From: a virus
Virus record (IMG/VR): IMGVR_UViG_3300043446_003867
Location: 1-64,000 of that record
DNA length: 64,000 nucleotides
Strand: one strand, 5' to 3'
Part shown: one piece after another, positions 1 through 64,000 of the stretch
Layout of the letters: the number at the start of each line of letters is the position of its first letter
How positions within the stretch are numbered: position 1 is the first letter of the stretch
Notes under the pieces: model-generated
Told to the model about the DNA's origin: nothing
The model's database searches: none
What the model saw: the letters and a program-made list of their open reading frames with translations, nothing else
Program-made: the position numbers and the translations under genes

Positions 1-136
1 GCGGGCCCCCCCCCCGCCGGGGCGCCCGAAGTGGGATGCACGCTAGATTCTCTCGGCATCGGCGCGGTTCGCAGAGCGAACCGCTGCCAATGCCGCATTA
101 CGCGCGTCATAGCCGCGCGTAGGGAACCAAGAAGAA
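1..136. other. Leader before the first gene, with a perfect hairpin
   Basis: This stretch opens with a long C run. A perfect inverted repeat with 9-bp arms lies at 64-72 and 76-84 with a 3-base loop, and no strong T tract follows it. Bases 102-119 form an 18-base motif that recurs with one change at 23906-23923, also just upstream of a start codon. An AAGAAG ribosome binding site precedes the ATG at 137. Function unknown; it could be a regulatory leader or the end of a unit lying outside the window. Confidence 0.4.
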
Positions 137-1660
137 ATGAACATCCGAGTCGATAACCGATTGCGTCTCCCGGTGTGGGAGTTGAGCGAGGACGTGGTCG
201 CCGAACTGAAGTCGGCGTGTAGCCATACGAACCCGGCGAAGTTCAAGCTTGAACGACTTGCACGCGGGGCAAAGGGCAAACGGGGTATCGCGTTCCGGAT
301 GGCGGCGAAGCGCGAACCTGACCGCATCGAGACGTGGGCGGTGGAAGGTGATGAATTCACGATGCCGCGGGGTGCTCTGGGTCGGATGCGCGAGATCCTT
401 CGCAAGCACGAGATCGTGTGGAAGGCGGATGATTGCCGGACGAAAGGCAGCGGACCGCGATACACGAAGCAATTGATTCACCGGCCCAACCCGAAGGCGG
501 CGGACGGTGGAGATCTGCGCTGGTATCAGGAAGAAGCGATTGAGGCGGCGATTACGAGACAGAACTGCCTGCTACGAGCGCCAACTGGTTCTGGCAAGAC
601 AACGACCGCTATTGGGCTCCTGGCGCGACTACGACTGCCTACGTTGATCGTGGTGTGGACGGGTGGTCTGCTCGAACAGTGGCGTGACCGCATCGTGGCG
701 GAGCTTGGCATTCCGGCGGAGGAGATCGGCCAGATTGGCGGCGGCGTGCATAAGGTAAAACCTTTTACCTTAGCGATGCAGCAGAGCTTAATGCGCGGAA
801 ACGCTGCGAAATTGCGCGGTGTGTTCGGCGTCGTGATCTGCGACGAGGTGCAGCGGTTCGGGGCGAAGACGTTTTTGGATGTCGTCGACGCGTTCGACTC
901 GCACTACCGGATCGGCATCAGCGCGGACGAGACGCGGAGCGACGGCAAGGAGTTCCTGATCTATGACGAATTCGGCGACGTCGCGCACGAGGTGTCGCGT
1001 GAGCAACTGATCGACGCAGGAGCGGTGCTCGACGTTGAGTGTCGGGTGATTCCGACCGAGTTTCGCGCGGACTGGTACGTCACGGAACGTGATTCGGGTG
1101 GCTCGCCAAATCATACGATGCTGCTGGAAGAGATGACGGCGGACGAGACGCGAACAAAACTTGCGGTCGATATAGCGGCACAAGAGGTCGCGGCGGGGCA
1201 ACAAGTCGTCGTTCTTACGCACCGCGTCGAACATGCGAAGCGGATCGCGGTGGATCTTGTCGCGCGGGGGATCGAGGCGGACACGATGCTTGGCGGCGAG
1301 GAGAACAAAGGGCGATTCGAGGAGGCGCGATCCCGCCTTAAAGCGGGGCAACTTCGTGCCGTAGCTGCGACGGTGCAGGCGATGGGGACCGGGATCGATA
1401 TTCCGAGCCTTTCGCGTGGAGTCCTTGCAACCCCGATCGGCGCAAACAAGCAGTTGTATGGGCAGATTCGCGGGCGCTTGTGCAGGACCGGTAAAGATGA
1501 CGCAGTGCTCTATGTGTTGTGGGATCGCCATGTGCACGGGCTTGCGTCATTGAAGCGGTACGGGACGTGGAACCGTACGACGTTGGTGCAAGCGGGCGGT
1601 GAGTGGATAGACGCACGCGGATACATGAAGGGAACGAACGATGCGAAGGATGAAGGGTAA
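137..1660 (+). CDS. SF2 DEAD/DEAH-box DNA helicase (UvsW/SSL2-like)
   Basis: ATP-dependent superfamily 2 helicase or translocase of 507 aa, probably remodelling forks or recombination intermediates. Visible motifs are Walker A APTGSGKTTTA near residue 150, Walker B in DEVQ form (CDEVQRFG) near residue 236, and the motif VI arginine finger QIRGRLCRTG near residue 448. A roughly 100-residue N-terminal extension precedes the RecA-like core. Length fits phage UvsW-like helicases. It leads the replication module and overlaps the next gene by 20 bp. Family assignment is firm; the exact DNA substrate is inferred. Confidence 0.9.
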   Translation: MNIRVDNRLRLPVWELSEDVVAELKSACSHTNPAKFKLERLARGAKGKRGIAFRMAAKREPDRIETWAVEGDEFTMPRGALGRMREILRKHEIVWKADDCRTKGSGPRYTKQLIHRPNPKAADGGDLRWYQEEAIEAAITRQNCLLRAPTGSGKTTTAIGLLARLRLPTLIVVWTGGLLEQWRDRIVAELGIPAEEIGQIGGGVHKVKPFTLAMQQSLMRGNAAKLRGVFGVVICDEVQRFGAKTFLDVVDAFDSHYRIGISADETRSDGKEFLIYDEFGDVAHEVSREQLIDAGAVLDVECRVIPTEFRADWYVTERDSGGSPNHTMLLEEMTADETRTKLAVDIAAQEVAAGQQVVVLTHRVEHAKRIAVDLVARGIEADTMLGGEENKGRFEEARSRLKAGQLRAVAATVQAMGTGIDIPSLSRGVLATPIGANKQLYGQIRGRLCRTGKDDAVLYVLWDRHVHGLASLKRYGTWNRTTLVQAGGEWIDARGYMKGTNDAKDEG

Positions 1661-1943
1661 CGAAGAGGCGTCGCCGGTGGGTGGTCCGGAGGCGAAACCG
1701 CGCGTGACGACGCTCACGGTGACGTGGGGGGCGGAAAAACTCTCGCCGATTCAGTACCACACGCTCGATATCGGTCCGGTTAGCGCCACGGTCGAGGTTC
1801 CCGAGGGGATGAGCGCGGAGAGCGCGCATCGGGCGGTGCTTTCGGAACTCCGGCTTCTCGTGGCCAACCAGTTTGAAACGCAGCTCGAAGACTTCATGCA
1901 GCGTGTGCGTGCGGCGGCGACAGCGGTGCGAGGGGCGAAATGA
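1641..1943 (+). CDS. Conserved small phage protein, function unknown
   Basis: A 100-aa protein with a predicted beta-rich centre (WGAEKLSPIQYHTLDIG) followed by a helix. The SPIQY-type core resembles small proteins often seen in replication regions of actinophages and other large phages, but no function is known to me. It starts inside the end of the helicase gene and overlaps the next gene by 4 bp, so translation is probably coupled. Confidence 0.75.
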   Translation: MRRMKGNEEASPVGGPEAKPRVTTLTVTWGAEKLSPIQYHTLDIGPVSATVEVPEGMSAESAHRAVLSELRLLVANQFETQLEDFMQRVRAAATAVRGAK

Positions 1944-2392
1944 GGCGCTTGATCACGGATATTGACCACAACACGCGTGAGTTCCTGGGCGCTGACAAGC
2001 CGAAGCGTGAACGTGGGCCGAACAAGGCGAAGATTCGGCGCGAGATCCGCGAGATGATCGATCGGAAAGACTTTGAGGGGGTGAAGCCGTCGCATCTCGT
2101 CGCGCTCTACGAGTACTGCCACGAGATGGTCTACGGCGAACTACCGTTGGAGATCGACTCACCGACGACGTGGAAGATGGCGACGTATGCGGCTGGTCGG
2201 TTGGTGAAAAAGCATTTCGAGGGCGACGCGGTGAGCGCGGTGGAGTTTGTTCGGTGGACGTGGGCGCGGGAGAAGCAGCGGCTTTCTTGGCGTGCAAAAC
2301 GAGGCATCACGTCGACGCGGCTCGGTTGGCGGCTTCAGTTCCGAGACGACATGGTTACGGATTATCGGATCGCATCGAGGGGGGAACCGTGA
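1940..2392 (+). CDS. Hypothetical protein in replication operon
   Basis: A 150-aa basic protein, rich in Lys, Arg and Trp, with no recognisable motif. The start ATG overlaps the previous stop (ATGA), and its own stop overlaps a GTG start. This places it in the operon leading to the DnaB-like helicase. A helicase loader role is possible from position alone, but nothing in the sequence proves it. Confidence 0.75.
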   Translation: MRRLITDIDHNTREFLGADKPKRERGPNKAKIRREIREMIDRKDFEGVKPSHLVALYEYCHEMVYGELPLEIDSPTTWKMATYAAGRLVKKHFEGDAVSAVEFVRWTWAREKQRLSWRAKRGITSTRLGWRLQFRDDMVTDYRIASRGEP

Positions 2393-2643
2393 GCAATAAG
2401 ATCGATCTGCGTGCGCACGGGATTGTGTGGGATGCGGTCGCGTTGTTTATGCAGCTCCGGAAGTCGGAGGGCGCGTCGTTGCACGATGCGTCGATCGAGA
2501 TTGTTGCGGCGCTCATGGATTCTTCGGCGCGGATCAACATCATGCGTGGGCTCGACACGGCGGCATACGTCAAGATCGCGCATGATCATTACGAGAGCAC
2601 TCGCGAGATGATGCGCGAGGATTTGGCGCGGACGAGTAACTGA
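2389..2643 (+). CDS. Small hypothetical protein
   Basis: An 84-aa mostly helical, acidic protein starting at GTG 2389, which overlaps the preceding TGA. An upstream extension of this frame would overlap the previous gene heavily, so I start it here. It ends one base before the DnaB-like helicase start. No family recognised. Confidence 0.65.
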   Translation: MSNKIDLRAHGIVWDAVALFMQLRKSEGASLHDASIEIVAALMDSSARINIMRGLDTAAYVKIAHDHYESTREMMREDLARTSN

Positions 2644-2644
2644 C

Positions 2645-4141
2645 ATGGGGCGTCGAATTCTTAAGACAGAGTCCGAGACGGAATCGGCTCCTCTACCGAC
2701 GCGCCCGCGTGCAGATGCGGTGCAGATTCCGCACGATGTGATCAACGAGCAGACGCTCATCGCGGCGGCAATCGTCGACGCGAAGGCGCGCAAGAAGCTC
2801 ACGCTAAAGCTCAAGCCCGATGCGTTCCTCGTCAAAGAGCACGCCGAGATATGGATCGCGCTCAGCGAACTCGCTCGGCGCGATCTTGAATACGATCCGG
2901 CGACGTTGCGAACGATCGCGGGAACGCGCGTCGATGAGGAGTACATCGCGCAGTTGCTCGACGGGCGACGCGGAACGCCGGCGAATCTTGACCATCATGT
3001 GTCGATGCTCGAATGGGACCGGGCGCGCGTCGAAGCGGTTCGCGGTCCGCTCTCGCAGTTGCTCGAATCCCTTAAAGATCCGACCACGCCGCCGGAACGC
3101 GTTCGGGCGTACGCGCAGGCGGCGTCGAGTATGTTTTCGCAGGGTGCGTCGACGAGCTTGCTGCGCGAACCGACGGGGCTTGTGCAGTCGGCGTTGGCAC
3201 AACTTCGAAGCAAGCGGGATCAGGCTTGCTACCCATTTGGTATCGAGGGGTTTGATCGTCACGATGACGGTCGCTGGCGTATGGTGCCGGGCATGGCGCC
3301 GGGGCTAATCACGGTGCTCACGGGCGTGCCGGGCTCCGGCAAGTCGACGGTGACGGCGCGCATCGCGCTCGCGCAGATCAAAGCGGGACGGCGTGTTGCT
3401 TACGGCGCGTGGGAGATGGGCGATGAGCAGACGCTGATGCTCCTCGCGGCGATGGATCTCGGGTGGGGGCGCACGAAGCTCCAAACCGGCGATCTCACCG
3501 ACGACGAAGAGAAGGTGCTCGGCGAGAAGATGGAGGAGCTAGCGACGCACGTCCGCTTCGTGATGCCGCCGTTCTCGCCTCGGACGATGGTGAGCGGCGG
3601 CGCGGGGCGCGAGCGCGTGACGAACGATCGCGTGCTTGATCAGCTTCATGCGGTGCTTTCCGACGTCGGAGCGGACGTGTTTATCGCTGACCTGTTCAAG
3701 CGCCTGCTTCGACGGATCGAGCCGGACGAGGAGGAGCAGGCGCTCGTGCGCATTCAGGCCATCGCGGCGGATACGCGAACGCACTGCCTACTTCTCCAGC
3801 AGCAGCGCTCGAAGGACGTCGAAGCGCGTGCGGATAAGCGCCCGACGCGCGAAGGCATCAAGGGCTCCGGCGCGTGGGTCGAGATCGCCGACACCATCAT
3901 CGGCGTGCATCGGCAGGCGTTGTTCAAGAACATCGACGACGTCACGATCGAGCTAGACGTGCTCAAACAGCGTTGGGGCGCGTGGCCGATGGCGGTAGAA
4001 TTCGGGTGGGATAGCGAATTTGGGGCGATCTCGGGCGGGCGGGAAGTCTCGATTAACGTCTCGTTGGACGACGAGGGAGTCGACGGATTTCTTGACGCGC
4101 CGGTCAAAAAGGCGAAGCGGATGCAAAAGGGGCGAAAGTGA
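2645..4141 (+). CDS. Replicative DNA helicase, DnaB-like
   Basis: Hexameric 5'-3' replicative helicase of 498 aa. The N-terminal domain (about residues 30-160) looks like the DnaB N-domain (NEQTLIAAAIVD). The C-terminal RecA-like ATPase carries Walker A GVPGSGKST near residue 228 and a Walker B-type segment (GADVFIADLF) near residue 343. A glutamine-containing LLLQQQRSKD segment and a late basic HRQALF segment match DnaB motifs. The stop overlaps the primase start, as expected for a helicase-primase pair acting at the fork. Confidence 0.93.
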   Translation: MGRRILKTESETESAPLPTRPRADAVQIPHDVINEQTLIAAAIVDAKARKKLTLKLKPDAFLVKEHAEIWIALSELARRDLEYDPATLRTIAGTRVDEEYIAQLLDGRRGTPANLDHHVSMLEWDRARVEAVRGPLSQLLESLKDPTTPPERVRAYAQAASSMFSQGASTSLLREPTGLVQSALAQLRSKRDQACYPFGIEGFDRHDDGRWRMVPGMAPGLITVLTGVPGSGKSTVTARIALAQIKAGRRVAYGAWEMGDEQTLMLLAAMDLGWGRTKLQTGDLTDDEEKVLGEKMEELATHVRFVMPPFSPRTMVSGGAGRERVTNDRVLDQLHAVLSDVGADVFIADLFKRLLRRIEPDEEEQALVRIQAIAADTRTHCLLLQQQRSKDVEARADKRPTREGIKGSGAWVEIADTIIGVHRQALFKNIDDVTIELDVLKQRWGAWPMAVEFGWDSEFGAISGGREVSINVSLDDEGVDGFLDAPVKKAKRMQKGRK

Positions 4142-5064
4142 AAGCGGACGTCGGGAAGGTGTTGGCGAAGCTCGGGATCGCGTATCGCCAGCAGGGAAAC
4201 GAACTGCATGCGTTGTGTCCGGCGCACGAGGACCGCAAACCGTCGTGGTCGATCAACGTTGCAACGGGTCAGCATCACTGTTTCTCGTGTGGGTGGGGCG
4301 GCGGTATCGCGACGCTCGTGCAGCGCGTCCGCGGCCTTGAAGGCTTGATCTGGAACACGGGTGATGCGTGGGATTGGATGCGCGCGAACGGGCTCCTACT
4401 TGGTGACGGAGAACGCTCGCTTGATTTGGAGTTGACGCTTCGGATGCCGTCGACGAGGCCGTTCGTGTTGCCGACCTTGATTGGCGCGGGGCAGTTAACG
4501 CTCTGGCCGACACCAGCGGTGCGGTACGCGCACGAACGGCGGATCCCTGGTTGGCAGATCAAGCGGTACGGGATCGGCGTTGCGATTGATGGTCGCCTCG
4601 CGAATCGTGTCGTGTTTCCCGTGCGCGATTCACAAGGCAACGAGATCAGCTACTCGGCGCGATCGTTCGTCGGCGCGCAGCCGCGTTACTTGACGCCGCA
4701 AGAAACGGAGAACCCGAAGCAAGGGGCGCTGTTCGGTGAGCAGTATTGGCCCGCGCCGGGATCGCGCACGCGCATCGTGGTCGTGGAGGGGGCGATCAAG
4801 GCGCTTGCGGTGGAGCGCGCGGCTGGCTGCGCGGTTGCGGGAATCCTCGGCGCGTCGCAGGCGAAGCATCCGATCGTCGCGGCGAAGTTGGCGACGTTTC
4901 GCGAGGTCACGGTGCTTCTCGACAACGACGAAGCGGGTGAGACGAACGCGGAAACCTTGCTTGGAGCGCTTCGACGACACACCACAGTGAAGCGCGCGAG
5001 GATGCCGGGCAAACTGGCGGCAGACGATGCGACGCCTACGGACGTGATGAGGGCGCTTGCATGA
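4138..5064 (+). CDS. DNA primase with CHC2 zinc finger and TOPRIM domain
   Basis: A 308-aa compact primase starting at GTG 4138. The N-terminal CHC2 zinc finger is visible as CPAHEDRKPSW followed by HHCFSCGWGG (residues about 23-60). The TOPRIM domain follows, with the catalytic glutamate in VVVEGAIKAL near residue 218 and the metal-binding acidic motif LLDNDEAGE near residue 260. It is shorter than bacterial DnaG and lacks the C-terminal helicase-interaction domain. Directly downstream of and overlapping the DnaB-like gene, it should prime lagging-strand synthesis. Confidence 0.92.
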   Translation: MKADVGKVLAKLGIAYRQQGNELHALCPAHEDRKPSWSINVATGQHHCFSCGWGGGIATLVQRVRGLEGLIWNTGDAWDWMRANGLLLGDGERSLDLELTLRMPSTRPFVLPTLIGAGQLTLWPTPAVRYAHERRIPGWQIKRYGIGVAIDGRLANRVVFPVRDSQGNEISYSARSFVGAQPRYLTPQETENPKQGALFGEQYWPAPGSRTRIVVVEGAIKALAVERAAGCAVAGILGASQAKHPIVAAKLATFREVTVLLDNDEAGETNAETLLGALRRHTTVKRARMPGKLAADDATPTDVMRALA

Positions 5065-5381
5065 ATCGATCGACGGCAATCGGCAGGCTTTTTCGAGAGG
5101 ATCAGCTAGCGGGTCGCGCGGAGTTCGTTCGAGTGCTTCGGCGTCAGCATGGGCGCGTTGATCGCGTAGCGATCGACCTGGGTATCGGATGGCGACACGT
5201 CATCGAAATCATCTGGCGCGAGGGCTTGTGGGAAACGGTCGATAAAATCCGGGCGGAGAATCGCGATCACATCATTTACGAAGACGAGGAATGGCTCATG
5301 AAAACGCGTGCGGCGCTGGGCGTTCCTCACATTAGGCCGGTTCAGAAACGTCGCGGCGCGCGCGCAAGTAAGTGGGGATGA
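5061..5381 (+). CDS. Hypothetical protein
   Basis: A 106-aa basic protein coupled to the primase by an ATGA overlap. The segment DRVAIDLGIGWRHVIEIIWREGLW looks helix-turn-helix-like, suggesting DNA binding, but I cannot assign a family. Confidence 0.65.
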   Translation: MNRSTAIGRLFREDQLAGRAEFVRVLRRQHGRVDRVAIDLGIGWRHVIEIIWREGLWETVDKIRAENRDHIIYEDEEWLMKTRAALGVPHIRPVQKRRGARASKWG

Positions 5382-5689
5382 ACATGGAAGCGAACCAACA
5401 TGTGACGCCGGCGATGCGGAGCCGGTTGGACGTTCTCACGCCGGCACACGTCGCCGATGCGGCGCGGGCGTTGATCTTTCGACTTCGGCACCTACACGAG
5501 AACTTCGCGACTCGTGGCGGCGATTCCGACAAGGCGATGCGCCAACACGAGCGGATGACGGAGTCGCTTGCGAACTTCATCGCGATACTCGCTGCCGATG
5601 ACGCGTATCGCGAGATCGCTTCCGAACTCCGCGCGGGATTGGAGGCGGCGATTTCGTCAGCAAAATCCCAAGGTTTCCGAAAAAAGTAG
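5378..5689 (+). CDS. Hypothetical helical protein
   Basis: A 103-aa protein, largely helical. Starts are possible at GTG 5372, ATG 5378 and ATG 5384; I prefer 5378, which overlaps the previous stop as ATGA and has a G-rich ribosome binding site. No function recognised. An A-rich then T-rich stretch (5690-5710) after the stop may end the operon. Confidence 0.65.
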   Translation: MNMEANQHVTPAMRSRLDVLTPAHVADAARALIFRLRHLHENFATRGGDSDKAMRQHERMTESLANFIAILAADDAYREIASELRAGLEAAISSAKSQGFRKK

Positions 5690-5787
5690 CATCATGCGTC
5701 TTTTTCTTATTGCGTCCTGAGCACGAATCAGCGACTGTTGATCCCGCTGAGGTCAAGGAACCTCCCAAGCAGAAAGAAGGAAACATC

Positions 5788-7269
5788 ATGTTCGAGATCT
5801 CGCTCAACGGTCAGGCGCGCACGGTCGACACCCAGGCGGAGGTTTGGGCGGTCGCCGACGAGATGGTCAAGCAGGCGGGTGGCGGCGTCCCGGCGATCCG
5901 CGAGATTGCGGCGGTGCCGGTCAACAAGGCGCGCCCCTCCGGGTGGGACGTCAAGCCGGAGCACGTCGACGCGGACGCGAAGGCGCGTGTGTTGGCGGAC
6001 ATGGCGGCGGCGCGCAACGCGGGGTTCGAGTTGAAGGAACCGCTGTTCGAGGCGGGCACCCGCGTCAACGAGATCGGCGTCGAGAACGCGCGCTCGGCGC
6101 GCCTCGACTTCGAGGCGAAGCCGCTGGTTGCCGACGCGATGAACGCGCTCTGCGCGCGCGTCGAGGCGGAGCAGCGCGAGGACGTCGTCGTCGAGTCGAC
6201 GGCGCTGGCGATGGACGTCCGCGGCCTGATCGTCGCGAAGGGTGCGCGGTTCCCGATGGCGGAGCGCGCGCTGAAGTCGCTGTGCGCGCGATTGGATCTG
6301 CCGCGCGGGGCGGGCACCTATCTCTCGGAATGCTGGCCCGAGTTGCGCGCGAAGAACATCAACAACTGGGTTCAGGCGATTGCGGCGGACGAGCAGAAGG
6401 CGCGCGCGGAAGCGTTCGCGAAGAACGAAAAGTTCGAGCCGGCGCTGGTGGCGCTCCGCACCCGGTTGTCGGAGGTGGGCAACCGCTACGTTTACGCGAC
6501 CGTGAGCGATTCGTATGCCGCGTATGACATCGATCAGGTGGCGCAGGCGATCGCGCTGGCGATGCCGAACGACGCTCGCGCCGAGGTGCACTACAACGGG
6601 CGCAGCGCCGAGATTCTGGTTCACTTCCACAGCACCGTGCAGCCCGAGGATTACGCGGCGGGCGAGGTGTTCCGCGCCGGACTGCGCTTCCGCACGGACG
6701 ATACTGGCGGCGGCGCGCTTAAGGGGTTCAGCTTCGTCGAGCAGAACCTCTGCCTCAACCTGATCATCACCAATCAGGCGGCGCTGCCGGTCTTCCAGCT
6801 TGCCCACCTCGGCAGCGTCGAGAAGATGGCCGAAAAGTTCGGCGAGGGTATGAAGGCGGCGCAGGATACGGTCGCGCCCTTCATGAAGCAGTGGGGGTAC
6901 GCGCGCAAGGACGACCTCGTCGCTGCGACCGTTGACGAGCGCAGCGGCTACGAGGGTATCGACATCACCGAGATCATGCAGGCGCTCCTGAACGGCGCGA
7001 TCGAGCGCAAGCTCGTGACGGTGCCGGGGCGACGCGAAGAGTCTATCCCCAAGATCGTCGAGGCGTGGACGCGCGACGAGGGCACCGACGGCCCGCTGCG
7101 TGGCACCATCACCCGCGCGGGATTCGTGAACGCGCTTACCCGCTATGCGCACGAAGACGTGGGTGATAGCTGGGCGGCGCACGAGATCGAACGCTCCGCG
7201 TCGACCCTGCTGTGGCCGACGCACAAGGGCGGGCCTCTCCCGCACATTCCGTTCGCCCCTCTCGCGTGA
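5788..7269 (+). CDS. DUF932-like phage protein
   Basis: A 493-aa protein. I use ATG 5788 because AGAAGG lies 7-12 bases before it; the frame stays open to a TTG at 5710 without a comparable signal. Residues about 210-360 (YVYATVSDSYAAYDIDQVAQA, then a VHF strand, then NLCLNLIITNQ with a following HLGSVEKMAEKF) resemble the DUF932 architecture of phages and plasmids, whose biochemical role is unknown. It is the largest gene between the primase and polymerase, preceded by about 100 bases without a gene, so it may start its own unit. Family match is tentative. Confidence 0.6.
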   Translation: MFEISLNGQARTVDTQAEVWAVADEMVKQAGGGVPAIREIAAVPVNKARPSGWDVKPEHVDADAKARVLADMAAARNAGFELKEPLFEAGTRVNEIGVENARSARLDFEAKPLVADAMNALCARVEAEQREDVVVESTALAMDVRGLIVAKGARFPMAERALKSLCARLDLPRGAGTYLSECWPELRAKNINNWVQAIAADEQKARAEAFAKNEKFEPALVALRTRLSEVGNRYVYATVSDSYAAYDIDQVAQAIALAMPNDARAEVHYNGRSAEILVHFHSTVQPEDYAAGEVFRAGLRFRTDDTGGGALKGFSFVEQNLCLNLIITNQAALPVFQLAHLGSVEKMAEKFGEGMKAAQDTVAPFMKQWGYARKDDLVAATVDERSGYEGIDITEIMQALLNGAIERKLVTVPGRREESIPKIVEAWTRDEGTDGPLRGTITRAGFVNALTRYAHEDVGDSWAAHEIERSASTLLWPTHKGGPLPHIPFAPLA

Positions 7270-7331
7270 GGGGTGTGTCGATGGGGGGGCGCTACGGCGC
7301 TCCCCCGGTTCCTTTTCGTCTCGGGGGCATC

Positions 7332-7871
7332 ATGGATTTTGCATCGTTTCGTAAGGAGTACTCGCGCCAGTTTGCCGGCATGGCAAATCGGATTTGGAGC
7401 GGTTGGCGGTTGCCTGCGGCAGTCTCGCGCGAGGACGTTGAGCAGGAAATGTGGGCGAACGCGTGGCTTGCCTGGAATAACTGGCAACCGGGGCGTGGCG
7501 AGATGGAGCGGCACGTCTATGCGGTGGTCACCGCGAAGCAGGCGGCGGTCCGGTGGGTTCACGTTCAGCGTAACTCGTTGCGGCGTAGCGATACGGCTCC
7601 GGGCAGGTTCGCGGAAGGCCACGAACAGATCGACGAGTTGCAGTGTATGCAGTCGACGCAGGAGCTGGCGCTGGTGTTCGAGCAATCGCTGAGGGCGACT
7701 CTTCGCGCGTGCAACGAATTGGAGCGGGAAGCGGTGCGTGCGTTGGTGCGGCACGCGTTTGACGTCGACGCGGCGGCTACGGCGATGGCAAGCGTGGCGT
7801 TTCCGCGAATCAAGGCGCGTGCGTTGGTTGGCAAGATGGCGCGGACGGTCGAAACGGCGGTGAGCGCATGA
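7332..7871 (+). CDS. Sigma-70-family-like RNA polymerase sigma factor (putative)
   Basis: A 179-aa protein. Residues about 30-85 resemble sigma region 2: an acidic helix (SREDVEQEMWANAWLAW), then a PGRG-type turn and a basic helix ending QRNSLRR. The C-terminal half is helical with a possible HTH (DVDAAATAMASVAFPRIKARA). A phage sigma factor would redirect host RNA polymerase to phage promoters. I prefer ATG 7332 (GGGGG upstream); ATG 7281 is an in-frame alternative. Only family level is supported, and a non-sigma HTH protein is possible. Confidence 0.55.
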   Translation: MDFASFRKEYSRQFAGMANRIWSGWRLPAAVSREDVEQEMWANAWLAWNNWQPGRGEMERHVYAVVTAKQAAVRWVHVQRNSLRRSDTAPGRFAEGHEQIDELQCMQSTQELALVFEQSLRATLRACNELEREAVRALVRHAFDVDAAATAMASVAFPRIKARALVGKMARTVETAVSA

Positions 7872-8815
7872 GGAAGATTGGCGGACTGAAGGCGACCGAA
7901 ATCAAATTCGCGGTCGTGGAGGCGGCGCTAAAGCGTAATCAGCTCGCGATCGGTGGGACGGACGTGCAGCGAATCGCGCGCTTGCAAGCGTTCTACCGAG
8001 AGCATACGCCGAAAGAGAGACTGGCCGATTGCAGCGTGTGCGACGGCATCAGCGACATCATGGAACCGGGATGCCCGTACTGCGGCGATGGGGCGCCGGA
8101 TCCCAATAAGCTCGTGCAGCTGAAGCCGTCGGCGATCGTGATGACGCCGGAGCGCGAACTGGATACCGTCGTCAAGCGGGTGCTCGACCTCAAGTCCCGG
8201 ACGGCCGACGCGTTGTGGGAACTGGGTGAGGAGATTCGGAAGCTCTACGAGTCGCAGCTTTGGCAGCGTCGTACCAATGACGACGGGCAGCAGAAGTACA
8301 AACAGTGGGCGACGTTCGTGGAGGCGGAACTCGGCATCAGCAACACGTACTCGTACCGGCTGATGGATATCGCGACGAAGTTCGATCGTGAGCAGGTGCG
8401 GGCATTCGGTCCGACCAAACTAAGCATGACGCTTCGCGTTCCCGACGAGGAGCGCGAAAAGATGCTTCGGGCGGCGGCGGAAGGCGCGTCGGTGTCGCAG
8501 CTTCGTGAACTGGCGCGCGATATCGGCGTTGTGGCGCAGGGATCGAATCGCGGCGCGAAAGGTGGAGCGGGACGCCACAAGCGGAGCAAAGCGCAGGATC
8601 GTCCGCGCTACTATGAGCGGTACCGGCTCAAGAATCTCCTCGGGCGGCGCGAGATGGTTCCTCATCGTGACGGGGAGTTGAAGGGGAACAAAATCCGGAT
8701 GCAGTACCCATTGGTGTGTGAGGAGCAGATCGCGCCGGGGCTCAAGCAGCGGTTCGTGCTCACGAACGACGTCGACGGGACGCTGATCTTGATCGTGGAG
8801 AGGGTTCGCGGATGA
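7868..8815 (+). CDS. Zinc-finger protein with helical DUF3102/ParB-like region
   Basis: A 315-aa protein overlapping its neighbours by 4 bp on both sides. A CxxC-x9-CxxC zinc knuckle (CSVCDGISDIMEPGCPYCG) sits near residue 57. It is followed by a long helical region (WATFVEAELGISNTYSYRLM) that resembles the DNA-binding part of DUF3102/ParB-like phage proteins. The C-terminus is basic. It probably binds DNA in the replication complex, since it is translationally coupled to DNA polymerase; that role is inferred. Confidence 0.6.
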   Translation: MRKIGGLKATEIKFAVVEAALKRNQLAIGGTDVQRIARLQAFYREHTPKERLADCSVCDGISDIMEPGCPYCGDGAPDPNKLVQLKPSAIVMTPERELDTVVKRVLDLKSRTADALWELGEEIRKLYESQLWQRRTNDDGQQKYKQWATFVEAELGISNTYSYRLMDIATKFDREQVRAFGPTKLSMTLRVPDEEREKMLRAAAEGASVSQLRELARDIGVVAQGSNRGAKGGAGRHKRSKAQDRPRYYERYRLKNLLGRREMVPHRDGELKGNKIRMQYPLVCEEQIAPGLKQRFVLTNDVDGTLILIVERVRG

Positions 8816-11316
8816 CCAAGATTCTGCAAGCGCATGCCGATCGCGATACGGGCGCGATCACGTACTACACCCGCGACGGCGCTCGCGTGCGCAAGCATCG
8901 GACGCCGGGGCAGTGGATCTCCTACTTGAAGGCGGAAGACGTCACCGAGGGGCTTCAGCGGATGCTGCGGAACTCGCAGCACGTTCGCGGGATGCGGCGC
9001 GAGGGCGAATGGTACGCGCTCAGCTGGGCGTCGCACGCGGCGCGCGAGGCGTCGTGCGACCCGAAAGAGGGTTGGTTCCGAAAGCAGGGCATCGACACGT
9101 TTGAGGCGGACGTTCCTCCGCTTCGGCGGTGGCTCGCGGATAACGCGATCGAGATCGAGCGTCCGCGGCGTTGTTACCTCGACATCGAAACCTGCGCGCG
9201 GCATCCGATGAGCGAGAAGGAAAAGCAGCGCATCCTGACTTGGACCGTCATGGACGACGACGGGAACGCGCGGCAGGGGTGTCTCAGTGCGGATGATGAT
9301 GCGTCGGAGCGCGCGCTCCTCGCGGACTTGTGGAGCACGTTCGAGGGGTTCGATCAGATCCTCGCCTGGAACGGAGATGGCTTCGACTTCCCGATGATTT
9401 TTTCGAGGTCGGCGCTGCATCGCATCACGGTCGATGCGCGGCGGTGGCTCTGGCTCGACCATCTGGAGCTATTCCGGCGGATGAACACCGCGGCGGAGTC
9501 GGGCGACGAGAAGCAATCGCTCGCGCTCCAGGCGGTCAGCATGAGCGTGCTCCGCGAAGGCAAGATGGAAGGGGTCGGCTACAAGCAGATCTTTCCGTAT
9601 TGGCAAGCTGGGGGCGAGAAGCAGCGATTGCTGCTTCAGTACAACCGCCACGACGTCGACCTGATGCGACGCATCGAGGCGAAAACCGGATACGTCGATC
9701 TGCTGCAAACTCTTGTCGAGGTGACGGGGGTGTTCGGGGATACGCATGGGATCTCACCGATGCCGCAGGTTGAGCAGTACATGCTCCGGCTCGGGAAAGA
9801 GCGTGGCGTTCATTTTCAAACGAGGCAGCGGCACGAGGAACAGAGTCAGTTCGCGGGCGCGTTCGTTATGGAACCGACTGCGCGGGGCATCGCGAGGAAC
9901 GTTCACGTCTGCGACTTCAGCAGCATGTACCCGTCGATCATCTTGACCTGGAACATGAGTCCCGAGACGTTCCGCGGGCTACGAAAGGCGGAACCGCAGC
10001 CCGTCTATTTGCGACACCTGCCCAATCCACCGCCTCCGCGACCCGACGACGTGTGCGAGACGGCAGGCATGATGATGTTCGCGAAGGAGCCGCGAGGATT
10101 GCTGGCGGAGGCGCTGGAGCAGATGCTTGCGATGCGCAAGCAGTGGAACGACGCGAAGTCGGCGCTCCCGCCGGGCACGACGGAGTGGGTGGACGCGGAT
10201 CGCCGATCGACAGCCTACAAGGTCGCGGCAAACTCTTTCTTCGGCGTTGTCGGCGCTCCGGTGTCGCGGCTCTACGTGCGTGAAGTAGCGAGCAGCATCA
10301 CGGGAACGGGCGTGTGGTTGATTCGCAAGACGATCGAGCTAGCGCAGGAGCGCGGCTTGGAGGCGATCTACGGCGACACCGACTCGTGCTTCGTGCGCGG
10401 ATGCAACGCGCAGGGGTTCGCAGACTTTGTGGCGGAGTGTAACCAGAAGCTCTACCCGCGCTTGGTTGTCGAGCAGGGCTGCGACGAGTCGCGAAACAGG
10501 ATCAAACTTGCATACGAAAAAGAGTTTGAGCGCGTCGTTTTCGTGTCAGCAAAGCGGTATGCGGGGCGTTATGCCCATTACAAGGGCGCGCCGGCAAACG
10601 AGCACTCGAAACCCGAGGTGAAGGGCTTGGAGTACAAGCGCGGTGATGGAACGCGTCTCGCGCGACGCCTACAAGCGGAAGCGATCGAACTCCTCATGGG
10701 CGGCGGTGTCGAAGTGCCGGCGGGCCTCGGAGAGCCATCACGGAAAACGCTGCGGCGCGAGGAATGCGCGGAGACGGCGGAAGCGTTCACGGAGTTGCTT
10801 ACGCGTTACCGCGAGGCGATTTTTAGCGAGGCACCGCTCGATCTCGACGACGTCGTGCAAACGAAGAAGATCGCAAAGGGGCTTCACGAGTACGCCAGCA
10901 AGATGAAGAAAGACGGGACGGAGGCGGCGCAGCCTCCTCACATCCGTGTCGCCAAGATCTTGCGCGAACGCGGCGAGGACGTGCGCGAAGGAACGCGCAT
11001 CGCATACGTAGTCGTCGACGGCTCCACCGCACCGGCAACGGTGATACCCGCAAGCGATTGGGTCGGCGAGTGCGATAGGTTCGAACTATGGGATGCGGTG
11101 ACGGCGCCGACGCTTCGGTTGCTGGAGGCGGCGTTTCCTGCGGTCGACTGGCAAACCCCGTGGACGATTCGTCGTCCGCGCAAACAAGCGGTGAAGGCGG
11201 CGATCGGGGCGAAGGCGACTGCGCGACAAGCGGAGAGCGAGGGGCGTGTGAAAAAGCGCGCGAAGCCGGACAACGGCCCTCTTTTTTCGCTGAAGGACGC
11301 GAAGTCGCGTCATTGA
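8812..11316 (+). CDS. Family B DNA polymerase with 3'-5' exonuclease
   Basis: The replicative polymerase, 834 aa. The exonuclease domain shows Exo I DIET near residue 124, Exo II WNGDGFDFP near 186 and Exo III YNRHD near 277. The polymerase domain shows motif A DFSSMYPSI near 368, motif B KVAANSFFG near 470 and catalytic motif C YGDTDSC near 520. All catalytic aspartates are present, so both polymerisation and proofreading are expected. Start ATG overlaps the previous stop. Confidence 0.96.
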   Translation: MTKILQAHADRDTGAITYYTRDGARVRKHRTPGQWISYLKAEDVTEGLQRMLRNSQHVRGMRREGEWYALSWASHAAREASCDPKEGWFRKQGIDTFEADVPPLRRWLADNAIEIERPRRCYLDIETCARHPMSEKEKQRILTWTVMDDDGNARQGCLSADDDASERALLADLWSTFEGFDQILAWNGDGFDFPMIFSRSALHRITVDARRWLWLDHLELFRRMNTAAESGDEKQSLALQAVSMSVLREGKMEGVGYKQIFPYWQAGGEKQRLLLQYNRHDVDLMRRIEAKTGYVDLLQTLVEVTGVFGDTHGISPMPQVEQYMLRLGKERGVHFQTRQRHEEQSQFAGAFVMEPTARGIARNVHVCDFSSMYPSIILTWNMSPETFRGLRKAEPQPVYLRHLPNPPPPRPDDVCETAGMMMFAKEPRGLLAEALEQMLAMRKQWNDAKSALPPGTTEWVDADRRSTAYKVAANSFFGVVGAPVSRLYVREVASSITGTGVWLIRKTIELAQERGLEAIYGDTDSCFVRGCNAQGFADFVAECNQKLYPRLVVEQGCDESRNRIKLAYEKEFERVVFVSAKRYAGRYAHYKGAPANEHSKPEVKGLEYKRGDGTRLARRLQAEAIELLMGGGVEVPAGLGEPSRKTLRREECAETAEAFTELLTRYREAIFSEAPLDLDDVVQTKKIAKGLHEYASKMKKDGTEAAQPPHIRVAKILRERGEDVREGTRIAYVVVDGSTAPATVIPASDWVGECDRFELWDAVTAPTLRLLEAAFPAVDWQTPWTIRRPRKQAVKAAIGAKATARQAESEGRVKKRAKPDNGPLFSLKDAKSRH

Positions 11317-11334
11317 CGCACCGGAGGTGCCCCT

Positions 11335-11889
11335 ATGGGACGACGAGTGATGCAAGAAGCGGTGGAGGCGCAGCCGGCATCGGCGGTGCGTGGCGACGAG
11401 ATCGATACGAGCGGGCCGAAGCTCGCGGCAGGCTACGAGCGGATTCAGGACCGGATCTTCAGCCTGCCCGATCCGGAGGCGGAATACGCGGAATTGCAGG
11501 CCGGGTTGCAGGTCGGCAACCAGCAGTTCGACAGCATCTTCTCGGCACTCGATCGGGCGGAGGACAACGCGCGCCGGGCGCATCGGCTCTACATCTGCGC
11601 GCGTGTCGACGCTGAGCGTTTCGCTCTCGACGCCGACGTGACGGAGGGCGGGCTTTGGGCGGCGGCGAACGCCGACCTGCAACGCGAGAAGGACTCCGGA
11701 GCGCGGACGAAGCAGATCACCGATGCGGACGTGCGCGCGCGGATTGCGTCGATGTTCCCCGATCAGTGGACCGAACTCCAACAGCGCCGAATCAAGGCGC
11801 GCAAGACGGTCGAGCATCTGGAACGATTCGCCGATCTTGCGAAGACGCGATGCTTCTCCCTCGCGAATATGCTCGCAACGAAGCGATAA
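11335..11889 (+). CDS. Hypothetical helical protein between polymerase and ssDNA-binding protein
   Basis: A 184-aa, strongly charged and mostly helical protein. It has a good GGAGG ribosome binding site and lies 18 bp after the polymerase. Several heptad-like stretches suggest coiled coil. Position between polymerase, candidate ssDNA-binding protein and RecA-like gene suggests a replication or recombination accessory factor, but no motif proves it. Confidence 0.75.
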   Translation: MGRRVMQEAVEAQPASAVRGDEIDTSGPKLAAGYERIQDRIFSLPDPEAEYAELQAGLQVGNQQFDSIFSALDRAEDNARRAHRLYICARVDAERFALDADVTEGGLWAAANADLQREKDSGARTKQITDADVRARIASMFPDQWTELQQRRIKARKTVEHLERFADLAKTRCFSLANMLATKR

Positions 11890-11961
11890 CGAATCCCCTG
11901 GGCCGACTGAGCGGATCAACGCGAAGCGGTCAATCAACCCCTAATCAACACTGGAACACAC

Positions 11962-13230
11962 ATGGATCTCGACGCATTCCTTGGACACAAAACCTCGACG
12001 CGTAGCGGCGGGTCGACCAAGACCATCAACTGGAAGAAGCGAAAGCCCTCGGAAATCAACGTTTGGCTGCACACGAAGGCTCCATACGTCGCGCTGTGGC
12101 GGCACGGTTGGCAACGGGTCGTCGAGCGCGAAGTGGACGGGGAGAAGACCCGCGACGTGTGGGGGTCGCCGTGGAACTGTTGGGAAGGTGAGGAAGTGCT
12201 CGCTGCGAAGGGGCGCGACGCGGACGGGCGGCGCAAGGTCCAACCGAAGATTTGCCCGATGTGCCGAGCGATTGAGTACGTGCGCAACTCGATCATCGAC
12301 GGGAAGCTCGATTGGCTTGAGCCGGTCTTCGCGTTCGAGGGCGACGATCCCAGCAAGCGGGTCGTGTTGACGGCGGTTGGTTTCGCGAACGCGTGGCCGA
12401 AGGAGCTGACCCGGCAACAGAAGATCGACTTGCAAAAGGCGGGAATCCGCTTGAATGAGTCGTGGAAGCAAAACTGCGCTGCGAAGTGCAATTACGTCTT
12501 CACGATCGTCGACAACGACGAACCGGAGGCGGGTGTGCAGATCGCGGTGGAAACGACGGCGCTAGGCGACGCGTTGAAGCGAGTGATCAATGACCGTGTG
12601 AAGGATCTTGGAACGACGGACGGCGACCCGAAAAAAAAGCCGTTCTGCATCGGATGGGAATACGACGCCAACGCGGTCAAGTTCGATGACAAGTATCGCG
12701 CGCGTATCGTGTCGCGCCACAAGTTGACGGACGAGATCGACGAGCTGATCACGGGCGACGCGCCCGATCTCTCGCAGATCATTGAGCGCGGAAACCTCGC
12801 GGCGCTTCGCACGTCGATGGAAGCGCACGCGCTTATCGATCTTCCATGGGATGAGATCTTTGGACCGGCGGAACGCGCGGCGGGGGGTAACGCGCCGCGT
12901 GCGCGTTCGGAGGAACCGGCGATGAGGGCGAAGGAAAGCGCGCCTGAGACGGCGAAGGAACCGCCAGCGCGTCGTACGCGTGCGGCTGCGAAGGAGGAGC
13001 CGAAACAGCCGGTCTATCCGCCGGGCACCGAAACGCTGCCGTGCGACAAGTGCGGAGCGATTATGGCCGACTACGAGGATACGTGCTGGAAGTGCGGGGC
13101 GAAGTACGAACTGGACGACGAGCCGGAGGAAACGCCGCCGCCGAAGGCCGCTTCGAAGCCGAAGGCGGAGGCGAAGCCTGCGCAGAAGTGGGCGGGCGAG
13201 TCGGACGAAGACGACCAGTTGGGGTGGTGA
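11962..13230 (+). CDS. Putative ssDNA-binding protein with C-terminal zinc ribbon
   Basis: A 422-aa protein. The N-terminal half is rich in aromatic and basic residues and contains CPMCRA near residue 99, reminiscent of the gp32-type zinc-stabilised ssDNA-binding fold. A low-complexity Ala/Lys/Pro/Glu linker (about 305-350) leads to a zinc ribbon CDKCG...CWKCG (about 360-380) and a very acidic tail, typical of ssDNA-binding proteins that recruit partners. It lies immediately before the RecA-like gene. Function is inferred from architecture and context. Confidence 0.6.
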   Translation: MDLDAFLGHKTSTRSGGSTKTINWKKRKPSEINVWLHTKAPYVALWRHGWQRVVEREVDGEKTRDVWGSPWNCWEGEEVLAAKGRDADGRRKVQPKICPMCRAIEYVRNSIIDGKLDWLEPVFAFEGDDPSKRVVLTAVGFANAWPKELTRQQKIDLQKAGIRLNESWKQNCAAKCNYVFTIVDNDEPEAGVQIAVETTALGDALKRVINDRVKDLGTTDGDPKKKPFCIGWEYDANAVKFDDKYRARIVSRHKLTDEIDELITGDAPDLSQIIERGNLAALRTSMEAHALIDLPWDEIFGPAERAAGGNAPRARSEEPAMRAKESAPETAKEPPARRTRAAAKEEPKQPVYPPGTETLPCDKCGAIMADYEDTCWKCGAKYELDDEPEETPPPKAASKPKAEAKPAQKWAGESDEDDQLGW

Positions 13231-13233
13231 TCT

Positions 13234-14403
13234 ATGCCGCGCAAAAAGGCAGTAGAGGCGACTCCGGAACAGAAGTCGGTCAACGATCGGCTTGAGCGCA
13301 TGGCGGCGGTGGCGGAACGCTTCGCGTCGTTCCGTCCCGCTCCCGAGGTGCTGACGCGCGTTCGATCAGTACCGACACAGTTCATTCAGGTGGACCGCGC
13401 GACCCGCGTGGACGGTTGGCCGATCGAACGCATCGCGACGGTGCACGGACCGAGCAACCACGGCAAGACGACGTTCTGCCACGGGCTCGGACTTAGCTTC
13501 CTCGACCGCGGCCATTTTTATGGCTTCGTCGACGCGGAGTATACGACGCCGGAGCGATGGCTCGCGGAGTTGATGGGCGCGAAGGCGAGCCATCCTGGCT
13601 TCGTCGCGATGCGCCCGACCAGCTTTGAACAGACGGTGGACGGCGTGCGGCAGTTCGTCGAGACGATCGGCGAAGCGCGCGACAAGGGTGAGCTTGAGGC
13701 GGATACGAGCGCGATCCTGGTCGTCGATTCGATCCGTAAGCTCGTACCCGATCGCCTGATTGAAAAGATCGCGAAGGAGGGTGCTGGAGGCAAGAATGGC
13801 AGCGTCGACGGTATGGGCGGACGCGCGGCGATGTACAAGGCGGCGCTTCAATCCCAGTGGCTCGACGAACTCGTGCCTCTCCTCGCGAAGACTGGGACTG
13901 CGATGGTGATCATCGCGCGCGAAGCGGACGACCCGAATGCGAGTGCGCGCGACCATCAATTCGATGCGGCGTGGAAGGTTCAGGGTAGCAAGAGCCTGAT
14001 CTACGACGCTTCACTGGTGATCCGCATCACGCGTGACGGATGGATTCGCGAGGGGTCGCGTGAGGAAGGCGTCATCGTGGGCGAGCGGCATCGGGCGCGT
14101 GTGTGGAAAACCAAGGTCGGTGGCAAAGACAACCGCCACGTCGATGCGTATTTTCACACAGCAAACGGCGTCGATGGGCATGTGGGGTTCGATCGTGTTC
14201 GTGACGTGATCGAAGTCGCGAAAGACTTCGGCATCGTCGAACAAAAAGGCGCGTGGTTGTCGTACGGCGACAAGAAGTGGCAGGGCGACCGAAAGGTGAT
14301 TGACGCGCTACGAGCGGATCCGGGGATGCTCGGAGAGGTGGAGACGGCGGCGCGGGCGATGTTCAACGACAAGCCGTTGGACGAGGTCGAAGAAGACGCC
14401 TGA
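13234..14403 (+). CDS. RecA/UvsX-like recombinase
   Basis: A 389-aa strand-exchange ATPase. Walker A is GPSNHGKTT near residue 73, preceded by the typical GWPIERIATVHG strand. The FVDAEYT segment near residue 97 matches the RecA catalytic glutamate region (DAE), and LVVDSIRKLVP near residue 163 is Walker B. It should form filaments on ssDNA for recombination-dependent replication and repair, with the upstream candidate ssDNA-binding protein. A hairpin terminator follows directly. Confidence 0.9.
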   Translation: MPRKKAVEATPEQKSVNDRLERMAAVAERFASFRPAPEVLTRVRSVPTQFIQVDRATRVDGWPIERIATVHGPSNHGKTTFCHGLGLSFLDRGHFYGFVDAEYTTPERWLAELMGAKASHPGFVAMRPTSFEQTVDGVRQFVETIGEARDKGELEADTSAILVVDSIRKLVPDRLIEKIAKEGAGGKNGSVDGMGGRAAMYKAALQSQWLDELVPLLAKTGTAMVIIAREADDPNASARDHQFDAAWKVQGSKSLIYDASLVIRITRDGWIREGSREEGVIVGERHRARVWKTKVGGKDNRHVDAYFHTANGVDGHVGFDRVRDVIEVAKDFGIVEQKGAWLSYGDKKWQGDRKVIDALRADPGMLGEVETAARAMFNDKPLDEVEEDA

Positions 14404-14411
14404 ACGACAAC

Positions 14412-14442
14412 GACCACCCTCGACTGCTCGGGGGTGGTCTTT
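14412..14442 (+). terminator. Intrinsic terminator after recA-like gene
   Basis: A GC-rich hairpin with GACCACCC at 14412-14419 pairing with GGGTGGTC at 14432-14439, followed by a short T-rich tail. It lies 8 bp after the recombinase stop and separates this operon from the ParB-like gene. Confidence 0.8.
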
Positions 14443-14464
14443 GACTTGATCGGATGAAAGTACG

Positions 14465-15136
14465 ATGAACAAGCGTGGAGTCAAAAAGCCGGCCAACGTG
14501 ACGTTGGAGCATGTACCGGTCGATAAGCTCGTGGCGTATGCGCGCAACAGCAGGACGCATTCGCCAAAGCAGGTCGATCAGATTGCAAAGAGCATCGAGA
14601 CGTTCGGGTTCTTGAATCCGGTGCTGATCACGGCGACGGATGAGATCATTGCAGGACACGGTCGCGTCATGGCTGCGAAGCAGTTGGAACGTGAGACGGT
14701 GCCCTGCATTCGAGTGGAGCACCTGACCGAGTCACAGCGGCGGGCGTACATCATCGCGGATAACAAACTCGCGATGAACTCGGACTGGGACGAGAGTCGA
14801 CTGGCTGCGGAACTCGGTGAGCTTCGTTCCGAGATTGATCTATCGCTGCTCGGATTCACGGATTCCGAGATCGACGAGATCACTGATCTGCTGAACGATG
14901 CGGAACTGGAGCGGAGCGAAGAAGAGTCGCGGACGTTGCCGGCGGCGATCCAACTCGAACCGGCGCGGGAATACGCAGTCATCATGTGCGAGACGGCGGA
15001 GGAGTGGGAGGCGCTGAAGGTGGCGCTGAAGCTGACGCCGGTTCGGCGCGGCGGGTATCGCGAGGGGTCGCCGTTCGATGCGGTGGGAACGCAGCGCGTG
15101 GTCAAGGCGGCGTCGGTGCTGGAGTTGATCAAATGA
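14465..15136 (+). CDS. ParB/Srx-fold nuclease-like protein
   Basis: A 223-aa protein with the ParB N-terminal domain: VDKLVAYARNSRTHSPKQVDQIAKSI near residues 18-43, then GFLNPVLI and the hallmark AGHGR motif near residue 65. Phage members of this family often act as DNases or CTP-dependent switches and commonly sit beside DNA-modifying enzymes. Here its stop overlaps the start of a TET-associated-type glycosyltransferase, supporting a link to DNA base modification. A TTGACT-like element lies at 14441-14446. Confidence 0.82.
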   Translation: MNKRGVKKPANVTLEHVPVDKLVAYARNSRTHSPKQVDQIAKSIETFGFLNPVLITATDEIIAGHGRVMAAKQLERETVPCIRVEHLTESQRRAYIIADNKLAMNSDWDESRLAAELGELRSEIDLSLLGFTDSEIDEITDLLNDAELERSEEESRTLPAAIQLEPAREYAVIMCETAEEWEALKVALKLTPVRRGGYREGSPFDAVGTQRVVKAASVLELIK

Positions 15137-15849
15137 TCATCGCGGTGCCGAGCAAAGGGAGGGCGGGGAACGTTCGTACGTTGAAACTGTTGCCGAACGC
15201 GACGCTGTTCGTGCCCGCGCTGGAGGCGGACAGCTATCGGGTTGGTGGTGCGGCGAATGTTGTGGCGGTCCCGGATACGGTTCGCGGCATTACGCGGACG
15301 CGTAACTGGATCCTGGACAACGTTGACGATCGACACGTCGTCATGATCGACGACGACTTGAAGATCGCCGGTTACATGAAGCTGTACGAGCACAACGCGA
15401 AGCAGAAGAAATTGACGGGTGATCAATGGATGGCGGAGTTCGCCAAGCTGTTCGAGATCACGGAGCAACTTCGCTATCGGATCTGGGGAGTCTCGACGGA
15501 TGGCGCGCTACGGTCGGTCTATACGTATCGACCGTTCCTTTGGCGCTCCTACGTGACGGCGTCGTGCATGGGCATTATCAACGACGGGCGCACGCGGTTC
15601 GATGAGTCGTTTCCGGTGAAGGAGGACTACGAGCTGAACCTCCGGTGCATCAAGGAAGACGGCGGGATCGTTGCGGCGCGGTACTTGTACTGGACGAACC
15701 ATCACTGGTCGACGGATGGCGGCTGTAAGGACTATCGAACGGTGCGCATGGAGCGTGAGTGCATCGCGCGACTCAAGCGGATGTATCCAGGCATGATCAC
15801 GGTTACGAAGCGCGCCAACGCCGAGTTCTGCATCGCGGTGACGGCGTGA
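15133..15849 (+). CDS. TET-associated-type glycosyltransferase (putative DNA base modification)
   Basis: A 238-aa GT-A-fold candidate. The N-terminus (IIAVPSKGRAGNV) resembles the nucleotide-sugar binding opening of the TET-associated glycosyltransferase (TAGT) family. MIDDDLKI near residue 75 supplies a DXD-type metal and nucleotide-diphosphate motif, and a later KEDYELNL acidic motif near residue 160 fits the catalytic acidic element. Known TAGT genes occur in phages that hypermodify oxidised pyrimidines. No TET/JBP dioxygenase is visible here; it could be outside the window, or the substrate may differ. The start is fixed by the ATGA overlap with the ParB-like gene. Confidence 0.65.
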   Translation: MIIAVPSKGRAGNVRTLKLLPNATLFVPALEADSYRVGGAANVVAVPDTVRGITRTRNWILDNVDDRHVVMIDDDLKIAGYMKLYEHNAKQKKLTGDQWMAEFAKLFEITEQLRYRIWGVSTDGALRSVYTYRPFLWRSYVTASCMGIINDGRTRFDESFPVKEDYELNLRCIKEDGGIVAARYLYWTNHHWSTDGGCKDYRTVRMERECIARLKRMYPGMITVTKRANAEFCIAVTA

Positions 15850-16214
15850 GCGGAAAGACGAAGAAGGTCCGGCAGGCGATCGCGCGGCTCAAGGGCATTC
15901 GCGACGAACTGCAATCGATTCTCGACGCGTTGGAGGAGGACGACGCGAAGCCGGTTTCGACCGGCTTCGTCGTCGTTCTCGAAGACTCGCCGTACCGCGT
16001 CACATCCTGGTCGAAGTCGATTTGGAAGAACCGCGACAGCGATCAGCGCAACTGGAGCGGCATTGACGCCTTTGGATTGCCGCACGTATTCGCGACCACC
16101 GAGGATGCGCAGCTGTGCGTTCGCGCGTGGCACGAAGTGACCGACAACGAGGGCGAGCCGCGCCAAAAGCTCCGCGTAATCCCGTACGATCCCGCCGCAT
16201 GGAACCATTTGTAA
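15846..16214 (+). CDS. Hypothetical protein
   Basis: A 122-aa protein from GTG 15846, overlapping the glycosyltransferase stop. It has a charged N-terminal helix and a beta-rich C-terminal part with several Trp residues. No recognised family. Coupling to the ParB-like/glycosyltransferase pair is positional only. Confidence 0.65.
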   Translation: MSGKTKKVRQAIARLKGIRDELQSILDALEEDDAKPVSTGFVVVLEDSPYRVTSWSKSIWKNRDSDQRNWSGIDAFGLPHVFATTEDAQLCVRAWHEVTDNEGEPRQKLRVIPYDPAAWNHL

Positions 16215-16390
16215 GGATTGCTGAGCTAGAGGCAGAGAACGAAGTTCTCCGGGGGCGCGTCGCGAGGATGCGCGCCTGGATTGAACGCGCAACCGAACTG
16301 ATCGCCTTGCTCGGCGGTCAATCGACGTTCGACGCGCACAAGGCGCGCGTCATGGTCCGGGAGGGAATCAATGACACCGCACGAAGCTGA
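16199..16390 (+). CDS. Small coiled-coil protein
   Basis: A 63-aa protein from ATG 16199. The segment RIAELEAENEVLRGRVARM is a leucine-zipper-like coiled coil. It overlaps both neighbours. Function unknown; a dimerising or adaptor role is possible. Confidence 0.6.
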   Translation: MEPFVRIAELEAENEVLRGRVARMRAWIERATELIALLGGQSTFDAHKARVMVREGINDTARS

Positions 16391-16694
16391 ACAAGAGATT
16401 GCTCGTTTGAAGGACGAGTACCGGAAGGTCGCGGCGATGCTGCTCGGCGAGATCCGCCGCACCGCGATGCTCCAGCGCGCAAGGCTCGGGGATCACGGGC
16501 TCGATCATCAATGGATCAGGCGAATCCTTGCAGAGCAGGCGAAGCCGGCGCCGCAAGGCATTCCGATGTACGCGGCGGAGCAACTGATCATCGCGTGGGC
16601 GGTCGGCGACATTCAGACGTTGCAGGAGTGGTGGTCGAACATGTTGGAAAAAGCAGAGGCGGAGAATCAGGCGATGGAGATGGCTGACCAATGA
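16371..16694 (+). CDS. Hypothetical protein
   Basis: A 107-aa helical, charged protein with GGGA upstream of ATG 16371. It overlaps the previous gene by 20 bp and the next by 4 bp. No motif recognised. Confidence 0.65.
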   Translation: MTPHEAEQEIARLKDEYRKVAAMLLGEIRRTAMLQRARLGDHGLDHQWIRRILAEQAKPAPQGIPMYAAEQLIIAWAVGDIQTLQEWWSNMLEKAEAENQAMEMADQ

Positions 16695-16879
16695 ACGCGC
16701 GCGTCATTCAGTTTGCGCAGGTCAAAACGTTGCGGGTGTGCCCGTGGTGCGACGCTCGACAGGAAACGAGCGATGACATGCCGGCGGTGCGGAAGTTCGA
16801 CCGGCAGCACCTCGCGTGCCGCGCGAAGGCGAAGCCGGTCGATTACACGGCGCGAAAGTACAGGCGAGGGGCTGAATGA
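16691..16879 (+). CDS. Small Cys-containing protein
   Basis: A 62-aa basic protein with a CPWC pair and a later Cys plus His (HLACRAK), a possible small zinc-binding fold. Its stop overlaps the SbcD-like start. Confidence 0.6.
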   Translation: MNARVIQFAQVKTLRVCPWCDARQETSDDMPAVRKFDRQHLACRAKAKPVDYTARKYRRGAE

Positions 16880-17970
16880 AGATCTTGATCACGAGCGACT
16901 GGCATCTCGACGCGGTGACGGTGGGCGTTCGCCGATACGACGATATCGCCGCGGCGGTGGATTGGACGAGGGCGCTGGCCGAGGAGCACATGGTCGACCT
17001 GTACGCGTTCCTGGGCGATCTCTGCGATCCGGACGCCAACAGGGCGCCGCTCTGCGTAGCGAAGGCGATTGAGACGGCGTGCAAGCTGACGGGCGCGTTT
17101 ATCGCGAACCGATGGCTCGTCGGCAATCACGACGTGATCGAGGACGGTTCAGGTACGAGCACGATGACGCCCATCGCAGCGGCGGGAGAATGCCTGCGGG
17201 ATCGACCGTCGTTCGAGATGTTTCCCATGTCGGAGCCGTACACCGGCGCGATGCTCGTCTGGCTGCCGTTCACGCCGCGCTGCGCGACGTACGATCCCGC
17301 GGCGTACGTTCGATCGCTCCCGAACGACGCCGAACGCGTGATCGTGTTCGGACACCTGAATGTGCCGGGAGTCGTTCCGGCGTCGGAAACGCATGAGATG
17401 CCGCGAGGGCGCGACGTGTGGTTTCCGACGGATGCTATTCGAGAGCACTTCGGCGGGCGCGCGCTCTGCTTTAACGGTCACTATCATTCGACGAACGACG
17501 GTAAGAAAGTCGGCGTTGGCATCCCTGGTACGTTGGCGCGGTTGACGTTCGGTGAGCAGGACAACACGCCTGGGTGTCTGCTCGTCGATCTCGACAAAGG
17601 GTCGGCGGAGTTCATTCCGTACCCGCACGCGCGCAAGCTCGTGACGGTCGGTCCGGAGGAAAAGCTCTGGGCGGTGAAGAAACTCAAGTTTGACGCGGAT
17701 CCGTCGACCATCGTTCGACTTCAGCCCCCGGCGGATTGCTCGGATAGCAAGATCGATGAGGTGCGCGACTACCTTGCGTCTCGGGTGGCGGCGGTAAAGA
17801 CGATGCCAGCGCCGAAAGGCGGCGTGGCCGTCGTGACGGAGAAGATTGAGAAGACGCCGCGAGTAAGTACGCGCGGCGTCATAGAGGAGTTGCTAACCGC
17901 GCCGATGACGGCGGATCGCGACAAAGTTCGCGCCATTGTCGAAGCGTCAATGAATGAGGCAGGACTATGA
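16876..17970 (+). CDS. SbcD/Mre11-like metallophosphoesterase nuclease
   Basis: A 364-aa nuclease subunit. The calcineurin-like metal motifs are in order: SDWHLD near residue 7, FLGDLCD near 49, GNHD near 82, GHLNVPG near 158 and GHYHST near 200. In phages (T4 gp47) this protein pairs with an SbcC/Rad50-like ATPase to process DNA ends and degrade host DNA. The partner is one small gene downstream. Confidence 0.9.
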   Translation: MKILITSDWHLDAVTVGVRRYDDIAAAVDWTRALAEEHMVDLYAFLGDLCDPDANRAPLCVAKAIETACKLTGAFIANRWLVGNHDVIEDGSGTSTMTPIAAAGECLRDRPSFEMFPMSEPYTGAMLVWLPFTPRCATYDPAAYVRSLPNDAERVIVFGHLNVPGVVPASETHEMPRGRDVWFPTDAIREHFGGRALCFNGHYHSTNDGKKVGVGIPGTLARLTFGEQDNTPGCLLVDLDKGSAEFIPYPHARKLVTVGPEEKLWAVKKLKFDADPSTIVRLQPPADCSDSKIDEVRDYLASRVAAVKTMPAPKGGVAVVTEKIEKTPRVSTRGVIEELLTAPMTADRDKVRAIVEASMNEAGL

Positions 17971-18230
17971 CCCCGGTAGAATTGGCAAGCGCGCTTAGGC
18001 ATGCGATGGCGACGCTCGACGACATCGCGCATGAGATGAATACGACCGGCACGGCGTGCGAGTGCTGCGGGATGATGCGTCGCGATAACTTCGATGACTG
18101 GCAAGCGCGGCAGGCGCTTGAGGGCGCGCATGGTCGTATCTCGAAGCTCTACGACAAACTGATGAACAACGAGTGGCAGGGGCGGCAGTTGGTCCCGGTC
18201 ACGCCAGCAAGCGAGATGCGAGGAAAATAG
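17967..18230 (+). CDS. Small hypothetical protein between SbcD- and SbcC-like genes
   Basis: An 87-aa helical protein containing CECCGMM near residue 29, a compact Cys cluster. It overlaps the SbcD-like stop and lies directly before the SbcC-like gene, so it could be an accessory of the complex; function unknown. Confidence 0.6.
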   Translation: MTPVELASALRHAMATLDDIAHEMNTTGTACECCGMMRRDNFDDWQARQALEGAHGRISKLYDKLMNNEWQGRQLVPVTPASEMRGK

Positions 18231-18231
18231 G

Positions 18232-20217
18232 ATGCACGTCACGGGGGTTTCGCTGAAGAACTGGCTGCGGTACGCGGGCGAGCACGACGTCGTGCTCGCC
18301 CCTTCCGTTTACGGGATCGTTGCGCGGCACGCGGGCGATGATCGGCGCTCAAATTGGGCGGGCAAGACGTCGTTCATTGAGGCGATCCGGTTCGCCTTGT
18401 ACGGCGTGCATCGCTTTGCGCGCGAGGATGACTGGATCACGCGTGGCGTAGCGTTCGGACAGGTTGCGGTGACGTTGAGCAACGGGATCGTGATCACGCG
18501 CAGTCGGCGGCGTGGTCAGTCGACGCAGCTTGAATTGTCGAAGGACGGACAGGTGCTGGCGCGGCAGGACGGGGCGCAGAGCGAAATCGATGCGTTGATC
18601 GGGCTCTCGCGGGAGGACTTCGACACGACGTGCTGGATCGGGCAAAAGCAGCTTTCGCGCCTGATTCTCGCTCGCTCGGCGGAGCGCTTCGAGCTTGTGT
18701 CATCCTGGCTAGGGCTTGAAAAGCTACAGAAGGCGGAGGAGTCGGCAAAGGCGGCGTACGCAGCGGATCGCGCCCGTTCGTCGCAGATCGCTTCGACGCA
18801 GAAGATCCTGACGGACCGCTGGTCGCAGATGATTCTCCGCGCGGGGATCCCGAACATGGAGACGGCGACGGCGGAGGAGTTCGGCGCGGCAATCGAGCGG
18901 GAGATCGCGGAGCTGCGCGCCGAGATCGAGCAAACGCGCGGTGACGTGTCGCGGCTGCTCAAGGCGGTTCGGGCGCGGGAGGCGGTCGAAGCGAGCAAGA
19001 AGCACCGGGCGCAGCTCGCCACGGACTTCGCTCGCGTGTCGGAGGAGGGCAAAGAACTCTCGGCGGCGGTAAAGACGGCGGCGACGGAGCCGATCGACGT
19101 GGACGCTGCCGACGAAGCTCTGCGGGAGAAGTCGGCGATCGTGGCGCTTACGGGCGAAGCGCTCAAGTCGGCGCGCTCGCTCGTGCGCGGGGCGTTCGAT
19201 GGGCGGTGTCCGGTCGCGGGGATCTCGTGCCCGGCAAAAGAGCAGATCAACGCCGACGGCCAGAAGAACACGGATCACTACGACAAAGCGAAAGAGGCTT
19301 ACGAGGAGGCGTGGAAAGTAGAAGCGGACGCGCGTGCGAATCTCCGGACCGAGCGATCAAAAGCCGATCGGCTACGGCAGAGCACCGATCGGCTCCGCGA
19401 CTTGCGCGCTCGGGCAAAGGAGCTGAAGGCTCGCCTCGATAGCGAGCCGGAACAGGCCCTAGAAGGCATCGACGCCGCCGAAACGGGCGACGGGGCGCTC
19501 GCGCGCCTGAATGACCTTCTCGCGGCGGCTACGGCCCGAGAAGAGGCGCTGACCGCGGCGCTCAAGCAGGCGAAGGAAACGGACTTCGCTCTGAAGCACG
19601 AAGCCGAGATGGCGGACAAGGCGAACGCGGCTCTACTGGCGTCGCAGGCGGCGGTGCGAATCCTCGGGCGGCAAGGAGCGCAGCGGGTGATCGCGGAGGC
19701 GGCGCTCACGGAGATTGAAGCGGGGGCGAACGATATGCTCAAGGCGGCGGGGATCGATCTCGCGGTCAAGCTGCTGTGGGCTCGCGAAGGGTCGGGGCTC
19801 GCGTCGATGTGTTCCGAGTGCGGAACCGCGTTTCCGACGTCCGCGCGCGTCAAAGCGTGCGGGCGGTGCGGCGCGGAGCGCGGGCAGAAGGTTATTGAAC
19901 GGCTGGACGTTGAGCTAAGCGACCGCAGCGGCGCCGCGGAAGACCTCGCGGGAGCGGCGCTCCAGCTAGCGGCGACGGCGTGGCTTCGCCGAGAACGTGA
20001 TGTGCAGTGGAGCGTGGCGCTGATTGACGAGCCATTTGGCGCACTCGACGAAGCGAATCGGCGAGCGTTTGCGACGCACCTCACGGCGATGCTCCGAGGC
20101 GCTTACGGTTTCGAGCAGGCGTTCATCGTCGCGCACCATCCCGACGTAACCGACGCGCTCCCCGATCGCGTCATAGTCCGAGCGAACCCAACTGGGAGTT
20201 CACTGGAGGTAGCGTGA
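18232..20217 (+). CDS. SbcC/Rad50-like SMC-family ATPase
   Basis: A 661-aa ATPase partner of the nearby SbcD-like nuclease. Walker A is NWAGKTSF near residue 41 and Walker B is LIDEPFGALDE near residue 598, with a long Glu/Lys/Arg-rich coiled coil between. It is much shorter than bacterial SbcC (about 1000 aa). The central CPVAGISCP element near residue 324 may be a divergent hook in place of the usual CPxC. A zinc ribbon (CSECG...CGRCG, residues about 527-548) precedes Walker B, where the ABC signature is expected; the signature itself is not obvious. Confidence 0.87.
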   Translation: MHVTGVSLKNWLRYAGEHDVVLAPSVYGIVARHAGDDRRSNWAGKTSFIEAIRFALYGVHRFAREDDWITRGVAFGQVAVTLSNGIVITRSRRRGQSTQLELSKDGQVLARQDGAQSEIDALIGLSREDFDTTCWIGQKQLSRLILARSAERFELVSSWLGLEKLQKAEESAKAAYAADRARSSQIASTQKILTDRWSQMILRAGIPNMETATAEEFGAAIEREIAELRAEIEQTRGDVSRLLKAVRAREAVEASKKHRAQLATDFARVSEEGKELSAAVKTAATEPIDVDAADEALREKSAIVALTGEALKSARSLVRGAFDGRCPVAGISCPAKEQINADGQKNTDHYDKAKEAYEEAWKVEADARANLRTERSKADRLRQSTDRLRDLRARAKELKARLDSEPEQALEGIDAAETGDGALARLNDLLAAATAREEALTAALKQAKETDFALKHEAEMADKANAALLASQAAVRILGRQGAQRVIAEAALTEIEAGANDMLKAAGIDLAVKLLWAREGSGLASMCSECGTAFPTSARVKACGRCGAERGQKVIERLDVELSDRSGAAEDLAGAALQLAATAWLRRERDVQWSVALIDEPFGALDEANRRAFATHLTAMLRGAYGFEQAFIVAHHPDVTDALPDRVIVRANPTGSSLEVA

Positions 20218-20504
20218 AGAGGCGACTTTTGCTGCCAACGAACGGCACGCGCGAAAGCGAAGAAGCCGCGGAAGCGGTCGCGCCGAAGGCGCCGGCGATG
20301 CGACAAGCGATCGTGCGGCTACTTCGCGAGCGACCGTGGCTTACCTGCGCAGATATCGAAAGCGCGCTCAGGTTGAAGCACCAAACGGTGTCGGCGCGGC
20401 TCTGGGAACTCTCTAACGAGAGACGCGTCACATACGAATCGCGGCGCGGAACGAATGGTCGGCTGGTCCGGCACTACTCTGCTTTGGATAAGGGGGCTCC
20501 GTGA
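20214..20504 (+). CDS. Winged-helix DNA-binding protein
   Basis: A 96-aa protein from GTG 20214 with GGAGG upstream. Residues about 27-85 show a winged-helix pattern: MRQAIVRLLRERPWLT, then ADIESALRLKHQTVSARLWEL as the HTH, then a basic wing (VTYESRRGTNGR). Likely a small transcriptional regulator. It overlaps the SbcC-like stop. Confidence 0.7.
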   Translation: MKRRLLLPTNGTRESEEAAEAVAPKAPAMRQAIVRLLRERPWLTCADIESALRLKHQTVSARLWELSNERRVTYESRRGTNGRLVRHYSALDKGAP

Positions 20505-20731
20505 AATACCGAATCATGTACGCGACGGTGACTGAGATCGAAGTCGATATCGAAACCGACAAGACGCCGGACGAGCTTCGTCGGCTCGATGGCGAGTCGT
20601 GCACTCCGCAGTGGGCGATCCTCGCTCGGGCGCAGATCGGAAGCGGCAAGGCGTCGATGCGCGTCCTGGACAGCTACGTCGACCTGGAGGCGATCCAGGC
20701 GCTCGACGAACCGATGGGTGAGACGTCGTGA
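20501..20731 (+). CDS. Hypothetical protein
   Basis: A 76-aa acidic alpha/beta protein from GTG 20501, coupled to both neighbours by 4-bp overlaps. Not recognised. Confidence 0.6.
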   Translation: MKYRIMYATVTEIEVDIETDKTPDELRRLDGESCTPQWAILARAQIGSGKASMRVLDSYVDLEAIQALDEPMGETS

Positions 20732-21045
20732 AGCCGTGGAAGGCGCAGCCCTGGAAAAGGCCGATCTTCCGGCGATACCGGCTCGGCAACATGCGCTGGG
20801 CGATGATCAACGACGTCGCGGTGAAGATCGCGGAAACGACGATTGAGATGCTGCACGCGGAGCGGACGACCGCGTCGTATAGCGTGCTGGTCGGGAAGAA
20901 GGAAACCGCCGACCGGGACAAGCTCGCGCTGCACGTTCAGATGCACGAGTTCGCGATCCGCGAGCTGAAGGCAAGAATCGCCCTGGATCAACTGATTCGG
21001 GAATACGAGGGGTTGAGCGATGGTGGCGAAGAAGGAACCGTTTGA
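20728..21045 (+). CDS. Hypothetical helical protein
   Basis: A 105-aa basic-then-helical protein from GTG 20728. It overlaps the following gene by 26 bp. No family recognised. Confidence 0.6.
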   Translation: MKPWKAQPWKRPIFRRYRLGNMRWAMINDVAVKIAETTIEMLHAERTTASYSVLVGKKETADRDKLALHVQMHEFAIRELKARIALDQLIREYEGLSDGGEEGTV

Positions 21046-21790
21046 GACGCGCGACGTTTGGCTGACTCGCGGCGAGGGTGACGGATGGATCGGGATTAGC
21101 CCTTTCGTGCATCCGAAGTGTACGAAGTGCGGGACGACGCTTCGGCCCACGCTGACGTTCTCGACCGACAATGGCGTCGTGGACCAGCGGAACTGGTGCG
21201 TCGACTGCACGCGCGTCGCGCTGGTCGACATGGCGGCGCTGGTCTACGAGCGCGACGCGGCGAGGGAAGAGGCGACGCGGCTAACGCGGGAGCGCGACGA
21301 GGCTAAAAACGAACTTGAACATTACTTACGCCCAGCTTCCGTAACGGAAAGCGTTCGTTCGGCGGCGAAGCGCCGAATGGTTCTCGACGGCGCCGACGCG
21401 CAGGCGCTCGAAAACGCAATTACACTCACGGAGCGTGAGCGCGACGAAGCGCGCGCCGAGGTGGAGCGGTTGCGGGAACTGCTCGATGAAAACGCATACG
21501 AGCGTGGACTGCTGGCTCGTCGCATGACCGAAGCGCAGATCCGACGCGATGAACTTGGCGCCGAGGTGGAGCGATTGACGGCAGAAGTTGAGATGCTTCG
21601 CGGTGTAGGCTGTTGCGAGTCTGACAAGCTCAATGAGCCACCCTCCGGCCCGTGCGGCGTGTGCCGCAAATGCGCATATCGCCGAGGATCGGAGGCCATG
21701 CGCGAGGCGTGTGCGCGCGTGGCGGATGCGCACTGCGTTCCTGGCACGCGCGACGTGATCCGCGCTCTACCGATTCCGGGGGATTCATGA
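21020..21790 (+). CDS. Zinc-ribbon and coiled-coil protein
   Basis: A 256-aa protein. The N-terminal part holds two CxxC pairs (CTKCG and CVDC, about 30 residues apart), a zinc ribbon. The middle is a long coiled coil of repeated ERDEARAEVERL-type heptads. The C-terminal region has a second Cys cluster (CCESD...CGVCRKC) followed by a basic AMREACARVADAHC helix. Similar modular coiled-coil proteins occur in metabolic regions of large phages; function unknown. Confidence 0.65.
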   Translation: MVAKKEPFETRDVWLTRGEGDGWIGISPFVHPKCTKCGTTLRPTLTFSTDNGVVDQRNWCVDCTRVALVDMAALVYERDAAREEATRLTRERDEAKNELEHYLRPASVTESVRSAAKRRMVLDGADAQALENAITLTERERDEARAEVERLRELLDENAYERGLLARRMTEAQIRRDELGAEVERLTAEVEMLRGVGCCESDKLNEPPSGPCGVCRKCAYRRGSEAMREACARVADAHCVPGTRDVIRALPIPGDS

Positions 21791-22002
21791 AACTGACGAG
21801 AACCAAGATGATCGTGCGCCTTCACATCGTGGAGGCGGGAACGAACGAAAAGCGCATCATGACGGCGCAGGTCATGGTGCCGGACGAGTGGCGGCACGAG
21901 ATGCCGAGCCTTCAATGCGTCGGCATCGAATACTTGCAGCCCGAACCGCTGGCGGAAGGCGAGCGGTGGGGACGATCGGGCGATCAGAAGGACGATGTGT
22001 AA
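21787..22002 (+). CDS. Hypothetical protein
   Basis: A 71-aa protein from ATG 21787, overlapping the previous stop. Beta-rich N-terminus, acidic C-terminus. Not recognised. Confidence 0.55.
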   Translation: MKLTRTKMIVRLHIVEAGTNEKRIMTAQVMVPDEWRHEMPSLQCVGIEYLQPEPLAEGERWGRSGDQKDDV

Positions 22003-22206
22003 ATGTGGAAGTACAACCCGAACGCGACGAAGCGCCAGCAGGCGTATCGCACGCACTGGTTTGATCGCGACGGCGGACGAAGCATCTGCGGTCGCGTGAT
22101 CAACAGCGAGGACTGGATCGAGGACGTCGCCGGCGGCTACCAGGACTGCGAGCGGTGCCAGCTCCAACTGGAGAAGACTTACGATGGATCGTCCAACCTG
22201 GACTAG
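22003..22206 (+). CDS. Small Cys-containing protein
   Basis: A 67-aa protein starting immediately after the preceding TAA. SICGRVI...CERCQ gives three cysteines, a possible zinc site. Overlaps the deaminase gene. Confidence 0.55.
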   Translation: MWKYNPNATKRQQAYRTHWFDRDGGRSICGRVINSEDWIEDVAGGYQDCERCQLQLEKTYDGSSNLD

Positions 22207-22585
22207 CGTGTGGATGCGGATCGCTCGCGTGATCGCGGAGCGAAGCGTTGATCCGAGGCTCAAGGTCGGGTGCGTGATCGTCGATGCGGACAACCGGTCG
22301 ATGCTCGGGCTCGGCTACAACGGCGACGAGATCGGCGGCAAGCACGCGGTCGACAGCCTGGAGCCGGGGCAGAGCGGCTTCGTGCACGCGGAAGTCAACG
22401 CGCTGATCAAGACGCGTGAAACGCAAGGCGCGACGGTCTACGTGACGCACTCGCCTTGCGTCGTGTGCGCTCGGGCGCTGGTCAACGCACGCGTCGCTCG
22501 CGTCATATACGGGGTGGGCTACCGCGACACGCGCGGGATTGAGATCCTGGCGCGCGCGGGCATCACCGTCGAAGAGGCAACGTGA
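22184..22585 (+). CDS. Deoxycytidylate (dCMP) deaminase
   Basis: A 133-aa zinc deaminase that would convert dCMP to dUMP, supplying dTMP synthesis or a modified-pyrimidine pathway. The catalytic HAE motif (VHAEVNAL) is near residue 67 and the zinc ligands are in SPCVVCA near residue 89. Length fits the family. It lies with several very small genes. Confidence 0.88.
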   Translation: MDRPTWTSVWMRIARVIAERSVDPRLKVGCVIVDADNRSMLGLGYNGDEIGGKHAVDSLEPGQSGFVHAEVNALIKTRETQGATVYVTHSPCVVCARALVNARVARVIYGVGYRDTRGIEILARAGITVEEAT

Positions 22586-22743
22586 ACAAGAGTTTTTGGT
22601 ACATGGTTTTTTTGGATTACGGGATGCCGATCTTCGGCGTGTGGCTGCTCAGCGATTACCCGCGCGTGTTGTTCTATCTGGCGATCGTCAACGCAAACTT
22701 GCTTGATCGCCGCTTGCGCGTGGTCGAAGCGAAAACGCGATGA
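22582..22743 (+). CDS. Small membrane protein (53 aa)
   Basis: A 53-aa reading frame from GTG 22582 to TGA 22743, joined to the deaminase stop (GTGA) and to the next start (ATGA). The middle is hydrophobic (two clusters around FGVWLL and VLFYLAIVNANLL), suggesting one or two membrane segments, and the tail is basic. Function unknown. The tight overlaps on both sides support it as real. Confidence 0.55.
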   Translation: MNKSFWYMVFLDYGMPIFGVWLLSDYPRVLFYLAIVNANLLDRRLRVVEAKTR

Positions 22744-22970
22744 GGCAGTTTGCCGTCTACAGCGCAGGGCAGCGCGTCGGGTGGCTTACGCTCCGTTTGC
22801 AGTATTGGAAACCGAAGCGGGCGGGCGTGACGGGCGAGCGATGGATCGCATTCTGCAAGTGTGGACTAACGCACGACGTGTCGCGCGAGTCGCTGCTTAG
22901 CGGGCGGGTGCGCGCTTGTTTGCGTTGCGCGAAGGCGTATCGTGCGCAGGAAGACGAGGGGATCCGATGA
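22740..22970 (+). CDS. Small zinc-finger-like protein
   Basis: A 76-aa basic protein with CKCG and CLRC pairs about 18 residues apart, typical of a small treble-clef or ribbon fold seen in many phage DNA-binding proteins. Coupled to both neighbours. Confidence 0.65.
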   Translation: MRQFAVYSAGQRVGWLTLRLQYWKPKRAGVTGERWIAFCKCGLTHDVSRESLLSGRVRACLRCAKAYRAQEDEGIR

Positions 22971-23482
22971 CGAACGGAAGGCAAAAGGGAAGCGTCGGTG
23001 AGCGGGAAGTCGCGCGCCTGATTCAGCAGTGGTGGGCGACCGTCGACGCGAAAGCGAAGTTCGTGCGAACGCCGCTCAGCGGGGGGTGGGGAACGGCGCA
23101 GGTTCGTTCCGACTTCCGCGCGAGCGGCGACTTGATGACGACGTCGTTCAGCTTCCCTTGGTGCGTCGAGATCAAGCGACGCGAGGGCTGGAAGCTCGGC
23201 AACGTGATCGGCGGCGAGAAGTCGCCGGTGTGGGGCTGGTGGGCGCAGACGTGGACGGCGGCGCAGGAAGCCGGCGCGGACCCGATGCTCTGGTTCAGGA
23301 AGAACAACGAACCCTGGTACGTCATGCTGCACGCGCTGGCGGACGGGACGAAACCCGTCGTCAAAAACGTCTCGTACAGCCGCGTCTATCGCCCTGATGG
23401 CGAGCACGTCATCGTGACGCGGGCTGCGGATCTGCTCGGGATCAACGCGGGGCTGTTCTCGACGTCGAAGGGTAAGCCGTGA
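22967..23482 (+). CDS. Holliday-junction-resolvase-like PD-(D/E)XK nuclease
   Basis: A 171-aa nuclease candidate. The N-terminus KGSVGEREVARLI supplies the conserved glutamate helix of the Hjc/PD-(D/E)XK fold. GDLM near residue 50 and VEIKRREGW near residue 62 supply the Asp and the ExK catalytic pair. Phages use such enzymes to resolve branched DNA before packaging. Start ATG 22967 overlaps the previous stop. Confidence 0.75.
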   Translation: MTNGRQKGSVGEREVARLIQQWWATVDAKAKFVRTPLSGGWGTAQVRSDFRASGDLMTTSFSFPWCVEIKRREGWKLGNVIGGEKSPVWGWWAQTWTAAQEAGADPMLWFRKNNEPWYVMLHALADGTKPVVKNVSYSRVYRPDGEHVIVTRAADLLGINAGLFSTSKGKP

Positions 23483-23892
23483 AGGAAGCGCGTGACGAGG
23501 AGGAGAAGGCGGCGGGTACGTATTACGAAGGGCCTGAACCGCCTAGTCGATACGCGCAAAGTGTCGTGTTCTTCGCAGCGACGCATCCGGGGGCAACTGT
23601 GGAGGAGTGGGCGGCGTTTACGTTGACGCTCGCGCAGCGGTGTTATCGAGAGGGCTATACGCGCGGGAAGGAATGGCGCGAACGGGATCTCGATTCGGTC
23701 ATGGCTGCGACGGAAGACGTGGCCGCGCACGACTGGGAATGGAACTCGCCGCAGATCCCGACGAGCGAGGAACTCGCGGCGCGCGTCGAAGGCTCGTTGC
23801 TTGAGGATATGCCCGACGAAGAGGCTCGCGTTCGCTACCTCGACGCGATCGGGCGTCTCACAGGCACATTCCGGGTTGTGGTTTCAAGATAG
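23479..23892 (+). CDS. Hypothetical acidic protein
   Basis: A 137-aa acidic protein from GTG 23479, overlapping the resolvase-like gene. The central EWAAFTLTLAQRCYREGYTRGKEWRERD segment is helical. It ends the long replication operon. Not recognised. Confidence 0.6.
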   Translation: MKEARDEEEKAAGTYYEGPEPPSRYAQSVVFFAATHPGATVEEWAAFTLTLAQRCYREGYTRGKEWRERDLDSVMAATEDVAAHDWEWNSPQIPTSEELAARVEGSLLEDMPDEEARVRYLDAIGRLTGTFRVVVSR

Positions 23893-23924
23893 TTTTTGCT
23901 TGGCGGCGCGTCATAGTCGCGCGC

Positions 23925-24503
23925 ATGGAACCATTGACTACCTGGACGTTCGCGATGCTACTGGCCCTGGCGCCGGCATCGCAGCGCATGAAGAAGTACG
24001 AGACGGAGGCGGAGTACACGCGCCGCGTGCAAACGATCGCCGATGACATGGTCGCAGTCATTGAGGCGGCGGAACCCCTTCCGGGCATGACGAAGCAGGA
24101 GACGTTGGCGCTCGTGATGGTGACGGCAAACGCGGAGAGCAGCGGCTTCCGGTACGACATCGACCACGGATTGCCGGGAGGGATTGGCGACCACGGGCAG
24201 AGCTATTGCGTCATGCAGGTGCGTGCGCGGTCCGGCTTCGTTCGCACGCACGATCCGGTTGCGCGGCAGTGGAAGGGTGCGGACCTGATCGCGGACCGGC
24301 GCAAGTGCCTGACAGCGGGGCTCGCGTTGCTCCGCGACTCTATGATGTGGTGCGCGGGGAAGGGCGCGAAGGGCGCGACGTTGATCAGCGCGTACACGGT
24401 CGGGAAGTGCCGACCGGAGCCGGTGGCAACGGCGCGATGGAATCAGGCGCGCTCGCGGCGATTCGTGCCGAGCGCGTCATTGAAGCTGGCGAGGAACCCA
24501 TGA
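23925..24503 (+). CDS. Lysozyme-fold transglycosylase-like protein
   Basis: A 192-aa protein with a hydrophobic N-terminus (TWTFAMLLALAPAS) that may be a signal or signal-anchor. The lysozyme-like signature is ANAESSGF near residue 67, with the likely catalytic glutamate, followed by GDHGQSYCVMQVR, as in SLT-type transglycosylases (GxxQ). It would cleave peptidoglycan in lysis or DNA entry. The 18-base motif shared with 102-119 lies just upstream (23906-23923). Confidence 0.7.
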   Translation: MEPLTTWTFAMLLALAPASQRMKKYETEAEYTRRVQTIADDMVAVIEAAEPLPGMTKQETLALVMVTANAESSGFRYDIDHGLPGGIGDHGQSYCVMQVRARSGFVRTHDPVARQWKGADLIADRRKCLTAGLALLRDSMMWCAGKGAKGATLISAYTVGKCRPEPVATARWNQARSRRFVPSASLKLARNP

Positions 24504-24790
24504 CTCCAACCGCATTCAACAACGCCATCGTTTCGGTCGTCTCCGCCTACGCGGAGGTGCTCCAGCAGCTTGCCGCGGAGAACGAACTTCTGAGAAAGGC
24601 GGCGAAGCAGGCGATCCCGCCCGACATGATGCTGGTGACAAAGAAGAAGTACGGGAAGCTGCGCGATATGGTTACGACCATCTCGAAGCGGGGCGCGAAC
24701 CGGAAGCAAGACGCGTCCGTCTATCTTGCCGAACTTGAAGTGCTTTACGAGCAGGCGATGGCGCTCGTGCACGAGACGGAGAACCCTTGA
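24500..24790 (+). CDS. Hypothetical coiled-coil protein
   Basis: A 96-aa protein from ATG 24500, overlapping the previous stop. Helical, with a coiled-coil-like LQQLAAENELLRKAAKQ segment. Not recognised. Confidence 0.55.
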   Translation: MTPTAFNNAIVSVVSAYAEVLQQLAAENELLRKAAKQAIPPDMMLVTKKKYGKLRDMVTTISKRGANRKQDASVYLAELEVLYEQAMALVHETENP

Positions 24791-25569
24791 ATTGGTGCGA
24801 AGAGGACGGGCGCTCTGGTTGGCGCGAAACAGGCGCGGTCAGCACGAGTAACTTCGCGGCGTGGGACTTCTGGACCAAGGCGGCGCGGCTCGTGTGCGCG
24901 GTCGAGGGTCGCCATGCGGATTACGTAAGCGCGTTGACCGATGGCGTGCTCGACGTGGGGCCGTTGGCGATCCCGCTCGACGTGCGCGCGGCGACGATGC
25001 GGCATCAGACAGCGGGCGGCGCGTCGATACTTGGCGAGATACCGATACACGCGTGGCGTGAGGCGATGGGGTTGGAGTGTGCGCAGACGAGCGTTGGCTT
25101 TACTCGCGCGCGTGAGGATGGGGGGCCGGTGTTCACAATCGGTGTGACGCCGATCGTAGGCGACGAGTTGCGCCACGTATTCTTGGGCGGCAGCGATGGC
25201 GTGACGTGGACGGAACAGCAGCGAACGTTGAGCGGGCAGTGGGTGGCTGCGATTTCGCGATTGCTGCGGCACGAGGGTGCGCGTGGGAAATTGCTCGTGG
25301 GAATCGGCGACGCGTTGAAACTCCATGTGTTCGGGACGCCTGCGCACATGCGGGTGATGCAGTTGGTCGCGAGCAGGCAGTACCGCGCGGTGGGCGTCTA
25401 CCTTGCGTTGGCAGTCAACGCGGACGCGGCGGCGTTGCGCGTGGCGAACTTTGCGGGCTGGGATGCGGGCCGTATGATGGAAGCGGCGGCGATGGCGGGT
25501 CCGTGGCCGGAGACGTTTGCAGTGCGGATCCCGCGCATTCGCGCGGCACTAGAGCGAGAGGGTTGGTAA
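24787..25569 (+). CDS. Hypothetical protein
   Basis: A 260-aa protein that begins at TTG 24787, overlapping the preceding TGA. Mixed alpha/beta, moderately rich in Ala, Gly and Trp. I recognise no family. Codon use matches the neighbours and it is coupled to the next gene, so I consider it real. Confidence 0.65.
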   Translation: MNWCEEDGRSGWRETGAVSTSNFAAWDFWTKAARLVCAVEGRHADYVSALTDGVLDVGPLAIPLDVRAATMRHQTAGGASILGEIPIHAWREAMGLECAQTSVGFTRAREDGGPVFTIGVTPIVGDELRHVFLGGSDGVTWTEQQRTLSGQWVAAISRLLRHEGARGKLLVGIGDALKLHVFGTPAHMRVMQLVASRQYRAVGVYLALAVNADAAALRVANFAGWDAGRMMEAAAMAGPWPETFAVRIPRIRAALEREGW

Positions 25570-26141
25570 TGTCGGGGCGGCACAACGGCGGTGGAGAACC
25601 GAACAAGCGCGGCGAGAGTCGCATCGTGACGATGGAACAGCGCAGGGAGCGACTGGACCTGATCGAACAACTGATGGTGCGCGGAGTCGGTGCGACGAAG
25701 ATCGAGAAGGCGTGTGCCGAGAAGTTCGGGATGCCGCGCAGCACGGTGTTGAAGTACATGGAGAGGCTGCGCGAGCAGTGGGCAGAAGAGGAACGCGTTA
25801 CACGCCCGACCAATAAAGCGACGGCGCAGCGGCGGCTCTACCAACACATTCAGAAGGCGCGCGAGGCGGATAACTGGGCGGCGGTTGCGTCGTTGGAGCG
25901 CCTGCTGTCGGATATCCAAGGCACGAAGGAGGCAACGGAGGTGAACGTGAACCTCGAAGCCATGTCGCGAGAAGCGACGCTGCACGTCATCGCGAACATC
26001 ACGCCGGAGATGCGTGAGAAGATCCTGGGTGAGCAGCGGCGGCTTCGAGAGCTGGCGGCGAAGATCGATACGAGCGCGATGATTCCCGTGGTGACGCCGG
26101 AAGAAGTGCTCGCACCGAGCGAATCTTCAGAGGACGAATAA
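25569..26141 (+). CDS. HTH DNA-binding protein, possible small terminase subunit
   Basis: A 190-aa protein from ATG 25569, overlapping the previous stop. A helix-turn-helix is visible at about residues 38-65 (GATKIEKACAEKFGMPRSTVLKYM), followed by long charged helices (EADNWAAVASLERLLSDIQG). This layout resembles terminase small subunits, but the large subunit lies 13 kb away, so a transcription factor is equally possible. A terminator merging into the first cassette promoter follows. Confidence 0.55.
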   Translation: MSGRHNGGGEPNKRGESRIVTMEQRRERLDLIEQLMVRGVGATKIEKACAEKFGMPRSTVLKYMERLREQWAEEERVTRPTNKATAQRRLYQHIQKAREADNWAAVASLERLLSDIQGTKEATEVNVNLEAMSREATLHVIANITPEMREKILGEQRRLRELAAKIDTSAMIPVVTPEEVLAPSESSEDE

Positions 26142-26146
26142 AAAAC

Positions 26147-26179
26147 ACCGCGCTGGTCGATTTCGACTGGCGCGGTTTT
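26147..26179 (+). terminator. Terminator fused to cassette promoter 1
   Basis: ACCGCGC at 26147-26153 pairs with GCGCGGT at 26170-26176, with an inner TCGA/TCGA pairing, followed by TTTT. The 3' arm is also the -35 region of the next promoter. Confidence 0.65.
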
Positions 26180-26240
26180 GGGTTTTGGTTTACGTTCTGC
26201 ATGTGGGTTCGACGAGCCCCGAAGGAAAAGGCAGAGAACG
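26168..26240 (+). promoter_or_regulatory. Cassette promoter 1 with 5' leader hairpin
   Basis: -35 TGGCGC (26168), exact 17-bp GGTTTTGGG-type spacer, -10 TACGTT (26191). Leader hairpin GGGTTC-GAC-GAGCCC at 26205-26219, then a purine-rich GAAGGAAAAGG ribosome binding region. First of 17 copies. Confidence 0.75.
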
Positions 26241-26456
26241 ATGGCGAAGAAGAACGAAATCCGAGAAATGAACGGCTTCCAGGTCGGCGAGATCGTTCGC
26301 GGCCCCGTGGTCGGTGTCTTCAAGATCGTCGAATTCGCGGAGATGGCTGGGGAGATGCGGGCGATGCTGCGCCTCGCGGCGATCGTGAATGGCGAGGTGA
26401 TCGTGAGCCGCGCGAAGTCGGCGCTGCTGCCCTCGGAGCTTCGCAAGCTCGCGTGA
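26241..26456 (+). CDS. Small hypothetical protein, cassette gene 1
   Basis: A 71-aa protein. The central VGEIVRGPVVGVFKIVEF segment is beta-rich and the C-terminal end is helical and basic. It is the first gene driven by its own repeated promoter cassette. Not recognised. Confidence 0.65.
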   Translation: MAKKNEIREMNGFQVGEIVRGPVVGVFKIVEFAEMAGEMRAMLRLAAIVNGEVIVSRAKSALLPSELRKLA

Positions 26457-26492
26457 GGCGATAAAAAATCTCAAACTCGCGTCGATTTTTAC

Positions 26493-26560
26493 TGGTGCGG
26501 GTTTGGGTTTCGGTTTATGGTCTGCTCATCGGTCAATGACCGACAACGAGGAGAACGACA
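26493..26560 (+). promoter_or_regulatory. Cassette promoter 2 with 5' leader hairpin
   Basis: -35 TGGTGC (26493), 17-bp GGGTTTGGG-type spacer, -10 TATGGT (26516). Leader hairpin TCGGTC-AAT-GACCGA at 26529-26543, then GAGGAG. Confidence 0.78.
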
Positions 26561-26935
26561 ATGGGACGGATGATCAACTTTCAGGAATACCTCGCGATCA
26601 ACCACGTCGCTTCTGGTCCCGTGGTCGTGGACAACAACTACGGCGTACCGTGCCACAAGTGCGGCATCCGTATTAACCGCAGCGCGATCTGGCGGCACCT
26701 TCGCGCGGGCAAGCCCGGCGGGTGCGCGTATGTCTCGCCCGAGGAGGCGCGTGGTTACGTTGCCGGTGTCGCGTGTCAGCCCGCGGACGAGCCGGCGGGC
26801 GACCGGTCGGCGGTGCTCCAGTGGCGCAAGGGCTACAAGCGCGGGAAGGAAGATCGTATGCAGATGCTTCGACTCGGGAAGCGGGAAGCTCTCGTGAGCG
26901 TTTACGCGCGCTGCAAAGCGGCCCTTGGGTGCTGA
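26561..26935 (+). CDS. Cys-containing small protein, cassette gene 2
   Basis: A 124-aa protein with CHKCG near residue 31 and a later HLRAGKPGGC, consistent with a zinc-finger (CxxC...HxxxxxxxC). The C-terminal half is basic and helical. Possibly nucleic-acid binding; no family assigned. Confidence 0.65.
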   Translation: MGRMINFQEYLAINHVASGPVVVDNNYGVPCHKCGIRINRSAIWRHLRAGKPGGCAYVSPEEARGYVAGVACQPADEPAGDRSAVLQWRKGYKRGKEDRMQMLRLGKREALVSVYARCKAALGC

Positions 26936-26947
26936 TCGCGAAGAACT

Positions 26948-26980
26948 CCTCTCGGAAAAAAAACGAGAGGGGTTCGATTT
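26948..26980 (+). terminator. Terminator with A-tract loop before cassette 3
   Basis: CCTCTCG (26948) pairs with CGAGAGG (26964), with the A tract in the loop. The trailing T run (26978-26981) is short. Confidence 0.6.
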
Positions 26981-26984
26981 TGAC

Positions 26985-27058
26985 TAGCGTGGGTTCGGGT
27001 TTCGGTTTATGATGACTGTGTTGGGTCAATGAGCCCACGAAGAGAGAGGCAGAAGACG
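26985..27058 (+). promoter_or_regulatory. Cassette promoter 3 with 5' leader hairpin
   Basis: -35 TAGCGT (26985), 17-bp GGGTTCGGG-type spacer, -10 TATGAT (27008). Leader stem TGGG/CCCA at 27022-27037, then AGAGAGAGG. Confidence 0.75.
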
Positions 27059-27451
27059 ATGAACAACGAACTCAATTCCCGTGCGTTCAACGCGTGGTCA
27101 CTCCTCGCGGAGTTCCACTTCAGCGCGGAACAGGTCCGGATGATCGTGCAGGCGGTGGCGCACTTGTCGTTCGAACAGCAGGTGAAACTGGCGGTGGCGC
27201 TCTACGACATCGGGATGCGTGCGGAGTTCCTTCACGAAGAGGAGCGGTCGCTCGCGAAGCGGGTGGCGTATCTGGCGAGCAAGCAGGGGTCGATCGCGAA
27301 CGACATCGCGGCGATTCAGTCGATCGCGAAGTCGATCGAGGATCTTCGTGCGCGATACAAGGCGGCGAGCGAGAAGTTTCATCAAATGGCGAATTTCGCC
27401 GAGGTGAAACTTGCTCCCGAAATGTTCCCCGCGGACTTCGGTCGGATCTGA
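27059..27451 (+). CDS. Hypothetical helical protein, cassette gene 3
   Basis: A 130-aa protein, almost entirely helical (SAEQVRMIVQAVAHLSFEQQVKLA, then coiled-coil-like segments). ATG 27059 is chosen because it has the standard cassette spacing. Three very small genes follow in the same unit. Not recognised. Confidence 0.65.
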   Translation: MNNELNSRAFNAWSLLAEFHFSAEQVRMIVQAVAHLSFEQQVKLAVALYDIGMRAEFLHEEERSLAKRVAYLASKQGSIANDIAAIQSIAKSIEDLRARYKAASEKFHQMANFAEVKLAPEMFPADFGRI

Positions 27452-27462
27452 GCGGGGGCGCC

Positions 27463-27567
27463 ATGTTCATCGCGGATTGCTGCCACGGGTGGATCAATCT
27501 CGGCCTTTGCGCCCTCGCGGCGTACGCGGGCCATCGCTTTCAAATGTTCGTGAACCCGGAGAATTGA
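27463..27567 (+). CDS. Tiny membrane-like peptide (34 aa)
   Basis: A 34-aa frame from ATG 27463 with GCGGGGG upstream. The middle (WINLGLCALAAYAG) is hydrophobic enough to be one membrane segment. The next start follows the stop by one base, which supports translation, but a frame this short could arise by chance. Confidence 0.4.
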   Translation: MFIADCCHGWINLGLCALAAYAGHRFQMFVNPEN

Positions 27568-27568
27568 G

Positions 27569-27745
27569 ATGAGAACGACGATGCACAAGGACGGTTCGAT
27601 CACGTATTGGAGCGTCCACCGCCAGCAGTGGGTTCGCCGCTCGCGCGGTGTCGACTTCGCGGATCTCGTCGCGATGCCCGAAAAGCTGCGCCTGCGCGTG
27701 CAGCGTCATATCGCACGACACACCCTCAAGGAGTGCGCGCCGTGA
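27569..27745 (+). CDS. Small basic protein (58 aa)
   Basis: A 58-aa Arg-rich protein from ATG 27569 to TGA 27745. A second in-frame ATG lies at 27581. Its stop overlaps a GTG start, forming a coupled chain. Not recognised. Confidence 0.45.
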   Translation: MRTTMHKDGSITYWSVHRQQWVRRSRGVDFADLVAMPEKLRLRVQRHIARHTLKECAP

Positions 27746-27939
27746 GCCTTCGAATCGCGCTTTGGGTCGATCGTGTGAGCGATCCAACCGACCCGGTGTG
27801 GATCGTTTCGCTGGAGGACGACGATAGCAGCGAGACGCTGCGCGTCTGCCCGTTCAATGAGGCGGGCGAGCGTACGGCGCGCAAGGTCGCGAAGCAGGCG
27901 GCGACCCGTCGCGGGATCCCGCTTCAGGTGGAGTCGTGA
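27742..27939 (+). CDS. Small hypothetical protein
   Basis: A 65-aa alpha/beta protein from GTG 27742 (RIALWVDRVSDPTDPVWIVSLE). Overlaps both neighbours by 4 bp. Not recognised. Confidence 0.5.
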   Translation: MSLRIALWVDRVSDPTDPVWIVSLEDDDSSETLRVCPFNEAGERTARKVAKQAATRRGIPLQVES

Positions 27940-28226
27940 AGGCGTTCCGGCTCTCGCAGGCGGTCGTCGATCACATTGCCGAAGACTTCGATCCGGCTGA
28001 CGACGTGGTCGGCGACGAGGAGTACCTGCAACGTGCGCGGGTGCTTCGCGCGCTCATCGCGGGCGAAGCGGTGGAGCGGGCATCCGCGGTTCGCGCGCTC
28101 CACGAAGCGGCGAACGCGTGCGACGATCGGCTCGTCGAAGGGAAGCTCGACGGGTACGAGCGGCAGCACCAAGCGCGAATGCGCGATGCTCTCACTGCGG
28201 CGGCGTATCGGTACGCGGCGCGGTAA
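27936..28226 (+). CDS. Small hypothetical helical protein
   Basis: A 96-aa helical protein from GTG 27936, coupled to the previous stop. It ends one base before the minus-strand SGNH hydrolase, so transcription converges here. Not recognised. Confidence 0.55.
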   Translation: MKAFRLSQAVVDHIAEDFDPADDVVGDEEYLQRARVLRALIAGEAVERASAVRALHEAANACDDRLVEGKLDGYERQHQARMRDALTAAAYRYAAR

Positions 28227-28814
28227 TCACTCGACAACTCGGCGTTCCTGCATCCACGTCCACAACGATGCGCCCCAAAAGGCGTAGCCCTCGGGGGTCG
28301 CGTGGATGCCGTCATTTTGGCGCGCGATCACGATGCGCGTGGAGTCGAAGGCGATCGGCGACAGCATAACGGCGCGCTGGACGGCGTGCCGGACGGGATA
28401 GCGGACGGGAAGCGTCGGAGGGCTGATCCACACGAGCACGGCGTCGGCGTGGTTCGCGGCGGCTTGAAGTTCGCTGATCCTGGCGTCGATGTTTGCCGCG
28501 TCGCCGACAACTGCGTCGTTGGTTCCGAGGCTGACGAGCACGAGCGAAGGCTTGGTGCGCGCAAGGAGATTGCGCAAGACGGCGGGCCAGTGGACGACGC
28601 GCGAGCCGCGAACGGCGACCGTCGTCCACTCGTAACCGGCTCGCTCGGCGATGCGTTGAAGATGGGGACCAAAGCCTTCGGCGTGCGAGTCGCCGATCAA
28701 TAGGATGCGCTCACCTCGACGAACGGCGGCGGCGTGGCAGTCAAACTCAAGTTCCGCGGAAGTTTTGCGAGAGGTCGACGCGAGTAGGGAGAGGGCGAGC
28801 AGAAGCGAGCGCAT
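28227..28814 (-). CDS. Secreted SGNH/GDSL-family hydrolase
   Basis: A 195-aa esterase or acyl-hydrolase on the minus strand. From ATG at 28814 it has a signal peptide (RSLLLALSLLAS). Block I is LLIGDSHAEG with nucleophile Ser43, block III is SLGTND, and block V is DGIHATPEGY with the catalytic Asp-His pair, so the family's catalytic set is complete. Such enzymes remove acyl groups from surface polysaccharides or lipids. It is one of only two confident minus-strand genes, suggesting separate acquisition. GTG 28829 is an alternative start. Confidence 0.87.
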   Translation of the reverse strand: MRSLLLALSLLASTSRKTSAELEFDCHAAAVRRGERILLIGDSHAEGFGPHLQRIAERAGYEWTTVAVRGSRVVHWPAVLRNLLARTKPSLVLVSLGTNDAVVGDAANIDARISELQAAANHADAVLVWISPPTLPVRYPVRHAVQRAVMLSPIAFDSTRIVIARQNDGIHATPEGYAFWGASLWTWMQERRVVE

Positions 28815-28819
28815 CGCGC

Positions 28820-28825
28820 TACGCT
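28820..28825 (+). promoter_or_regulatory. TANNNT -10 element six bases before a start codon
   Basis: TACGCT ends 6 bases before ATG 28832 with no ribosome binding site between, as expected for a leaderless transcript. No good -35 is seen. Confidence 0.45.
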
Positions 28826-28831
28826 GCACGC

Positions 28832-29551
28832 ATGACCGTCGACGAGCAAGTCATCGACGGGGGGCCATGGACCTGCGACGATGCGGGCACCTGCAAGCGC
28901 TTACTTTTCCGTATGTATTGGCAGCCGGTGGACGAGGCCGGCAACGTGGTGGAAAACGAGTGGGAGCACTCACAGGCGCGCGCGCGACGGGAGGCGATCG
29001 CGAAGCCGAAGCAGACCGAGAAGAGGCCCGAAGTGAAGATCGAACAGGTTGAGGAAGCGCACGCGGCACCCGCACACGAAACGCGCGCGCAAGTTCCCGA
29101 CGCACCGGCGGCGGCGCCGGTAGCACAGATCGCCGTTCCATCCCCTGCAACGGCGGCGCACGAGGTTGCAGGGCTGATGCCCGCTGGAGGGGCGGCGAAC
29201 GGCATCACAGTCGTTCTCGCCGCGATCGCCGTGCTCGGTGGTGGGGCTGGGTGGAAGTTCTATTCGCAATGGGCGAAGCAGAAGCACGAGGAACGGATGG
29301 CCGAGATCGAGCGCGGCGCGCGCGTCGACGACGATGGCAAGAAGCGTTGCGAGGGGCACGCACAAGAAAGTCGCGTGGCAGTCGCGAACGTCGACGCGAA
29401 GGTCGAAGCGTTGACTCAGCGCATCGCATCGCTGGAGGCGCGTAACTCGGACACGGCGGCAATCTCGTTTGGAGAGAACGTCGAGGACCGACTCGTGAAG
29501 ATTGAAAAGGCGTTGAAGGCTGCAAAGCGACGTGCGACGACGGCGCGATGA
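28832..29551 (+). CDS. Membrane-anchored coiled-coil protein
   Basis: A 239-aa protein. The N-terminal domain is followed by an Ala/Pro/Glu-rich linker, then a single transmembrane segment near residues 128-146 (GITVVLAAIAVLGGGAGW). After it comes a charged coiled coil extending to the C-terminus (VEALTQRIASLEAR, VEDRLVKIEKALKAAKRR). It is coupled by ATGA to another membrane protein. A lysis-accessory or envelope role fits the neighbours, but no known holin or spanin is recognised. Confidence 0.65.
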   Translation: MTVDEQVIDGGPWTCDDAGTCKRLLFRMYWQPVDEAGNVVENEWEHSQARARREAIAKPKQTEKRPEVKIEQVEEAHAAPAHETRAQVPDAPAAAPVAQIAVPSPATAAHEVAGLMPAGGAANGITVVLAAIAVLGGGAGWKFYSQWAKQKHEERMAEIERGARVDDDGKKRCEGHAQESRVAVANVDAKVEALTQRIASLEARNSDTAAISFGENVEDRLVKIEKALKAAKRRATTAR

Positions 29552-30459
29552 CTCGCGAGCGCCTGCTGACGATTGCACTGGTGATCGGCGCCGTCGCTCT
29601 GGGCGGCGCCGTTTGGTTTCAGCGTCGAGAGATCCGCCGGCTCCGCGCCGACGTCGAGCAGAAGGACGGAGAGATTCGGCGTCTCGGTGCCGGCATCGTC
29701 GTCGTGCGCGAAGTGAAGGGCGATCCGGCGACGGTGCTCGTGGCCGCGGAGCGCGCTGGGTTCGATGTTGCCACGCTCAGGGCAGACTTGGATGATCACG
29801 GAATGGTGCTCAGGGGGGTCTTAAACGCGTCCGCGAGCACGCAAGGTGGCGTGACCCCACCACACGAAGGAAAGCCCCTCGGCGGGTCGGCTACGGGCTC
29901 GCAAACGAGCATCGAGGAACGCGCGGGTGACGGCGTCGTGCCGTGGGGCCGAGCGGTGTACGATCCTGCGCAGGCGAAACCGTGGACGGTGGAGCAGTAC
30001 CCGAGGACGTACTCCGCGGGCGTCGCGCTCGCGGAGCGGGAAGACGGATCGCAGTTCGCTTACGTGACGATGGGGATCGAGTCGCAGGGCTCGCGCGTGA
30101 AGCTGGAGCCCTCGGCTGTTGAGCTGACGACGACGCCGGAGCCCTCGCGCTGGCGATGGGGCGCGTGGCCGTTGCTGACGCTAGACGCCGGTTTACGGGC
30201 AGGTTCGTTCGAGTGGTTTCCGGGCGTGGCAGTCGCGTTCGCGACGCGAGGAACGCGCGCTGGAGCGCCGGAATGGACCTTCCTCGCGGCGGGGCTCGCG
30301 TACGGAATCGAAGGGCGCCGCGCGGCGTTGTCGTTCGCGCCGGTGAGTTACACGCTCCGCGATCTTCTCCCGGTACGAAGCACGAGCGTCGGCCCGGCAA
30401 TCTTCGTCGACGAACGCGCGGAACTCACGTACGCGGTCGGCTTGCGCGTGGTTTTCTGA
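29548..30459 (+). CDS. Membrane-anchored protein, possible spanin-like
   Basis: A 303-aa protein with an N-terminal membrane anchor (LLTIALVIGAVALGGAVWF), then a coiled coil (EIRRLRADVEQKDGEIRRL), as in Rz-type inner-membrane spanins. A low-complexity linker follows. The C-terminal half (about residues 150-303) is rich in alternating hydrophobic beta strands and ends in a terminal Phe, reminiscent of a small outer-membrane barrel. If correct, one polypeptide would reach both membranes; this is inference. The next cassette begins directly after it. Confidence 0.55.
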   Translation: MTRERLLTIALVIGAVALGGAVWFQRREIRRLRADVEQKDGEIRRLGAGIVVVREVKGDPATVLVAAERAGFDVATLRADLDDHGMVLRGVLNASASTQGGVTPPHEGKPLGGSATGSQTSIEERAGDGVVPWGRAVYDPAQAKPWTVEQYPRTYSAGVALAEREDGSQFAYVTMGIESQGSRVKLEPSAVELTTTPEPSRWRWGAWPLLTLDAGLRAGSFEWFPGVAVAFATRGTRAGAPEWTFLAAGLAYGIEGRRAALSFAPVSYTLRDLLPVRSTSVGPAIFVDERAELTYAVGLRVVF

Positions 30460-30508
30460 GAGGATTCGCGCGAGAAAAAAAAAAACGACACGGTGTGTCG
30501 ATTCTCAC

Positions 30509-30582
30509 TGGCGCGGTTTTGGGTTTTGGTTTACGGTGACTGTGTTGGGTCAATGAGCCCACAAGGAGAGAGGCAGAAGACA
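30509..30582 (+). promoter_or_regulatory. Cassette promoter 4 with 5' leader hairpin
   Basis: -35 TGGCGC (30509), 17-bp GGTTTTGGG-type spacer, -10 TACGGT (30532). Leader stem TGGG/CCCA at 30546-30561, then AAGGAGAGAGG. A short hairpin preceded by an A tract (30486-30500) lies upstream. Confidence 0.75.
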
Positions 30583-30876
30583 ATGGCGATGTTCAAAGTT
30601 CTCTACGCGAAGAAAATCGATCTTCCTCGTCGGGCGCCCGTCGTTTTTGACTCGTGGTTCGATACCATCGGCGACGTCGAGGCGAATTCCACCGAAGGCG
30701 TGTTCGAGTACATGAACACCGAAGGGCCTAGCAAGTTCAACGTGCGATCGATGATGGTCGGCGACGTCGTGATCGCTGACGATGGCGCGTGGCGTTGCGA
30801 GCCGGCTGGTTGGTGTCTGGTCGATATCCTGAGCACCGCCGAGCTGATTCCTCGGTTCGTAGGAAAAACCGCCTGA
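30583..30876 (+). CDS. Small hypothetical protein, cassette gene 4
   Basis: A 97-aa beta-rich protein from ATG 30583. The segment VVIADDGAWRCEPAGWCLV resembles small phage proteins with a Trp/Cys-containing beta hairpin, but no function is known. It is the sole gene of its unit. Confidence 0.65.
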   Translation: MAMFKVLYAKKIDLPRRAPVVFDSWFDTIGDVEANSTEGVFEYMNTEGPSKFNVRSMMVGDVVIADDGAWRCEPAGWCLVDILSTAELIPRFVGKTA

Positions 30877-30910
30877 TCGGCGCGTCGGGATTCTCAGAGA
30901 AAAAAAAACG

Positions 30911-30942
30911 AACCCGCGTCGATTTCGACTGGCGCGGGTTCG
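30911..30942 (+). terminator. Stem fused to cassette promoter 5
   Basis: AACCCGCG (30911) pairs with CGCGGGTT (30933). The 3' arm is also part of the promoter spacer of the next unit. Compare the co-varying copy at 32976-33005. Confidence 0.55.
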
Positions 30943-31000
30943 GGTTTCGGTTTATGGTCTGCATGTGGGTTCGATGAGCCCCAAGGAAAGGCAGAAGACG
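30930..31000 (+). promoter_or_regulatory. Cassette promoter 5 with 5' leader hairpin
   Basis: -35 TGGCGC (30930), 17-bp GGGTTCGGG-type spacer, -10 TATGGT (30953). Leader hairpin GGGTTC-GAT-GAGCCC at 30967-30981, then AAGGAAAGG. Confidence 0.8.
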
Positions 31001-31153
31001 ATGAAGATCAGCAAAGCAGAACTCGCCGTTGTCCGTAAGATCGCCGCCGCCATGAAGGCGAAAGACGCGGTGGCGGCTGAGAAGCTGCTCCGGTCGCTTC
31101 GCCCCGAGATCCTGCCGGAACTGGCGGCGGTGATCCGGGAAATGATGGCGTGA
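31001..31153 (+). CDS. Small helical protein (50 aa), cassette gene 5a
   Basis: A 50-aa protein from ATG 31001 at the cassette position. Fully helical and Ala/Lys-rich. First of two genes in this unit. Not recognised. Confidence 0.55.
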   Translation: MKISKAELAVVRKIAAAMKAKDAVAAEKLLRSLRPEILPELAAVIREMMA

Positions 31154-31178
31154 ATTGCTCAACGAAAGGGAGACGAAA

Positions 31179-31400
31179 ATGGCTCGTGATCTTGCAGTCG
31201 AGTTTGGTTCCTTCGCTGACGTGTGTGTGATCGTTCGCGCGTACAGCGATGCTGGGCGTCGCTTTCTGGCGCAGATGGCGGGTGTCGCGGCGGAGTACTA
31301 CGCGCCCGTCGAGTCGATCGAATTGCGCAAGAGCGCGGCGCAGGACGTGTGGAATCGCGCGGTCGATGCCGGCTTGGTGATCGATTGCGTCGCGCGCTGA
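31179..31400 (+). CDS. Small hypothetical protein, cassette gene 5b
   Basis: A 73-aa protein from ATG 31179 with an AAAGGGAG ribosome binding site. Helical. Second gene of the unit and followed by a strong terminator. Not recognised. Confidence 0.6.
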   Translation: MARDLAVEFGSFADVCVIVRAYSDAGRRFLAQMAGVAAEYYAPVESIELRKSAAQDVWNRAVDAGLVIDCVAR

Positions 31401-31410
31401 CGGCGCGGGT

Positions 31411-31445
31411 GAGGCGGCGAAAAAAAAGACGCCGCCTCATTTTTT
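31411..31445 (+). terminator. Intrinsic terminator with A-tract loop
   Basis: GAGGCGGCG (31411) pairs perfectly with CGCCGCCTC (31430); eight A bases sit in the loop and a T tract follows, running into the next promoter. Confidence 0.88.
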
Positions 31446-31448
31446 GAC

Positions 31449-31522
31449 TAGCGCGGGTTCGGGTTTCGGTTTATGGTAGCTGCGTTGGGTCAATGAGCCC
31501 ACGAAGAGAAAGGCAGACGACG
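31449..31522 (+). promoter_or_regulatory. Cassette promoter 6 with 5' leader hairpin
   Basis: -35 TAGCGC (31449), 17-bp GGGTTCGGG-type spacer, -10 TATGGT (31472). Leader stem TGGG/CCCA at 31486-31501, then AGAGAAAGG. Confidence 0.78.
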
Positions 31523-31705
31523 ATGAGCGAGCGCGAAATCAAGATGCTGGCTGTGATCGAAGCGGCGAAGGAACTGGCCGAGGCGCACCATGAGGCGTTC
31601 CTCGCCGCGCCGTCGCGAGAGAACCGCGACAAGGCGCGGAAGGCGTCGTACGCGGTCCTTGACTGGATCGCTCGATACCGCGCGGAGTTCCTTTCCCGCG
31701 GTTGA
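31523..31705 (+). CDS. Small helical protein (60 aa), cassette gene 6
   Basis: A 60-aa helical, charged protein from ATG 31523. Sole gene of its unit. Not recognised. Confidence 0.6.
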   Translation: MSEREIKMLAVIEAAKELAEAHHEAFLAAPSRENRDKARKASYAVLDWIARYRAEFLSRG

Positions 31706-31716
31706 GCGGTGAAAAA

Positions 31717-31740
31717 AAAAAACGAGTGGCGTCGTTTTTT
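31717..31740 (+). terminator. A/T-armed terminator
   Basis: AAAAAACGA (31717) pairs with TCGTTTTTT (31732). The T tract runs into the -35 of the next promoter. Confidence 0.65.
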
Positions 31741-31743
31741 GAC

Positions 31744-31817
31744 TGGCGCGGTTTTGGGTTTAGGGTTACGGTAGCTGTGTTGGGTCAATGAGCCCACGAA
31801 GAGAAAGGCAGACGACA
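31744..31817 (+). promoter_or_regulatory. Cassette promoter 7 with 5' leader hairpin
   Basis: -35 TGGCGC (31744), 17-bp spacer (GGTTTTGGG with one variant ending TAGGGT), -10 TACGGT (31767). Leader stem TGGG/CCCA at 31781-31796, then AGAGAAAGG. Confidence 0.78.
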
Positions 31818-32153
31818 ATGGCGTACATCAATAGCGAGAAGGTTGCGCAGATCCGGGCGTCGCTGAAGAAGGCGCTTCCTGAGTACAAGTTTTCCGTCCG
31901 GAAGAACTCGGGGAACCACGGTGTGACCGTGTCGATCATGGCGGGGCCGAAGCGGTTCGCAGCAGCGGATCACTCGCAGCTGAATCACTACCGCATCGAG
32001 TGGTACGAAAACGCAGACGTGCTCGAAAAGATCGTGGATATCGCGAACGACGGCAACCACGACAACTCGGAACCGCAGTTCGACTACTTCGACGTTGGCT
32101 GGTACATTCACCTGGAGCAAGGGCGCTGGAACCAGCCCTACGTCATGCAGTGA
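31818..32153 (+). CDS. LPD29-like small protein, cassette gene 7
   Basis: A 111-aa protein. Residues about 8-45 (VAQIRASLKKALPEYKFSVRKN, then GVTVSIMAGP) match the pattern of the large polyvalent protein-associated domain LPD29 (helix followed by FSVR and a beta strand with V.V....GP). That domain is found in phage and conjugative-element proteins; its role is unknown. The C-terminus is aromatic and acidic. The match is from memory of the family pattern. Confidence 0.6.
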   Translation: MAYINSEKVAQIRASLKKALPEYKFSVRKNSGNHGVTVSIMAGPKRFAAADHSQLNHYRIEWYENADVLEKIVDIANDGNHDNSEPQFDYFDVGWYIHLEQGRWNQPYVMQ

Positions 32154-32160
32154 CGGTGAA

Positions 32161-32198
32161 GATCCCCCCTCGAAAAAAGCGATGGGGGATCTTTTTTT
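32161..32198 (+). terminator. Intrinsic terminator with A-tract loop
   Basis: GATCCCCC (32161) pairs perfectly with GGGGGATC (32184), followed by seven T bases. Confidence 0.9.
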
Positions 32199-32200
32199 GC

Positions 32201-32270
32201 TGGTTCGGTTTCGGGTTTGGGTTTATGGTCTGCTCATCGGTGAACGACGCCGACAACGAGGAGAAAGAAA
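32201..32270 (+). promoter_or_regulatory. Cassette promoter 8 with 5' leader hairpin
   Basis: -35 TGGTTC (32201), 17-bp GGTTTCGGG-type spacer, -10 TATGGT (32224). Leader hairpin TCGGTG...CGCCGA at 32237-32253, then GAGGAGAAAG. Confidence 0.78.
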
Positions 32271-32534
32271 ATGGCTCACGCAATCGAATCCTTCGCCGCT
32301 GAATCCGTCGCTGCCAAGCGTCCCGCGCAGTTGCGCGACAGCAACAACAAGCAGTTCATCGCGACCCGCTTCGACCGCATGTGCCAGTGCGGGCATCCCG
32401 CGAGCGTTCACTCGGCGAAGCAGATCGTGGTCGAGGGGCGCAAGATGCGTGAGTGCTTCTGTGCGGACTTCGATGAGTCGGTGGAGCCCTGCGAATGCGA
32501 ACTCTTCAAGGCTGCGAAGAAGAAGGCGGCGTGA
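32271..32534 (+). CDS. Cys-rich zinc-binding small protein, cassette gene 8
   Basis: An 87-aa protein with a Cys/His cluster MCQCGHPASVH, then CFCADF and CECELF, a pattern common in small phage and bacterial zinc proteins (CxCGHxxxxH...CxCxxF). Probably a structural zinc site; partner unknown. Confidence 0.7.
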   Translation: MAHAIESFAAESVAAKRPAQLRDSNNKQFIATRFDRMCQCGHPASVHSAKQIVVEGRKMRECFCADFDESVEPCECELFKAAKKKAA

Positions 32535-32540
32535 TCGGGA

Positions 32541-32576
32541 AGCCCTCTCGAAAAAAAGCGAGGGGGCTCTTTTTTT
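32541..32576 (+). terminator. Intrinsic terminator with A-tract loop
   Basis: AGCCCTCTCG (32541) pairs with CGAGGGGGCT (32559) with one wobble, then a T tract. Confidence 0.88.
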
Positions 32577-32578
32577 AC

Positions 32579-32649
32579 TGGCGAGGGTTCGGGTTTCGGG
32601 TTACGTTCTGCTCATCGATCAAGGGATCGACAACGAGAAGGAGACGACA
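32579..32649 (+). promoter_or_regulatory. Cassette promoter 9 with 5' leader hairpin
   Basis: -35 TGGCGA (32579), 17-bp GGGTTCGGG-type spacer, -10 TACGTT (32602). Leader hairpin TCGATC-AAGG-GATCGA at 32615-32630 (altered on both arms relative to other copies), then GAAGGAG. Confidence 0.8.
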
Positions 32650-32943
32650 ATGAACGCGATGGTGACCATCCAACAGCTCTGCGGCGGCAACGGCAACCGG
32701 CTCGTGGCGATGATCGGCGCGCACTCGTTCTTGGCGGGGAAGAACGAACTCCACTTCCAATTCAAGGGATCCCGCGCGGCGAATCGGGTGAAGATCGAAC
32801 TCAACGCGTTCGATCTCTACGATGTTACTTTCTTCGCGGGCCGTGGCGTCAACGTGCGCGAGGTGGAGCGGATCTCGAATGTTCCCGCTGAGAATCTTCG
32901 GCGCGTGTTCGTCGGTTTCACTGGACTCGACGTTTCGCTCTGA
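32650..32943 (+). CDS. Conserved small phage protein, cassette gene 9
   Basis: A 97-aa protein from ATG 32650. FQFKGSRAANRVKIELNAFDLYDVTF is a beta-rich core seen in small proteins of several phages and plasmids, function unknown. The frame is open far upstream, but that part covers a terminator and promoter and is not coding. Confidence 0.7.
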   Translation: MNAMVTIQQLCGGNGNRLVAMIGAHSFLAGKNELHFQFKGSRAANRVKIELNAFDLYDVTFFAGRGVNVREVERISNVPAENLRRVFVGFTGLDVSL

Positions 32944-32975
32944 TCCGAGGGGATCGGGGGTGGAAAAAAAAAACG

Positions 32976-33005
32976 AACCCACGTCGATTTCGACTGGCGT
33001 GGGTT
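32976..33005 (+). terminator. Stem fused to cassette promoter 10
   Basis: AACCCACG (32976) pairs with CGTGGGTT (32998). Both arms differ from the copy at 30911-30942 in a compensating way. The 3' arm lies in the promoter. Confidence 0.55.
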
Positions 33006-33066
33006 CGGGTTTCGGTTTATGGTCTGCTCATCGGTCAACGGGCCGACAACGAAAAGGCAGAAGACA
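32995..33066 (+). promoter_or_regulatory. Cassette promoter 10 with 5' leader hairpin
   Basis: -35 TGGCGT (32995), 17-bp GGGTTCGGG-type spacer, -10 TATGGT (33018). Leader hairpin TCGGTC-AACG-GGCCGA at 33031-33046, then AAAAGG. Confidence 0.8.
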
Positions 33067-33258
33067 ATGAAGATCGAACAGATTCCCGCGGAGATGAAGA
33101 AGGCGATCGCGAAGGACATGGCGGCGATTCGTGAGGCGTTCGAACTGGCGGAGGCGAGCTACGACGCGGAGCTGATGGCTCGCGCGGTGCGCGCGTACGG
33201 TCGGCTGTGCGACATGTGCGCGGAGTTCGGTCTGCCCTGCCCCGCTGTCATTTGCTGA
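33067..33258 (+). CDS. Small helical protein (63 aa), cassette gene 10a
   Basis: A 63-aa helical protein from ATG 33067, ending in a short Cys-containing tail. First of two genes in its unit. Not recognised. Confidence 0.6.
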   Translation: MKIEQIPAEMKKAIAKDMAAIREAFELAEASYDAELMARAVRAYGRLCDMCAEFGLPCPAVIC

Positions 33259-33270
33259 AGGAGAACTGAC

Positions 33271-33462
33271 ATGAGACTGCCAAACGTCATCGCACTTTCG
33301 ACTGTTGCAGATCTGCTGGACGCGTCTCGCTCGCGCCTCTCTTTCGAGGCGGTCAACGAGCTGGAGTGTCTTCCCGAGGCGTGGACTGTTCGCAAGGCGT
33401 GGTCCTCGTTGTCGCGCGATACGCGTGCAGCGATCCGCGCGTCGCAGGTAGTCGCGGGCTGA
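33271..33462 (+). CDS. Small hypothetical protein, cassette gene 10b
   Basis: A 63-aa protein from ATG 33271 with AAGGAGA upstream. Helical. Followed by a strong terminator. Not recognised. Confidence 0.6.
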   Translation: MRLPNVIALSTVADLLDASRSRLSFEAVNELECLPEAWTVRKAWSSLSRDTRAAIRASQVVAG

Positions 33463-33470
33463 TGCTGGAA

Positions 33471-33504
33471 GCCCTCTCGAAAAAACGAGGGGGCTCTTTT
33501 TTTT
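33471..33504 (+). terminator. Intrinsic terminator with A-tract loop
   Basis: GCCCTCTCG (33471) pairs with CGAGGGGGC (33486) with one wobble, followed by eight T bases. Confidence 0.9.
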
Positions 33505-33506
33505 AC

Positions 33507-33577
33507 TGGCGTGGTTTTGGGTTTCGGGTTACGTTCTGCATGTGGGTTCGATGAGCCCCAAGGAAAGGCAGAGAACG
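33507..33577 (+). promoter_or_regulatory. Cassette promoter 11 with 5' leader hairpin
   Basis: -35 TGGCGT (33507), 17-bp GGTTTTGGG-type spacer, -10 TACGTT (33530). Leader hairpin GGGTTC-GAT-GAGCCC at 33544-33558, then AAGGAAAGG. Confidence 0.8.
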
Positions 33578-33955
33578 ATGAACGCTCACGAGATCAAGAT
33601 CGCCGAGGAAGCTTACGAGGGTGCGGGCGTGGAGGCGGCGCTGGTTGTGGCGCGCGGTGCGCTGCGTAGCGCGCGCGTCGCGGGTAAAGCGGCGAAGTCG
33701 GCGGCGGAACACGAGGTCGCGGCGCTGGCGTACAAGCGCGCGGTCGAAGCGATCGAAGCGGCGCGCGCGGCGATGTGGAGGGCGCTTTACGGGTGGTGTG
33801 TCGCGGTCGACGAATTGGAGCGCGCGGACGCGAACGATCGCGCGCGGCGGAGCCCCTACGCGGCGCTTGAGGCTGGCTTGGAGGCGGGGCTGAAGGAAGC
33901 GAACGAAGCGAACGGGATGCACGCGCTGGCGTACGTGCGCGCGATGCGTGCGTGA
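33578..33955 (+). CDS. Ala-rich helical protein, paralogue A
   Basis: A 125-aa, Ala- and Glu-rich helical protein from ATG 33578. It aligns along its length with the product of the next cassette (34071): AYEGAGVE/AYRAANVE, ALAYKRAVEAI/ALAYDEAAVAI and SPYAALEAGLE/NPYEKIEAVLE. The two are tandem paralogues, each with its own promoter. Probably a coiled-coil protein; function unknown. Confidence 0.7.
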   Translation: MNAHEIKIAEEAYEGAGVEAALVVARGALRSARVAGKAAKSAAEHEVAALAYKRAVEAIEAARAAMWRALYGWCVAVDELERADANDRARRSPYAALEAGLEAGLKEANEANGMHALAYVRAMRA

Positions 33956-33960
33956 TCGCG

Positions 33961-33999
33961 GATCCTCCTCTCTCGAAAACGCGAGGGGGGGATCGTTTT
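33961..33999 (+). terminator. Intrinsic terminator
   Basis: GATCCTCC (33961) with a CTCTCG extension pairs with CGAGGGGGGGATC ending at 33994, followed by GTTTTC. Confidence 0.78.
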
Positions 34000-34003
34000 C
34001 TAC

Positions 34004-34070
34004 TGGTTCGGTTACAGGTTTTGGGTTATGCTCATCGCGGTGGGTCGATGAACCCGAAAATGGAAAGGAA
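34004..34070 (+). promoter_or_regulatory. Cassette promoter 12 with 5' leader hairpin
   Basis: -35 TGGTTC (34004), 17-bp spacer, the most divergent of the set (contains ACAGG), -10 TATGCT (34027). Leader stem GGGT/ACCC at 34042-34055, then GGAAAGGAA. Confidence 0.7.
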
Positions 34071-34475
34071 ATGGCTATGAAAGACGCAATCGCGATCCGG
34101 ATTGAACAGCGTGAGGCGGAGCTTGCCGCGTCGGCGTATCGCGCGGCGAACGTTGAGGAGATGCTTCGTGTTTCGCGCGAGAAGCTGCTCGAAGCGCGTC
34201 GCCTTGGAGACGTCGCAGATGGCGAGGAGAACTACGAAGCGTATGGTGCGGCGGCGCTCGCATACGACGAGGCGGCAGTGGCTATCGGGAAGGCGCGCCG
34301 TGCGCTCGGTGGGGCATACGTGAGCTGGAGCGATGCAGTCGCGAAGTGGGAACGCCCGGACGCGTACGACTTCGCGCCGCGGAATCCTTACGAGAAGATC
34401 GAAGCGGTACTTGAGGAGGAGCGGGAAGAAGTGAACGCAGGGCGGCGACTCTACTCGCTTCTGGCGATGTTCTGA
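34071..34475 (+). CDS. Ala-rich helical protein, paralogue B
   Basis: A 134-aa helical protein, the tandem paralogue of the 33578 product. ATG 34071 has AAAGGA directly upstream; an in-frame ATG at 34077 is an alternative. Function unknown. Confidence 0.7.
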   Translation: MAMKDAIAIRIEQREAELAASAYRAANVEEMLRVSREKLLEARRLGDVADGEENYEAYGAAALAYDEAAVAIGKARRALGGAYVSWSDAVAKWERPDAYDFAPRNPYEKIEAVLEEEREEVNAGRRLYSLLAMF

Positions 34476-34487
34476 GAATCCTGGCCG

Positions 34488-34531
34488 GATCCTCTCATCG
34501 AAAAAAAAAAGCGATGAGGGGATCTTTTTTT
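34488..34531 (+). terminator. Intrinsic terminator with A-tract loop
   Basis: GATCCTCTCATCG (34488) pairs with CGATGAGGGGATC (34512), nearly perfect over 13 bp, with ten A bases in the loop and a seven-T tail. Confidence 0.92.
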
Positions 34532-34533
34532 GC

Positions 34534-34605
34534 TGGTTCGGTTTCGGGTTTGGGTTTATGGTCTGCTCATCGGTCAACGGGCCGACAACGGGAAGGCAGA
34601 AGAAG
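34534..34605 (+). promoter_or_regulatory. Cassette promoter 13 with 5' leader hairpin
   Basis: -35 TGGTTC (34534), 17-bp GGTTTCGGG-type spacer, -10 TATGGT (34557). Leader hairpin TCGGTC-AACG-GGCCGA at 34570-34585, then GGAAGG. Confidence 0.8.
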
Positions 34606-34806
34606 ATGAGCGCATTCGGGAAGGGTCAGATCGTCGTCGCGAAGTCGGCAGCGCAGGGGCTCGTGAAGGGTCGGAAGTACGTGGTGCTGGCTGTCCTGAA
34701 CACCGTCGGCGGCTGGTATCTCTACGAGGTGCACGGGGTGGAGGGATCGAACAACTCGGTCCTCCGGATCGCCAACGCGCAGTTCGTCTTTTCTGAGGTG
34801 AAGTGA
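34606..34806 (+). CDS. Small beta-rich protein (66 aa), cassette gene 13
   Basis: A 66-aa protein from ATG 34606 with an SH3-like strand pattern (GQIVVAKSAAQGLVKGRKYVVLAV). Similar small beta barrels are common in phages. Function unknown. Confidence 0.6.
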   Translation: MSAFGKGQIVVAKSAAQGLVKGRKYVVLAVLNTVGGWYLYEVHGVEGSNNSVLRIANAQFVFSEVK

Positions 34807-34814
34807 TCGGGCGG

Positions 34815-34850
34815 GAACGCCTCGCGAGTGGATCGCGGGGCGTTCTTTTT
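34815..34850 (+). terminator. Intrinsic terminator
   Basis: GAACGCCTCGCGA (34815) pairs with TCGCGGGGCGTTC (34833), followed by five T bases. Confidence 0.9.
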
Positions 34851-34853
34851 CGC

Positions 34854-34922
34854 TTGATAGGTTTCGGGTTTCGGGTTATGGTTTCCGTATCGGACAAGGT
34901 TCCGACAACGAGGAGATGAGCG
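34854..34922 (+). promoter_or_regulatory. Cassette promoter 14 with 5' leader hairpin
   Basis: -35 TTGATA (34854), the closest to the sigma70 consensus, 17-bp GGTTTCGGG-type spacer, -10 TATGGT (34877). Leader hairpin TCGGA...TCCGA at 34890-34905, then GAGGAG. Confidence 0.82.
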
Positions 34923-35033
34923 ATGAACAACGAGGAAGTGCTTGAGGCGAACGCGGGCGAGATCGAGGCGGACGAGCGGCGCGCGGAGGAGATCGACGAC
35001 GCGGAGTGTTACGGCGCGGAGCATTGGGGCTGA
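34923..35033 (+). CDS. Very acidic mini-protein (36 aa), cassette gene 14
   Basis: A 36-aa frame from ATG 34923 to TGA 35031, rich in Glu and Asp. A strong dedicated promoter, leader hairpin and ribosome binding site argue that it is expressed despite its size. It could bind a basic host protein or mimic nucleic acid; this is speculation. Confidence 0.5.
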   Translation: MNNEEVLEANAGEIEADERRAEEIDDAECYGAEHWG

Positions 35034-35040
35034 ACGGCGC

Positions 35041-35069
35041 AAAAAAGCCCGCGGAGGGTATCCGCGGGC
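35041..35069 (-). terminator. Terminator of the minus-strand endolysin gene
   Basis: GCCCGCGGA (35047) pairs with TCCGCGGGC (35061). On the minus strand the hairpin is followed by six T bases (A tract 35041-35046). Confidence 0.88.
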
Positions 35070-35090
35070 GTCGTTGCATTGTGGGTCAGG

Positions 35091-35552
35091 TCAAACGGGC
35101 TTCATCCACAGGTCGCCTTCGGCTTTGCGGCGCTTGGTGAGGCCGGGGAGGGCTTGGAGCTTTCCGCCGACGGTGGCCTTGTCCCACATGGCGAGACCGG
35201 CGGGAACCAGCTCCGGCTTACCGGCGCGGAGGTTTTTCATCGCGGTGGAGTCATTGAGCGGGCCGGAGCCGACGTTGTAAGTCCAGCTGACGAGGGCATC
35301 GAACTGGTTCTGATTGAGCGGCGGAAGGTTCGCGCGATGGATCGCCTTCTCGAAGCGAACGAGGTCTTTCGCGAGCAGTTCGCTGGCCTGGGCTTCGGTC
35401 AGCTCGGTAAACGTCTCGCCCTTCTCGACAACGTGGCCGTAGCCGATGGTCGGCTTACCGGCGGGGCAGAGGTAGACTTTCGGGACGAAGCCTTCGCAGT
35501 CTTTGATCAGCTTGAGGCCAGCGGCGCCGGTTTTGAGATGTTCGTTGCTCAT
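35091..35552 (-). CDS. GH24 endolysin (T4-type lysozyme)
   Basis: A 153-aa muramidase on the minus strand that hydrolyses peptidoglycan at lysis. The catalytic triad fits the GH24 pattern E-8x-(D/C)-5x-T: Glu20 (CEGF), Cys29 and Thr35 (KPTIGYGH). NQFDALVSWTYNVG near residue 85 is the conserved GH24 helix. There is no signal peptide, so a holin is expected but not identified with confidence. A GGAGG site precedes the ATG. Its isolated minus orientation within a plus-strand region suggests separate acquisition. Confidence 0.93.
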   Translation of the reverse strand: MSNEHLKTGAAGLKLIKDCEGFVPKVYLCPAGKPTIGYGHVVEKGETFTELTEAQASELLAKDLVRFEKAIHRANLPPLNQNQFDALVSWTYNVGSGPLNDSTAMKNLRAGKPELVPAGLAMWDKATVGGKLQALPGLTKRRKAEGDLWMKPV

Positions 35553-35763
35553 GGTCGAATTTCCTCCGGGAAAAGCCAGGGTAACGAAAAAAAGTGATCA
35601 GGCGAGACAAAAACGGACGCGGAGCGCGTCATGGGGGAAGTCGTATCCCGAAGGGAACGGATGGGGGTGAGGAGCCGGGAGGGAAAGGACGGCAGGAAGC
35701 GTCGCCCAGTTGGGTACTGGGGAGGCAGAAAAGGGCTTGATGATAACTAGCCGTTAATACCGA
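35553..35763. other. Divergent intergenic region
   Basis: About 210 bp between the minus-strand endolysin and the plus-strand zinc-ribbon gene, expected to hold divergent promoters. An AT-richer stretch with TTGATG and TAATAC lies at about 35736-35760. No convincing promoter spacing, cassette motif or coding frame is seen. Confidence 0.35.
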
Positions 35764-36180
35764 GTGGCGCGCGAGGCAGGGACCGTGGAGAGAGCGAAGA
35801 CGGGAAAGAAACGACGGGTGACGCGGACTCGACGGCAGTTGAGTGTGGGGGAGCGGTTCGGCGCGTTGGTTGTGGAGACGGTACGCCCGACGACGTTTCG
35901 ATGTGACTGCGGGAAGGTCGTCGAGAAGCGGATGCCGTATGCGGTCTACACGAGCAAGCATCCTAGCTGCGGGTGTAAGCGAGTCGCGTACAAGAGCGAG
36001 AAGCGAACGAACTCGCCGAACTACGAGCTAGTCGGCTTGGCGAATGACGCAGACAAGGTCACGTACATGCGCTGGCGGGTGAGGTGTAGGAAGTGCGGAG
36101 CGGAACTCACTGTCTCGAATGGTCAGCTCTTGGTCAGTAGGAAGAACCGCTACGGGTGTCGAATCTGCCTCATGGGGTAG
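35764..36180 (+). CDS. Zinc-ribbon DNA-binding-like protein
   Basis: A 138-aa protein. VGERFGALVVET then FRCDCGKVV and SCGCKR form the Cys pattern typical of the zinc ribbon found in phage HNH and AP2-type DNA-binding proteins (FGxLxV...CxCG...SCGC). A second Cys group (CRKCG...CRIC) follows. No HNH nuclease motif is visible. Start could be GTG 35764 or GTG 35785. It lies just before the XRE regulator. Confidence 0.6.
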   Translation: MAREAGTVERAKTGKKRRVTRTRRQLSVGERFGALVVETVRPTTFRCDCGKVVEKRMPYAVYTSKHPSCGCKRVAYKSEKRTNSPNYELVGLANDADKVTYMRWRVRCRKCGAELTVSNGQLLVSRKNRYGCRICLMG

Positions 36181-36198
36181 AAAGTCGAGTTCTAACCG

Positions 36199-36528
36199 AT
36201 GACGTTGGGAAGATTGCTGCGGGGAATCAGGGAAGAGAGAGGGTGGACGCTGAGGCATGTCGCGAAACGCGCGGGATTGTCGCCGACGATCGTGTCGAGA
36301 GTGGAGACGGACCAGGATAGGATCGCGCCCGATACGCTCGAATCACTCCTGGTGACGATCGAAGCGAACGAGGAGCAGACCACGCGGGCGTTCTTTCTCG
36401 CAGGTAGGTTCCCGGACTCCGTGCTGGAACGCGCGCTGGCGTCAGAGGAGAACTTCGCGAGCGTCATCCGGTTCGTTCGTAGTCTCCCGATCCCGAACCC
36501 TTCCCGCTATCCGGCTCGATCTCCCTGA
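36199..36528 (+). CDS. XRE-family helix-turn-helix regulator
   Basis: A 109-aa protein with a Cro/CI-type HTH at residues about 4-60 (LGRLLRGIREERGWTLRHVAKRAGLSPTIVSRVE). The short C-terminal region could mediate oligomerisation. It may be a lysogeny repressor or Cro-like protein. A gene-poor region, repeated promoters and a serine recombinase follow, supporting an immunity or regulatory locus. Possible operator targets include the conserved cassette spacers. Confidence 0.8.
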   Translation: MTLGRLLRGIREERGWTLRHVAKRAGLSPTIVSRVETDQDRIAPDTLESLLVTIEANEEQTTRAFFLAGRFPDSVLERALASEENFASVIRFVRSLPIPNPSRYPARSP

Positions 36529-37167
36529 GCGTGTACCCGTATGCGGCGGTCTATCGTTCTCCGCGAGACGTTCGAGAGAGATGGTCTGACCCCCGTTCGC
36601 GGTACCCTCTGAGCGCCCCGGTCGTCGTATCGATGAACTCACTCGTACCCCATCGCTCACGACCCATTTTCAACCCCGTTCCACCCTCACGGTAGATGAT
36701 TCGTACCGTCGAGTTTTCCAGCGAAATAATCGCAACGGATTGGCCTACGCTGGTCGCTTCGCGCGTCTCCTCAGCGGTCAGAAGGCCGATTGCCGGGCCG
36801 TGACCGGCCCTCCCCGAGCCTTTCGAGAGCCACCCTAGGGGTCGATGACCCCCGAGGCATCGACGCGTTAAAACGCCGTTTAGGAGGAAGTTGCTCCGAG
36901 GGGGATCGGTACGGTGTGAACCGAAACGGTCGTTTCGGGTCACGGAGGGGCGACTCGGGTGCTCGGAATTGGCCGACGTTACCCTTTACGTGGGGGCATG
37001 CCCTGGCTCGATCTTGCGGTCGTTTCCTCGCGGCTGACCGCGGCTGCGGGCCGCTGGGCGGCTCGCCGAGGCCGCTGGCACGCGAGGGGGGTGCAGGGGA
37101 AGTGACGGGGGGCGTGCAGGACAAGGGTACCCCAAACTCGTCGTGACAAATTTTTAGGTTAGGCGAC
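36529..37167. other. Gene-poor, hairpin-rich region
   Basis: About 640 bp with no confident plus-strand gene. It contains GGGGTC-GAT-GACCCC at 36838-36852, which resembles the cassette leader hairpins, a GGCCG/CGGCC inverted repeat near 36795-36812, and an AGGAGGAAG site near 36881. Base composition looks less like coding DNA than its surroundings. Candidate regulatory, attachment-site or origin region; nothing proves which. Confidence 0.4.
36551..36943 (-). CDS. Possible minus-strand gene, uncertain
   Basis: A 130-aa open frame. The C-terminal 70 residues (SVAIISLENSTVRIIYREGG, then WGTSEFIDTTTGALRGYRER) look protein-like with alternating beta strands, whereas the first 50 residues look random, so the true start may lie inside. 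No family recognised. It may be a relic or an immunity-region gene read against the others. Confidence 0.3.
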   Translation of the reverse strand: MTRNDRFGSHRTDPPRSNFLLNGVLTRRCLGGHRPLGWLSKGSGRAGHGPAIGLLTAEETREATSVGQSVAIISLENSTVRIIYREGGTGLKMGRERWGTSEFIDTTTGALRGYRERGSDHLSRTSRGER

Positions 37168-37237
37168 TTGAAGGGATTCGGGTTTTGGGTTACGCACAAA
37201 GGAGTGGCCGAAGGTCGGTCGACGGAGGTGGAGAGGA
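37168..37237 (+). promoter_or_regulatory. Cassette promoter 15 (degenerate) with leader hairpin
   Basis: -35 TTGAAG (37168), 17-bp GATTCGGG-type spacer, -10 TACGCA (37191). Leader hairpin GGCCG-AAGGT-CGGTC at 37206-37220, then GGAGG. Confidence 0.68.
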
Positions 37238-37333
37238 ATGAGCGCGAAGGTTGTCGGTGAGTGCGTCATGGGTGGAGTGGAGGTGTGTGATGCGAGTGTT
37301 TTTGACTCCGAGGGCGTTGGTTGGGGTTGGTGA
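37238..37333 (+). CDS. Possible leader peptide (31 aa)
   Basis: A 31-aa frame from ATG 37238 with a good GGAGGTGGAGAGG site, at the normal cassette distance. It overlaps the 37290 gene in another frame, so it could be a leader peptide that tunes translation of that gene, or a relic. Confidence 0.35.
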   Translation: MSAKVVGECVMGGVEVCDASVFDSEGVGWGW

Positions 37334-37628
37334 GTGGGAGCGGGTGGGGGAAGCGATATTGTTCGGGTGTGAGGAGTATTTGATCGGGGGTGTGTCGTTC
37401 GTGGTGTGGAGCGAGGACGAGGGGTCGCGGGTATTGGGGGCGGTGTATGAGATCGACGCGGAGGGGGTTGAGGGGATTGATCGGCGGATGGTGGATCAGT
37501 CGAGGGAGGAGCGGACGGTGTTGATGGGAGGGGTGGCGGAATTCGCGGAGGTGTATGTGTTGCGGAATCGGGCGTTGTTGGCGGGATCGTGGGACGTGGA
37601 AAAGATGTCGATGAGCGGTCCGGGATGA
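37290..37628 (+). CDS. Hypothetical protein with atypical codon use
   Basis: A 112-aa acidic protein from ATG 37290 with GGAGG upstream. The gene is unusually rich in G and T (many GTG, TTG and GGG codons) compared with neighbours, suggesting different ancestry. Beta-rich N-terminal half. Not recognised. Confidence 0.55.
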   Translation: MRVFLTPRALVGVGEWERVGEAILFGCEEYLIGGVSFVVWSEDEGSRVLGAVYEIDAEGVEGIDRRMVDQSREERTVLMGGVAEFAEVYVLRNRALLAGSWDVEKMSMSGPG

Positions 37629-37638
37629 CGAATTCTAC

Positions 37639-37709
37639 TTGATTGGGTTCGGGTTTCGGGATATGGTCTGCTTGTGGGTTCAAGGAGCCCCGAAGAAGGA
37701 GACGGGATC
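37639..37709 (+). promoter_or_regulatory. Cassette promoter 16 with 5' leader hairpin
   Basis: -35 TTGATT (37639), 17-bp GGGTTCGGG-type spacer, -10 TATGGT (37662). Leader hairpin GGGTTC-AAG-GAGCCC at 37676-37690, then GAAGGAG. The loop differs from other copies while the stem is kept. Confidence 0.8.
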
Positions 37710-37901
37710 ATGGGAAAGCGAATCAAGATTGACGGTGTGGTTTGTGAGGTTGTGAACGCGTATTCGAGCGGGCCGGGAGCGCCGGCGTTCGAGTACGACC
37801 TACGCGATGGGGGGTATGTGTATTGCGTGGGGCCGGAGTGGAAGTTGCAGATGAGGGGTCAGTTCGCGCGGGTGGTGAACGTCGAGATCATCGCGGAGTG
37901 A
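37710..37901 (+). CDS. Small hypothetical protein (63 aa), cassette gene 16
   Basis: A 63-aa beta-rich protein from ATG 37710. Sole gene of its unit. Not recognised. Confidence 0.58.
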   Translation: MGKRIKIDGVVCEVVNAYSSGPGAPAFEYDLRDGGYVYCVGPEWKLQMRGQFARVVNVEIIAE

Positions 37902-37908
37902 TTTTCAC

Positions 37909-37977
37909 TTGCGTGGTTTTGGGTTTCGGTTTATGGTTCCTGTATCGGACAACGATCCGACAACGAGGAGGTGAGTC
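37909..37977 (+). promoter_or_regulatory. Cassette promoter 17 with 5' leader hairpin
   Basis: -35 TTGCGT (37909), 17-bp GGTTTTGGG-type spacer, -10 TATGGT (37932). Leader hairpin TCGGA...TCCGA at 37945-37960, then GAGGAGG. Confidence 0.8.
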
Positions 37978-38256
37978 GTGGGTGAGTGGAAGTTCAACAA
38001 GTGGGCGGATTGCTACGGGGCGTTGATCGAGGAGATCCCCGAAGTGGCGGCGGCGCGAGTGGCGGAGGTCTTCGGTCGCGGCGTGGAGATGAATCATAAG
38101 GATTACGGGGCGGAGTGGGTTTTCGAGGGGTGTGTCGAGGGGCGGCGGGTGAATTACCGCGTGTATGAGCGCGGGGGCGTCATGAGGTTCGGGGGGCCGC
38201 ATGATCATTTCGGATTTGCGGCGTTCCGCGCGTGGTTTCTGGCGTGTGTTGCGTGA
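37978..38256 (+). CDS. Hypothetical protein, cassette gene 17
   Basis: A 92-aa protein from GTG 37978, the only cassette gene with a non-ATG start. Aromatic-rich. Followed after 16 bp by the serine recombinase, probably in the same transcript. Not recognised. Confidence 0.6.
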   Translation: MGEWKFNKWADCYGALIEEIPEVAAARVAEVFGRGVEMNHKDYGAEWVFEGCVEGRRVNYRVYERGGVMRFGGPHDHFGFAAFRAWFLACVA

Positions 38257-38272
38257 TCGAAGGAGACGGACG

Positions 38273-38992
38273 ATGGCGAAGAAGATTCTCAAGGAAGCGA
38301 TGTACGCGGTGATTTACGTGCGCGTGAGCACGGATCAGCAGGCGAAGGAGGGGATCGGGCTCGACGCGCAGCTTGCGCGGTGCAAGGCGGTGGCGGAGGC
38401 GCGCGGGTTGATGGTCATCGATGATTTCCGAGACGAGGGAATCAGCGGCAAGGCGGAGATTCGGCTTCGGCCTGGTCTGCAAGCGGCGATCGCGAAGTGT
38501 AAGGAACGGAACGCGATCCTGATTAGTTATTCGGTGAGCCGTATTGCGCGTCGGCAGCGCCTTCTCTGGGATCTGCTCGATCCGGAGGGCGGGCACCGGC
38601 TGGCGTATATCTCGGCGACGGAGCCGTTTGATACGTCGACGCCGATGGGGCGCGCGATGCTCGGGATGATCGGGGTGTGGAGCCAGCTCGAAGCGGACCT
38701 CGTGAGCGAGCGGACGAAGGATGCGCTTGCTCAGGCGAAGGCGCGCGGGACGCGTCTCGGAGCGCCGTCGACGGCGTCGCTCGTTACGGAAAGCGCGGTT
38801 GCGCGGATCGACGCGTTGGCGGCGGAGGGGTTGTCGTTGCGGTTGATCGCGGACAAGTTGAACGCGGAGGGTGTCCCGACGGCGAAGGGGGTCGGGCAGT
38901 GGTGGCCGAAGACGGTGCGGTCCGTATTGGTTGATCTGCAAATCAAGCGGATTGCGGCGCTTCCGCGTCATGAAGAAAGCGAGGAACGATGA
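38273..38992 (+). CDS. Serine recombinase (resolvase/invertase family)
   Basis: A 239-aa recombinase from ATG 38273 with GAAGGAG upstream. The catalytic domain opens VIYVRVSTDQQ with the nucleophilic serine, followed by GLDAQLARC, the SYSVSRIARRQR basic segment and the TPMGRAMLGM helix of the E helix region. The C-terminal HTH (GLSLRLIADKLNAEGVPTAKG) binds DNA. Size fits resolvases rather than large serine integrases. It may integrate the phage, resolve dimers or invert a segment. Last gene driven by the cassette promoters. Confidence 0.92.
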   Translation: MAKKILKEAMYAVIYVRVSTDQQAKEGIGLDAQLARCKAVAEARGLMVIDDFRDEGISGKAEIRLRPGLQAAIAKCKERNAILISYSVSRIARRQRLLWDLLDPEGGHRLAYISATEPFDTSTPMGRAMLGMIGVWSQLEADLVSERTKDALAQAKARGTRLGAPSTASLVTESAVARIDALAAEGLSLRLIADKLNAEGVPTAKGVGQWWPKTVRSVLVDLQIKRIAALPRHEESEER

Positions 38993-39468
38993 ATATCTTT
39001 GCGCTCGATAGCGATCCGGTCCGCGCGGCGGAGTACATGTGTGACAAGCACGTCGTCAAGATGGCGCTGGAGACGGCGCAGCTACTCTGCACGGCGCTTG
39101 CGCAGCATGGGGCGGAGGAGTTGCCGTACAAGCCGACGCATCGGAACCACCCGTGCACGATCTGGGCGGCGGAGTCGCGCGCGAACTTTCTATGGCTCGC
39201 GGAGCACGGTGACGCGATTTGTCGCGAGTACAGCAAGCGGTACGGCGGGCGCGAGCATAAGTCGCGCGCGGTCATCGTACGGGCGGCGGAGCAGAGCGCG
39301 AAGATCCCGGAGCGTTCGTTGACGCGGTTCGCGCAGGCGATGCCGGATCAGTACAAGAACGCGGATCCGGTCGCGGCGTATCGGGCGTACTACATCGGGG
39401 ACAAGGCGCGGTTCGCGTCGTGGCGCGCGCCGGCGGTGGTGCCGGATTGGTGGCGCGCGGAAGCGTGA
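38989..39468 (+). CDS. Conserved phage protein of the MNIFxLDxDPxxAAxYxCDKHVVKM family
   Basis: A 159-aa protein overlapping the recombinase stop. The opening (NIFALDSDPVRAAEYMCDKHVVKM), the central HRNHPCTIWAAES and the late FAQAMPDQYK and AYRAYYIGDKARFASW segments are characteristic of a family widespread in large tailed phages. It is sometimes linked to pyrimidine-dimer glycosylases; I regard that as unproven and the function as unknown. Confidence 0.75.
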   Translation: MNIFALDSDPVRAAEYMCDKHVVKMALETAQLLCTALAQHGAEELPYKPTHRNHPCTIWAAESRANFLWLAEHGDAICREYSKRYGGREHKSRAVIVRAAEQSAKIPERSLTRFAQAMPDQYKNADPVAAYRAYYIGDKARFASWRAPAVVPDWWRAEA

Positions 39469-39474
39469 TAGGGT
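39447..39474 (+). promoter_or_regulatory. Candidate promoter for the packaging operon
   Basis: TTGGTG (39447), 16-bp spacer, TAGGGT (39469), 15 bases before the terminase ATG. Moderate match only. Confidence 0.4.
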
Positions 39475-39489
39475 GCTGCTCCGGGTGGC

Positions 39490-41130
39490 ATGAGATACCA
39501 AGATAGTGAAGGAAACGAGCTGACGCCGGAGCAGATTCAGGACGGCGTCGATCTCTTCGCGTGGGTGGAGGAGCAGGCGGAGTTGGCGAGGAAGGACGTG
39601 AAAACGTTCTTCCAGTTCGTCATGCGTCACGAGACGAAGAGGACGCCGCTCGATTGTATGCCGCATCAGCGGGTGCTGTTCGACTTCGTTGAGCAGTATC
39701 CGCGGTGTGTGATCCGGATGCCGGTCGGCACGAGCAAGACGTTCAGCATGGCGGCGTTGACGTTGCATCTCCTCGGGCGGGATCCGTCGTCGCGTGGCGC
39801 GATTGTGTCGGCGACGCAGGCGCAGGCGCAGAAGCCGTTGAGCATGGTGCGGGATACGATCGAGAACAGCGTCGAGTTGCGGCGGGTGTTTCCGAAGCTG
39901 CGGAAGTCGTCGCGCAAGACGGACTCGTGGGCGCAGAGCGAGATCACGGTGGATCGTCCGCCGGGTATCCGTGACCCGTCGCTGATCGCGGTGGGTATCG
40001 ATGGCGCGATCGCAGGCGCGCGTCTCTCATGGATCGTCGTCGACGATATCCTCGACCGCGAGAATACGAGCACGGCGGCGGGCTTGCAGAAGGTCCACGA
40101 TTGGTTCGACAGCTCGGTCCTTTCGCGTATCGATCCGGGGCACGGGCGAATCGTCGTCACGAACACGCCGTGGCATCCGGAAGATCTCACGTACAAGCTG
40201 GAATCGGCGGGGTGGCCGACGATCACGATCGACGTCCTCGGCAATATTCGACTCTCGAACTGCGACGACTTCGATACGGATGACATCGTACCGAGTGCGC
40301 GACCGGGAGAGATCTATCGGTTGGCGTCGCATGGCGAACCGACGAACTCGCGGGGCGAGGTGATCGACGAGACGGAGCCGCTGTGGGCGGGGCGTTATCC
40401 GTGGAGCGAGATCGAGGAGTTGAAGCGGACGCACCTCCCGCATCGATTCAATCAGCTCTATCTCTGCATCTGCCGAAGCGATGAAACGGCGCGGTGCAAG
40501 GTGGAGTGGGTCGAAACGTGTAAGGCGCAGGGGCGCGGGCTTACGTTGCTCTCCAGCTACCATGGCGACAATCCGACGATCACGGGCGTCGACCTCGCGG
40601 TGGGGCGAGGGTCGCAGTACGACCAGACGGCGCTATTCACGTTCGAGCAGCATCGAAACGGGAAGCGGCAGATCATCGACATCGAGTTCGGGCAGTGGGA
40701 CGCGCCGACGATCGTGCAGAAGTTGATCCACAAGGCGCAGGTCTACAAGTCGATCGTCCGCGTGGAGAACAACGCGGCGCAGGACTACCTCGTGCAGTTT
40801 GCGCGGGCGGCGAACGCGTCGATCCCGATCAAGGCGCACGCGACGGGGCGCTCGAAGGCGCATCCGGAGTTCGGCGTCGAAGGCATCTTCATCGAGATTC
40901 AAAACGGCGCGTGGATCATCCCTTGCGATCCGGGTGGGCGATGCCATCCGGCGGTACAGCGCTGGATTGACGATTGTTTGTATTATCAAGCGGGTTCGCA
41001 CGTCGGCGACGTGTTGATGGCGTCATGGTTTGCGCGTGAGCAGGCGCGCGATCTCGGGTTCAGCGCGGGGCGCGGTTCGTCGGGCGCGCAGAGCGTTGGT
41101 GCTCTGGCGTCGCAGCTCATGTCGCGTTAG
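39490..41130 (+). CDS. Terminase large subunit
   Basis: A 546-aa packaging motor and nuclease. The ATPase domain has a deviant Walker A (MPVGTSKT near residue 77, lacking the glycine before lysine) and Walker B WIVVDDIL near residue 181, followed by coupling motif TNTPWHPED. The C-terminal RNase H-like nuclease begins GVDLAVGRGSQYDQTA near residue 367 and continues through the VRVENNAAQ segment, supplying the acidic metal ligands. It cuts and pumps DNA into the prohead through the portal encoded downstream. Confidence 0.93.
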   Translation: MRYQDSEGNELTPEQIQDGVDLFAWVEEQAELARKDVKTFFQFVMRHETKRTPLDCMPHQRVLFDFVEQYPRCVIRMPVGTSKTFSMAALTLHLLGRDPSSRGAIVSATQAQAQKPLSMVRDTIENSVELRRVFPKLRKSSRKTDSWAQSEITVDRPPGIRDPSLIAVGIDGAIAGARLSWIVVDDILDRENTSTAAGLQKVHDWFDSSVLSRIDPGHGRIVVTNTPWHPEDLTYKLESAGWPTITIDVLGNIRLSNCDDFDTDDIVPSARPGEIYRLASHGEPTNSRGEVIDETEPLWAGRYPWSEIEELKRTHLPHRFNQLYLCICRSDETARCKVEWVETCKAQGRGLTLLSSYHGDNPTITGVDLAVGRGSQYDQTALFTFEQHRNGKRQIIDIEFGQWDAPTIVQKLIHKAQVYKSIVRVENNAAQDYLVQFARAANASIPIKAHATGRSKAHPEFGVEGIFIEIQNGAWIIPCDPGGRCHPAVQRWIDDCLYYQAGSHVGDVLMASWFAREQARDLGFSAGRGSSGAQSVGALASQLMSR

Positions 41131-41153
41131 CGTCGCAGGCGGAGGTTCCGCAC

Positions 41154-41684
41154 ATGAAAGATTTCGTCGTCATCCACGATCCGGCAGGGAAACTGTCGGA
41201 AGGCAAGGTTCTCACGGGCAACGCCGTCGCCGTCGCGAAGTCGCGCGGCGTCGTTCTTCTCCCGGTTGAGCCTGATCTGATTCCTCGATCCGCGTTCGCC
41301 GGATGGGCGAAGCGTTGCTACGGCGACGGCGAGCAGTTCGCGCAGTTGCAGTCCTCGCGTGGCTGCGCGCTCGCGCTTCACGCGCACCCGGACTTCCCGA
41401 CGCTTCACTGGGCGGCGCGAATCGTTCCGTTCGCCCCGCACGTTGAGGGTTCGCTTCGCATCGCGAGCGACACGGCGCAGCTTCACTCGCTCGCGTGCGG
41501 CATCGCGCCCATCACGTCGCCTGTCGTGCTTGATACGCTCGGCGAGGAAGACGCGCAGGGTGGGTGGACGGTGTACGGCGCGGCCAAGGCGACGATTCCG
41601 GGCGATGCGTACATCGCAGTGCAGCTTTACGGCATGATGACGGGCGCGCGCGTGGCGTGGTTCGCCATCAGTCAGAGCGCCTAA
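41154..41684 (+). CDS. Hypothetical protein in packaging region
   Basis: A 176-aa protein from ATG 41154. Beta-rich, with no membrane segments. It lies between terminase and a fibre-like gene and could be a minor head or decoration protein. Not recognised. Confidence 0.65.
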   Translation: MKDFVVIHDPAGKLSEGKVLTGNAVAVAKSRGVVLLPVEPDLIPRSAFAGWAKRCYGDGEQFAQLQSSRGCALALHAHPDFPTLHWAARIVPFAPHVEGSLRIASDTAQLHSLACGIAPITSPVVLDTLGEEDAQGGWTVYGAAKATIPGDAYIAVQLYGMMTGARVAWFAISQSA

Positions 41685-41695
41685 CGAGGATCGTC

Positions 41696-42118
41696 ATGGC
41701 GGATCTCGTCGCACTCTGGACTGAGGCGCGCGAGGCGCGCGCGCGTTACATGGCGCTTGCGCGCGAGAAGGCGCGCGATGATGCGAGCGTTTCGCAGGAG
41801 ACGCTGACGGCGGCGGCGAACGACGCGGTGCTCGCGGAGTACCGCGCGCGTGACGCGCAGATTCGGAACACTTGGACGGAGTGGAAGGCGCCGACGCGCT
41901 ACGAGCACGTTTGGGGCAAGTGGACGGCGCGCGTCATTGATCCCGAGACGGGGATGCCGGAGCCGCAGAAGGTCATGATGGGGTGCCGCAACTGCGGCCA
42001 ACAGTGGCAGACGACGTGCGCGAGCGGGCACGTCCAAGCGCACATTCAGAAGTTCGCGGTGCAGCATCTACACGCGGACGTGTTCGGGTACGTGCCGAGG
42101 AAGGGGCTGGACGAATGA
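41696..42118 (+). CDS. Hypothetical protein with Cys pair
   Basis: A 140-aa protein from ATG 41696. An N-terminal helical region is followed by CRNCGQQW and a late Cys plus two His residues (CASGHVQAHIQKFAVQHLH), a likely zinc-binding C-terminus. Overlaps the next gene. Confidence 0.65.
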   Translation: MADLVALWTEAREARARYMALAREKARDDASVSQETLTAAANDAVLAEYRARDAQIRNTWTEWKAPTRYEHVWGKWTARVIDPETGMPEPQKVMMGCRNCGQQWQTTCASGHVQAHIQKFAVQHLHADVFGYVPRKGLDE

Positions 42119-42399
42119 ACGTGATGATTGGGGGCGGTCAGGCGAAGGCGAGCGAGGCGTGCCCGTATTGCGGCGCGTCGACGCCGCTCATGCTTGGGCC
42201 GCAGGACTTCGGGCCGGAGCACGCGGTGCAGGTCGTTGAGGCGTTGCGGACGAGCACGCTCTACGGGTGTGATGCGTGCGGGAAGAATTGGGCGGTGGTT
42301 CGGAAGAAGGGCACGCCGCCGTTCTTCCAAGGCGCGAAGGGCAATCGGCACGAGCGACGAGCGGCGGTGGCGAGGGCTCGTCGCAAGCGTGCGGCGTGA
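42115..42399 (+). CDS. Small zinc-ribbon protein
   Basis: A 94-aa protein from ATG 42115, overlapping the previous stop. CPYCG and CDACG, 36 residues apart, form a four-Cys zinc ribbon; the C-terminus is strongly basic (HERRAAVARARRKR). Possibly nucleic-acid binding or a structural adaptor. Confidence 0.65.
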   Translation: MNVMIGGGQAKASEACPYCGASTPLMLGPQDFGPEHAVQVVEALRTSTLYGCDACGKNWAVVRKKGTPPFFQGAKGNRHERRAAVARARRKRAA

Positions 42400-42411
42400 C
42401 GCGGAAGGGGG

Positions 42412-42417
42412 TAGGGT
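42412..42417 (+). promoter_or_regulatory. TANNNT -10 element six bases before a start codon
   Basis: TAGGGT ends 6 bases before ATG 42424 with no ribosome binding site between, as for a leaderless transcript. No clear -35. Confidence 0.4.
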
Positions 42418-42423
42418 TGCGCC

Positions 42424-42657
42424 ATGACTCAGGCTCAGCTCTACGCCGCATGTGTGACGATCGCGCCGAACTTCACAGTGCAGATCATTTGGACGACGCT
42501 GCCGACCGTGTCGCGGTCGATCCAGTGGTTCGGGCGACCGAAGGGAACGCTCAACAATCTGACCGGCGGCATCGTTTTCCCGGACAATAGCGACTTTGAG
42601 CCGAAGCTGACCTTCGTGCTGACGCAGGCGCTCGCGGTGCTTCAACAGGCGGGCTAG
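42424..42657 (+). CDS. Small hypothetical protein
   Basis: A 77-aa protein from ATG 42424, with alternating hydrophobic residues. It lies directly upstream of the fibre-like gene. Not recognised. Confidence 0.55.
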   Translation: MTQAQLYAACVTIAPNFTVQIIWTTLPTVSRSIQWFGRPKGTLNNLTGGIVFPDNSDFEPKLTFVLTQALAVLQQAG

Positions 42658-42668
42658 GATCGACGACC

Positions 42669-44660
42669 ATGAGCTACCTGAGTCTTCCGGCGGGCGCGGT
42701 CGCACGACCGCTTATTTCTGGCGTAGCGAACGCTGCGGGCCTGCGCGCGGTCGCTCCCTCGGCGACGTTCGGTCAAGGCATCACGGCGACCGTGACGGGC
42801 CTCGGGACGTTCGCCTTCGATACGGCGTCGCTGGCGGTCGATAACGGCACGACGGTGATCAAGCCCGACGACATCCTCGTCGGCAACCCAGGGCGATGGA
42901 TTGCTGCGGGCGGAGGCGGCGGAATCGGAGGCGGCGGCACAACGGATGTTATCCCGATGTGGAGCAGCCCGACGGCGCTGACGGATAGCCCGATCTCGCG
43001 TATTGGCGGTGCGATCGACGCGAGTTCGTTGACCAACAGCGGCGTTGGATACACGAACGGCAATTACATTAACGTTCCTCTTACTGGCGGAAGCGGTACG
43101 GGTGCCACGGCTGACATCGTGGTCTTCGGCACGTCGGTCACCGCGGTGTTCCTGCGCAAGCGCGGCATCAACTACGTGGCTGGCGAAGTGCTTTCGGCTG
43201 CGACGATCGGTCCCGGCGCGAACTTCCAGTACACGATCATCAAGATCGCCGACACGGTGGGAACGTCGGCGGAGTTTACGTCGGCGCTGAGCGTTGGTGC
43301 GGGCACGTCGTCTCCACGCGGCTCGTTTGACACGGCGGGGTGCGCGTTTATCGGCGTGCCATCGGGAACGGTCGTTGAGTATGCGAACGCGTTGCGGGCG
43401 CGTATTACGACTGGTCTTTCTATCGGCGCGCTGACGTCGTACTCAATCACGACGCCGTTAGAACTCCCGGTCGGAATGTCGATGAACCAGGCGTTCGACG
43501 GGAGCGCGATCGCTGGAGGCTGGACCGCGATCGGTATGTATTCGGTTCCGCGAGCGACGGCATCGCAAGCGGGATCGAACTACACCGTTTACGGCATGTA
43601 CTCGGTCGCGGCGCGCTCGTACGCGGCGGATCTTTCGACGACGTCAACGTATGTGGGCATTTTGACAGCCGCGCAGATTGCCGGTTCTGCGTTCGTGTCA
43701 GCGTCGACGGGCACGCTAATTGGCATCGACGCGTCGGTGGCAAACCCGCGCACGGGTCACAACGTCGGATCAATGTACGGAGGGGTATTCCGCACATCGG
43801 TATCGAACGGCACGGCGAACACCGTCGTGGGCGTGCGCGTTTCGTCAAGTGGTAGCGGCACGATCCTGGATTATTACGGTCTCCGGATTGAGCAGAACGG
43901 CACGTTGATCACGAGCAACCTGCGCATCGGTATCGCGCAGGAAGACCCGTCGTGCGCGAACTACTACCAGGGAACGTCGGCGTTCGGCATGTACGAGCCG
44001 AACCCGCGCGCTAACGTGCACGTTGGTCCGTCGACGGCGACGCATGGTTCGATGTTCTTTGAGACGGGCGTCGCTCCGGCGGTTCCGGTCACCGGTCATG
44101 TCTGGCGCGACGGAAGCGAACTCTACGTCGAGGCGCTAAACATCACGCCGCTCACGGCCAACTTCAAGGTCGGCACGGCGGGCTACGGCGTTGACTTCAG
44201 CGTCACGCCGAACGCGGGAACGTCGGAGCTGTTTGACGACTACGAGGAAGGAACGTGGACGCCGGGCTTTACGGTTACGGGCGCGGGTGCGTCGATCGCG
44301 ATCGTTAACGCGGACACCGAAGCGGTCTACACGAAGAAAGGGCGCGAAGTCACCGTGTGCTTCTCAATCGCTGTCGGCGCGATCGTTAACACGCCGCAAG
44401 GCGTCGACATCACGGGCCTTCCGTATCCCGTCGATAGTGGTTGCGGCACGTACGGCTTAACGATTCCGGTCGACATCTATCTGGGAACGAACTTCGCCAA
44501 CAAGTTCGCTGGGTTCGCGGGCACTCTCTACAACGGCGGATCGTCAATTCAGCTCGTTTGGTACGATCACAACGGCGTGATCGACGTCACGCCTGGACCA
44601 AGCATTCAGGCGAACAACAGCGTGATCAGCGCATCAATCACCTACTTTGCAGCAACGTGA
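42669..44660 (+). CDS. Fibre- or spike-like structural protein
   Basis: A 663-aa protein, rich in Gly, Ser, Thr and Ala with repetitive beta structure and a Gly-rich hinge near residues 78-93. The late ELFDDYEEGTWTPGF segment near residue 519 is a hallmark of the C-terminal region of many phage tail-fibre and tailspike proteins, just before a receptor-binding domain. Fibres are normally encoded after the tail genes; its place between terminase and portal suggests a head fibre, or a moved receptor-binding protein. Confidence 0.72.
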   Translation: MSYLSLPAGAVARPLISGVANAAGLRAVAPSATFGQGITATVTGLGTFAFDTASLAVDNGTTVIKPDDILVGNPGRWIAAGGGGGIGGGGTTDVIPMWSSPTALTDSPISRIGGAIDASSLTNSGVGYTNGNYINVPLTGGSGTGATADIVVFGTSVTAVFLRKRGINYVAGEVLSAATIGPGANFQYTIIKIADTVGTSAEFTSALSVGAGTSSPRGSFDTAGCAFIGVPSGTVVEYANALRARITTGLSIGALTSYSITTPLELPVGMSMNQAFDGSAIAGGWTAIGMYSVPRATASQAGSNYTVYGMYSVAARSYAADLSTTSTYVGILTAAQIAGSAFVSASTGTLIGIDASVANPRTGHNVGSMYGGVFRTSVSNGTANTVVGVRVSSSGSGTILDYYGLRIEQNGTLITSNLRIGIAQEDPSCANYYQGTSAFGMYEPNPRANVHVGPSTATHGSMFFETGVAPAVPVTGHVWRDGSELYVEALNITPLTANFKVGTAGYGVDFSVTPNAGTSELFDDYEEGTWTPGFTVTGAGASIAIVNADTEAVYTKKGREVTVCFSIAVGAIVNTPQGVDITGLPYPVDSGCGTYGLTIPVDIYLGTNFANKFAGFAGTLYNGGSSIQLVWYDHNGVIDVTPGPSIQANNSVISASITYFAAT

Positions 44661-44667
44661 GGGCACC

Positions 44668-45003
44668 ATGGAAGTCGTGATGAAGTACGCGCTTGACCGC
44701 GTCGAAGTTGAGCAGACCTGGAAGACGATCAATGTGCGCAGCCGCGTGCAGAAGTGGGTGAAGAACGGCGCGGACGAGATGCTGGTGGAGCCGAACGCCG
44801 GTCTGCATCGCGTCGTGCTTAACCCTGGCGACTGGGCGGGCGCGGACAAGTGGGGCGTTCGTTCGTACGCCGACATCGCGTGGGGGGCGGACGTGATTTC
44901 GGCGTGGCAGGCGGAGCAGGAACGCATTCGCGCGCTTACGGCGGCGCGTGTGCAGGCGCCGGCGGCGGACACTCAGGCTGACGTGAGCGTCGTTCCGTCG
45001 TGA
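44668..45003 (+). CDS. Hypothetical protein before portal
   Basis: A 111-aa protein from ATG 44668 with GAGGG upstream. An N-terminal VMKYALDRVEVEQTW segment and a Trp-rich middle are visible. Coupled to the next small gene. Possibly a minor head protein; not recognised. Confidence 0.6.
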   Translation: MEVVMKYALDRVEVEQTWKTINVRSRVQKWVKNGADEMLVEPNAGLHRVVLNPGDWAGADKWGVRSYADIAWGADVISAWQAEQERIRALTAARVQAPAADTQADVSVVPS

Positions 45004-45251
45004 TTCGTTCGCTGAAAGTTCGCGCCGCGACGTGGCTCACGAAGCGATTGCTGAAGTTTTTGGCGTCGCAGACTGAGAAGGAAGTCGACGAGACGGAGGC
45101 GTTCCCGACGCCTCCGCAGTCGCCTTTGACGCAGGAATCTTGCGTGATGATGTACACGCCTCCCGCGCCGCGCGTTATGAAGACGGAAGCGGCGCCGCTC
45201 GCGGGTAGCGCGAGGGCGAGGGCGGAGCAGGCGCGAAAGAGGACCGTATGA
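45000..45251 (+). CDS. Small basic protein before portal
   Basis: An 83-aa protein from GTG 45000 with a basic amphipathic N-terminus (RSLKVRAATWLTKRLLKFL) and a Pro-rich, charged remainder. Overlaps the portal start. Confidence 0.55.
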   Translation: MIRSLKVRAATWLTKRLLKFLASQTEKEVDETEAFPTPPQSPLTQESCVMMYTPPAPRVMKTEAAPLAGSARARAEQARKRTV

Positions 45252-47167
45252 GCAACGTGATGCAGATGGGCGCGAACTTGGTGATCGGTTCGTCGTTCGG
45301 GATCGACAACACGACCCTCGGGCCGGACTTCCGCGCGCGCACGCTGATCGATTCGGAACGTTACAAGGTGCTTGACCGCAAGGCGACGTACTATTCGTGC
45401 ACACAGCACGACTTCAAGAAGCACGACTTCGATGGTCGCGCGATTCCGGAAGGGAACCCGCTCCTTGGACAGCCGAATCTCGCGAGTGTTCAAGCCGATT
45501 GGTACGTACCGCTTCGCTCCCGACGACCGAGCGCCCCGTACCGTCTCGCTCGTGTCATCGTCGACTCGTTCACCAATCTCGTGTTCGGCTATCAGCGGTG
45601 GCCGACGATCCGTGTTCCTGGTGATAGCGATGCCGAAGAGTTCGTTCGCGCGCTAGTCGATGAGAGCGGGCTGCGCACGCTGATGATCCGTGCGCGAACG
45701 ATCGGAGGCTCGACGGGTAGCGTCGGGCTTTCGTGGCGGTTCTTCGCGGGCAAGCCGGTCGTGCAGGCGCACCAGCCGCGGTCGATCTACATTCACGAGT
45801 GGGAGGATCAGGATCGCCTGATCCCCGCGCACGTCATTGAGATCTATAAGTTCAGCCGCAACGAGTGGGATCCGCAGAAGCAAAAGTTCGTCGTGAACTG
45901 GTACTGGTTCCGGCGCGATTGGACGCTCAAGGCTGACATCACTTACAAGGAAGTGCGCTTCGATCAGGCGGTCGATCCCGAGTGGCAGATCGACGAGGAA
46001 GCCTCGCACGTTCACAACGATGGCTTCTGCCACTTCGTGTGGATTCAAAACCTCCCGACGGAGAACCCGGAGAGCATCGACGGCAACGCGGACTACGAAG
46101 GGCTCTACGAGAACTTCGACTCGATCGACTTGCTGCACAGCACGCTGATTCGCGGCACGACGTTGAACCTCGATCCGACGCTCGTGCTCAAGCTCGATCC
46201 CGACATCATCGAGCGCACGGGCTTGCGCAAGGGCACCGACAACGCGCTTGTTGTCGGGCAAGCAGGCGATGCACACTACATGGAGCTGCAAGGTTCTAGT
46301 GTTCAGGTCGGCACGCAGTTGTTCGCAAAGATGCGCGAAAGCACTCTCGAAGTCGCGCAGTGCGTCGTGCCCGACCCGAACCAGATTGGCGCGGCGGGTA
46401 CGTCCTCGGTGGCGTTGAAGGTCGTCTACGCGCCGATGCTTGGCAAGGCGGACATTCTCCGCGAGCAGTACGAACGCGGGTTGCTCGACCTGCTTACGCA
46501 GATGCTCAAGTCCGCGCGCAACGCCAACTCGAATCCGGTGATCCGCGAAGGTGAAAACGGCGAGATTGTCGAAGAACGTTACGTTCTCGATCTTCCGCCG
46601 CGGCTTGAGCGCCAAGATGTTCTCGACGACGAAGGGAATCCGACGGGCGAAAAAGAAGACGCTTTCGTCGATCAGACTCCGGGTGAAAGCAACCGCATCA
46701 CGTTTGACTGGGGCGATTATTTCCTACCAACGGCGCAGGATCAGCAACAAACGGCGACGACGCTTTCGCAACTCGTTGCCGGCGGTCTTCTCTCGCAAGA
46801 GAGCGGTGCTGATCTCGCCTCGCGTGTAGTCCGCATCGATCCGCGCGCCGAATGGGATCGTATTCAGCGCGAGCAGAAGGAAAAAGCGTCGCAGCAGTCG
46901 TCGATGTTTGGCGGCGATATGGGTGGTGCGCCACTTGGCGGCGATATGGGTGGTGCGCCGGAAGGCGCGGGCTTTGGTATCAAGGGCGGCATGGGTGGTC
47001 GCGTCGGTGCGGAGGACGAACTGCCACCGGGCGCGGAGCCGCGAAAGGCCGGAGCAAAGGCTCTGCGTGTGAATGAAGTTCGCGCGATGCTTGGGGAACC
47101 GTTGCTTGAAGGTGAAGAGGGCGATTTGACGCTGGAAGAGTATCGGCATCGGAAAGGGATCGCGTGA
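45248..47167 (+). CDS. Portal protein
   Basis: A 639-aa protein expected to form the dodecameric ring at the capsid vertex through which DNA passes. Recognised from size, position between terminase and the SPP1 gp7-like gene, and portal-type segments: PYRLARVIVDSFTNLVFG near residue 96, and the helical GTSSVALKVVYAPML region near 384 before the long C-terminal helices. The tail is Gly/Met-rich with a short tandem repeat (46910-46959) and ends with a NEVRAMLGEPLL-type segment typical of portal C-termini. Confidence 0.88.
   Translation: MSNVMQMGANLVIGSSFGIDNTTLGPDFRARTLIDSERYKVLDRKATYYSCTQHDFKKHDFDGRAIPEGNPLLGQPNLASVQADWYVPLRSRRPSAPYRLARVIVDSFTNLVFGYQRWPTIRVPGDSDAEEFVRALVDESGLRTLMIRARTIGGSTGSVGLSWRFFAGKPVVQAHQPRSIYIHEWEDQDRLIPAHVIEIYKFSRNEWDPQKQKFVVNWYWFRRDWTLKADITYKEVRFDQAVDPEWQIDEEASHVHNDGFCHFVWIQNLPTENPESIDGNADYEGLYENFDSIDLLHSTLIRGTTLNLDPTLVLKLDPDIIERTGLRKGTDNALVVGQAGDAHYMELQGSSVQVGTQLFAKMRESTLEVAQCVVPDPNQIGAAGTSSVALKVVYAPMLGKADILREQYERGLLDLLTQMLKSARNANSNPVIREGENGEIVEERYVLDLPPRLERQDVLDDEGNPTGEKEDAFVDQTPGESNRITFDWGDYFLPTAQDQQQTATTLSQLVAGGLLSQESGADLASRVVRIDPRAEWDRIQREQKEKASQQSSMFGGDMGGAPLGGDMGGAPEGAGFGIKGGMGGRVGAEDELPPGAEPRKAGAKALRVNEVRAMLGEPLLEGEEGDLTLEEYRHRKGIA
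46910..46959 (+). repeat. 27-bp tandem repeat inside the portal gene
   Basis: Two copies of a 23-bp unit (46910-46932 and 46937-46959, period 27 bp) encode GGDMGGAP twice. In frame and likely a flexible tail segment. Confidence 0.85.
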
Positions 47168-48195
47168 AGCGACTCTCACAAGCGATGTTGATCGACCGAC
47201 GGCAAGCGTTCGCGCTTGCCGATCGCGTTGGTAAACGCGAAGTGGAGCGCATGATGAAAGATGCGGCGGACGAGCTACGCGCGCGCATCTCGTCCAACAT
47301 CGCGACAAGCAGCACGACGCCAACGTCGATTCGTGAAATGCGGGAGACGCTTGCGCAGCTTGAAGGCGTGACAAAGGCGCTATCGCGGCGGGTGGGACGA
47401 ACGACACTCGGGATGGCCGGTGAGGCGGCGGAAGTCGCGGCGAGTGCGGTGTTTGATTATATGGAGGACGCGAATCGCGCGTACATGGGGCGGCCGCTCG
47501 GATTGCGCGAAGCGAGCGTGCTCACCGAAGCAGTGTCCGGCACGAATGCGTCGGTACTTCGACGACTCGCGTCGACCGAGTCGCAGATCGAAGACGTGAT
47601 GGCGGATCCCGACGCAGCGGAAGTTGCACCGCGTATGAATGCGGAGGGCGGCGTGCTCTCGCGGTATTCAATGGAGACGATCGGTGTCTTTGAAGACACA
47701 CTTCGCAACGGCATGATCACGGGAAAACCGTGGGGTGACGTGCGGCAGGAGTTGATCGACAAATCGCCATTCCTGCAAGGCGCGCCGCGTTTCTGGGCGG
47801 AACGCATCATCCGTACGGAGACGATGACTGCTTACAATCGCGCGGGATGGGAGACGATTCGCGAAGCTGACGATGAGCTTGGCGACATGACGAAGATCCT
47901 GAGTGCGACGTTCGACAACCGGACGGGATGGGATAGCTACCAAGTTCACGGGCAGATTCGGCGACCCGACGAGGCGTTCCAGTGGGCAGGTGGGTTCTAT
48001 CAGCATCCGGCGAACCGCCCGAACGATCGCGAAGTCGTCGTACCGCATCGCATTTCGTGGCCGATCCCGGATGAATTGTCGTGGCGCAGCGACGCGGAAG
48101 TTGTCGCAGCATGGCAGCGGGATCGGAGGAAGGGCGCTCCTCCGCCGCGTCCGAAGATGACGACGATCGACTTGAAACGATTCGGACGCGGCTGA
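47164..48195 (+). CDS. SPP1 gp7/MuF-like minor head protein
   Basis: A 343-aa protein from GTG 47164, overlapping the portal stop. The N-terminal part is helical. The MuF/gp7-type domain is visible around residues 215-300: ERIIRTETMTAYNRAGWETIREAD, then a WDSYQVHGQIRRPDEAF segment with the conserved His. These proteins bind portals and influence head assembly and DNA ejection. No extra toxin domain is fused here. Confidence 0.8.
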   Translation: MKRLSQAMLIDRRQAFALADRVGKREVERMMKDAADELRARISSNIATSSTTPTSIREMRETLAQLEGVTKALSRRVGRTTLGMAGEAAEVAASAVFDYMEDANRAYMGRPLGLREASVLTEAVSGTNASVLRRLASTESQIEDVMADPDAAEVAPRMNAEGGVLSRYSMETIGVFEDTLRNGMITGKPWGDVRQELIDKSPFLQGAPRFWAERIIRTETMTAYNRAGWETIREADDELGDMTKILSATFDNRTGWDSYQVHGQIRRPDEAFQWAGGFYQHPANRPNDREVVVPHRISWPIPDELSWRSDAEVVAAWQRDRRKGAPPPRPKMTTIDLKRFGRG

Positions 48196-48199
48196 TTGC

Positions 48200-48229
48200 T
48201 TGCGCCACATCTCATTCGCGCGCTACGGT
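48200..48229 (+). promoter_or_regulatory. Candidate promoter before small head genes
   Basis: TTGCGC (48200), 18-bp spacer, TACGGT (48224), then a GGAGG ribosome binding site before ATG 48245. Confidence 0.45.
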
Positions 48230-48244
48230 ACGCGCGGAGGCAAC

Positions 48245-48550
48245 ATGGCGAAGCCGTTCAAGCTCAGTGGCAGCAGTGGTACCGGACCGGCGCGTGACAG
48301 CGGTGGTCGTTTCTTGCGTGCCGCGCTTCCGGGCGAACTCGTGACGAAGTATCCCGCGGAGAAGGGCTTCACCGACAACGAGGCGCTGCGTGCGCTTCGT
48401 GTTCCCGATCGGATGGTTGGTGAAGGCAAGCCGAAGAACGTCGCTGGTCCTGGCGCAACGGCGCCCGCGCCTGTATACCCGGATGCGCTTCCGTGGCCGA
48501 AGGCGGAACCGTTCAACGACGCGAACAAAGTCCCCTTCAAGTTCCGATGA
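48245..48550 (+). CDS. Small head protein with terminal PFK motifs
   Basis: A 101-aa basic, Pro/Gly-rich, probably disordered protein. It begins AKPFKL and ends VPFKFR; the next gene product ends RKPFKL. The shared terminal motif suggests a docking peptide for a capsid or portal site. Position between the gp7-like gene and the scaffold suggests a structural role. Confidence 0.6.
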   Translation: MAKPFKLSGSSGTGPARDSGGRFLRAALPGELVTKYPAEKGFTDNEALRALRVPDRMVGEGKPKNVAGPGATAPAPVYPDALPWPKAEPFNDANKVPFKFR

Positions 48551-48559
48551 GGTAATACG

Positions 48560-48922
48560 ATGGCTGAAGCGAAGACGCCGGGCGATGGCAAGACCTCGCC
48601 CTTTGGCAACGGTTCCGGAAAAGGCACGAACACAGGAGCATCGACGATGGCTAACTCGACGGCGGGCGCGAACCCCGGCAAGAACGGCAACAACTTCCTC
48701 ACGAACCCCTCGGGCAACTCCCCGGCGGGTGCGAAGCCGACCGACTTCACGCGCGCCAAGGTTGCGACGCAGAAGTCGGGTCAGGCTGCGGACATCAACG
48801 CGCAGTCGGCCATCAAGGACAAGGGTCAGCTCGTTCCTCTCGCGGACGTCACCAGCGGTCCGCGCAAGGAAATGGTCGGCGCGGGTTCCATCGGCGACAG
48901 CCGCAAGCCGTTCAAGCTCTGA
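48560..48922 (+). CDS. Small disordered head-region protein
   Basis: A 120-aa, Gly/Asn/Thr/Lys-rich protein that looks disordered and ends in RKPFKL, as the neighbouring product begins. Preceded by AGGTAA. Likely virion-associated; not recognised. Confidence 0.58.
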   Translation: MAEAKTPGDGKTSPFGNGSGKGTNTGASTMANSTAGANPGKNGNNFLTNPSGNSPAGAKPTDFTRAKVATQKSGQAADINAQSAIKDKGQLVPLADVTSGPRKEMVGAGSIGDSRKPFKL

Positions 48923-48928
48923 TCCATC

Positions 48929-49351
48929 ATGGGCCAGCTTGCCATCAGCGGAACCGTAATCGGCGGACCAGTCACGGTCGGCGCCGCGTTCGGTTTTCCG
49001 CAAGCGATGTTCACGACGCAGCTCGCTACGACGCCGTCGCCGAAGCCGTTCTCGGCGGCGTCGGGCGTGCTGACGCGACGCCTCGCGACGGTGCCGCCAG
49101 CGTGGGCAACGCTTACGGGCGTTGGTCCCACCGACACGGTGCAGCGAGGCGATACGCTTTACCTGCGCAGCGATTCGCAGGTGCTTCTGCGCTTGTCGCA
49201 GGTTGATCCGCTCAATCCGAGCGGACCTGCGCTCACGCGCGAAGTCTACGTGCAGGGCCTTTTCATCTGCGAGTTCCCGCAATCCTCGTTGCTGGTGTTG
49301 CTGGAGGCGCAGGGTTCTGCAACCATCGAGTACCTCATTACGGGTCAGTAG
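48929..49351 (+). CDS. Hypothetical structural protein
   Basis: A 140-aa beta-rich protein from ATG 48929 in the head gene block. The hydrophobic C-terminus includes LFICEFPQSSLLVLLEAQGSA. Possibly a head decoration or stopper protein; not recognised. Confidence 0.6.
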   Translation: MGQLAISGTVIGGPVTVGAAFGFPQAMFTTQLATTPSPKPFSAASGVLTRRLATVPPAWATLTGVGPTDTVQRGDTLYLRSDSQVLLRLSQVDPLNPSGPALTREVYVQGLFICEFPQSSLLVLLEAQGSATIEYLITGQ

Positions 49352-49363
49352 GAGTTCACAGTC

Positions 49364-50038
49364 ATGTCGGAAACGATCAAGCAATCTCTCAACCGCGCGG
49401 ATCTCAACACGCTCGCGGACCAGCTTCGCACCCTCGCCTTCGGCGACATCGTCGCTTCGCTCCCGACGACGCTTCGTCAGAGCGCGGCTGCGGTGGGTTC
49501 GTTCGTGGATCCGGCGACCAACTTCGTCGTGTCCGCGCAGGATGCGGACACCCCCGCGTGCGCGGTGCTCTACGCTTCGGCTCGCGCGGGTGCGGGTACT
49601 CCCGGCGTCCTCACCATCGTTGCGTACGGCTCCGTGCCCGCGGCTGGTGAGATCTGCGTCGCGCCGAACGGCCAGCTTGTGACGGCGACCGCCGACGCGT
49701 GGACCGATCTTGACGTGGTCTTCGTGCCTGAGAAGGGCACGATCGTTGAGGTGACGGCGAACGTGTCCGCGAACACGCTTACCCTTCCGACCAACGTGAC
49801 CACGGTCGGCGCGTGCACCCTCATGGAATGCACCGTCCTCACCGGTGGTTCCGTCGGCGCGAAGTTCGTTGAGCTTCCGGGCACCGCTCCGGCGGCTGGC
49901 TCGGCGGCGCTCAACGCGGCCAAGACCACTGTCGCGTTCAACGCTGGCGACGCGGTCACCAGCGCGACGGTCAAGTTGCTCGTGTCGTCGTCGGTCGACG
50001 TCGCGGCTCTGCTCGCTTCCACGAGCAGCTTCGTCTGA
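49364..50038 (+). CDS. Putative head decoration protein
   Basis: A 224-aa, Ala/Val/Thr-rich beta protein directly before the scaffold and capsid genes. The preference for C-ending codons matches the capsid gene, suggesting strong expression. Position and composition fit a decoration or cement protein; I cannot recognise a specific family. Confidence 0.55.
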   Translation: MSETIKQSLNRADLNTLADQLRTLAFGDIVASLPTTLRQSAAAVGSFVDPATNFVVSAQDADTPACAVLYASARAGAGTPGVLTIVAYGSVPAAGEICVAPNGQLVTATADAWTDLDVVFVPEKGTIVEVTANVSANTLTLPTNVTTVGACTLMECTVLTGGSVGAKFVELPGTAPAAGSAALNAAKTTVAFNAGDAVTSATVKLLVSSSVDVAALLASTSSFV

Positions 50039-50067
50039 TCAACTGAGGTAAGGGAGTAACCTCGCAC

Positions 50068-50895
50068 ATGAACGGTATGGACCAAGCCACCACCACCGAG
50101 GTCACGGGGACGCCCGTGACCGCATCTGTTTCCACGACGGGCACCGCGCCCGTCACGACTGCCGTTGGTACTGCTACGGGCGAGTCGTTTGCGACGAAGA
50201 AGGCCGAACCGGCGACCGCACAGGCGGCGGAACCCAAGGCGACCAAGCGCGCAACGAAGCTCTCGCTCTCGCAGCAGGACTTCAACGAACGCATCAAGCG
50301 CGCGAAGACGAGCGCGTTCAAGGATGCGTTCGGCACCGACGACGTCGATAGTATCAAGCAGCGTCTCGCTCGCGCCGAGGAGCTGGAGGCGCAAGCCGAG
50401 GAGGCGCGCGTCGCTCGTATGAGTGAAGTGCAGCGTGTGAAGTACGAAGCGGATCGTGCGCGCCGAGAGGCGCAACAGTATCGCGCGCAGGTTGAAGAGA
50501 TGCGCGAGCGCGAAGTGGTTCGCGATCAGCAGTCCTTCGTGGAGCGCGTTGCATCGCGACACGTCAATCCGGTTTACATGGAGGAGGCGTCGATCGCCTT
50601 CGCTCGTGAAGTCGCGAAGGCGGATCCCCGTGAAGTTGCTCGCTGGACTGAGAAGGACGTTAGCCGTTGGTTCGCGAGCTACGTCGCGAAGAAGCCCGCG
50701 TTCGCCGCGTCGCCGAACGCGCGTAAGATTGAGAAGAAAATCGCGAGCGCGCCCACGCCGCCGCCGCGCCCCGCTCGCCCTGCGACTCCGAGTGGGTCGG
50801 CGGTTCCGAGCAAGACGTTCAAGCCGGGTCAGCCGAACAGCATGACGCGCGAAGAAGCGCGAGCAGAAGCGAAGCGACGCGGTTACACTTGGTGA
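50068..50895 (+). CDS. Capsid scaffold protein
   Basis: A 275-aa protein. A Thr/Ala-rich, disordered N-terminus is followed by a highly charged coiled coil (about residues 95-160, RAEELEAQAEEARVARMSE onward) and a basic Pro-rich C-terminus. This is the usual architecture of internal scaffolds, and it lies immediately upstream of the major capsid gene. No protease domain is fused, so the maturation protease must be elsewhere. Confidence 0.75.
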   Translation: MNGMDQATTTEVTGTPVTASVSTTGTAPVTTAVGTATGESFATKKAEPATAQAAEPKATKRATKLSLSQQDFNERIKRAKTSAFKDAFGTDDVDSIKQRLARAEELEAQAEEARVARMSEVQRVKYEADRARREAQQYRAQVEEMREREVVRDQQSFVERVASRHVNPVYMEEASIAFAREVAKADPREVARWTEKDVSRWFASYVAKKPAFAASPNARKIEKKIASAPTPPPRPARPATPSGSAVPSKTFKPGQPNSMTREEARAEAKRRGYTW

Positions 50896-51016
50896 TGTTC
50901 TAACGTCGATGATCTCGACACCGACGCTCACGCTACGCTGGCGGTCAACAGCGGTTTCAAGCGACGGGCAGAGATAAGACGACATAAAGTCAGTCAGTCA
51001 GTCAGGAGAAAGATCA
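50896..51016 (+). promoter_or_regulatory. Leader and candidate promoter of the capsid gene
   Basis: A 121-bp gap before the capsid gene. TACGCT at 50934-50939 is a candidate -10 with a poor -35. Four tandem GTCA units (50989-51004) run directly into the GGAGAAA ribosome binding site. The leader probably supports high expression. Confidence 0.45.
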
Positions 51017-52405
51017 ATGCCTCTCGTTCTTGGTATTCCCCCCAGTGTTGTGAAGCTCGTGCAGGAAGGTCTGCTTGAGCGCGCGTTCCACGATGGCCTC
51101 TTCCCGGCGCTCCAGTACCGCCAGGAAGCGCTCGTCGAAGAGTGGCCGGCCAACACCGGCAACGAACTCTTCATGAGCCGTCCGGGCCTCCTCGCGCCCG
51201 TGACGAAGCCGCTCCAGCCGGGCACCGACCCGAGCCCGCAGGCGGTGAACTACGAGCAGTGGACCGCGGTGCTCAACCGCTTCAGCGGTACCATCGACAC
51301 GAACATGCCGACGAGCGCGACCGCTTCGTCGAACCTGTTCCTCCGCAACATCCACCAGCTGGGCCTCCAGGCTGGTCAGTCGCTCAACCGCATCCCGCGT
51401 AACTCGCTGTTCAAGGCGTACCTCTCGGGCCAGACGCTCACCATCGCGGCGGGCGTTGCGGGCGACACGACGATCCGCGTTGCGGCTCTCAACGGCTTCA
51501 CCACGGTCGTCATCCCGTCGTCGACGGTGCGTCCGGTCCCGGTGTCTCCGGCGACCCCGCTCACGGTGACGATCTCGGGTGTCACCGGCACCCGCAACGT
51601 CGTCGGCTTCACCCCGGACAACCCGGACGATCCCGATGGTCCCGGCACCCTTCAGCTCAGCGCGGCTCTCGGCGGCGCTGGTGTTGCGAACCGCGCTCCG
51701 GTCATCTCGTCGGCGGCTCCGCTCGTCATCCGCAGCGGTGGCGGCATCTCGGTCGACGCGCTCAACGCGGGTGACGTGTTCACCCTTCAGGACGCGATCA
51801 ACGCCGTCAACAAGCTCCGCCGCAACAACGTGCCCCCGCACGAGGACGGCTACTACCACGCGCACATCAGCCCCGACGGCAACGCGCAGGTCTTCACCGA
51901 TCCGGCGTTCCAGCGCCTCAACACCGCCCTCCCGGATTATCATATCTACCACGAGGGCTTCATCGGCACGATCGCCGGCATCATGTTCTTCATGAACACC
52001 GAGTCGCCGGATCGCAACAACGTCGGCACGCTCATCTCGACGGGTGCGAACTCGCTCTACGGCGAGGACATCGGTTCCGAAGTCGTCAACGCAGCGGGCG
52101 TCAACGTCGGCCGCATCCTCATCACGGGCCGTGGCGCTCTCTACGAGAAGTGGCTCCCCGGCACGAACTTCGTCTCTGAGGCTGGCATCACCGGCAAGAT
52201 GGGCGAGTTCGACATCGTCAACGGCGGCATCAACGTGCAGACGGAGCGCATCGACCTGATCCTCCGCGCGCCGCTGAACCGCCTCCAGGACACCGTGGCT
52301 GCGACGTGGCAGATCAGCACGTCGTTCCCGGTTCCGAGCGACATCACCTCGGGCACGGGTCCGGAGCGCTTCAAGCGCGCCGTCGTGATCGAGCACGCGC
52401 TCTGA
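51017..52405 (+). CDS. Major capsid protein
   Basis: A 462-aa protein and the main shell component. Evidence is its place after the scaffold, a strong ribosome binding site, near-exclusive use of C-ending codons as in highly expressed genes, and a terminator directly after it. HK97-type features include an N-terminal helical segment (VVKLVQEGLLERAFHDGLFPAL), a Gly/Val-rich inserted beta domain (about residues 130-250), and a C-terminal stretch with LILRAPLNRLQDTVAATW. No N-terminal cleavage site can be fixed by eye. Confidence 0.88.
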   Translation: MPLVLGIPPSVVKLVQEGLLERAFHDGLFPALQYRQEALVEEWPANTGNELFMSRPGLLAPVTKPLQPGTDPSPQAVNYEQWTAVLNRFSGTIDTNMPTSATASSNLFLRNIHQLGLQAGQSLNRIPRNSLFKAYLSGQTLTIAAGVAGDTTIRVAALNGFTTVVIPSSTVRPVPVSPATPLTVTISGVTGTRNVVGFTPDNPDDPDGPGTLQLSAALGGAGVANRAPVISSAAPLVIRSGGGISVDALNAGDVFTLQDAINAVNKLRRNNVPPHEDGYYHAHISPDGNAQVFTDPAFQRLNTALPDYHIYHEGFIGTIAGIMFFMNTESPDRNNVGTLISTGANSLYGEDIGSEVVNAAGVNVGRILITGRGALYEKWLPGTNFVSEAGITGKMGEFDIVNGGINVQTERIDLILRAPLNRLQDTVAATWQISTSFPVPSDITSGTGPERFKRAVVIEHAL

Positions 52406-52420
52406 TCGTTGCGGTATAGA

Positions 52421-52456
52421 GAAGGGCGAGCCTCGAAAGGGGCTCGCTCTTTTCGT
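52421..52456 (+). terminator. Intrinsic terminator after the capsid gene
   Basis: AGGGCGAGCC pairs with GGCTCGCTCT, with a CGAAAG-type loop, followed by TTTT. It ends the high-level capsid transcript. Confidence 0.9.
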
Positions 52457-52546
52457 TAGAAGTCATGCTATTCATCGTGACGCAGGGTCGCCGTAACCTT
52501 CCCCGAGTGCCCCCCCTCGGAACGCATCGCGGCGACCCTGCACTTC

Positions 52547-53509
52547 ATGGGATGGTGCAAGATGCGGCAGACGTCATTGATTACATGGGCGCGAGCAACC
52601 AGCGGCTTCGGCGACAAGCGATCCGGCAAAACCGAGTTCTCGTCGCAACAGGCGTTGCAAACGTATTTGCGCCAGCATCCGAAGGCGGACGCAAGCAAGC
52701 ACTCCGTCGTGCAGCAAAAGCAGCAGCAGGCGCAGAAGGAAGAACCGTCTCGCAAGACTGCGCAGAGCCACGGGCATGCGGTCAGCGAGAAGGCGCGTGC
52801 GGAAACCAAGTCCAAGATCGAAACGCTCGCAAAGCAGGGGAAGGTCGCAGGTAGCTACGACGCGCTCCACAAAGAGGGCGTTGAGTTTTTGAAGAAGCAC
52901 GCGGCGGGTCTTCCGGCGTCGAAGTCGGCGCTCACGGAGTTGTCCGCAGACCTTGGCGGCAAGGTGTCGGGGCGTACGAAGGAGATCGATTCGGCGCTCA
53001 ACAAGGTTGTGCTGAAGCACAAGGGGAACGATCCGAGTCGCCCCGAGAAGGGTTACTCCAAGGTGTCGGAACTTGCGGACGGCGCGGGTCTTCGATGCAT
53101 TGTAAACTCACCGAAGGACGTGCTCACGGTCGTTGATCGGTTGAAGAAGGATCCTCGCTTTGAGAACATCTCGAAGGACGAGGAGGATTACATCACCAAG
53201 CCCAAGGGCGGGTATCGCTCGTACCACCTTGTCATGCGCGACAAGCGCGATGGGCTGTTGAAGGAATTTCAGATCCGGACGCCTCGGCAGAATACGTGGG
53301 GCGATTGGTGTCACGACGTCTACAAGCCGCAGAACGCGTTGCAGATGGCGACGATGAAGGATCCGCTCGCGAAGCGCGAAGTGCTCGCGTACGCCGAGAA
53401 GATGTCGGATCGTTACTTCGACATGGATAGCGGGAAGAAGCCGCGCGGGTCGGCACCGCCTTGTACGCCCGCCATCAAAAAGTCGTTCGGGTGTCTGCCC
53501 GATAAGTAG
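52547..53509 (+). CDS. RelA/SpoT-type (p)ppGpp synthetase-domain protein with a shared N-terminal module
   Basis: A 320-aa protein. The N-terminal module (residues about 12-56, EFSSQQALQTYLRQHPKAD then ASKHSV) is shared with the 53756 product. The C-terminal RelA/SpoT synthetase fold shows R143-x-K145 with S149 and K153, DGAGLR at 178-183, the G-loop KPKGGYRSYH at 218-227 and catalytic EFQIRT at 240-245, then WGDWCHDVYK. No HD hydrolase domain is present, so it should make rather than degrade (p)ppGpp or a related nucleotide. It follows the capsid gene, which is unusual. ATG 52562 is an alternative start. Confidence 0.82.
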   Translation: MGWCKMRQTSLITWARATSGFGDKRSGKTEFSSQQALQTYLRQHPKADASKHSVVQQKQQQAQKEEPSRKTAQSHGHAVSEKARAETKSKIETLAKQGKVAGSYDALHKEGVEFLKKHAAGLPASKSALTELSADLGGKVSGRTKEIDSALNKVVLKHKGNDPSRPEKGYSKVSELADGAGLRCIVNSPKDVLTVVDRLKKDPRFENISKDEEDYITKPKGGYRSYHLVMRDKRDGLLKEFQIRTPRQNTWGDWCHDVYKPQNALQMATMKDPLAKREVLAYAEKMSDRYFDMDSGKKPRGSAPPCTPAIKKSFGCLPDK

Positions 53510-53520
53510 GAGCGAAAACC

Positions 53521-53754
53521 ATGGCTGACAAATCGTGGGTTGAGCGGTCGAGTGAAGCGATTGAGCGCTTCATGCCGAAGGCTGGCGAGGGGTTCAACGT
53601 CGTTGCGGTCGATGCGTACGAGGAACCCGGCGACGAGTTGTACCTAGTCGGTAACTTCGAGAGCGAAGCCGAGGCAGAGGAAGCGGCGGCAGCGCATACG
53701 AAGCGCAGCGGCGATAAGGCGTACGTGTACGCGCCGGAAACGTTGAGGCGTTGA
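53521..53754 (+). CDS. Small acidic protein beside the RelA-like gene
   Basis: A 77-aa acidic protein (ESEAEAEEAAAAHTKRSG is its helical core) preceded by AGGAG. It starts 12 bp after the synthetase gene and is probably cotranscribed. A neutraliser of the synthetase is conceivable from position and charge, but a small head protein is equally likely. Not recognised. Confidence 0.6.
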   Translation: MADKSWVERSSEAIERFMPKAGEGFNVVAVDAYEEPGDELYLVGNFESEAEAEEAAAAHTKRSGDKAYVYAPETLRR

Positions 53755-53755
53755 G

Positions 53756-54598
53756 ATGCCACTCAAAAAGGGTTCTAGCGACGAAACGATTGGCGCCAAC
53801 ATCGGTAAGTTGGTCGGAGAAGGCTACCCGCAGAAGCAGGCTGTAGCGATCGCCTACAAGGAGGCGGGTCGCAGCAAGTCTGGTTCGGAATGCGTTGCGT
53901 GCTCGACGAAGAGTGCGCGTGGCAAGTGCGTGAAGTGCGAAAGCGGTCGCGGCGCTCTGGTGACGTGGGCTCGCTCGGTGAGCGGCATGGGTCGCAGTGG
54001 CAAGGCAGAGTTCTCTTCGCAACAGGCGTTGCAGAGCTACCTTCGCCAGCATCCGAAGGCTGACGCGAGCAAGCATAGCGTTGCGCAGGCGGCGACGAAG
54101 TCGGCTGCGCCGCAAGAGGCCAAGCCCGAGGTTCACCCGGAGTTTTCCAAGTTCGTCTCTACGCTGTACCCGGCTATTGCGGCGGGTCATCTATCCGGAC
54201 CCGATTCTCTGAAACTCATGGCGAAGCATCCGCACGCTCCTGCCGGGTTCGAGAAACATCTGGAGGGCGACGCGAGCAAGCATAGCGTGACGGGCGGAGA
54301 GCAGCCGAAACTCGCCGAGGCACGTCCGTCGATTAAGCGCGCGTCGACGAGTCGCTTTCAGGATCCGAAGGGGCCGATGAAGTGGCGGGCTGGCGACGAT
54401 TCTAGCAAGTACATTCACACGCTTGATGGAACGTACAATTGGACGCCTTCAACTGGGCATCTCTCGTTCATTTCAAATAAGAACGGGCGGCGCACCGTTC
54501 TTTCCAAGGATCTTAATCCACGGCGCACTGGCGGATTTCACGATATGAAAAACGAAGAGCAAGCCATGGAGCGCGTCAAGCAACACGCGAATAGGTGA
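53756..54598 (+). CDS. Modular head-region protein sharing the N-terminal tag
   Basis: A 280-aa protein built of modules. Residues 1-45 (PLKKGSSDETIGANIGKLVGEGYPQKQAVAIAYKEAG) match a small domain widespread in phages and large viruses. A Cys cluster follows (CVACSTKSARGKCVKC). Residues about 68-111 repeat the EFSSQQALQSYLRQHPKAD-ASKHSV module of the RelA-like protein, and a second, shorter DASKHSV occurs near residue 178. The C-terminal part (NWTPSTGHLSFISNKNG) is unrecognised. Likely virion-associated. Confidence 0.68.
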   Translation: MPLKKGSSDETIGANIGKLVGEGYPQKQAVAIAYKEAGRSKSGSECVACSTKSARGKCVKCESGRGALVTWARSVSGMGRSGKAEFSSQQALQSYLRQHPKADASKHSVAQAATKSAAPQEAKPEVHPEFSKFVSTLYPAIAAGHLSGPDSLKLMAKHPHAPAGFEKHLEGDASKHSVTGGEQPKLAEARPSIKRASTSRFQDPKGPMKWRAGDDSSKYIHTLDGTYNWTPSTGHLSFISNKNGRRTVLSKDLNPRRTGGFHDMKNEEQAMERVKQHANR

Positions 54599-54601
54599 GC
54601 C

Positions 54602-55693
54602 ATGGCCGGGAAGTACGACCACATCGACTTCAAGCCACCGTCATCCGTCGCGAACGCGGCGGAGCGCGGGCTTGAGTACCGCAAGAAGCAGGGCAAGGAC
54701 AAAGCCGGCTTGACGCAGAAGGAAGCGTCGAAGCAGGGCATCGGCTCTGGCGTTCAGCGCGCGTCGAACCTTAAGGGGCGGAGCAATCTGAGCCCCGAGA
54801 CGGTGCGGCAGATGGGTCGGTTCTTCTCGCGTCATGAGAAGAACGCGAAGATCGATGCGGAGCACAAGGGTGAGCCCTGGAAGGACAAGGGCTACGTAGC
54901 GTGGCTCCTTTGGGGTGGCGACGCTGGGCGGTCGTGGGCGAACAAGGTGATTCGGCAGATGGACGCTGCGGACAAGAAGTCGGGCAAGGGCATCGAGGAC
55001 GCGTGCTGGAAGGGCTACGAGGCGGTCGGCATGAAGACCAAGAATGGTCGGAAGGTGCCGAACTGCGTGCCGAAGAAGGGTAAGGGAATCCCCGACGCGC
55101 AGGAGCGCGCGGCGTTCGATATCCCTCTCGCTCGGTGGGCGAACGCGATGGGCGGTCGCGGCGTCGAGCTTCGCGCTCCGGCGGTGAAGCAGAAGACGAA
55201 CTACTCGTGCGGACCGGCGGCGCTTCGTTCGGGAATGGCGGCGCTCGGTGTCGGCGCGAAGGAAGACGAGCTAGCCGAGAAGGCGGAGACGAGCGCGAGC
55301 GGTGGCACGAGTATCCACGGGCTCGCGAAGGCGGCGCAGGCGTTCGATCTGGAAGCCGAGATCCGCGATGGCATGACGGTGGACGAACTCATGTCGTGCA
55401 TGGACGATGGGTGCGTGGTCCTCGTTTGCTTGCAGGCGGGCGACGACGCGGAGGATTACGATTCTTCGCACTGGGTGCTGCCGGTAGCGGTGAAGGACGA
55501 GGGCGGCGCTCCGATCGTCGAGTGCATGGACCCGAGCCGGAAGAAGGTTCACTCCGTGATGAAGCTCGACGAGTTCGAGGAGCGCTGGCACTGCGTCGAC
55601 ATGGGCAAGCCGGTCAACGGGCTCGCGCTCGTGATCCGCGGAGAGTCGCCGGCGAACATGACGCTGATCGACACGGCGAAAATGCCGATGTGA
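54602..55693 (+). CDS. C39-like cysteine protease fused to head-associated domains
   Basis: A 363-aa fusion. Residues about 5-125 form a phage domain with FKPPSSVANAAERGLEYR, SNLSPETVRQMGRFFSRHE and YVAWLLWGGDAGRSWA. Residues about 135-162 hold CWKGYEAVGMKTKNGRKVPN, also widespread in phages. From residue 195 a C39-type papain-like peptidase follows: Cys203 in NYSCGPAAL, His290 in SSHWVL and Asp310 in MDPS, a complete triad. It may process capsid or cargo proteins, since no ordinary prohead protease is seen, or act inside the host. Confidence 0.78.
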   Translation: MAGKYDHIDFKPPSSVANAAERGLEYRKKQGKDKAGLTQKEASKQGIGSGVQRASNLKGRSNLSPETVRQMGRFFSRHEKNAKIDAEHKGEPWKDKGYVAWLLWGGDAGRSWANKVIRQMDAADKKSGKGIEDACWKGYEAVGMKTKNGRKVPNCVPKKGKGIPDAQERAAFDIPLARWANAMGGRGVELRAPAVKQKTNYSCGPAALRSGMAALGVGAKEDELAEKAETSASGGTSIHGLAKAAQAFDLEAEIRDGMTVDELMSCMDDGCVVLVCLQAGDDAEDYDSSHWVLPVAVKDEGGAPIVECMDPSRKKVHSVMKLDEFEERWHCVDMGKPVNGLALVIRGESPANMTLIDTAKMPM

Positions 55694-55718
55694 CGAGCGC
55701 GTCGAAGCCCGCTATGAT
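55690..55718 (+). promoter_or_regulatory. Promoter before neck-region genes
   Basis: -35 GTGACG (55690), 17-bp spacer, -10 TATGAT (55713), then GGAGG before ATG 55739. Confidence 0.65.
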
Positions 55719-55738
55719 GCGCGCGGAGGTGTTTCGTC

Positions 55739-56053
55739 ATGGCTCGTAAGCAACGCGAAGATAATCAGCAGGGAATCGCCGACTACTCGTACACGTCGCA
55801 GTCGTCGGCGGTGGAGATGGTCGACAACAGCGCCGAACTCATCGATCCCGCACCGATGGGCGGGACGGCGTACGAGGAGCGCGCGGCGATGCTCGCGGAC
55901 GTTCCGCCGATCAAGCAGTACCGCGTCGTTAGCGACGCTCTCGTGATGAACCGAGGCGCGCGCACTCTGCTCCGCGCCGGGAAGATCATCGACGGGGCGA
56001 ACTACGACCTGGAGCAGTTGAGCACGCAAGGCGTTCGGTTCGAGGAATACTGA
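55739..56053 (+). CDS. Hypothetical head or neck protein
   Basis: A 104-aa protein with its own promoter and GGAGG site. The C-terminal half (VMNRGARTLLRAGKIIDGANYDLEQL) is beta-rich. Its stop touches the next start. Not recognised. Confidence 0.6.
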   Translation: MARKQREDNQQGIADYSYTSQSSAVEMVDNSAELIDPAPMGGTAYEERAAMLADVPPIKQYRVVSDALVMNRGARTLLRAGKIIDGANYDLEQLSTQGVRFEEY

Positions 56054-56235
56054 TGCCGTTCGAGGACGACGTCGCTAGCGTTCACTTGTTCGACGTTGGC
56101 GACGACGTTCTCGAATCAGACGTCGCGTACGATTCGGCAACGATGCTCGCGCTGCTCTGGTTCGCGGCGCGCTACGATGCAGCGATGGTGTCGGGCGCGG
56201 CGAACTTCATCATTCAGGAAGCGAGCGAGGGATAG
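56053..56235 (+). CDS. Small acidic protein (60 aa)
   Basis: A 60-aa acidic protein starting one base inside the previous stop. The helical core MLALLWFAARYDAAMVSGAANFII is hydrophobic and could be a membrane or packing helix. Not recognised. Confidence 0.55.
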   Translation: MPFEDDVASVHLFDVGDDVLESDVAYDSATMLALLWFAARYDAAMVSGAANFIIQEASEG

Positions 56236-56238
56236 GCG

Positions 56239-56643
56239 ATGGCATTCAGCGAGCAAGAGAAGGTCCGGATCCGACATCACCTCGGCTACCTGAACGTCGG
56301 GCAAGCCTACACGTTCGTTGCTGGCGCTCCGGCGGGCGTTGAAACGCAGTTCCTCATTGAAGGTGCGATGCAGCGCGTGCTTCCCGAAGCCGAGACGTTG
56401 GCGAGGGAACTGCTCGCGCGGTGCGATTCGGTCGAAGGGCAGATGATGGACAACCAGGATCTGCTCGCGGTCGAGCAGGTCGATGAAATCAAGATCCGCC
56501 AGGACGAGTTCCAGGCGCTCTTGAAGCGGTATCACTACCATCGGAACGCACTGGCGAACGTCCTCGGCGTCTACCCGAACCCGTTCGACAAGCGTTTTGC
56601 GGCGGGGACCGGCGGTGGTATCAACGTCAACGTTCAGCACTGA
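56239..56643 (+). CDS. Putative head-tail connector (adaptor) protein
   Basis: A 134-aa helical protein (FSEQEKVRIRHHLGYLNV opening) of the size and position of the head-tail adaptor that docks under the portal. The family pattern is one often seen between capsid and sheath genes in myoviruses. The C-terminus is Gly-rich. Confidence 0.65.
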   Translation: MAFSEQEKVRIRHHLGYLNVGQAYTFVAGAPAGVETQFLIEGAMQRVLPEAETLARELLARCDSVEGQMMDNQDLLAVEQVDEIKIRQDEFQALLKRYHYHRNALANVLGVYPNPFDKRFAAGTGGGINVNVQH

Positions 56644-56654
56644 GGAGAAGTTCG

Positions 56655-56924
56655 ATGTCCAAGATTGTGGTTCTCGCCCCGTTCAGCGCCGCTGTCAGCA
56701 GCGGTCCGCGTAAGTTCCTTCCCGGCGACGTGGTCGATAGCGACCAGTACAGCGCCGCCGACTACACGGCGATCACGTCGGCTGCTCCGACGAAGTACAC
56801 CGCCGCGTTCGACGCGCCGGCTCCCGCGCTCATCGCGGCGCAGGCGCAGGCGATCGAGATCCGCAACAACGGCGGTGATCCCGAGAACCAGACCGAGGGC
56901 ATCATGTACCGAGCGATGTTCTGA
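56655..56924 (+). CDS. Small structural protein
   Basis: An 89-aa protein from ATG 56655 with GGAG upstream; beta-rich with an Ala-rich helix. The last gene before a terminator. Possibly a neck or decoration component; not recognised. Confidence 0.58.
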   Translation: MSKIVVLAPFSAAVSSGPRKFLPGDVVDSDQYSAADYTAITSAAPTKYTAAFDAPAPALIAAQAQAIEIRNNGGDPENQTEGIMYRAMF

Positions 56925-56953
56925 GCATCTAGGCGCCCCATAGCGCGACTTTT

Positions 56954-56986
56954 AGACGCGGAGCCTAACAGGCCCGCGTCTTTCGT
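56954..56986 (+). terminator. Intrinsic terminator
   Basis: AGACGCGG (56954) pairs with CCGCGTCT (56974), followed by a T-rich tail. Confidence 0.82.
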
Positions 56987-56994
56987 TTGAGCGG

Positions 56995-57023
56995 CTGACG
57001 TAGCGCCCGTGGAGCGCTACGCT
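56995..57023 (+). promoter_or_regulatory. Promoter predicted to give a leaderless transcript
   Basis: -35 CTGACG (56995), 17-bp spacer, -10 TACGCT (57018), ending 6 bases before ATG 57030. Transcription would start at or next to the start codon. Confidence 0.62.
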
Positions 57024-57029
57024 GCGGTC

Positions 57030-57581
57030 ATGCCACGTCCGCACCCGCTGCAACCGTTCCAAGCCAAGATGACGCTCGCGAACCGGCTTCGGGGTCCGGC
57101 GGATCGCGTGCGGCAGATCGCGACCGACATGGGCGTGCGACCGTACCGCGTGTTCCTCGTGTGGACGACGTTCCAGGGCGAGGAGCGCGGCGAAGGCACC
57201 GAAGTCGAGTTGGCGCGCGTCGAGATTCTGCCGACGCCGAAGATCGGTGAGTTGACCAGCCTCGGCATGAACCCGTACTCGCAGGGTTTCGCGAGCACGG
57301 GCTCGCTTCGCCTTGAGAAGATCAGCGCGGGGTTCACGCAGCCGCAGCTCATGGGGCTCGAAGTGCCAGGGCGCGGGCAGCTTCCGAACATGCCTCGCAA
57401 CGTCGACTTCTGGTACGAGATGCGTGAGGACGGGCGCGGCGGCGATAAACCGGTGCCGCTCCGCTATCGCCTCGCATCGTCGCCGTATCGCGCGGCGGGA
57501 CGTGTCTCGTGGTCGGTCATGCTAGAACGGCAAGACGAGGCGACGCAGATGGATGGACAGCCGCCGTTCGCGTTGAGGTGA
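57030..57581 (+). CDS. Neck protein (putative head closure)
   Basis: A 183-aa protein. I choose ATG 57030, since the upstream GTG at 57009 lies within the promoter. The core is beta-rich (VFLVWTTFQGEERGEGTEVELARVEILPTPKI). Position after the adaptor and before a gp10-like gene fits a head-closure protein. No firm family match. Confidence 0.6.
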   Translation: MPRPHPLQPFQAKMTLANRLRGPADRVRQIATDMGVRPYRVFLVWTTFQGEERGEGTEVELARVEILPTPKIGELTSLGMNPYSQGFASTGSLRLEKISAGFTQPQLMGLEVPGRGQLPNMPRNVDFWYEMREDGRGGDKPVPLRYRLASSPYRAAGRVSWSVMLERQDEATQMDGQPPFALR

Positions 57582-57584
57582 ACC

Positions 57585-58103
57585 ATGGCGACCGTTATCA
57601 AACTCAGTGATGCGGCAGTCTACTTCGGCACGTCGGGTCCGGTGGCGGTCAAGCTGAAGACCGCGGCGCTCAAGGGGATCTACTCCGCCGCGCTTCGGTC
57701 GAAGCAGATTCTTCAAACGACCGAGATTCAGGATGCGGATCCTCCGCCGGTAAACAAGGGCGTCTATCGCGCTGGATGGCAGGTGGAGAAGCTGAAGAAC
57801 GGGGCGGCGTATTACAACAGCGTGCCGTACGCGCGATATATCGAGGACGGTGTGCCGGCGATGAACGTCGTCATGTCGCAGAAAGCGATCATGGCGATTG
57901 CTGAGTGGGCGCGTAGGAAGCTCGGCGGCTTGGACGAGAAGCAGGCGCTCAACGTCGCGTATGCGATCATGCAGAACCTCAAGAAGCGCGGTATTTTCAA
58001 ACACGGCGCGGGCTTGAAGATCATGAAGAAGTACAACGATCGGAAGCTCAACGAAGTCATTCGGCGAGAGATCGACGCTGAGATCGACAAGGTGAAGTTT
58101 TGA
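57585..58103 (+). CDS. HK97 gp10-like neck or tail-completion protein
   Basis: A 172-aa protein with the gp10 family pattern: an N-terminal helix (GPVAVKLKTAALKGIYSAALRSKQIL), a PVNKGVYRAGWQVEKL beta segment near residue 52, then YARYIEDGVPA near residue 84. It links head and tail. Its stop overlaps a TTG start. Confidence 0.75.
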   Translation: MATVIKLSDAAVYFGTSGPVAVKLKTAALKGIYSAALRSKQILQTTEIQDADPPPVNKGVYRAGWQVEKLKNGAAYYNSVPYARYIEDGVPAMNVVMSQKAIMAIAEWARRKLGGLDEKQALNVAYAIMQNLKKRGIFKHGAGLKIMKKYNDRKLNEVIRREIDAEIDKVKF

Positions 58104-59005
58104 GCACGAAGTACTTAGACAATCCGATCGCATCGCCGCCGACGGTTACGCAGCGATACGGCGAACCGCCGTACCCGATGCTGCCGAATATCGACGCGCG
58201 CTCGCATGGGCTGCGTGTTCTCAGTCGATGGTTCTCGTCGCTCGTGTTCCGGCGCACCATGGCACCCAATCAAGAACCGGAAGCGTTCAGCGTCACGCCG
58301 GATCGAGTCTTCTACGAAATGCCCGATAGCGTCGAGATGCTGGAGTTCCCGGCGATTGGCGTTCTTCCGGGACGAGGGCAGTACATCACGCGTGGCATTG
58401 GCGGCGCGGATCCTGGCGAAGCGCGTGAGGACGGTTACTCGCTAAGTATCCCGTACGACTACCAGGAGATGTTGACGGTCGAGGTGATCGGCTCAAAAAT
58501 CGCCGAGCGGCGCGCGATGATCGCGGGTATCGAATCTGCGGTCGGATCGTACGAGGGCACGACCGACCTCCGCTTGGTGATGCCGGAGTACTACGGACTG
58601 GCGGCGACCTACTCGCTCATGGAACGCGAGAACCTGGAGGAGCCGGATTCGCCTCGCGGTCGTCGGCGCGGGCATTTGTTCATTCAAATGCTTGTGCCAG
58701 TCGTGACGCAGGCGCGGCTTGTAGAGTTCTTCCCGAGCGTTGACATCAACGTGTCGGGATCGATCGGCGCCGACGTGGGCGTCGGCTTCTTTCCGTCTAA
58801 GGTGGAGGCGGCGACGCTTGCCTACACTGGGACGCAGGCGCTCGCGGCGATGGGTCTGGATGTCTTTCAGGCGCGCACCATCGCCCGAGCTACGCTAGGG
58901 ATCAACAGATTGGAGGCGGACGCGCTGACGATCGACTATCTGGTTGCCTTGATGCAGTGGCTCGCGGCGAGGAATGCTACCTTGCGCACAGCTACGACCC
59001 CGTGA
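58100..59005 (+). CDS. Tail terminator or neck protein
   Basis: A 301-aa protein from TTG 58100, in a TTGA overlap with the previous stop. It lies directly before the sheath gene, where tail terminator or completion proteins are usual. Mixed alpha/beta with a conserved-looking GRGQYITRGIGGADPG loop. Family not recognised. Confidence 0.6.
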   Translation: MSTKYLDNPIASPPTVTQRYGEPPYPMLPNIDARSHGLRVLSRWFSSLVFRRTMAPNQEPEAFSVTPDRVFYEMPDSVEMLEFPAIGVLPGRGQYITRGIGGADPGEAREDGYSLSIPYDYQEMLTVEVIGSKIAERRAMIAGIESAVGSYEGTTDLRLVMPEYYGLAATYSLMERENLEEPDSPRGRRRGHLFIQMLVPVVTQARLVEFFPSVDINVSGSIGADVGVGFFPSKVEAATLAYTGTQALAAMGLDVFQARTIARATLGINRLEADALTIDYLVALMQWLAARNATLRTATTP

Positions 59006-59029
59006 GACAGTTCGCATAGGAGTTCGCAC

Positions 59030-61534
59030 ATGTCCGTTTTCATCCGTCGATTCACCTTTGACCCCGGCGTCCAAGTTTTTCTTGAGATCGAGGCGGTCAA
59101 CGTCCTGGACCTGACTCCGCCGTCGTCGATCACGGGTGTCGGCACTGGCACCGCAATGATCGTGGGCGAGTTCGAGGACGGGCCGTTCAACACGCCGCTT
59201 GAAGTCACGAGTGCGACGGAGCTTGCGAGCACGTTCGGCAACTTCGGTTACACGTACGGTGGCGTGACGGCGCAGAACCCCTGCGCTCGCGTGCGCTACG
59301 CCGATGGCGCAGTGGTTCCTGAGTACTGGAACGGTAACGGGCTCCTCGCGCTCAACGCGAAGCGCTTTTCCCGTCTCCTCATCACCCGCGCCGACACCAG
59401 CGTCGGCGTCGTTGACTTTGAGCGTTGCGCGTCGATCGTCGGTGGTTCGGCGTTCACCTACTCGCTCTCGCCGGCGCAGACGTTCATCTTTGGCACGGCC
59501 ACGGCGTCGTACACGGTGACGTTCAACGCGGCGGCGGCGACGCTCACCAGCGCGGCGGGCGTCTACCCGACGGGCTTCACGGGTGGCGAAGTGATGACGA
59601 TCGTTCGCGACGGCATCACGTATACGGTCGTCTTTCAGGCGAGCGATCAGACGCAGACGCAGGTAATCGACCGCATCAACGGCACGCTGGGCTACACGGC
59701 GGCGGTCAACGGCGGCGGTGGCGTTACCACGCTCTCGTCGCTCAATCGCGGTTCGGGCGCGACGATCGCGATCACCGCGCCGACGACGGCGTCGGTTCTC
59801 GCGGCGACTGGTTTCGTGATCGCGTCGGCGACGGGCACCGGCAACGTGTTGAACATCGCGGCGGTTACGGCGTCCGAGATTGCTTCGCTCGTCAGCACGG
59901 CCTCCGCTGGTGCGGTTGTGCTCACGCAGCTTGATAGCGGCGCGCTCCGCCTTGAGGGTATCGGCGCTCCACTCACGGGCGTGCTTCGAGTGACGGGTGG
60001 CACGGCGACCGCGGCGCTCGGCTTCTCGCTCACGCAGAACGCGGCGTGGCAAAATGCGCCGGTTGAAGTTGAGATCGACGCGATCGATGCGGGCGTCGCG
60101 GCGGCGCTCGGCTTCGCGGTTACGACGGCGCGTCCGGTGATCGTCAGCAGTGCGGGCGTTTACCCGACGGCGTTCGTCGGCGGTGAAGAGATGACCATCA
60201 CGGTTGCGGGTTCCGCGCCGAAGGTCGTCACGTTCCAGTCGACCGATCAGACGATCGCGCAGGTTGCGGCGCGTATCAACCTCACGCTCGGTTACACGGC
60301 GGTCGTTGCGCAGAGCGCGACGATCCTCGCGATGGCGGGCACGGGGCAAAGCAGCATCGCGATCCCGGCGGGCACGCGCGTTCGCAACGCGGGCGGCAAC
60401 GTGTGGGTCACGATGCAGACCCAGGCAGTCGACGCGGGCGCTCCTGGTCCGTACGCGCTCAAGGTTCGTCCTGCGACCGACGACGGCACGGCGCCTCTCG
60501 CGGCGGCGCTTTCGATCAACGCGCTCAGCTCGCCGTTGTTCGGTGCGGCGTTCATCGTGTTCAACCCGCTCCAAGTGAATGCGGCGTTGAGCGAGTCGGC
60601 GATCGATGCATCGTACACGGTGGCGATCGACTCAACGCTTAACAGCGCGTCGGTTGCGGCGGAGACGAACATCATCTGGTCGGCTCGCCAATCGAACGCG
60701 GTGCGCACGAAGCTCCGCCAGAACGCGAACGACGCGGCGTCTAGCGGCCTCTACGGACGCATCGCCGTGATTCGTCCGCCGCTCAAGACCACGAAGGCGC
60801 AGGCGCGTTCGGGCGCGGCGCAACCGGGCGTCGGCGCGTACCGCGACCAGCGCGTTGTGTACGTCTATCCGGGCGTGCAGACGTTCATTCCGGCGATCGC
60901 GACGATCGGCACTGCTGGCGGCGCTGGCTTTACGGCTGATGGCATCATTGACATCGGCGCTGACGGATTCCTCGCGTCGGTGTGTTCGCAGCTTCCGCCG
61001 GAGGAGAACCCCGGTCAGCTCACGACGTTCACGGGCGGCGCGCTCGGCATTGAGGCGGGCAACCCCGACGTGCAGAACCTCACGCTCACGGACTACAAGA
61101 ACTTCCGCGCTTCGGGCATCTGCGCGCCTCGCATGGATCTCGGGACGATGATCTTCCAGTCGGGCGTAACCTCGGTCGATCCGGCGGTCTACCCCTCGCT
61201 GCGCAACATCAACCGTCGTCGCATGGCGGACTTCATTCAGGACAGCCTTGCGATCGCGCTCAAGGCGTTCGGTAAGCAGCTCGCGACTCGCACGCGTCGC
61301 GCGCTCATCACTGGACAGATCAAGTCCTTCATGGACGGGCTGCTCTCGCCGAACAACAGTGCGGCGCAGCGCATTGAGGGCTACACGATCGACAGCGTGA
61401 GCGGGAACACCGCAGAAACGCTGGCGCTCGGGATCTTCCGTATCATCCTGAACGTCCGTACGATCGCCTCGCTCGACGCGATCGTGCTGCAAACGACCGT
61501 CGGCGAATCTGTGGACGTGTCTCAGACCGCGTGA
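59030..61534 (+). CDS. Contractile tail sheath protein
   Basis: An 834-aa protein and the key evidence for a myovirus. The N-terminus (SVFIRRFTFDPGVQVFLEIEAVN) and the C-terminal domain (NFRASGICAPRMDLGTMIFQSGVTSV, then NRRRMADFIQDSLAIALKAFGK) fit sheath subunits. It is longer than typical sheaths; two related insertions occur near residues 175-225 and 374-425 (GVYPTGFTGGEVMTI versus GVYPTAFVGGEEMTI, each followed by a GYTA segment), probably a surface domain duplication. A GGAG site precedes the start. Confidence 0.88.
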   Translation: MSVFIRRFTFDPGVQVFLEIEAVNVLDLTPPSSITGVGTGTAMIVGEFEDGPFNTPLEVTSATELASTFGNFGYTYGGVTAQNPCARVRYADGAVVPEYWNGNGLLALNAKRFSRLLITRADTSVGVVDFERCASIVGGSAFTYSLSPAQTFIFGTATASYTVTFNAAAATLTSAAGVYPTGFTGGEVMTIVRDGITYTVVFQASDQTQTQVIDRINGTLGYTAAVNGGGGVTTLSSLNRGSGATIAITAPTTASVLAATGFVIASATGTGNVLNIAAVTASEIASLVSTASAGAVVLTQLDSGALRLEGIGAPLTGVLRVTGGTATAALGFSLTQNAAWQNAPVEVEIDAIDAGVAAALGFAVTTARPVIVSSAGVYPTAFVGGEEMTITVAGSAPKVVTFQSTDQTIAQVAARINLTLGYTAVVAQSATILAMAGTGQSSIAIPAGTRVRNAGGNVWVTMQTQAVDAGAPGPYALKVRPATDDGTAPLAAALSINALSSPLFGAAFIVFNPLQVNAALSESAIDASYTVAIDSTLNSASVAAETNIIWSARQSNAVRTKLRQNANDAASSGLYGRIAVIRPPLKTTKAQARSGAAQPGVGAYRDQRVVYVYPGVQTFIPAIATIGTAGGAGFTADGIIDIGADGFLASVCSQLPPEENPGQLTTFTGGALGIEAGNPDVQNLTLTDYKNFRASGICAPRMDLGTMIFQSGVTSVDPAVYPSLRNINRRRMADFIQDSLAIALKAFGKQLATRTRRALITGQIKSFMDGLLSPNNSAAQRIEGYTIDSVSGNTAETLALGIFRIILNVRTIASLDAIVLQTTVGESVDVSQTA

Positions 61535-61551
61535 GCTAGGAGAGCAGAGCT

Positions 61552-61995
61552 ATGGCAACGAATGATCCGCGTCTCAGAGGGCAAGAAGTCGAGGTCCGTA
61601 TCGTCACGAACGGAACCCTTGAAAACAGCATCACGGCGGTCGCCACGTTTGAGGAAACCTTCAAGCTGGAGAAGAAGGAAGACGCCTTCCTCGGCGAGAC
61701 GAACAACCGTTACGATCACATCTTCCAGGGCATCGACGGTCGCATGGAGTTCCAGGTGAACTCAAACGACTGGATGATCTTCCAAAACGTGATCAAGGCG
61801 CAGGCGCAGCGCAAGACGCCGGGCACCAAGATCAACCTCACGCGCACCGACTACTACGCGAACGGGCAGACGAGCATCATCACGTACTCGGATTGCAAGT
61901 TCGGTCCTTCGCCTACCAGCGTCGCCGGACGCGGGGAGTTCGTGAAGGTGTCGCTCGACTTCTCGTGCTCGGATCGAGTTGAGCAGTTGAGCTAA
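61552..61995 (+). CDS. Tail tube protein
   Basis: A 147-aa protein directly after the sheath gene, as usual in myoviruses. Beta-rich with the pattern QEVEVRIVTNGTLENSITAV and a late GRGEFVKVSLDFSC segment. It forms the inner tube for DNA passage. Assigned from order, size and fold pattern. Confidence 0.82.
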   Translation: MATNDPRLRGQEVEVRIVTNGTLENSITAVATFEETFKLEKKEDAFLGETNNRYDHIFQGIDGRMEFQVNSNDWMIFQNVIKAQAQRKTPGTKINLTRTDYYANGQTSIITYSDCKFGPSPTSVAGRGEFVKVSLDFSCSDRVEQLS

Positions 61996-62106
61996 CGCGC
62001 GAAAGCGCACAAGTGGACCGGGGCGCCGGTATGCTTCGATGACGATCGCGGCACCTCCCTATCGGCGTTCCGGTCCTCTTTTCGACGGGAGAAAGAAAAG
62101 AGGAAC
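61996..62106. promoter_or_regulatory. Intergenic region with possible terminator and -10
   Basis: GGACCGG (62014) can pair with CCGGTCC (62069-62075), followed by TCTTTT; the large loop makes it a weak terminator. TATGCT at 62030-62035 is a candidate -10. Confidence 0.4.
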
Positions 62107-62652
62107 ATGATGAAAGAACACACGCGAAAACTGTCTTCGATGCCTGCGACCGAGGAGCCTAAGCAAGACGACTTCCCCGAGGTCGATCACGCGACGGAGC
62201 CTTTGCCTGCTGCGGCGACGATGCCGGAACCCGAAGGGGATGACGTTCCTGATTGGGTCGTCATCCCTGACAACATGAAGATCCCGCGAGGCAAGCGGTT
62301 GACGTTCGTTCGCTTCCGCGCGAACTGGACGGATTCGCCCTTCAAGGGAGAGCGGCAGTGCGTGATCTGGACGCTGACTGACGGCGAGGAAAAACTCGCT
62401 AACGATCGGTGTGCAGGATCGCCGACGCGAGCGCCTGCGGAGTACACGAAGCAGATGATTCGTGTGGTCGACGGCGTTCTCGTCGATTGGTCGAAGACGC
62501 GCGGACCGGGGAGCGTCGACGAGTTTTGGAAGGAGATCGGCCCCAAGTGTCGATCGATGCTCATGCGTATGTACACGCAACTGCACCTTCCCTCGGACGA
62601 GGACATCAACGATTTTTTTCAGCACTGCGTCGCTGTGCGCACGGCGAACTGA
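62107..62652 (+). CDS. Tail assembly chaperone (upstream frame)
   Basis: A 181-aa acidic protein from ATG 62107 (ATG 62110 also possible), between tube and tape measure where the lambda G-type chaperone is expected. It ends at TGA 62650 unless ribosomes slip at the T7 run (62613-62619), giving the longer chaperone described separately. Confidence 0.82.
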   Translation: MMKEHTRKLSSMPATEEPKQDDFPEVDHATEPLPAAATMPEPEGDDVPDWVVIPDNMKIPRGKRLTFVRFRANWTDSPFKGERQCVIWTLTDGEEKLANDRCAGSPTRAPAEYTKQMIRVVDGVLVDWSKTRGPGSVDEFWKEIGPKCRSMLMRMYTQLHLPSDEDINDFFQHCVAVRTAN

Positions 62653-62966
62653 CGCGAACGACCGATGGCCATTGGCAAGACCCCGACGAGCGAAAACGAT
62701 TGCTGTACGGCGTCGCTCGCTTGTCGGGCGTTCCGATGCAGGATGCGCACTTCGCGCGAGTCCTTGAAGAGATCATGGACCCGGCGACGCTTGAACGGCA
62801 GCGCGTTCGGCGGCACGTCTATCTTGCGAAGTACGGGAAGCAGTCGATGCTTCAGTGGGAGAACGTCGATTCGCGCGTAGTTCGACAGTATGCAACGGCG
62901 CTATCCGATTTCATCGCGGAGGAGAACGAAGCGATGAGGCGCGAGAATAGTCGCCACGAGGAGTGA
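62107..62966 (+). CDS. Tail assembly chaperone, -1 frameshift product (GT-type)
   Basis: Predicted 286-aa fusion. Residues 1-171 come from the upstream frame and the remaining 115 from the -1 frame after 62619 (continuing SALRRCAHGE and ending RENSRHEE). The downstream part has no plausible start or ribosome binding site of its own and ends 4 bp before the tape measure, as in lambda GT. Both products are expected to coat and fold the tape measure. Confidence 0.8.
62613..62619 (+). other. Programmed -1 frameshift site
   Basis: Seven consecutive T bases, read as T TTT TTT in the chaperone frame, match the X XXY YYZ slippery pattern. Slippage by -1 leads into the 62619-62966 frame. About 30 bases remain to the zero-frame stop. 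Confidence 0.85.
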
Positions 62967-62970
62967 AGCT

Positions 62971-64000
62971 ATGGCGACCGGCCCCGAGATCAAAACTAAG
63001 ATCACGATCGATGACGCGGCGACTGCAACGCTGAAGGACATTGAGAAGGGCTTTCGCGACGCTGGCAAAGAAGCGGAGAAGACGTCGACCGCCGCGACCG
63101 GATTCATCAAGCAGTTCGCGGCGGTCGCGCTCGGCGTCAACATCGGAAACATCCTCGGCGGCATCAAGTCAGGATTGATGTCCGGCTTCGATGCTGCCGT
63201 GGAGGCCGACAAAGAGTTCCGAAAGCTCACGCAAAGCGTGATCGGGATTCAGCGATACGGGAAGCAGTCTTTCGACTCGCTGCAAGAGCGCGCGACGCTC
63301 GTGAAGAAGGCGATTGAGTCGATCGCGGACGCGTCGCAAATATCGCGTCGCGAGTTGGTCGATGCGTTTAACGACGCGGCGAAGAACACGTCGCTCACTG
63401 ACACGCAGCTTACGAAGCTCATGTCGCGTCTCGCGGATTCCTCTCGCGCGTTGCCTGCGCCGATCAAGGAAACGCTGGCCGGCTTTGAGGAGCTAAACAA
63501 GAACATGATCAGCGCGAGCAATCCGATCGTGCTGATGGTGAAGCAGGCGGGCTTGCTGCGAGGACACAGCGAGCGCATCGCCAAAGAGATGGAGTGGATG
63601 GGGAAGACTCGCCGCATCAAGTATGCGGAAGAGGCGCTGGCCATCCTGCAAGATCGCGCGAAGAAGATCCCGCCGTCGCTTGCTGACATCAGTGCGCGCT
63701 TCGACGATATGAAGACCGACGCGCTGCGGTCGTTTGGAACGCCGTTGCTGCGCGCGTTCCTTCCCGCGTTGGAGGGCGTTTACAAGAAGATGACCGAAGG
63801 GCGCGGCGACATTGAAGCGTACGCGCGCGAACTCGGAATGCAGGTCGGTCAGTGGGTCACGGAGGCGGCGCAGAAGATCAAAGACGGCTTCCAGTACCTT
63901 CGCGAAAACGGCTCGGAGATCAAAAAGAACATCGTTGAGGCGTTCACGAACGCGCGCGACATCTTCACAGGCATCTACAATCGCGCGAAGGAAATCGCGA
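62971..64000 (+). CDS. Tail tape measure protein (partial, 5' part)
   Basis: An open frame from ATG 62971 with GAGGAG upstream, running past the window end (343 complete codons visible). Long helical, Ala/Lys/Glu-rich sequence with a hydrophobic stretch near residues 44-70 (FIKQFAAVALGVNIGNILGG), and PIKETLAGFEELN and RIKYAEEAL segments typical of tape measures. It sets tail length and helps DNA entry. Confidence 0.9.
   Translation, partial: MATGPEIKTKITIDDAATATLKDIEKGFRDAGKEAEKTSTAATGFIKQFAAVALGVNIGNILGGIKSGLMSGFDAAVEADKEFRKLTQSVIGIQRYGKQSFDSLQERATLVKKAIESIADASQISRRELVDAFNDAAKNTSLTDTQLTKLMSRLADSSRALPAPIKETLAGFEELNKNMISASNPIVLMVKQAGLLRGHSERIAKEMEWMGKTRRIKYAEEALAILQDRAKKIPPSLADISARFDDMKTDALRSFGTPLLRAFLPALEGVYKKMTEGRGDIEAYARELGMQVGQWVTEAAQKIKDGFQYLRENGSEIKKNIVEAFTNARDIFTGIYNRAKEIA

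What the first reader, a model, noticed from the sequence alone, without database searches (positions are those of the whole stretch)
26205..37960. Leader hairpin conserved by base pairing rather than by sequence
Stems include GGGTTC/GAGCCC, TCGGTC/GACCGA, TCGATC/GATCGA, TCGGTG/CGCCGA, TCGGA/TCCGA and GGCCG/CGGTC, with changes on both arms that keep pairing. The hairpin starts only a few bases after the predicted transcription start, so it would form near the 5' end of each mRNA. I infer an RNA function, such as protection from 5'-end-dependent decay or a site for a phage RNA-binding regulator.
Basis: partly seen in the sequence, partly recalled or inferred. Interest (0 to 1): 0.82.

Follow-up and report, generated by a model that had tools for sequence, protein, structure and literature searches.

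The report
5' mRNA hairpins on phage genes
In an uncultivated bacterial virus, 17 small gene units each place a short RNA hairpin at the predicted start of the message, and it has been kept by matching base changes rather than by sequence, which points to a generic structure at the message's 5' end, most likely one that protects it from decay.

Summary
All 17 promoters of the 26-38 kb region of this 89-kb myovirus record are followed by a 5-6 bp hairpin whose stem starts 7-9 nt after the -10 hexamer, i.e. at about +1 to +3. Shuffled leaders reach this 4.3 times on average (maximum 9 of 17). All five pairs covary: 100% of cells pair versus 61% for shuffled partners, 0/500. Relatives with 67-73% identical terminases carry the same hairpin in the same register behind other promoters, with other stems and loops (10 distinct leaders in G002 and G007-G010; one probable case in G013). 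The cassette proteins have no homologue in the relatives, so a leader format is conserved, not a sequence or a gene. The hairpin goes with promoters (17/17), not with ribosome sites (22/93 other genes; gene 31179 has the same RBS motif and no hairpin). Most likely it is a 5'-terminal stem-loop that shields each mRNA from 5'-end-dependent decay, like ompA or T7 gene 10. That function is inferred, not shown. Within the window the loop is also conserved (C-R-A-N-G), so a site for an RNA-binding regulator stays open. New variant of a known kind.

The parts
26205..26219 (+). leader hairpin 1: GGGTT-CGACG-AGCCC, before gene 26241
26529..26543 (+). leader hairpin 2: TCGGT-CAATG-ACCGA, before gene 26561
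27022..27037 (+). leader hairpin 3: TGGGT-CAATGA-GCCCA, before gene 27059
30546..30561 (+). leader hairpin 4: TGGGT-CAATGA-GCCCA, before gene 30583
30967..30981 (+). leader hairpin 5: GGGTT-CGATG-AGCCC, before gene 31001
31486..31501 (+). leader hairpin 6: TGGGT-CAATGA-GCCCA, before gene 31523
   Evidence: an overlapping 5-bp alternative scored equal
31781..31796 (+). leader hairpin 7: TGGGT-CAATGA-GCCCA, before gene 31818 (LPD29 domain)
32237..32253 (+). leader hairpin 8: TCGGTG-AACGA-CGCCGA, before gene 32271
32615..32630 (+). leader hairpin 9: TCGAT-CAAGGG-ATCGA, before gene 32650
33031..33046 (+). leader hairpin 10: TCGGT-CAACGG-GCCGA, before gene 33067
33544..33558 (+). leader hairpin 11: GGGTT-CGATG-AGCCC, before gene 33578
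34041..34056 (+). leader hairpin 12: TGGGT-CGATGA-ACCCG, before gene 34077
34570..34585 (+). leader hairpin 13: TCGGT-CAACGG-GCCGA, before gene 34606
34890..34905 (+). leader hairpin 14: TCGGA-CAAGGT-TCCGA, before gene 34923
37206..37220 (+). leader hairpin 15 (least certain): GGCCG-AAGGT-CGGTC, before a short ORF at 37238
   Evidence: promoter one base out of register
37676..37690 (+). leader hairpin 16: GGGTT-CAAGG-AGCCC, before gene 37710
37945..37960 (+). leader hairpin 17: TCGGA-CAACGA-TCCGA, before gene 37978
26168..26196 (+). promoter 1: TGGCGC-17-TACGTT (spacer GGTTTTGGGTTTTGGTT)
26493..26521 (+). promoter 2: TGGTGC-17-TATGGT
26985..27013 (+). promoter 3: TAGCGT-17-TATGAT
30509..30537 (+). 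promoter 4: TGGCGC-17-TACGGT
30930..30958 (+). promoter 5: TGGCGC-17-TATGGT
31449..31477 (+). promoter 6: TAGCGC-17-TATGGT
31744..31772 (+). promoter 7: TGGCGC-17-TACGGT
32201..32229 (+). promoter 8: TGGTTC-17-TATGGT
32579..32607 (+). promoter 9: TGGCGA-17-TACGTT
32995..33023 (+). promoter 10: TGGCGT-17-TATGGT
33507..33535 (+). promoter 11: TGGCGT-17-TACGTT
34004..34032 (+). promoter 12: TGGTTC-17-TATGCT
34534..34562 (+). promoter 13: TGGTTC-17-TATGGT
34854..34882 (+). promoter 14: TTGATA-17-TATGGT
37168..37196 (+). promoter 15 (weak): TTGAAG-17-TACGCA
   Evidence: read one base shifted
37639..37667 (+). promoter 16: TTGATT-17-TATGGT
37909..37937 (+). promoter 17: TTGCGT-17-TATGGT
32541..32568 (+). 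terminator-like hairpin plus T-run closing the preceding cassette (example; others at 33470-33495, 33966-33991, 34813-34847)
   Evidence: 18 in the region versus 11.5 in shuffles

Best explanation
Each unit of the 26-38 kb region is a small transcription unit: a sigma-70-like promoter (17-nt spacer), a 5'-terminal stem-loop, a purine-rich ribosome site, one or a few orphan small genes and, in most, a terminator. The stem-loop is an RNA element selected for its presence and position at the very 5' end (stem begins at about +1 to +3), not for its sequence. By leaving 0-2 unpaired 5' nucleotides it most likely blocks the steps of mRNA decay that start at the 5' end (pyrophosphate removal, 5'-monophosphate-stimulated endonuclease or 5' exonuclease attack). 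It would thereby stabilise and boost each mRNA, as the ompA and T7 gene 10 5' stem-loops do. Shown here by computation: existence, position relative to the predicted start, covariation, conservation of format in relatives, link to promoters rather than ribosome sites. Inferred: the actual transcription start, folding in vivo, effect on decay.
For: 17/17 promoter-defined leaders have the hairpin in one register. Covariation in the window and over 16 distinct arm pairs with relatives. Relatives with different promoter sequences keep the hairpin at the same distance from the -10: G007-G010 (TTGCGC-18-CATAGT type) and G002 (TTG...-17-TATACT type). Loops differ in relatives (TCGGA, GAGAC, CTCCGA, CCAGA, CAGCGA, ACAAA, GACGCT, TCAGT, GAGTTT, ACAAC), so no specific reader is needed there. 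No cassette protein has a homologue in the relatives, while flanking genes are syntenic. Hairpin follows promoters (17/17), not ribosome sites (22/93 other genes; gene 31179 has CAACGAAAGG without hairpin). In the fixed 5-bp stems all 13 non-Watson-Crick cells are G.T on the mRNA strand and none is A.C (the search admitted G.T only). Predicted accessibility of the ribosome site does not depend on the hairpin (0.628 intact, 0.620 broken), which argues against a simple translation switch. Known precedent: a 5' hairpin impedes RppH and stabilises bla mRNA; BsRppH needs at least 2 unpaired 5' nucleotides (PMC3997798); the T7 gene 10 5' stem-loop raised expression 1.5-3-fold and raised mRNA (PMC6146998).
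Against: No transcription start has been mapped and the host is unknown, so its decay enzymes are too. The hairpins are short and only moderately stable. In the window the loop is conserved as C-R-A-N-G, which a pure end-blocker would not need. The sibling record G001 (93-99% identical in many structural proteins) shows no such leaders in the part held, so they are not essential to the phage core.
Confidence: 0.55

Rival explanations
1. The hairpins are the shared target of a phage- or host-encoded RNA-binding regulator that controls the whole set of small genes after transcription; the stem presents a C-R-A-N-G loop, and a second C-R-A-N-G follows the 3' arm.
For: In the window alignment two loop columns (A, G) are invariant and the C nearly so, while stems vary; the loop and the bases just after the stem have almost the same consensus, 10-11 nt apart. 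T4 DNA polymerase and the RNA phage coat proteins read hairpins in this way (PMC3014915; own knowledge for coat proteins).
Against: Loops of the relatives do not share the motif. The second motif is part of a ribosome-site module that also occurs without hairpin (gene 31179). No RNA-binding domain was found in the cassette proteins scanned. Shared descent of the copies could explain the loop.
Confidence: 0.22
2. A co-transcriptional role: the nascent 5' hairpin acts on RNA polymerase just after promoter escape (pausing, or antitermination in cis like the put RNAs of phage HK022).
For: Fixed distance from the -10 box whatever the promoter; terminators lie between cassettes.
Against: One 15-17-nt hairpin is far smaller than put RNA (two stem-loops; own knowledge); each cassette has its own promoter, so read-through is not needed.
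Confidence: 0.1
3. A DNA-level element: a palindromic operator just downstream of the promoter, or a DNA hairpin promoter as used by the N4 virion polymerase.
For: More distant relatives carry genome-wide palindromes of fixed sequence near promoters (G006 29, G005 22, G011 17 copies).
Against: A protein reading DNA needs conserved half-sites, but both arms change together. Ordinary sigma-70-like boxes stand upstream at fixed spacing. The largest ORFs of the record are tail-fibre-like, not N4-type polymerase.
Confidence: 0.05
4. Chance or a trivial by-product: copies of one cassette spread by duplication and kept their pairing by accident.
For: Several copies are identical (27022, 30546, 31486, 31781) and clearly recent duplicates.
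Against: Distinct copies differ by paired changes on both arms; arm shuffles and slides destroy pairing; independent relatives repeat the format.
Confidence: 0.03

Closest known systems
T7 gene 10 leader 5' stem-loop (phage; used in expression vectors)
   Same: Hairpin at the 5' end of a phage mRNA, upstream of the Shine-Dalgarno; raises mRNA level and expression (PMC6146998).
   Different: In T7 it follows a phage-polymerase promoter (own knowledge); here sigma-70-like promoters, at least 17 units in one array, with freely varying stems.
ompA / papA / aprE 5' stem-loops that stabilise bacterial mRNA
   Same: Terminal stem with few unpaired 5' bases; blocks 5'-end-dependent decay (PMC3997798 and the papers it cites).
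   Different: Single cellular genes there; here a uniform leader format over many unrelated phage genes. Stabilisation not measured here.
SAS and ESAS repeats of cluster K mycobacteriophages
   Same: Repeated elements just upstream of many small non-structural phage genes; 11-19 copies of SAS per genome; about half carry inverted repeats (PMC3203893).
   Different: SAS is a fixed 13-bp sequence at the ribosome site; the 17-bp IRs have a consensus per genome. Here the arms have no consensus and the position is tied to the promoter.
T4 gene 43 and gene 32 translational operators
   Same: Leader RNA structures kept between related phages (PMC3014915).
   Different: Autogenous sites in single mRNAs with loop bases conserved between phages; here many genes, and loops not conserved between genomes.

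Membership tests
5'-terminal mRNA-stabilising stem-loop (ompA / T7 gene 10 class) | stem-loop at the extreme 5' end with few unpaired 5' nucleotides | tested here: met
   stem starts 7-9 nt after the -10 in 17/17 window leaders and close to that in the relatives' leaders, 0-2 unpaired nt from the predicted start; the start itself is predicted only
5'-terminal mRNA-stabilising stem-loop (ompA / T7 gene 10 class) | pairing, not sequence, is what matters | tested here: met
   covariation at all 5 pairs
5'-terminal mRNA-stabilising stem-loop (ompA / T7 gene 10 class) | removal shortens mRNA half-life | not testable with these tools
   needs a reporter experiment
RNA-binding-protein operator hairpin | conserved loop or bulge bases shared by all targets of the protein | tested here: inconclusive
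   C-R-A-N-G conserved in the window, not in the relatives
Cluster K SAS/ESAS | GGGATAGGAGCCC-like asymmetric 13-mer at the ribosome site | tested here: not met
   no such fixed element in the aligned leaders; the arms vary
intrinsic terminator or attenuator | G+C-rich hairpin followed by a T-run | tested here: not met
   leader hairpins are followed by purine-rich ribosome sites (71-88% purine) and are not in the terminator list
N4-type DNA-hairpin promoter | phage encodes the giant virion RNA polymerase; hairpin sequence conserved at promoter | tested here: not met
   largest ORFs are tail-fibre-like; stems not conserved
any described Rfam RNA family | reaches the family's gathering score | tested here: not met
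   no match in the window; a 16-nt hairpin would often be too short to score

The most novel reading that the evidence does not exclude
The 17 leaders form a post-transcriptional regulon: a phage or host protein recognises a covarying 5' stem with a C-R-A-N-G pseudo-triloop (optional 3' bulge, reminiscent of the iron-responsive element loop by own knowledge), perhaps together with the C-R-A-N-G just after the stem, and switches the whole set of small genes at once; the recognition code has changed between related phages.
Probability: 0.18. Interest if true: 0.75.

Novelty: new variant of a known kind. Interest (0 to 1): 0.52.

Why it matters
Single 5' stem-loops that stabilise mRNA are known, but here a virus clade appears to use one as a standard part: 17 transcription units in one genome, and the same format with other sequences, promoters and genes in relatives. 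That is comparative evidence that a bare 5'-terminal hairpin is under selection in phages. It gives a ready natural library of stems and loops for testing how 5' structure sets mRNA life, and it suggests a simple way to flag accessory gene cassettes in uncultivated phages.

Tried and rejected
Rfam search: nothing. GenBank phages: no DNA match; the terminase finds only distant relatives, 22-32% identical. The window's promoter motif and the two relatives' promoter motifs searched over viral contigs gave no new phages, only contigs already held or unrelated single hits. The ribosome-site motif CAACGAAAGGCAGAA gave 53 stretches; only those from the G007 contig carry promoter and hairpin. Prophage search in genomes gave only two metagenome-assembled contigs, so the host stays unknown. 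Folding energy against shuffled leaders is not significant (mean z -0.7): the evidence is position and covariation, not stability. Hairpin as guard of ribosome-site accessibility: no predicted effect. N4-type promoter: no polymerase. A promoter scan of G013 gave one convincing extra leader (GCGGCG-CAAGGA-CGCCGC, but 13 nt after the -10) and none in G014, G001, G011, G012. MAFFT could not align hairpins with different loop lengths, so loops were replaced by a constant spacer for the pair counts, i.e. the alignment is fitted to the structure.
Full report
What the window is. The window is bases 1-64000 of an 89,081-base virus record. PHROGs matches make it a contractile-tailed phage: DnaB-like helicase 2645-4141, DNA polymerase 8812-11316, terminase 39490-41130, portal 45248-47167, tail sheath 59030-61534. 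The finding lies in a block of small genes between the replication genes and the terminase. No close relative is in GenBank phages and the host is unknown.

The observation. Each unit of the block has the same layout: promoter, hairpin, ribosome site, small gene, and in most a terminator-like hairpin with a T-run that abuts the next promoter. Aligning the promoters shows a 17-nt spacer between TGG/TTG/TAG-type -35 boxes and TAYGNT -10 boxes in 16 of 17 (the 17th is one base shifted), with a conserved T- and G-rich spacer.

Is it more than chance? Leaders were taken by promoter alone. 17 of 17 have a hairpin of at least 5 bp in the next 36 nt; shuffled leaders 4.28 on average, never more than 9. 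The stem starts 7-9 nt after the -10 box, i.e. +1 to +3 if transcription starts 7 nt after the -10. Other genes of the phage have a hairpin at the same distance from their start codon in 22 of 93 cases.

Covariation. On the 8 distinct arm pairs of the window all five pairs change on both sides; 100% of cells pair, 61% after shuffling, 0 of 500 shuffles. With relatives, 16 distinct arm pairs: 100% versus 49.5%, covariation score 1.28 versus 0.24, 0 of 500; sliding the partner by one column drops pairing below 50%. Clear double changes inside one sub-family that shares its flanks: G-C to A-T (26529 versus 32615), T-A to A-T (26529 versus 34890), C-G to G-C in the innermost pair (26529 versus 32237). 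The arms were chosen because they pair and the copies are related, so the shuffle counts are not probabilities; the promoter-anchored test and the independent relatives are the stronger support.

Relatives. A terminase search found records G001 (74%), G007-G010 (70-73%) and G002 (67%); a portal search added G013. G002 has five leaders and G007-G010 five distinct ones, behind different promoters (TTG...-17-TATACT with GGCCCTAGCTTGGNC in the spacer; TTGCGC-18-CATAGT), all with a hairpin in about the same register and all with other stems and loops. G013 has one probable leader. More distant relatives (38-51%) have instead fixed palindromes spread over the genome or, in G012, a fixed GGCGCTGAGCC hairpin in leaders. 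None of the cassette proteins in 26-38 kb has a homologue in the 12 relatives compared, while replication and virion genes on both sides do. So a leader format is conserved, attached to changing genes.

RNA or DNA? Both arms change together, which a DNA-reading protein would not allow. All 13 imperfect cells in the 5-bp stems are G.T on the mRNA strand and none is A.C; as the search admitted only G.T this is weak support. The hairpin goes with the promoter and not with the ribosome site: gene 31179, which has no promoter of its own, keeps the ribosome-site motif CAACGAAAGG without a hairpin.

How it probably works. A stem that leaves 0-2 unpaired 5' bases is the known form of a 5'-terminal stabiliser. 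A 5' hairpin hinders RppH and stabilises bla mRNA, and the Bacillus enzyme needs at least two unpaired 5' bases (PMC3997798). The T7 gene 10 stem-loop raised reporter expression 1.5-3-fold and raised mRNA abundance (PMC6146998). For short transcripts made in bursts during infection, such a cap-like hairpin is a cheap way to gain half-life in any host; that the genes are early is my inference from their layout. Breaking the stem in silico does not change the predicted openness of the ribosome site, so a cis translation switch is unlikely. Not shown: real transcription starts, folding in cells, decay rates.

What does not fit. In the window the loop is conserved (C nearly always, A and G always in the alignment), and almost the same consensus recurs just after the stem. 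A pure end-blocker would not need that. Either the copies share recent descent, or in this genome a protein reads the loop. The relatives' loops do not share it. This is the main open point and the most novel reading.

Verdict. Observation confirmed; RNA-level selection on a 5'-terminal hairpin well supported; decay protection the best mechanism at about 0.55; regulator site the main rival. Known kind (5' stem-loop stabiliser), new in its systematic, sequence-free use across an array of phage cassettes.

Noticed in passing
window 26147-26176, 26470-26507, 30909-30942, 32974-33007: Terminator-like stems of 13-15 bp overlap the -35 box and spacer of the next promoter, so the end of one cassette and the start of the next share bases.
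   Followed up: partly
promoter spacers at window 26168-37937; records G002 (L015), G007 (L076), G010 (L082): The promoter spacer is strongly conserved within this genome (GGNTTNGGGTTTNGG) and a near-palindrome sits in the same place in relatives (GGCCCTAGCTTGGNC in G002; GGCCCTTGCATGGCC in one leader each of G007 and G010), as if a regulator bound between the -35 and -10 boxes.
   Followed up: partly
records G006 (L030-L034), G005 (L026-L029), G011 (L089-L093): Distant relatives carry 29, 22 and 17 exact copies of a genome-specific palindrome (CCGCAACACGTGTTGCGG, TTGAGGTCGACCTCAA, GATGATCGATCATC) spread over the whole genome, stoperator- or parS-like.
   Followed up: no
G001 (L035, L036) versus window 38273-52405: G001 is 93-99% identical to this phage in many virion proteins but has an unrelated module upstream of a terminase that is only 74% identical: a recent module swap next to the serine recombinase gene.
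   Followed up: partly
leaders between window 26205 and 37977: The loop consensus C-R-A-N-G is repeated directly after the 3' arm at a spacing of 10-11 nt in nearly all leaders; unexplained.
   Followed up: partly
window 52547-53509: RelA/SpoT domain gene inside the virion gene block, a possible phage (p)ppGpp enzyme or toxin-like protein (Pfam 2.3e-16).
   Followed up: no
window 38989-39468: Pyrimidine dimer DNA glycosylase family (T4 denV-like) gene directly before the terminase.
   Followed up: no
window 35091-35552 (-), 36199-36528 (+): A lysozyme gene on the minus strand and a Cro/C1-type HTH gene interrupt the cassette array.
   Followed up: no

What the first reader, a model, noticed from the sequence alone, without database searches (positions are those of the whole stretch)
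52547..53509. Alarmone (RelA/SpoT-type) synthetase encoded directly after the major capsid gene
All key synthetase elements are readable: RxK with the following S and K, DGAGLR, the KPKGGYRSYH G-loop and EFQIRT. There is no HD hydrolase domain. Known phage small alarmone synthetases sit in prophage defence or toxin-antitoxin loci; here the gene lies in the virion block and shares an N-terminal module with another head-region protein. I infer a head-packaged enzyme released into the host at infection to trigger a stringent-type shutdown or pyrophosphorylate another target.
Basis: partly seen in the sequence, partly recalled or inferred. Interest (0 to 1): 0.92.

Follow-up and report, generated by a model that had tools for sequence, protein, structure and literature searches.

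The report
Swappable virion-cargo alarmone synthetase
This phage carries, right after its capsid gene, an intact-looking enzyme gene of the kind that makes the bacterial starvation signal ppGpp; it is joined to a short tag that in a 91%-identical sister phage carries a different enzyme, so it is probably a protein packed in the virion and injected into the host at infection.

Summary
52547-53509 encodes a RelA_SpoT synthetase (Pfam 2.3e-16; predicted fold matches RelQ/RelP) with the catalytic motifs I checked and no HD hydrolase domain, directly downstream of the major capsid gene.

The virion-cargo reading gains three independent supports. (1) Its N-terminal tag (…EFSSQQALQTYLRQHPKADASKHSV) recurs in about 56 other phage-contig proteins, many jumbo, fused to topoisomerase IB, zeta-toxin, 2H phosphoesterase, ART, pentapeptide and DnaJ domains. 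(2) In sister contig L033 DNA homology (91% over 11 kb) runs through the capsid gene and tag and stops at the tag's last codon; beyond it L033 has a type IB topoisomerase: a cargo swap at one locus. (3) Relatives of this synthetase subfamily lie in head blocks of four other elements, including an archaeal provirus.

I also found a small acidic gene (53521-53754) whose relatives sit immediately after a RelA/SpoT gene in five divergent elements: a candidate immunity partner.

Virion-associated RelA/SpoT effectors were already predicted (MuF toxins, Apk2, polyvalent proteins), so this is a new variant of a known kind. The HPxAD tag and the RelA-partner pair appear undescribed in the papers searched. 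Packaging, injection and product remain inferred.

The parts
51017..52405 (+). major capsid protein, 462 aa
   Evidence: phrog_1357 major head protein E 2.8e-18; 31 related loci in IMG/VR
52419..52454 (+). strong RNA hairpin between capsid gene and synthetase gene (terminator or attenuator candidate)
   Evidence: -31.9 kcal/mol, z -5.05; seen by the terminator scan only on the - strand, no perfect T-tract
52547..53509 (+). small alarmone synthetase gene; annotated ATG 52547, likelier start ATG 52562
   Evidence: the start choice follows the L033 homologue
52571..52633 (+). N-terminal leader LITWARATSGFGDKRSGKT, similar in the other module proteins of this phage group
   Evidence: alignment A2
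52634..52708 (+). HPxAD module EFSSQQALQTYLRQHPKADASKHSV (proposed virion-cargo tag)
   Evidence: shared with 53756-54598 and about 56 distinct proteins of other contigs; DNA homology to L033 ends at 52709
52970..53323 (+). RelA_SpoT nucleotidyltransferase domain
   Evidence: PF04607 residues 142-259; catalytic motifs intact
53324..53506 (+). subfamily-specific C-terminal extension (after the VYKP motif: D.G region and FGC tail) shared with the phage relatives
   Evidence: alignments A3 and A14
53521..53754 (+). 77-aa acidic partner protein, candidate immunity protein
   Evidence: relatives directly downstream of RelA_SpoT genes in L144, L003, L148/L149, L150
53756..54598 (+). second module-bearing head-region protein: phrog_2423 domain, then HPxAD module within 53951-54100, then unknown C-terminal part
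54602..55693 (+). C39-like peptidase-fold protein with a related 'LARWANAMGGRG' stretch ahead of the domain
   Evidence: PF03412 6.9e-8
45248..47167 (+). portal protein
   Evidence: phrog_64 8.1e-10
47164..48195 (+). separate MuF-type head morphogenesis protein (so the synthetase is not the MuF protein)
   Evidence: PF04233 4.1e-8

Best explanation
The gene encodes a virion-cargo effector. Shown by sequence: a catalytically intact-looking small alarmone synthetase domain is attached to a short N-terminal module that phages swap among unrelated effector-type enzymes at the head locus. Inferred: the leader and module load the protein into the prohead; the protein enters the host with the DNA; the synthetase transfers pyrophosphate from ATP to a guanosine nucleotide, giving a pulse of (p)ppGpp that curbs host rRNA/tRNA synthesis, translation and replication before phage genes are expressed. 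Inferred: the small protein encoded directly downstream binds and restrains the enzyme in the producing cell, so that late-phase virus production is not poisoned, and is left behind or diluted out at delivery. My confidences: cargo and delivery about 0.65, guanosine product about 0.6 given activity, partner as immunity about 0.5.
For: Intact synthetase motifs and fold. SxH at syn3 and GLR/QIRT at syn2/syn4, as in guanosine-specific RSH and unlike the GxN/RYT/YH of Apk2 (signatures from PMC12226406). Capsid-block position. Swap: DNA alignment of 11,016 nt at 90.9% between L033 and the window ends at window 52709, at the last codon of the tag; past it L033 encodes topoisomerase IB (PF01028 4.4e-28) instead. 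L019 has tag + topoisomerase IB (9.4e-37) and, separately, a RelA_SpoT+DSPc-like protein directly after portal and MuF. Tag-bearing proteins carry zeta toxin, 2H/LigT phosphoesterase, ART (DRAT), ParB-like, pentapeptide and DnaJ domains, much the repertoire of injected polyvalent proteins (PMC5512222). The tag is mostly N-terminal (45 of 73 within 60 aa) and usually preceded by A-x-E-F (A 53/71, E 50/73, F 57/73); A-x-E is the prohead-protease site that releases N-terminal propeptides of head proteins in giant phage SPN3US (PMC10052503). Head-block subfamily relatives: L003 after the portal of an archaeal provirus, L144 between terminase and portal, L150 InPase-RelA ahead of prohead protease and scaffold. 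Partner gene immediately downstream of RelA in five divergent elements.
Against: No virion proteome and no biochemistry. The window tag reads K-T-E before F, not A-x-E, and no S78 or S49 prohead protease was found in the record, so a cleavage step is not supported for this phage. Of 31 capsid relatives only L019 also shows a RelA_SpoT gene (elsewhere, and divergent), though many of those loci are short fragments; the trait is accessory. In L144 the partner domain is fused to a ParB-like domain, which is odd for a plain immunity protein; L019 lacks the partner; L151 has a partner-like frame that is interrupted and has no RelA upstream. The module itself folded with only moderate confidence and has no structural match.
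Confidence: 0.62

Rival explanations
1. It is an ordinary phage small alarmone synthetase or toxSAS made inside the infected cell, as a host-takeover, superinfection-exclusion or toxin-antitoxin gene, that happens to sit after the capsid gene; the N-terminal module serves some other purpose.
For: The partner gene directly downstream resembles a bicistronic toxin-antitoxin layout; a hairpin separates it from the capsid gene; stand-alone RelA genes near an integrase or outside head blocks exist in other contigs (L146); L148 is not clearly in a head block.
Against: The tag is shared with a second head-region protein in the same phage and is exchanged for topoisomerase IB at the same locus; the subfamily recurs in head blocks with InPase fusion or right after MuF. 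The profile scores the tRNA-acting toxSAS FaRel2 and CapRel far lower (1e-7 to 1e-8) than RelQ/RelP (1e-23).
Confidence: 0.2
2. It is a packaged effector, but its product is not (p)ppGpp: it makes (p)ppApp like MuF Apk2 toxins or Tas1, or pyrophosphorylates tRNA like FaRel2 and CapRel.
For: The MuF-linked and PAAR-linked synthetases of this fold characterised in PMC12226406 and its references make (p)ppApp; a Tas1-named viral protein is among the structural neighbours.
Against: The window protein has SxH in the G-loop and GLR and QIRT in syn2/syn4, the signature reported for guanosine enzymes, not GxN/RYT/YH; profile similarity is highest to (p)ppGpp synthetases. Specificity is not set by these residues alone (PMC12226406).
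Confidence: 0.25
3. The protein is a minor structural or packaging component in which the synthetase fold is a remnant used for binding, not catalysis.
For: Fusion to a head-region module; relative L019 has lost the syn2 arginine (GASV for GxRV).
Against: The catalytic motifs are intact in the window protein and in four of its five aligned relatives despite 27-44% identity; the gene is absent from most capsid relatives, so it is not needed for assembly.
Confidence: 0.07

Closest known systems
Small alarmone synthetases RelQ/RelP (YjbM, YwaC, SAS1/SAS2)
   Same: Single synthetase domain, same fold, same motifs, no HD domain
   Different: Phage gene with an N-terminal module, an insertion of about nine residues before syn2, a VYKP/D.G C-terminal extension, and a linked small partner gene
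MuF polymorphic toxins with RelA-like domain / Apk2 (PMC5576092, PMC12226406)
   Same: Phage head locus, synthetase as the variable C-terminal domain, small gene directly downstream that could be an immunity gene, proposed delivery with the DNA
   Different: No MuF domain in this protein (a separate MuF gene exists); guanosine-type rather than Apk2-type motifs; homology of the partner to IapK was not established and no HD-type hydrolase like Aph1 was found
Polyvalent proteins with RelA/SpoT, InPase, 2H, ParB domains (PMC5512222)
   Same: Same repertoire of effector domains, near late virion genes, predicted to be injected
   Different: A single enzymatic domain behind a 25-residue tag rather than a large multidomain chain; the HPxAD module matched no Pfam or PHROG family in the scans made
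T4 internal proteins and Alt with capsid-targeting leaders; SPN3US head proteins with A-x-E propeptides (PMC10052503)
   Same: Short N-terminal leader on head-packaged, injected proteins; many HPxAD proteins have A-x-E just before the module
   Different: The module itself lies after the A-x-E site and would stay on the mature protein; homology to T4 or SPN3US leaders was not tested; the window protein lacks A-x-E
toxSAS toxin-antitoxin modules (FaRel2, CapRel)
   Same: Synthetase plus small adjacent protein
   Different: Much weaker sequence similarity; head-gene context; the partner profile finds no toxSAS antitoxin among solved structures

Membership tests
RelA/SpoT-homologue synthetase, small alarmone synthetase type | Significant RelA_SpoT (PF04607) domain | tested here: met
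   60.5 bits against cut-off 27
RelA/SpoT-homologue synthetase, small alarmone synthetase type | Catalytic motifs RxK, DxxGxR, GYxSxH, ExQxR | tested here: met
   alignments A3, A9, A14
RelA/SpoT-homologue synthetase, small alarmone synthetase type | No HD hydrolase domain | tested here: met
   no PF13328 in the record, control positive; Pfam scan
RelA/SpoT-homologue synthetase, small alarmone synthetase type | Synthesis of a 3'-pyrophosphorylated nucleotide | not testable with these tools
   needs an enzyme assay
MuF polymorphic toxin (Apk2) | N-terminal MuF domain fused to the toxin domain | tested here: not met
   no PF04233 in this protein; MuF is a separate gene, 47164-48195
MuF polymorphic toxin (Apk2) | Adenosine-type syn motifs GxN, RYT, YH | tested here: not met
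   window has SxH, GLR, IR
MuF polymorphic toxin (Apk2) | Downstream immunity gene | tested here: inconclusive
   conserved small downstream gene, function untested
Phage-injected polyvalent-type effector | Effector domain encoded among virion genes | tested here: met
   relatives
Phage-injected polyvalent-type effector | Presence in virions and injection | not testable with these tools
   needs virion proteomics and a translocation assay
Swappable cargo behind a shared leader | Same leader/module with unrelated C-terminal domains at the same locus | tested here: met
   RelA against topoisomerase IB, homology break at the tag's last codon
Prohead-protease-cleaved head protein | A-x-E cleavage site and a prohead protease in the genome | tested here: not met
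   window has K-T-E; no S78/S49 protease found; other protease families not tested
toxSAS toxin-antitoxin module | Antitoxin homologous to known toxSAS antitoxins | tested here: inconclusive
   partner profile has no significant match in PDB sequences; other antitoxin families not compared

The most novel reading that the evidence does not exclude
The HPxAD module with its leader is a general, previously undescribed virion-cargo tag used by many tailed phages, jumbo phages included, to load interchangeable host-takeover enzymes into the head; and the RelA-partner pair is a mobile effector-immunity unit shared by bacterial and archaeal tailed viruses, so that an alarmone synthetase is delivered even to an archaeon, a domain not known for a classical ppGpp response (own knowledge).
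Probability: 0.45. Interest if true: 0.88.

Novelty: new variant of a known kind. Interest (0 to 1): 0.74.

Why it matters
If true, phages deliver a ready-made stringent-response enzyme at the moment of infection, and a short sequence tag would let one read off the injected-effector repertoire of many phages from sequence alone, including enzymes (topoisomerase IB, zeta kinase, 2H phosphoesterase, ART) not otherwise recognised as virion cargo. The tag could be tested as a portable packaging signal. The five-fold linkage of one synthetase subfamily to one small partner across bacterial and archaeal viruses gives a concrete, testable toxin-immunity pair.

Tried and rejected
tblastn of the tag against 50,697 phage records found nothing, so the tag had to be sought by DNA pattern. 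Hits in Streptococcus, Listeria and Staphylococcus phage records: the one annotated case looked at (Javan576) lies beyond the lysis genes next to host-like genes and was rejected as a relevant context. A mixed alignment of synthetases and module fragments misaligned the two and was not used for folding. Module structure: moderate confidence, no fold match. An HD-type (p)ppGpp hydrolase as the immunity mechanism: none in the record. Prohead protease in the record: two families searched, none found. Hit L085 in the pattern scan is a low-complexity frame and was discarded.

Full report
WHAT WAS CHECKED. The window is part of an 89,081-base IMG/VR virus record. It encodes a myovirus-like phage with its own family B DNA polymerase, DnaB, primase and RecA, terminase, portal, MuF protein, capsid protein and tail sheath. 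The ORF at 52547-53509 is as described. The AlphaFold2 model has core pLDDT near 90, and Foldseek places it with RelQ, RelP and other small alarmone synthetases. A profile of six phage relatives scores RelQ/RelP at 1e-23 to 1e-19, long RSH enzymes at 1e-15 to 1e-6, CapRel at 1.5e-8 and FaRel2 at 1.5e-7. No HD_4 hydrolase is found in the record.

THE SHARED MODULE. The first 54 residues contain a leader (LITWARATSGFG...) and a 25-residue module EFSSQQALQTYLRQHPKADASKHSV. The next-but-one gene, 53756-54598, has the same module (79% identical over about 50 residues). A DNA pattern for Y-L-[KR]-x-H-P-x-A-D-xxx-H-x-[VI] (degenerate, so some other residues pass) found 99 stretches in viral contigs, giving about 56 distinct proteins after removal of duplicates, some of them from the capsid relatives already in hand; 73 distinct module copies are counted. 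Residues outside the search pattern are conserved too: F nine positions upstream (57 of 73), S/T seven upstream (69 of 73), A four upstream (63 of 73), and A-x-E just before the F. The module starts within 60 residues of the ORF start in 45 of 73 copies. These are not properties of the search pattern, so the module is real. In 12 records searched, phages carry one to four copies. Pfam on the module proteins gives Topoisom_I (twice), RelA_SpoT, Zeta_toxin, 2H/LigT phosphoesterase, ParBc_2, pentapeptide repeats and DnaJ, and an ART of the DRAT family in L141. Neighbouring genes include portal proteins and head maturation proteases among many others.

THE SWAP. Contig L033 has a nearly identical capsid protein. 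A single blastn alignment of 11,016 nt at 90.9% identity runs from window 41709 to 52709 and ends at the last codon of the module (52706-52708). Past that point L033 encodes a type IB topoisomerase catalytic core (PF01028, 4.4e-28) in place of the synthetase. L019, a more distant relative, also has module plus topoisomerase IB (9.4e-37) and in addition a RelA_SpoT protein with a C-terminal phosphatase-like domain directly after its MuF gene. L005, L007 and L008 have the module on other, unrecognised C-terminal regions. The head region thus carries interchangeable C-terminal domains behind one tag.

RELATIVES OF THE SYNTHETASE AND THE PARTNER GENE. The best match among named phage records is the Nitrososphaera provirus Pro-Nvie1, where a gene annotated 'N-terminal Rel_Spo-like domain' follows the portal gene. 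In L144 the synthetase has another N-terminal region and lies between terminase and portal. In L150 an inorganic-pyrophosphatase-like polyvalent domain (PF18823, 2.1e-35) precedes the synthetase (3.2e-19), ahead of a prohead protease and a scaffold gene. In L148/L149 (two contigs, same sequence) the head context is unclear. These relatives share a VYKP-type motif and a C-terminal D.G region with the window protein. In the window, L144, L003, L148/L149 and L150 the gene immediately downstream, separated by a few bases or overlapping, encodes a small protein of one family (PK.G.GFN.V..D.FE.PGE.LY). A search of viral contigs with this partner returned four loci, all directly downstream of a RelA_SpoT gene. 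Among GTDB genomes one further copy was found, in a Nitrososphaera MAG after a portal-like gene (weak PHROG match, 2.7e-4); its frame is interrupted and it has no RelA upstream. No known fold or family was recognised for the partner.

MECHANISM. I take the protein to be virion cargo. Shown: intact synthetase fold and motifs, head-block position, shared and swapped tag, recurrent head-block placement in unrelated elements, recurrent partner. Inferred: loading into the head, injection, activity in the host, and immunity by the partner. The A-x-E residues before the module in most copies match the cleavage site of the SPN3US prohead protease, which releases N-terminal propeptides, two of them only 20 and 24 residues long (PMC10052503). 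That fits a targeting leader cut off in the prohead, but the window protein reads K-T-E and no S78 or S49 protease was found in its record, so I do not claim cleavage here. For the product, the SxH, GLR and QIR residues match guanosine enzymes rather than the Apk2 signature GxN, RYT, YH (PMC12226406); that paper also shows such residues do not settle specificity, so (p)ppGpp is the favoured, unproven product.

COMPARISON WITH WHAT IS KNOWN. RelA-like domains in MuF proteins were reported as likely head-loaded toxins (PMC5576092); Apk2 MuF toxins make (p)ppApp and have immunity partners (PMC12226406); RelA/SpoT and InPase domains occur in polyvalent proteins predicted to be injected (PMC5512222). 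The finding belongs to this known kind. It fails the MuF/Apk2 membership tests (no MuF domain, different motifs). New here, as far as the searches made can show, are the HPxAD module as a shared tag of many effector-type proteins, the DNA-level exchange with topoisomerase IB, and the synthetase-partner pair across bacterial and archaeal viruses. I did not find either described in the papers searched, but subscription papers and preprints were not available.

LIMITS. Everything about packaging and injection is comparative inference. The number of independent partner cases is five. The host of the phage is unknown. Most contigs are metagenomic fragments.

Noticed in passing
L033:11512-12334 and L019:13718-14803: Type IB topoisomerase catalytic core fused to the HPxAD module in the head gene block; candidate virion-packaged topoisomerase.
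   Followed up: partly
L019:5233-6450: RelA_SpoT domain followed by a weakly matching dual-specificity-phosphatase-like domain (PF00782, 1.9e-4, below its curated cut-off), directly after the MuF gene; syn2 arginine replaced.
   Followed up: partly
L150:1-1749: Inorganic-pyrophosphatase-like polyvalent domain fused to RelA_SpoT, upstream of a head maturation protease and scaffold gene.
   Followed up: partly
L094, L052, L043, L080, L092: A leader-like helix 'RLAHxxPELRxxLLPLL' recurs at the start, middle and end of long head-type proteins, as if they were polyproteins of several packaged segments.
   Followed up: no
L106:6903-8267, L091:9477-12518: Two to three HPxAD modules in one protein, each behind its own short leader.
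   Followed up: no
L151:4813-6492 and L151:13425-14081: Another recurring head-protein motif 'FNPxHDPxTGRFASGG' in a Nitrososphaera provirus, on the portal-like protein and on a second protein.
   Followed up: no
L151:6990-7110: A copy of the partner gene without a RelA gene upstream and with an interrupted frame.
   Followed up: partly
window 38201-38992: Serine recombinase (PF00239, 3e-33; PHROG integrase / DNA invertase) beside the terminase gene; L033 bases 1-503 match window 24082-24584 while the adjoining part of L033 matches 41709 onward, suggesting a rearrangement or inversion.
   Followed up: no
window 54602-55693: C39-like peptidase-fold protein, conserved near the capsid gene in relatives (L005, L006, L007, L019).
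   Followed up: no
window 52419-52454: Very stable hairpin (z -5.05) between capsid and synthetase genes.
   Followed up: partly
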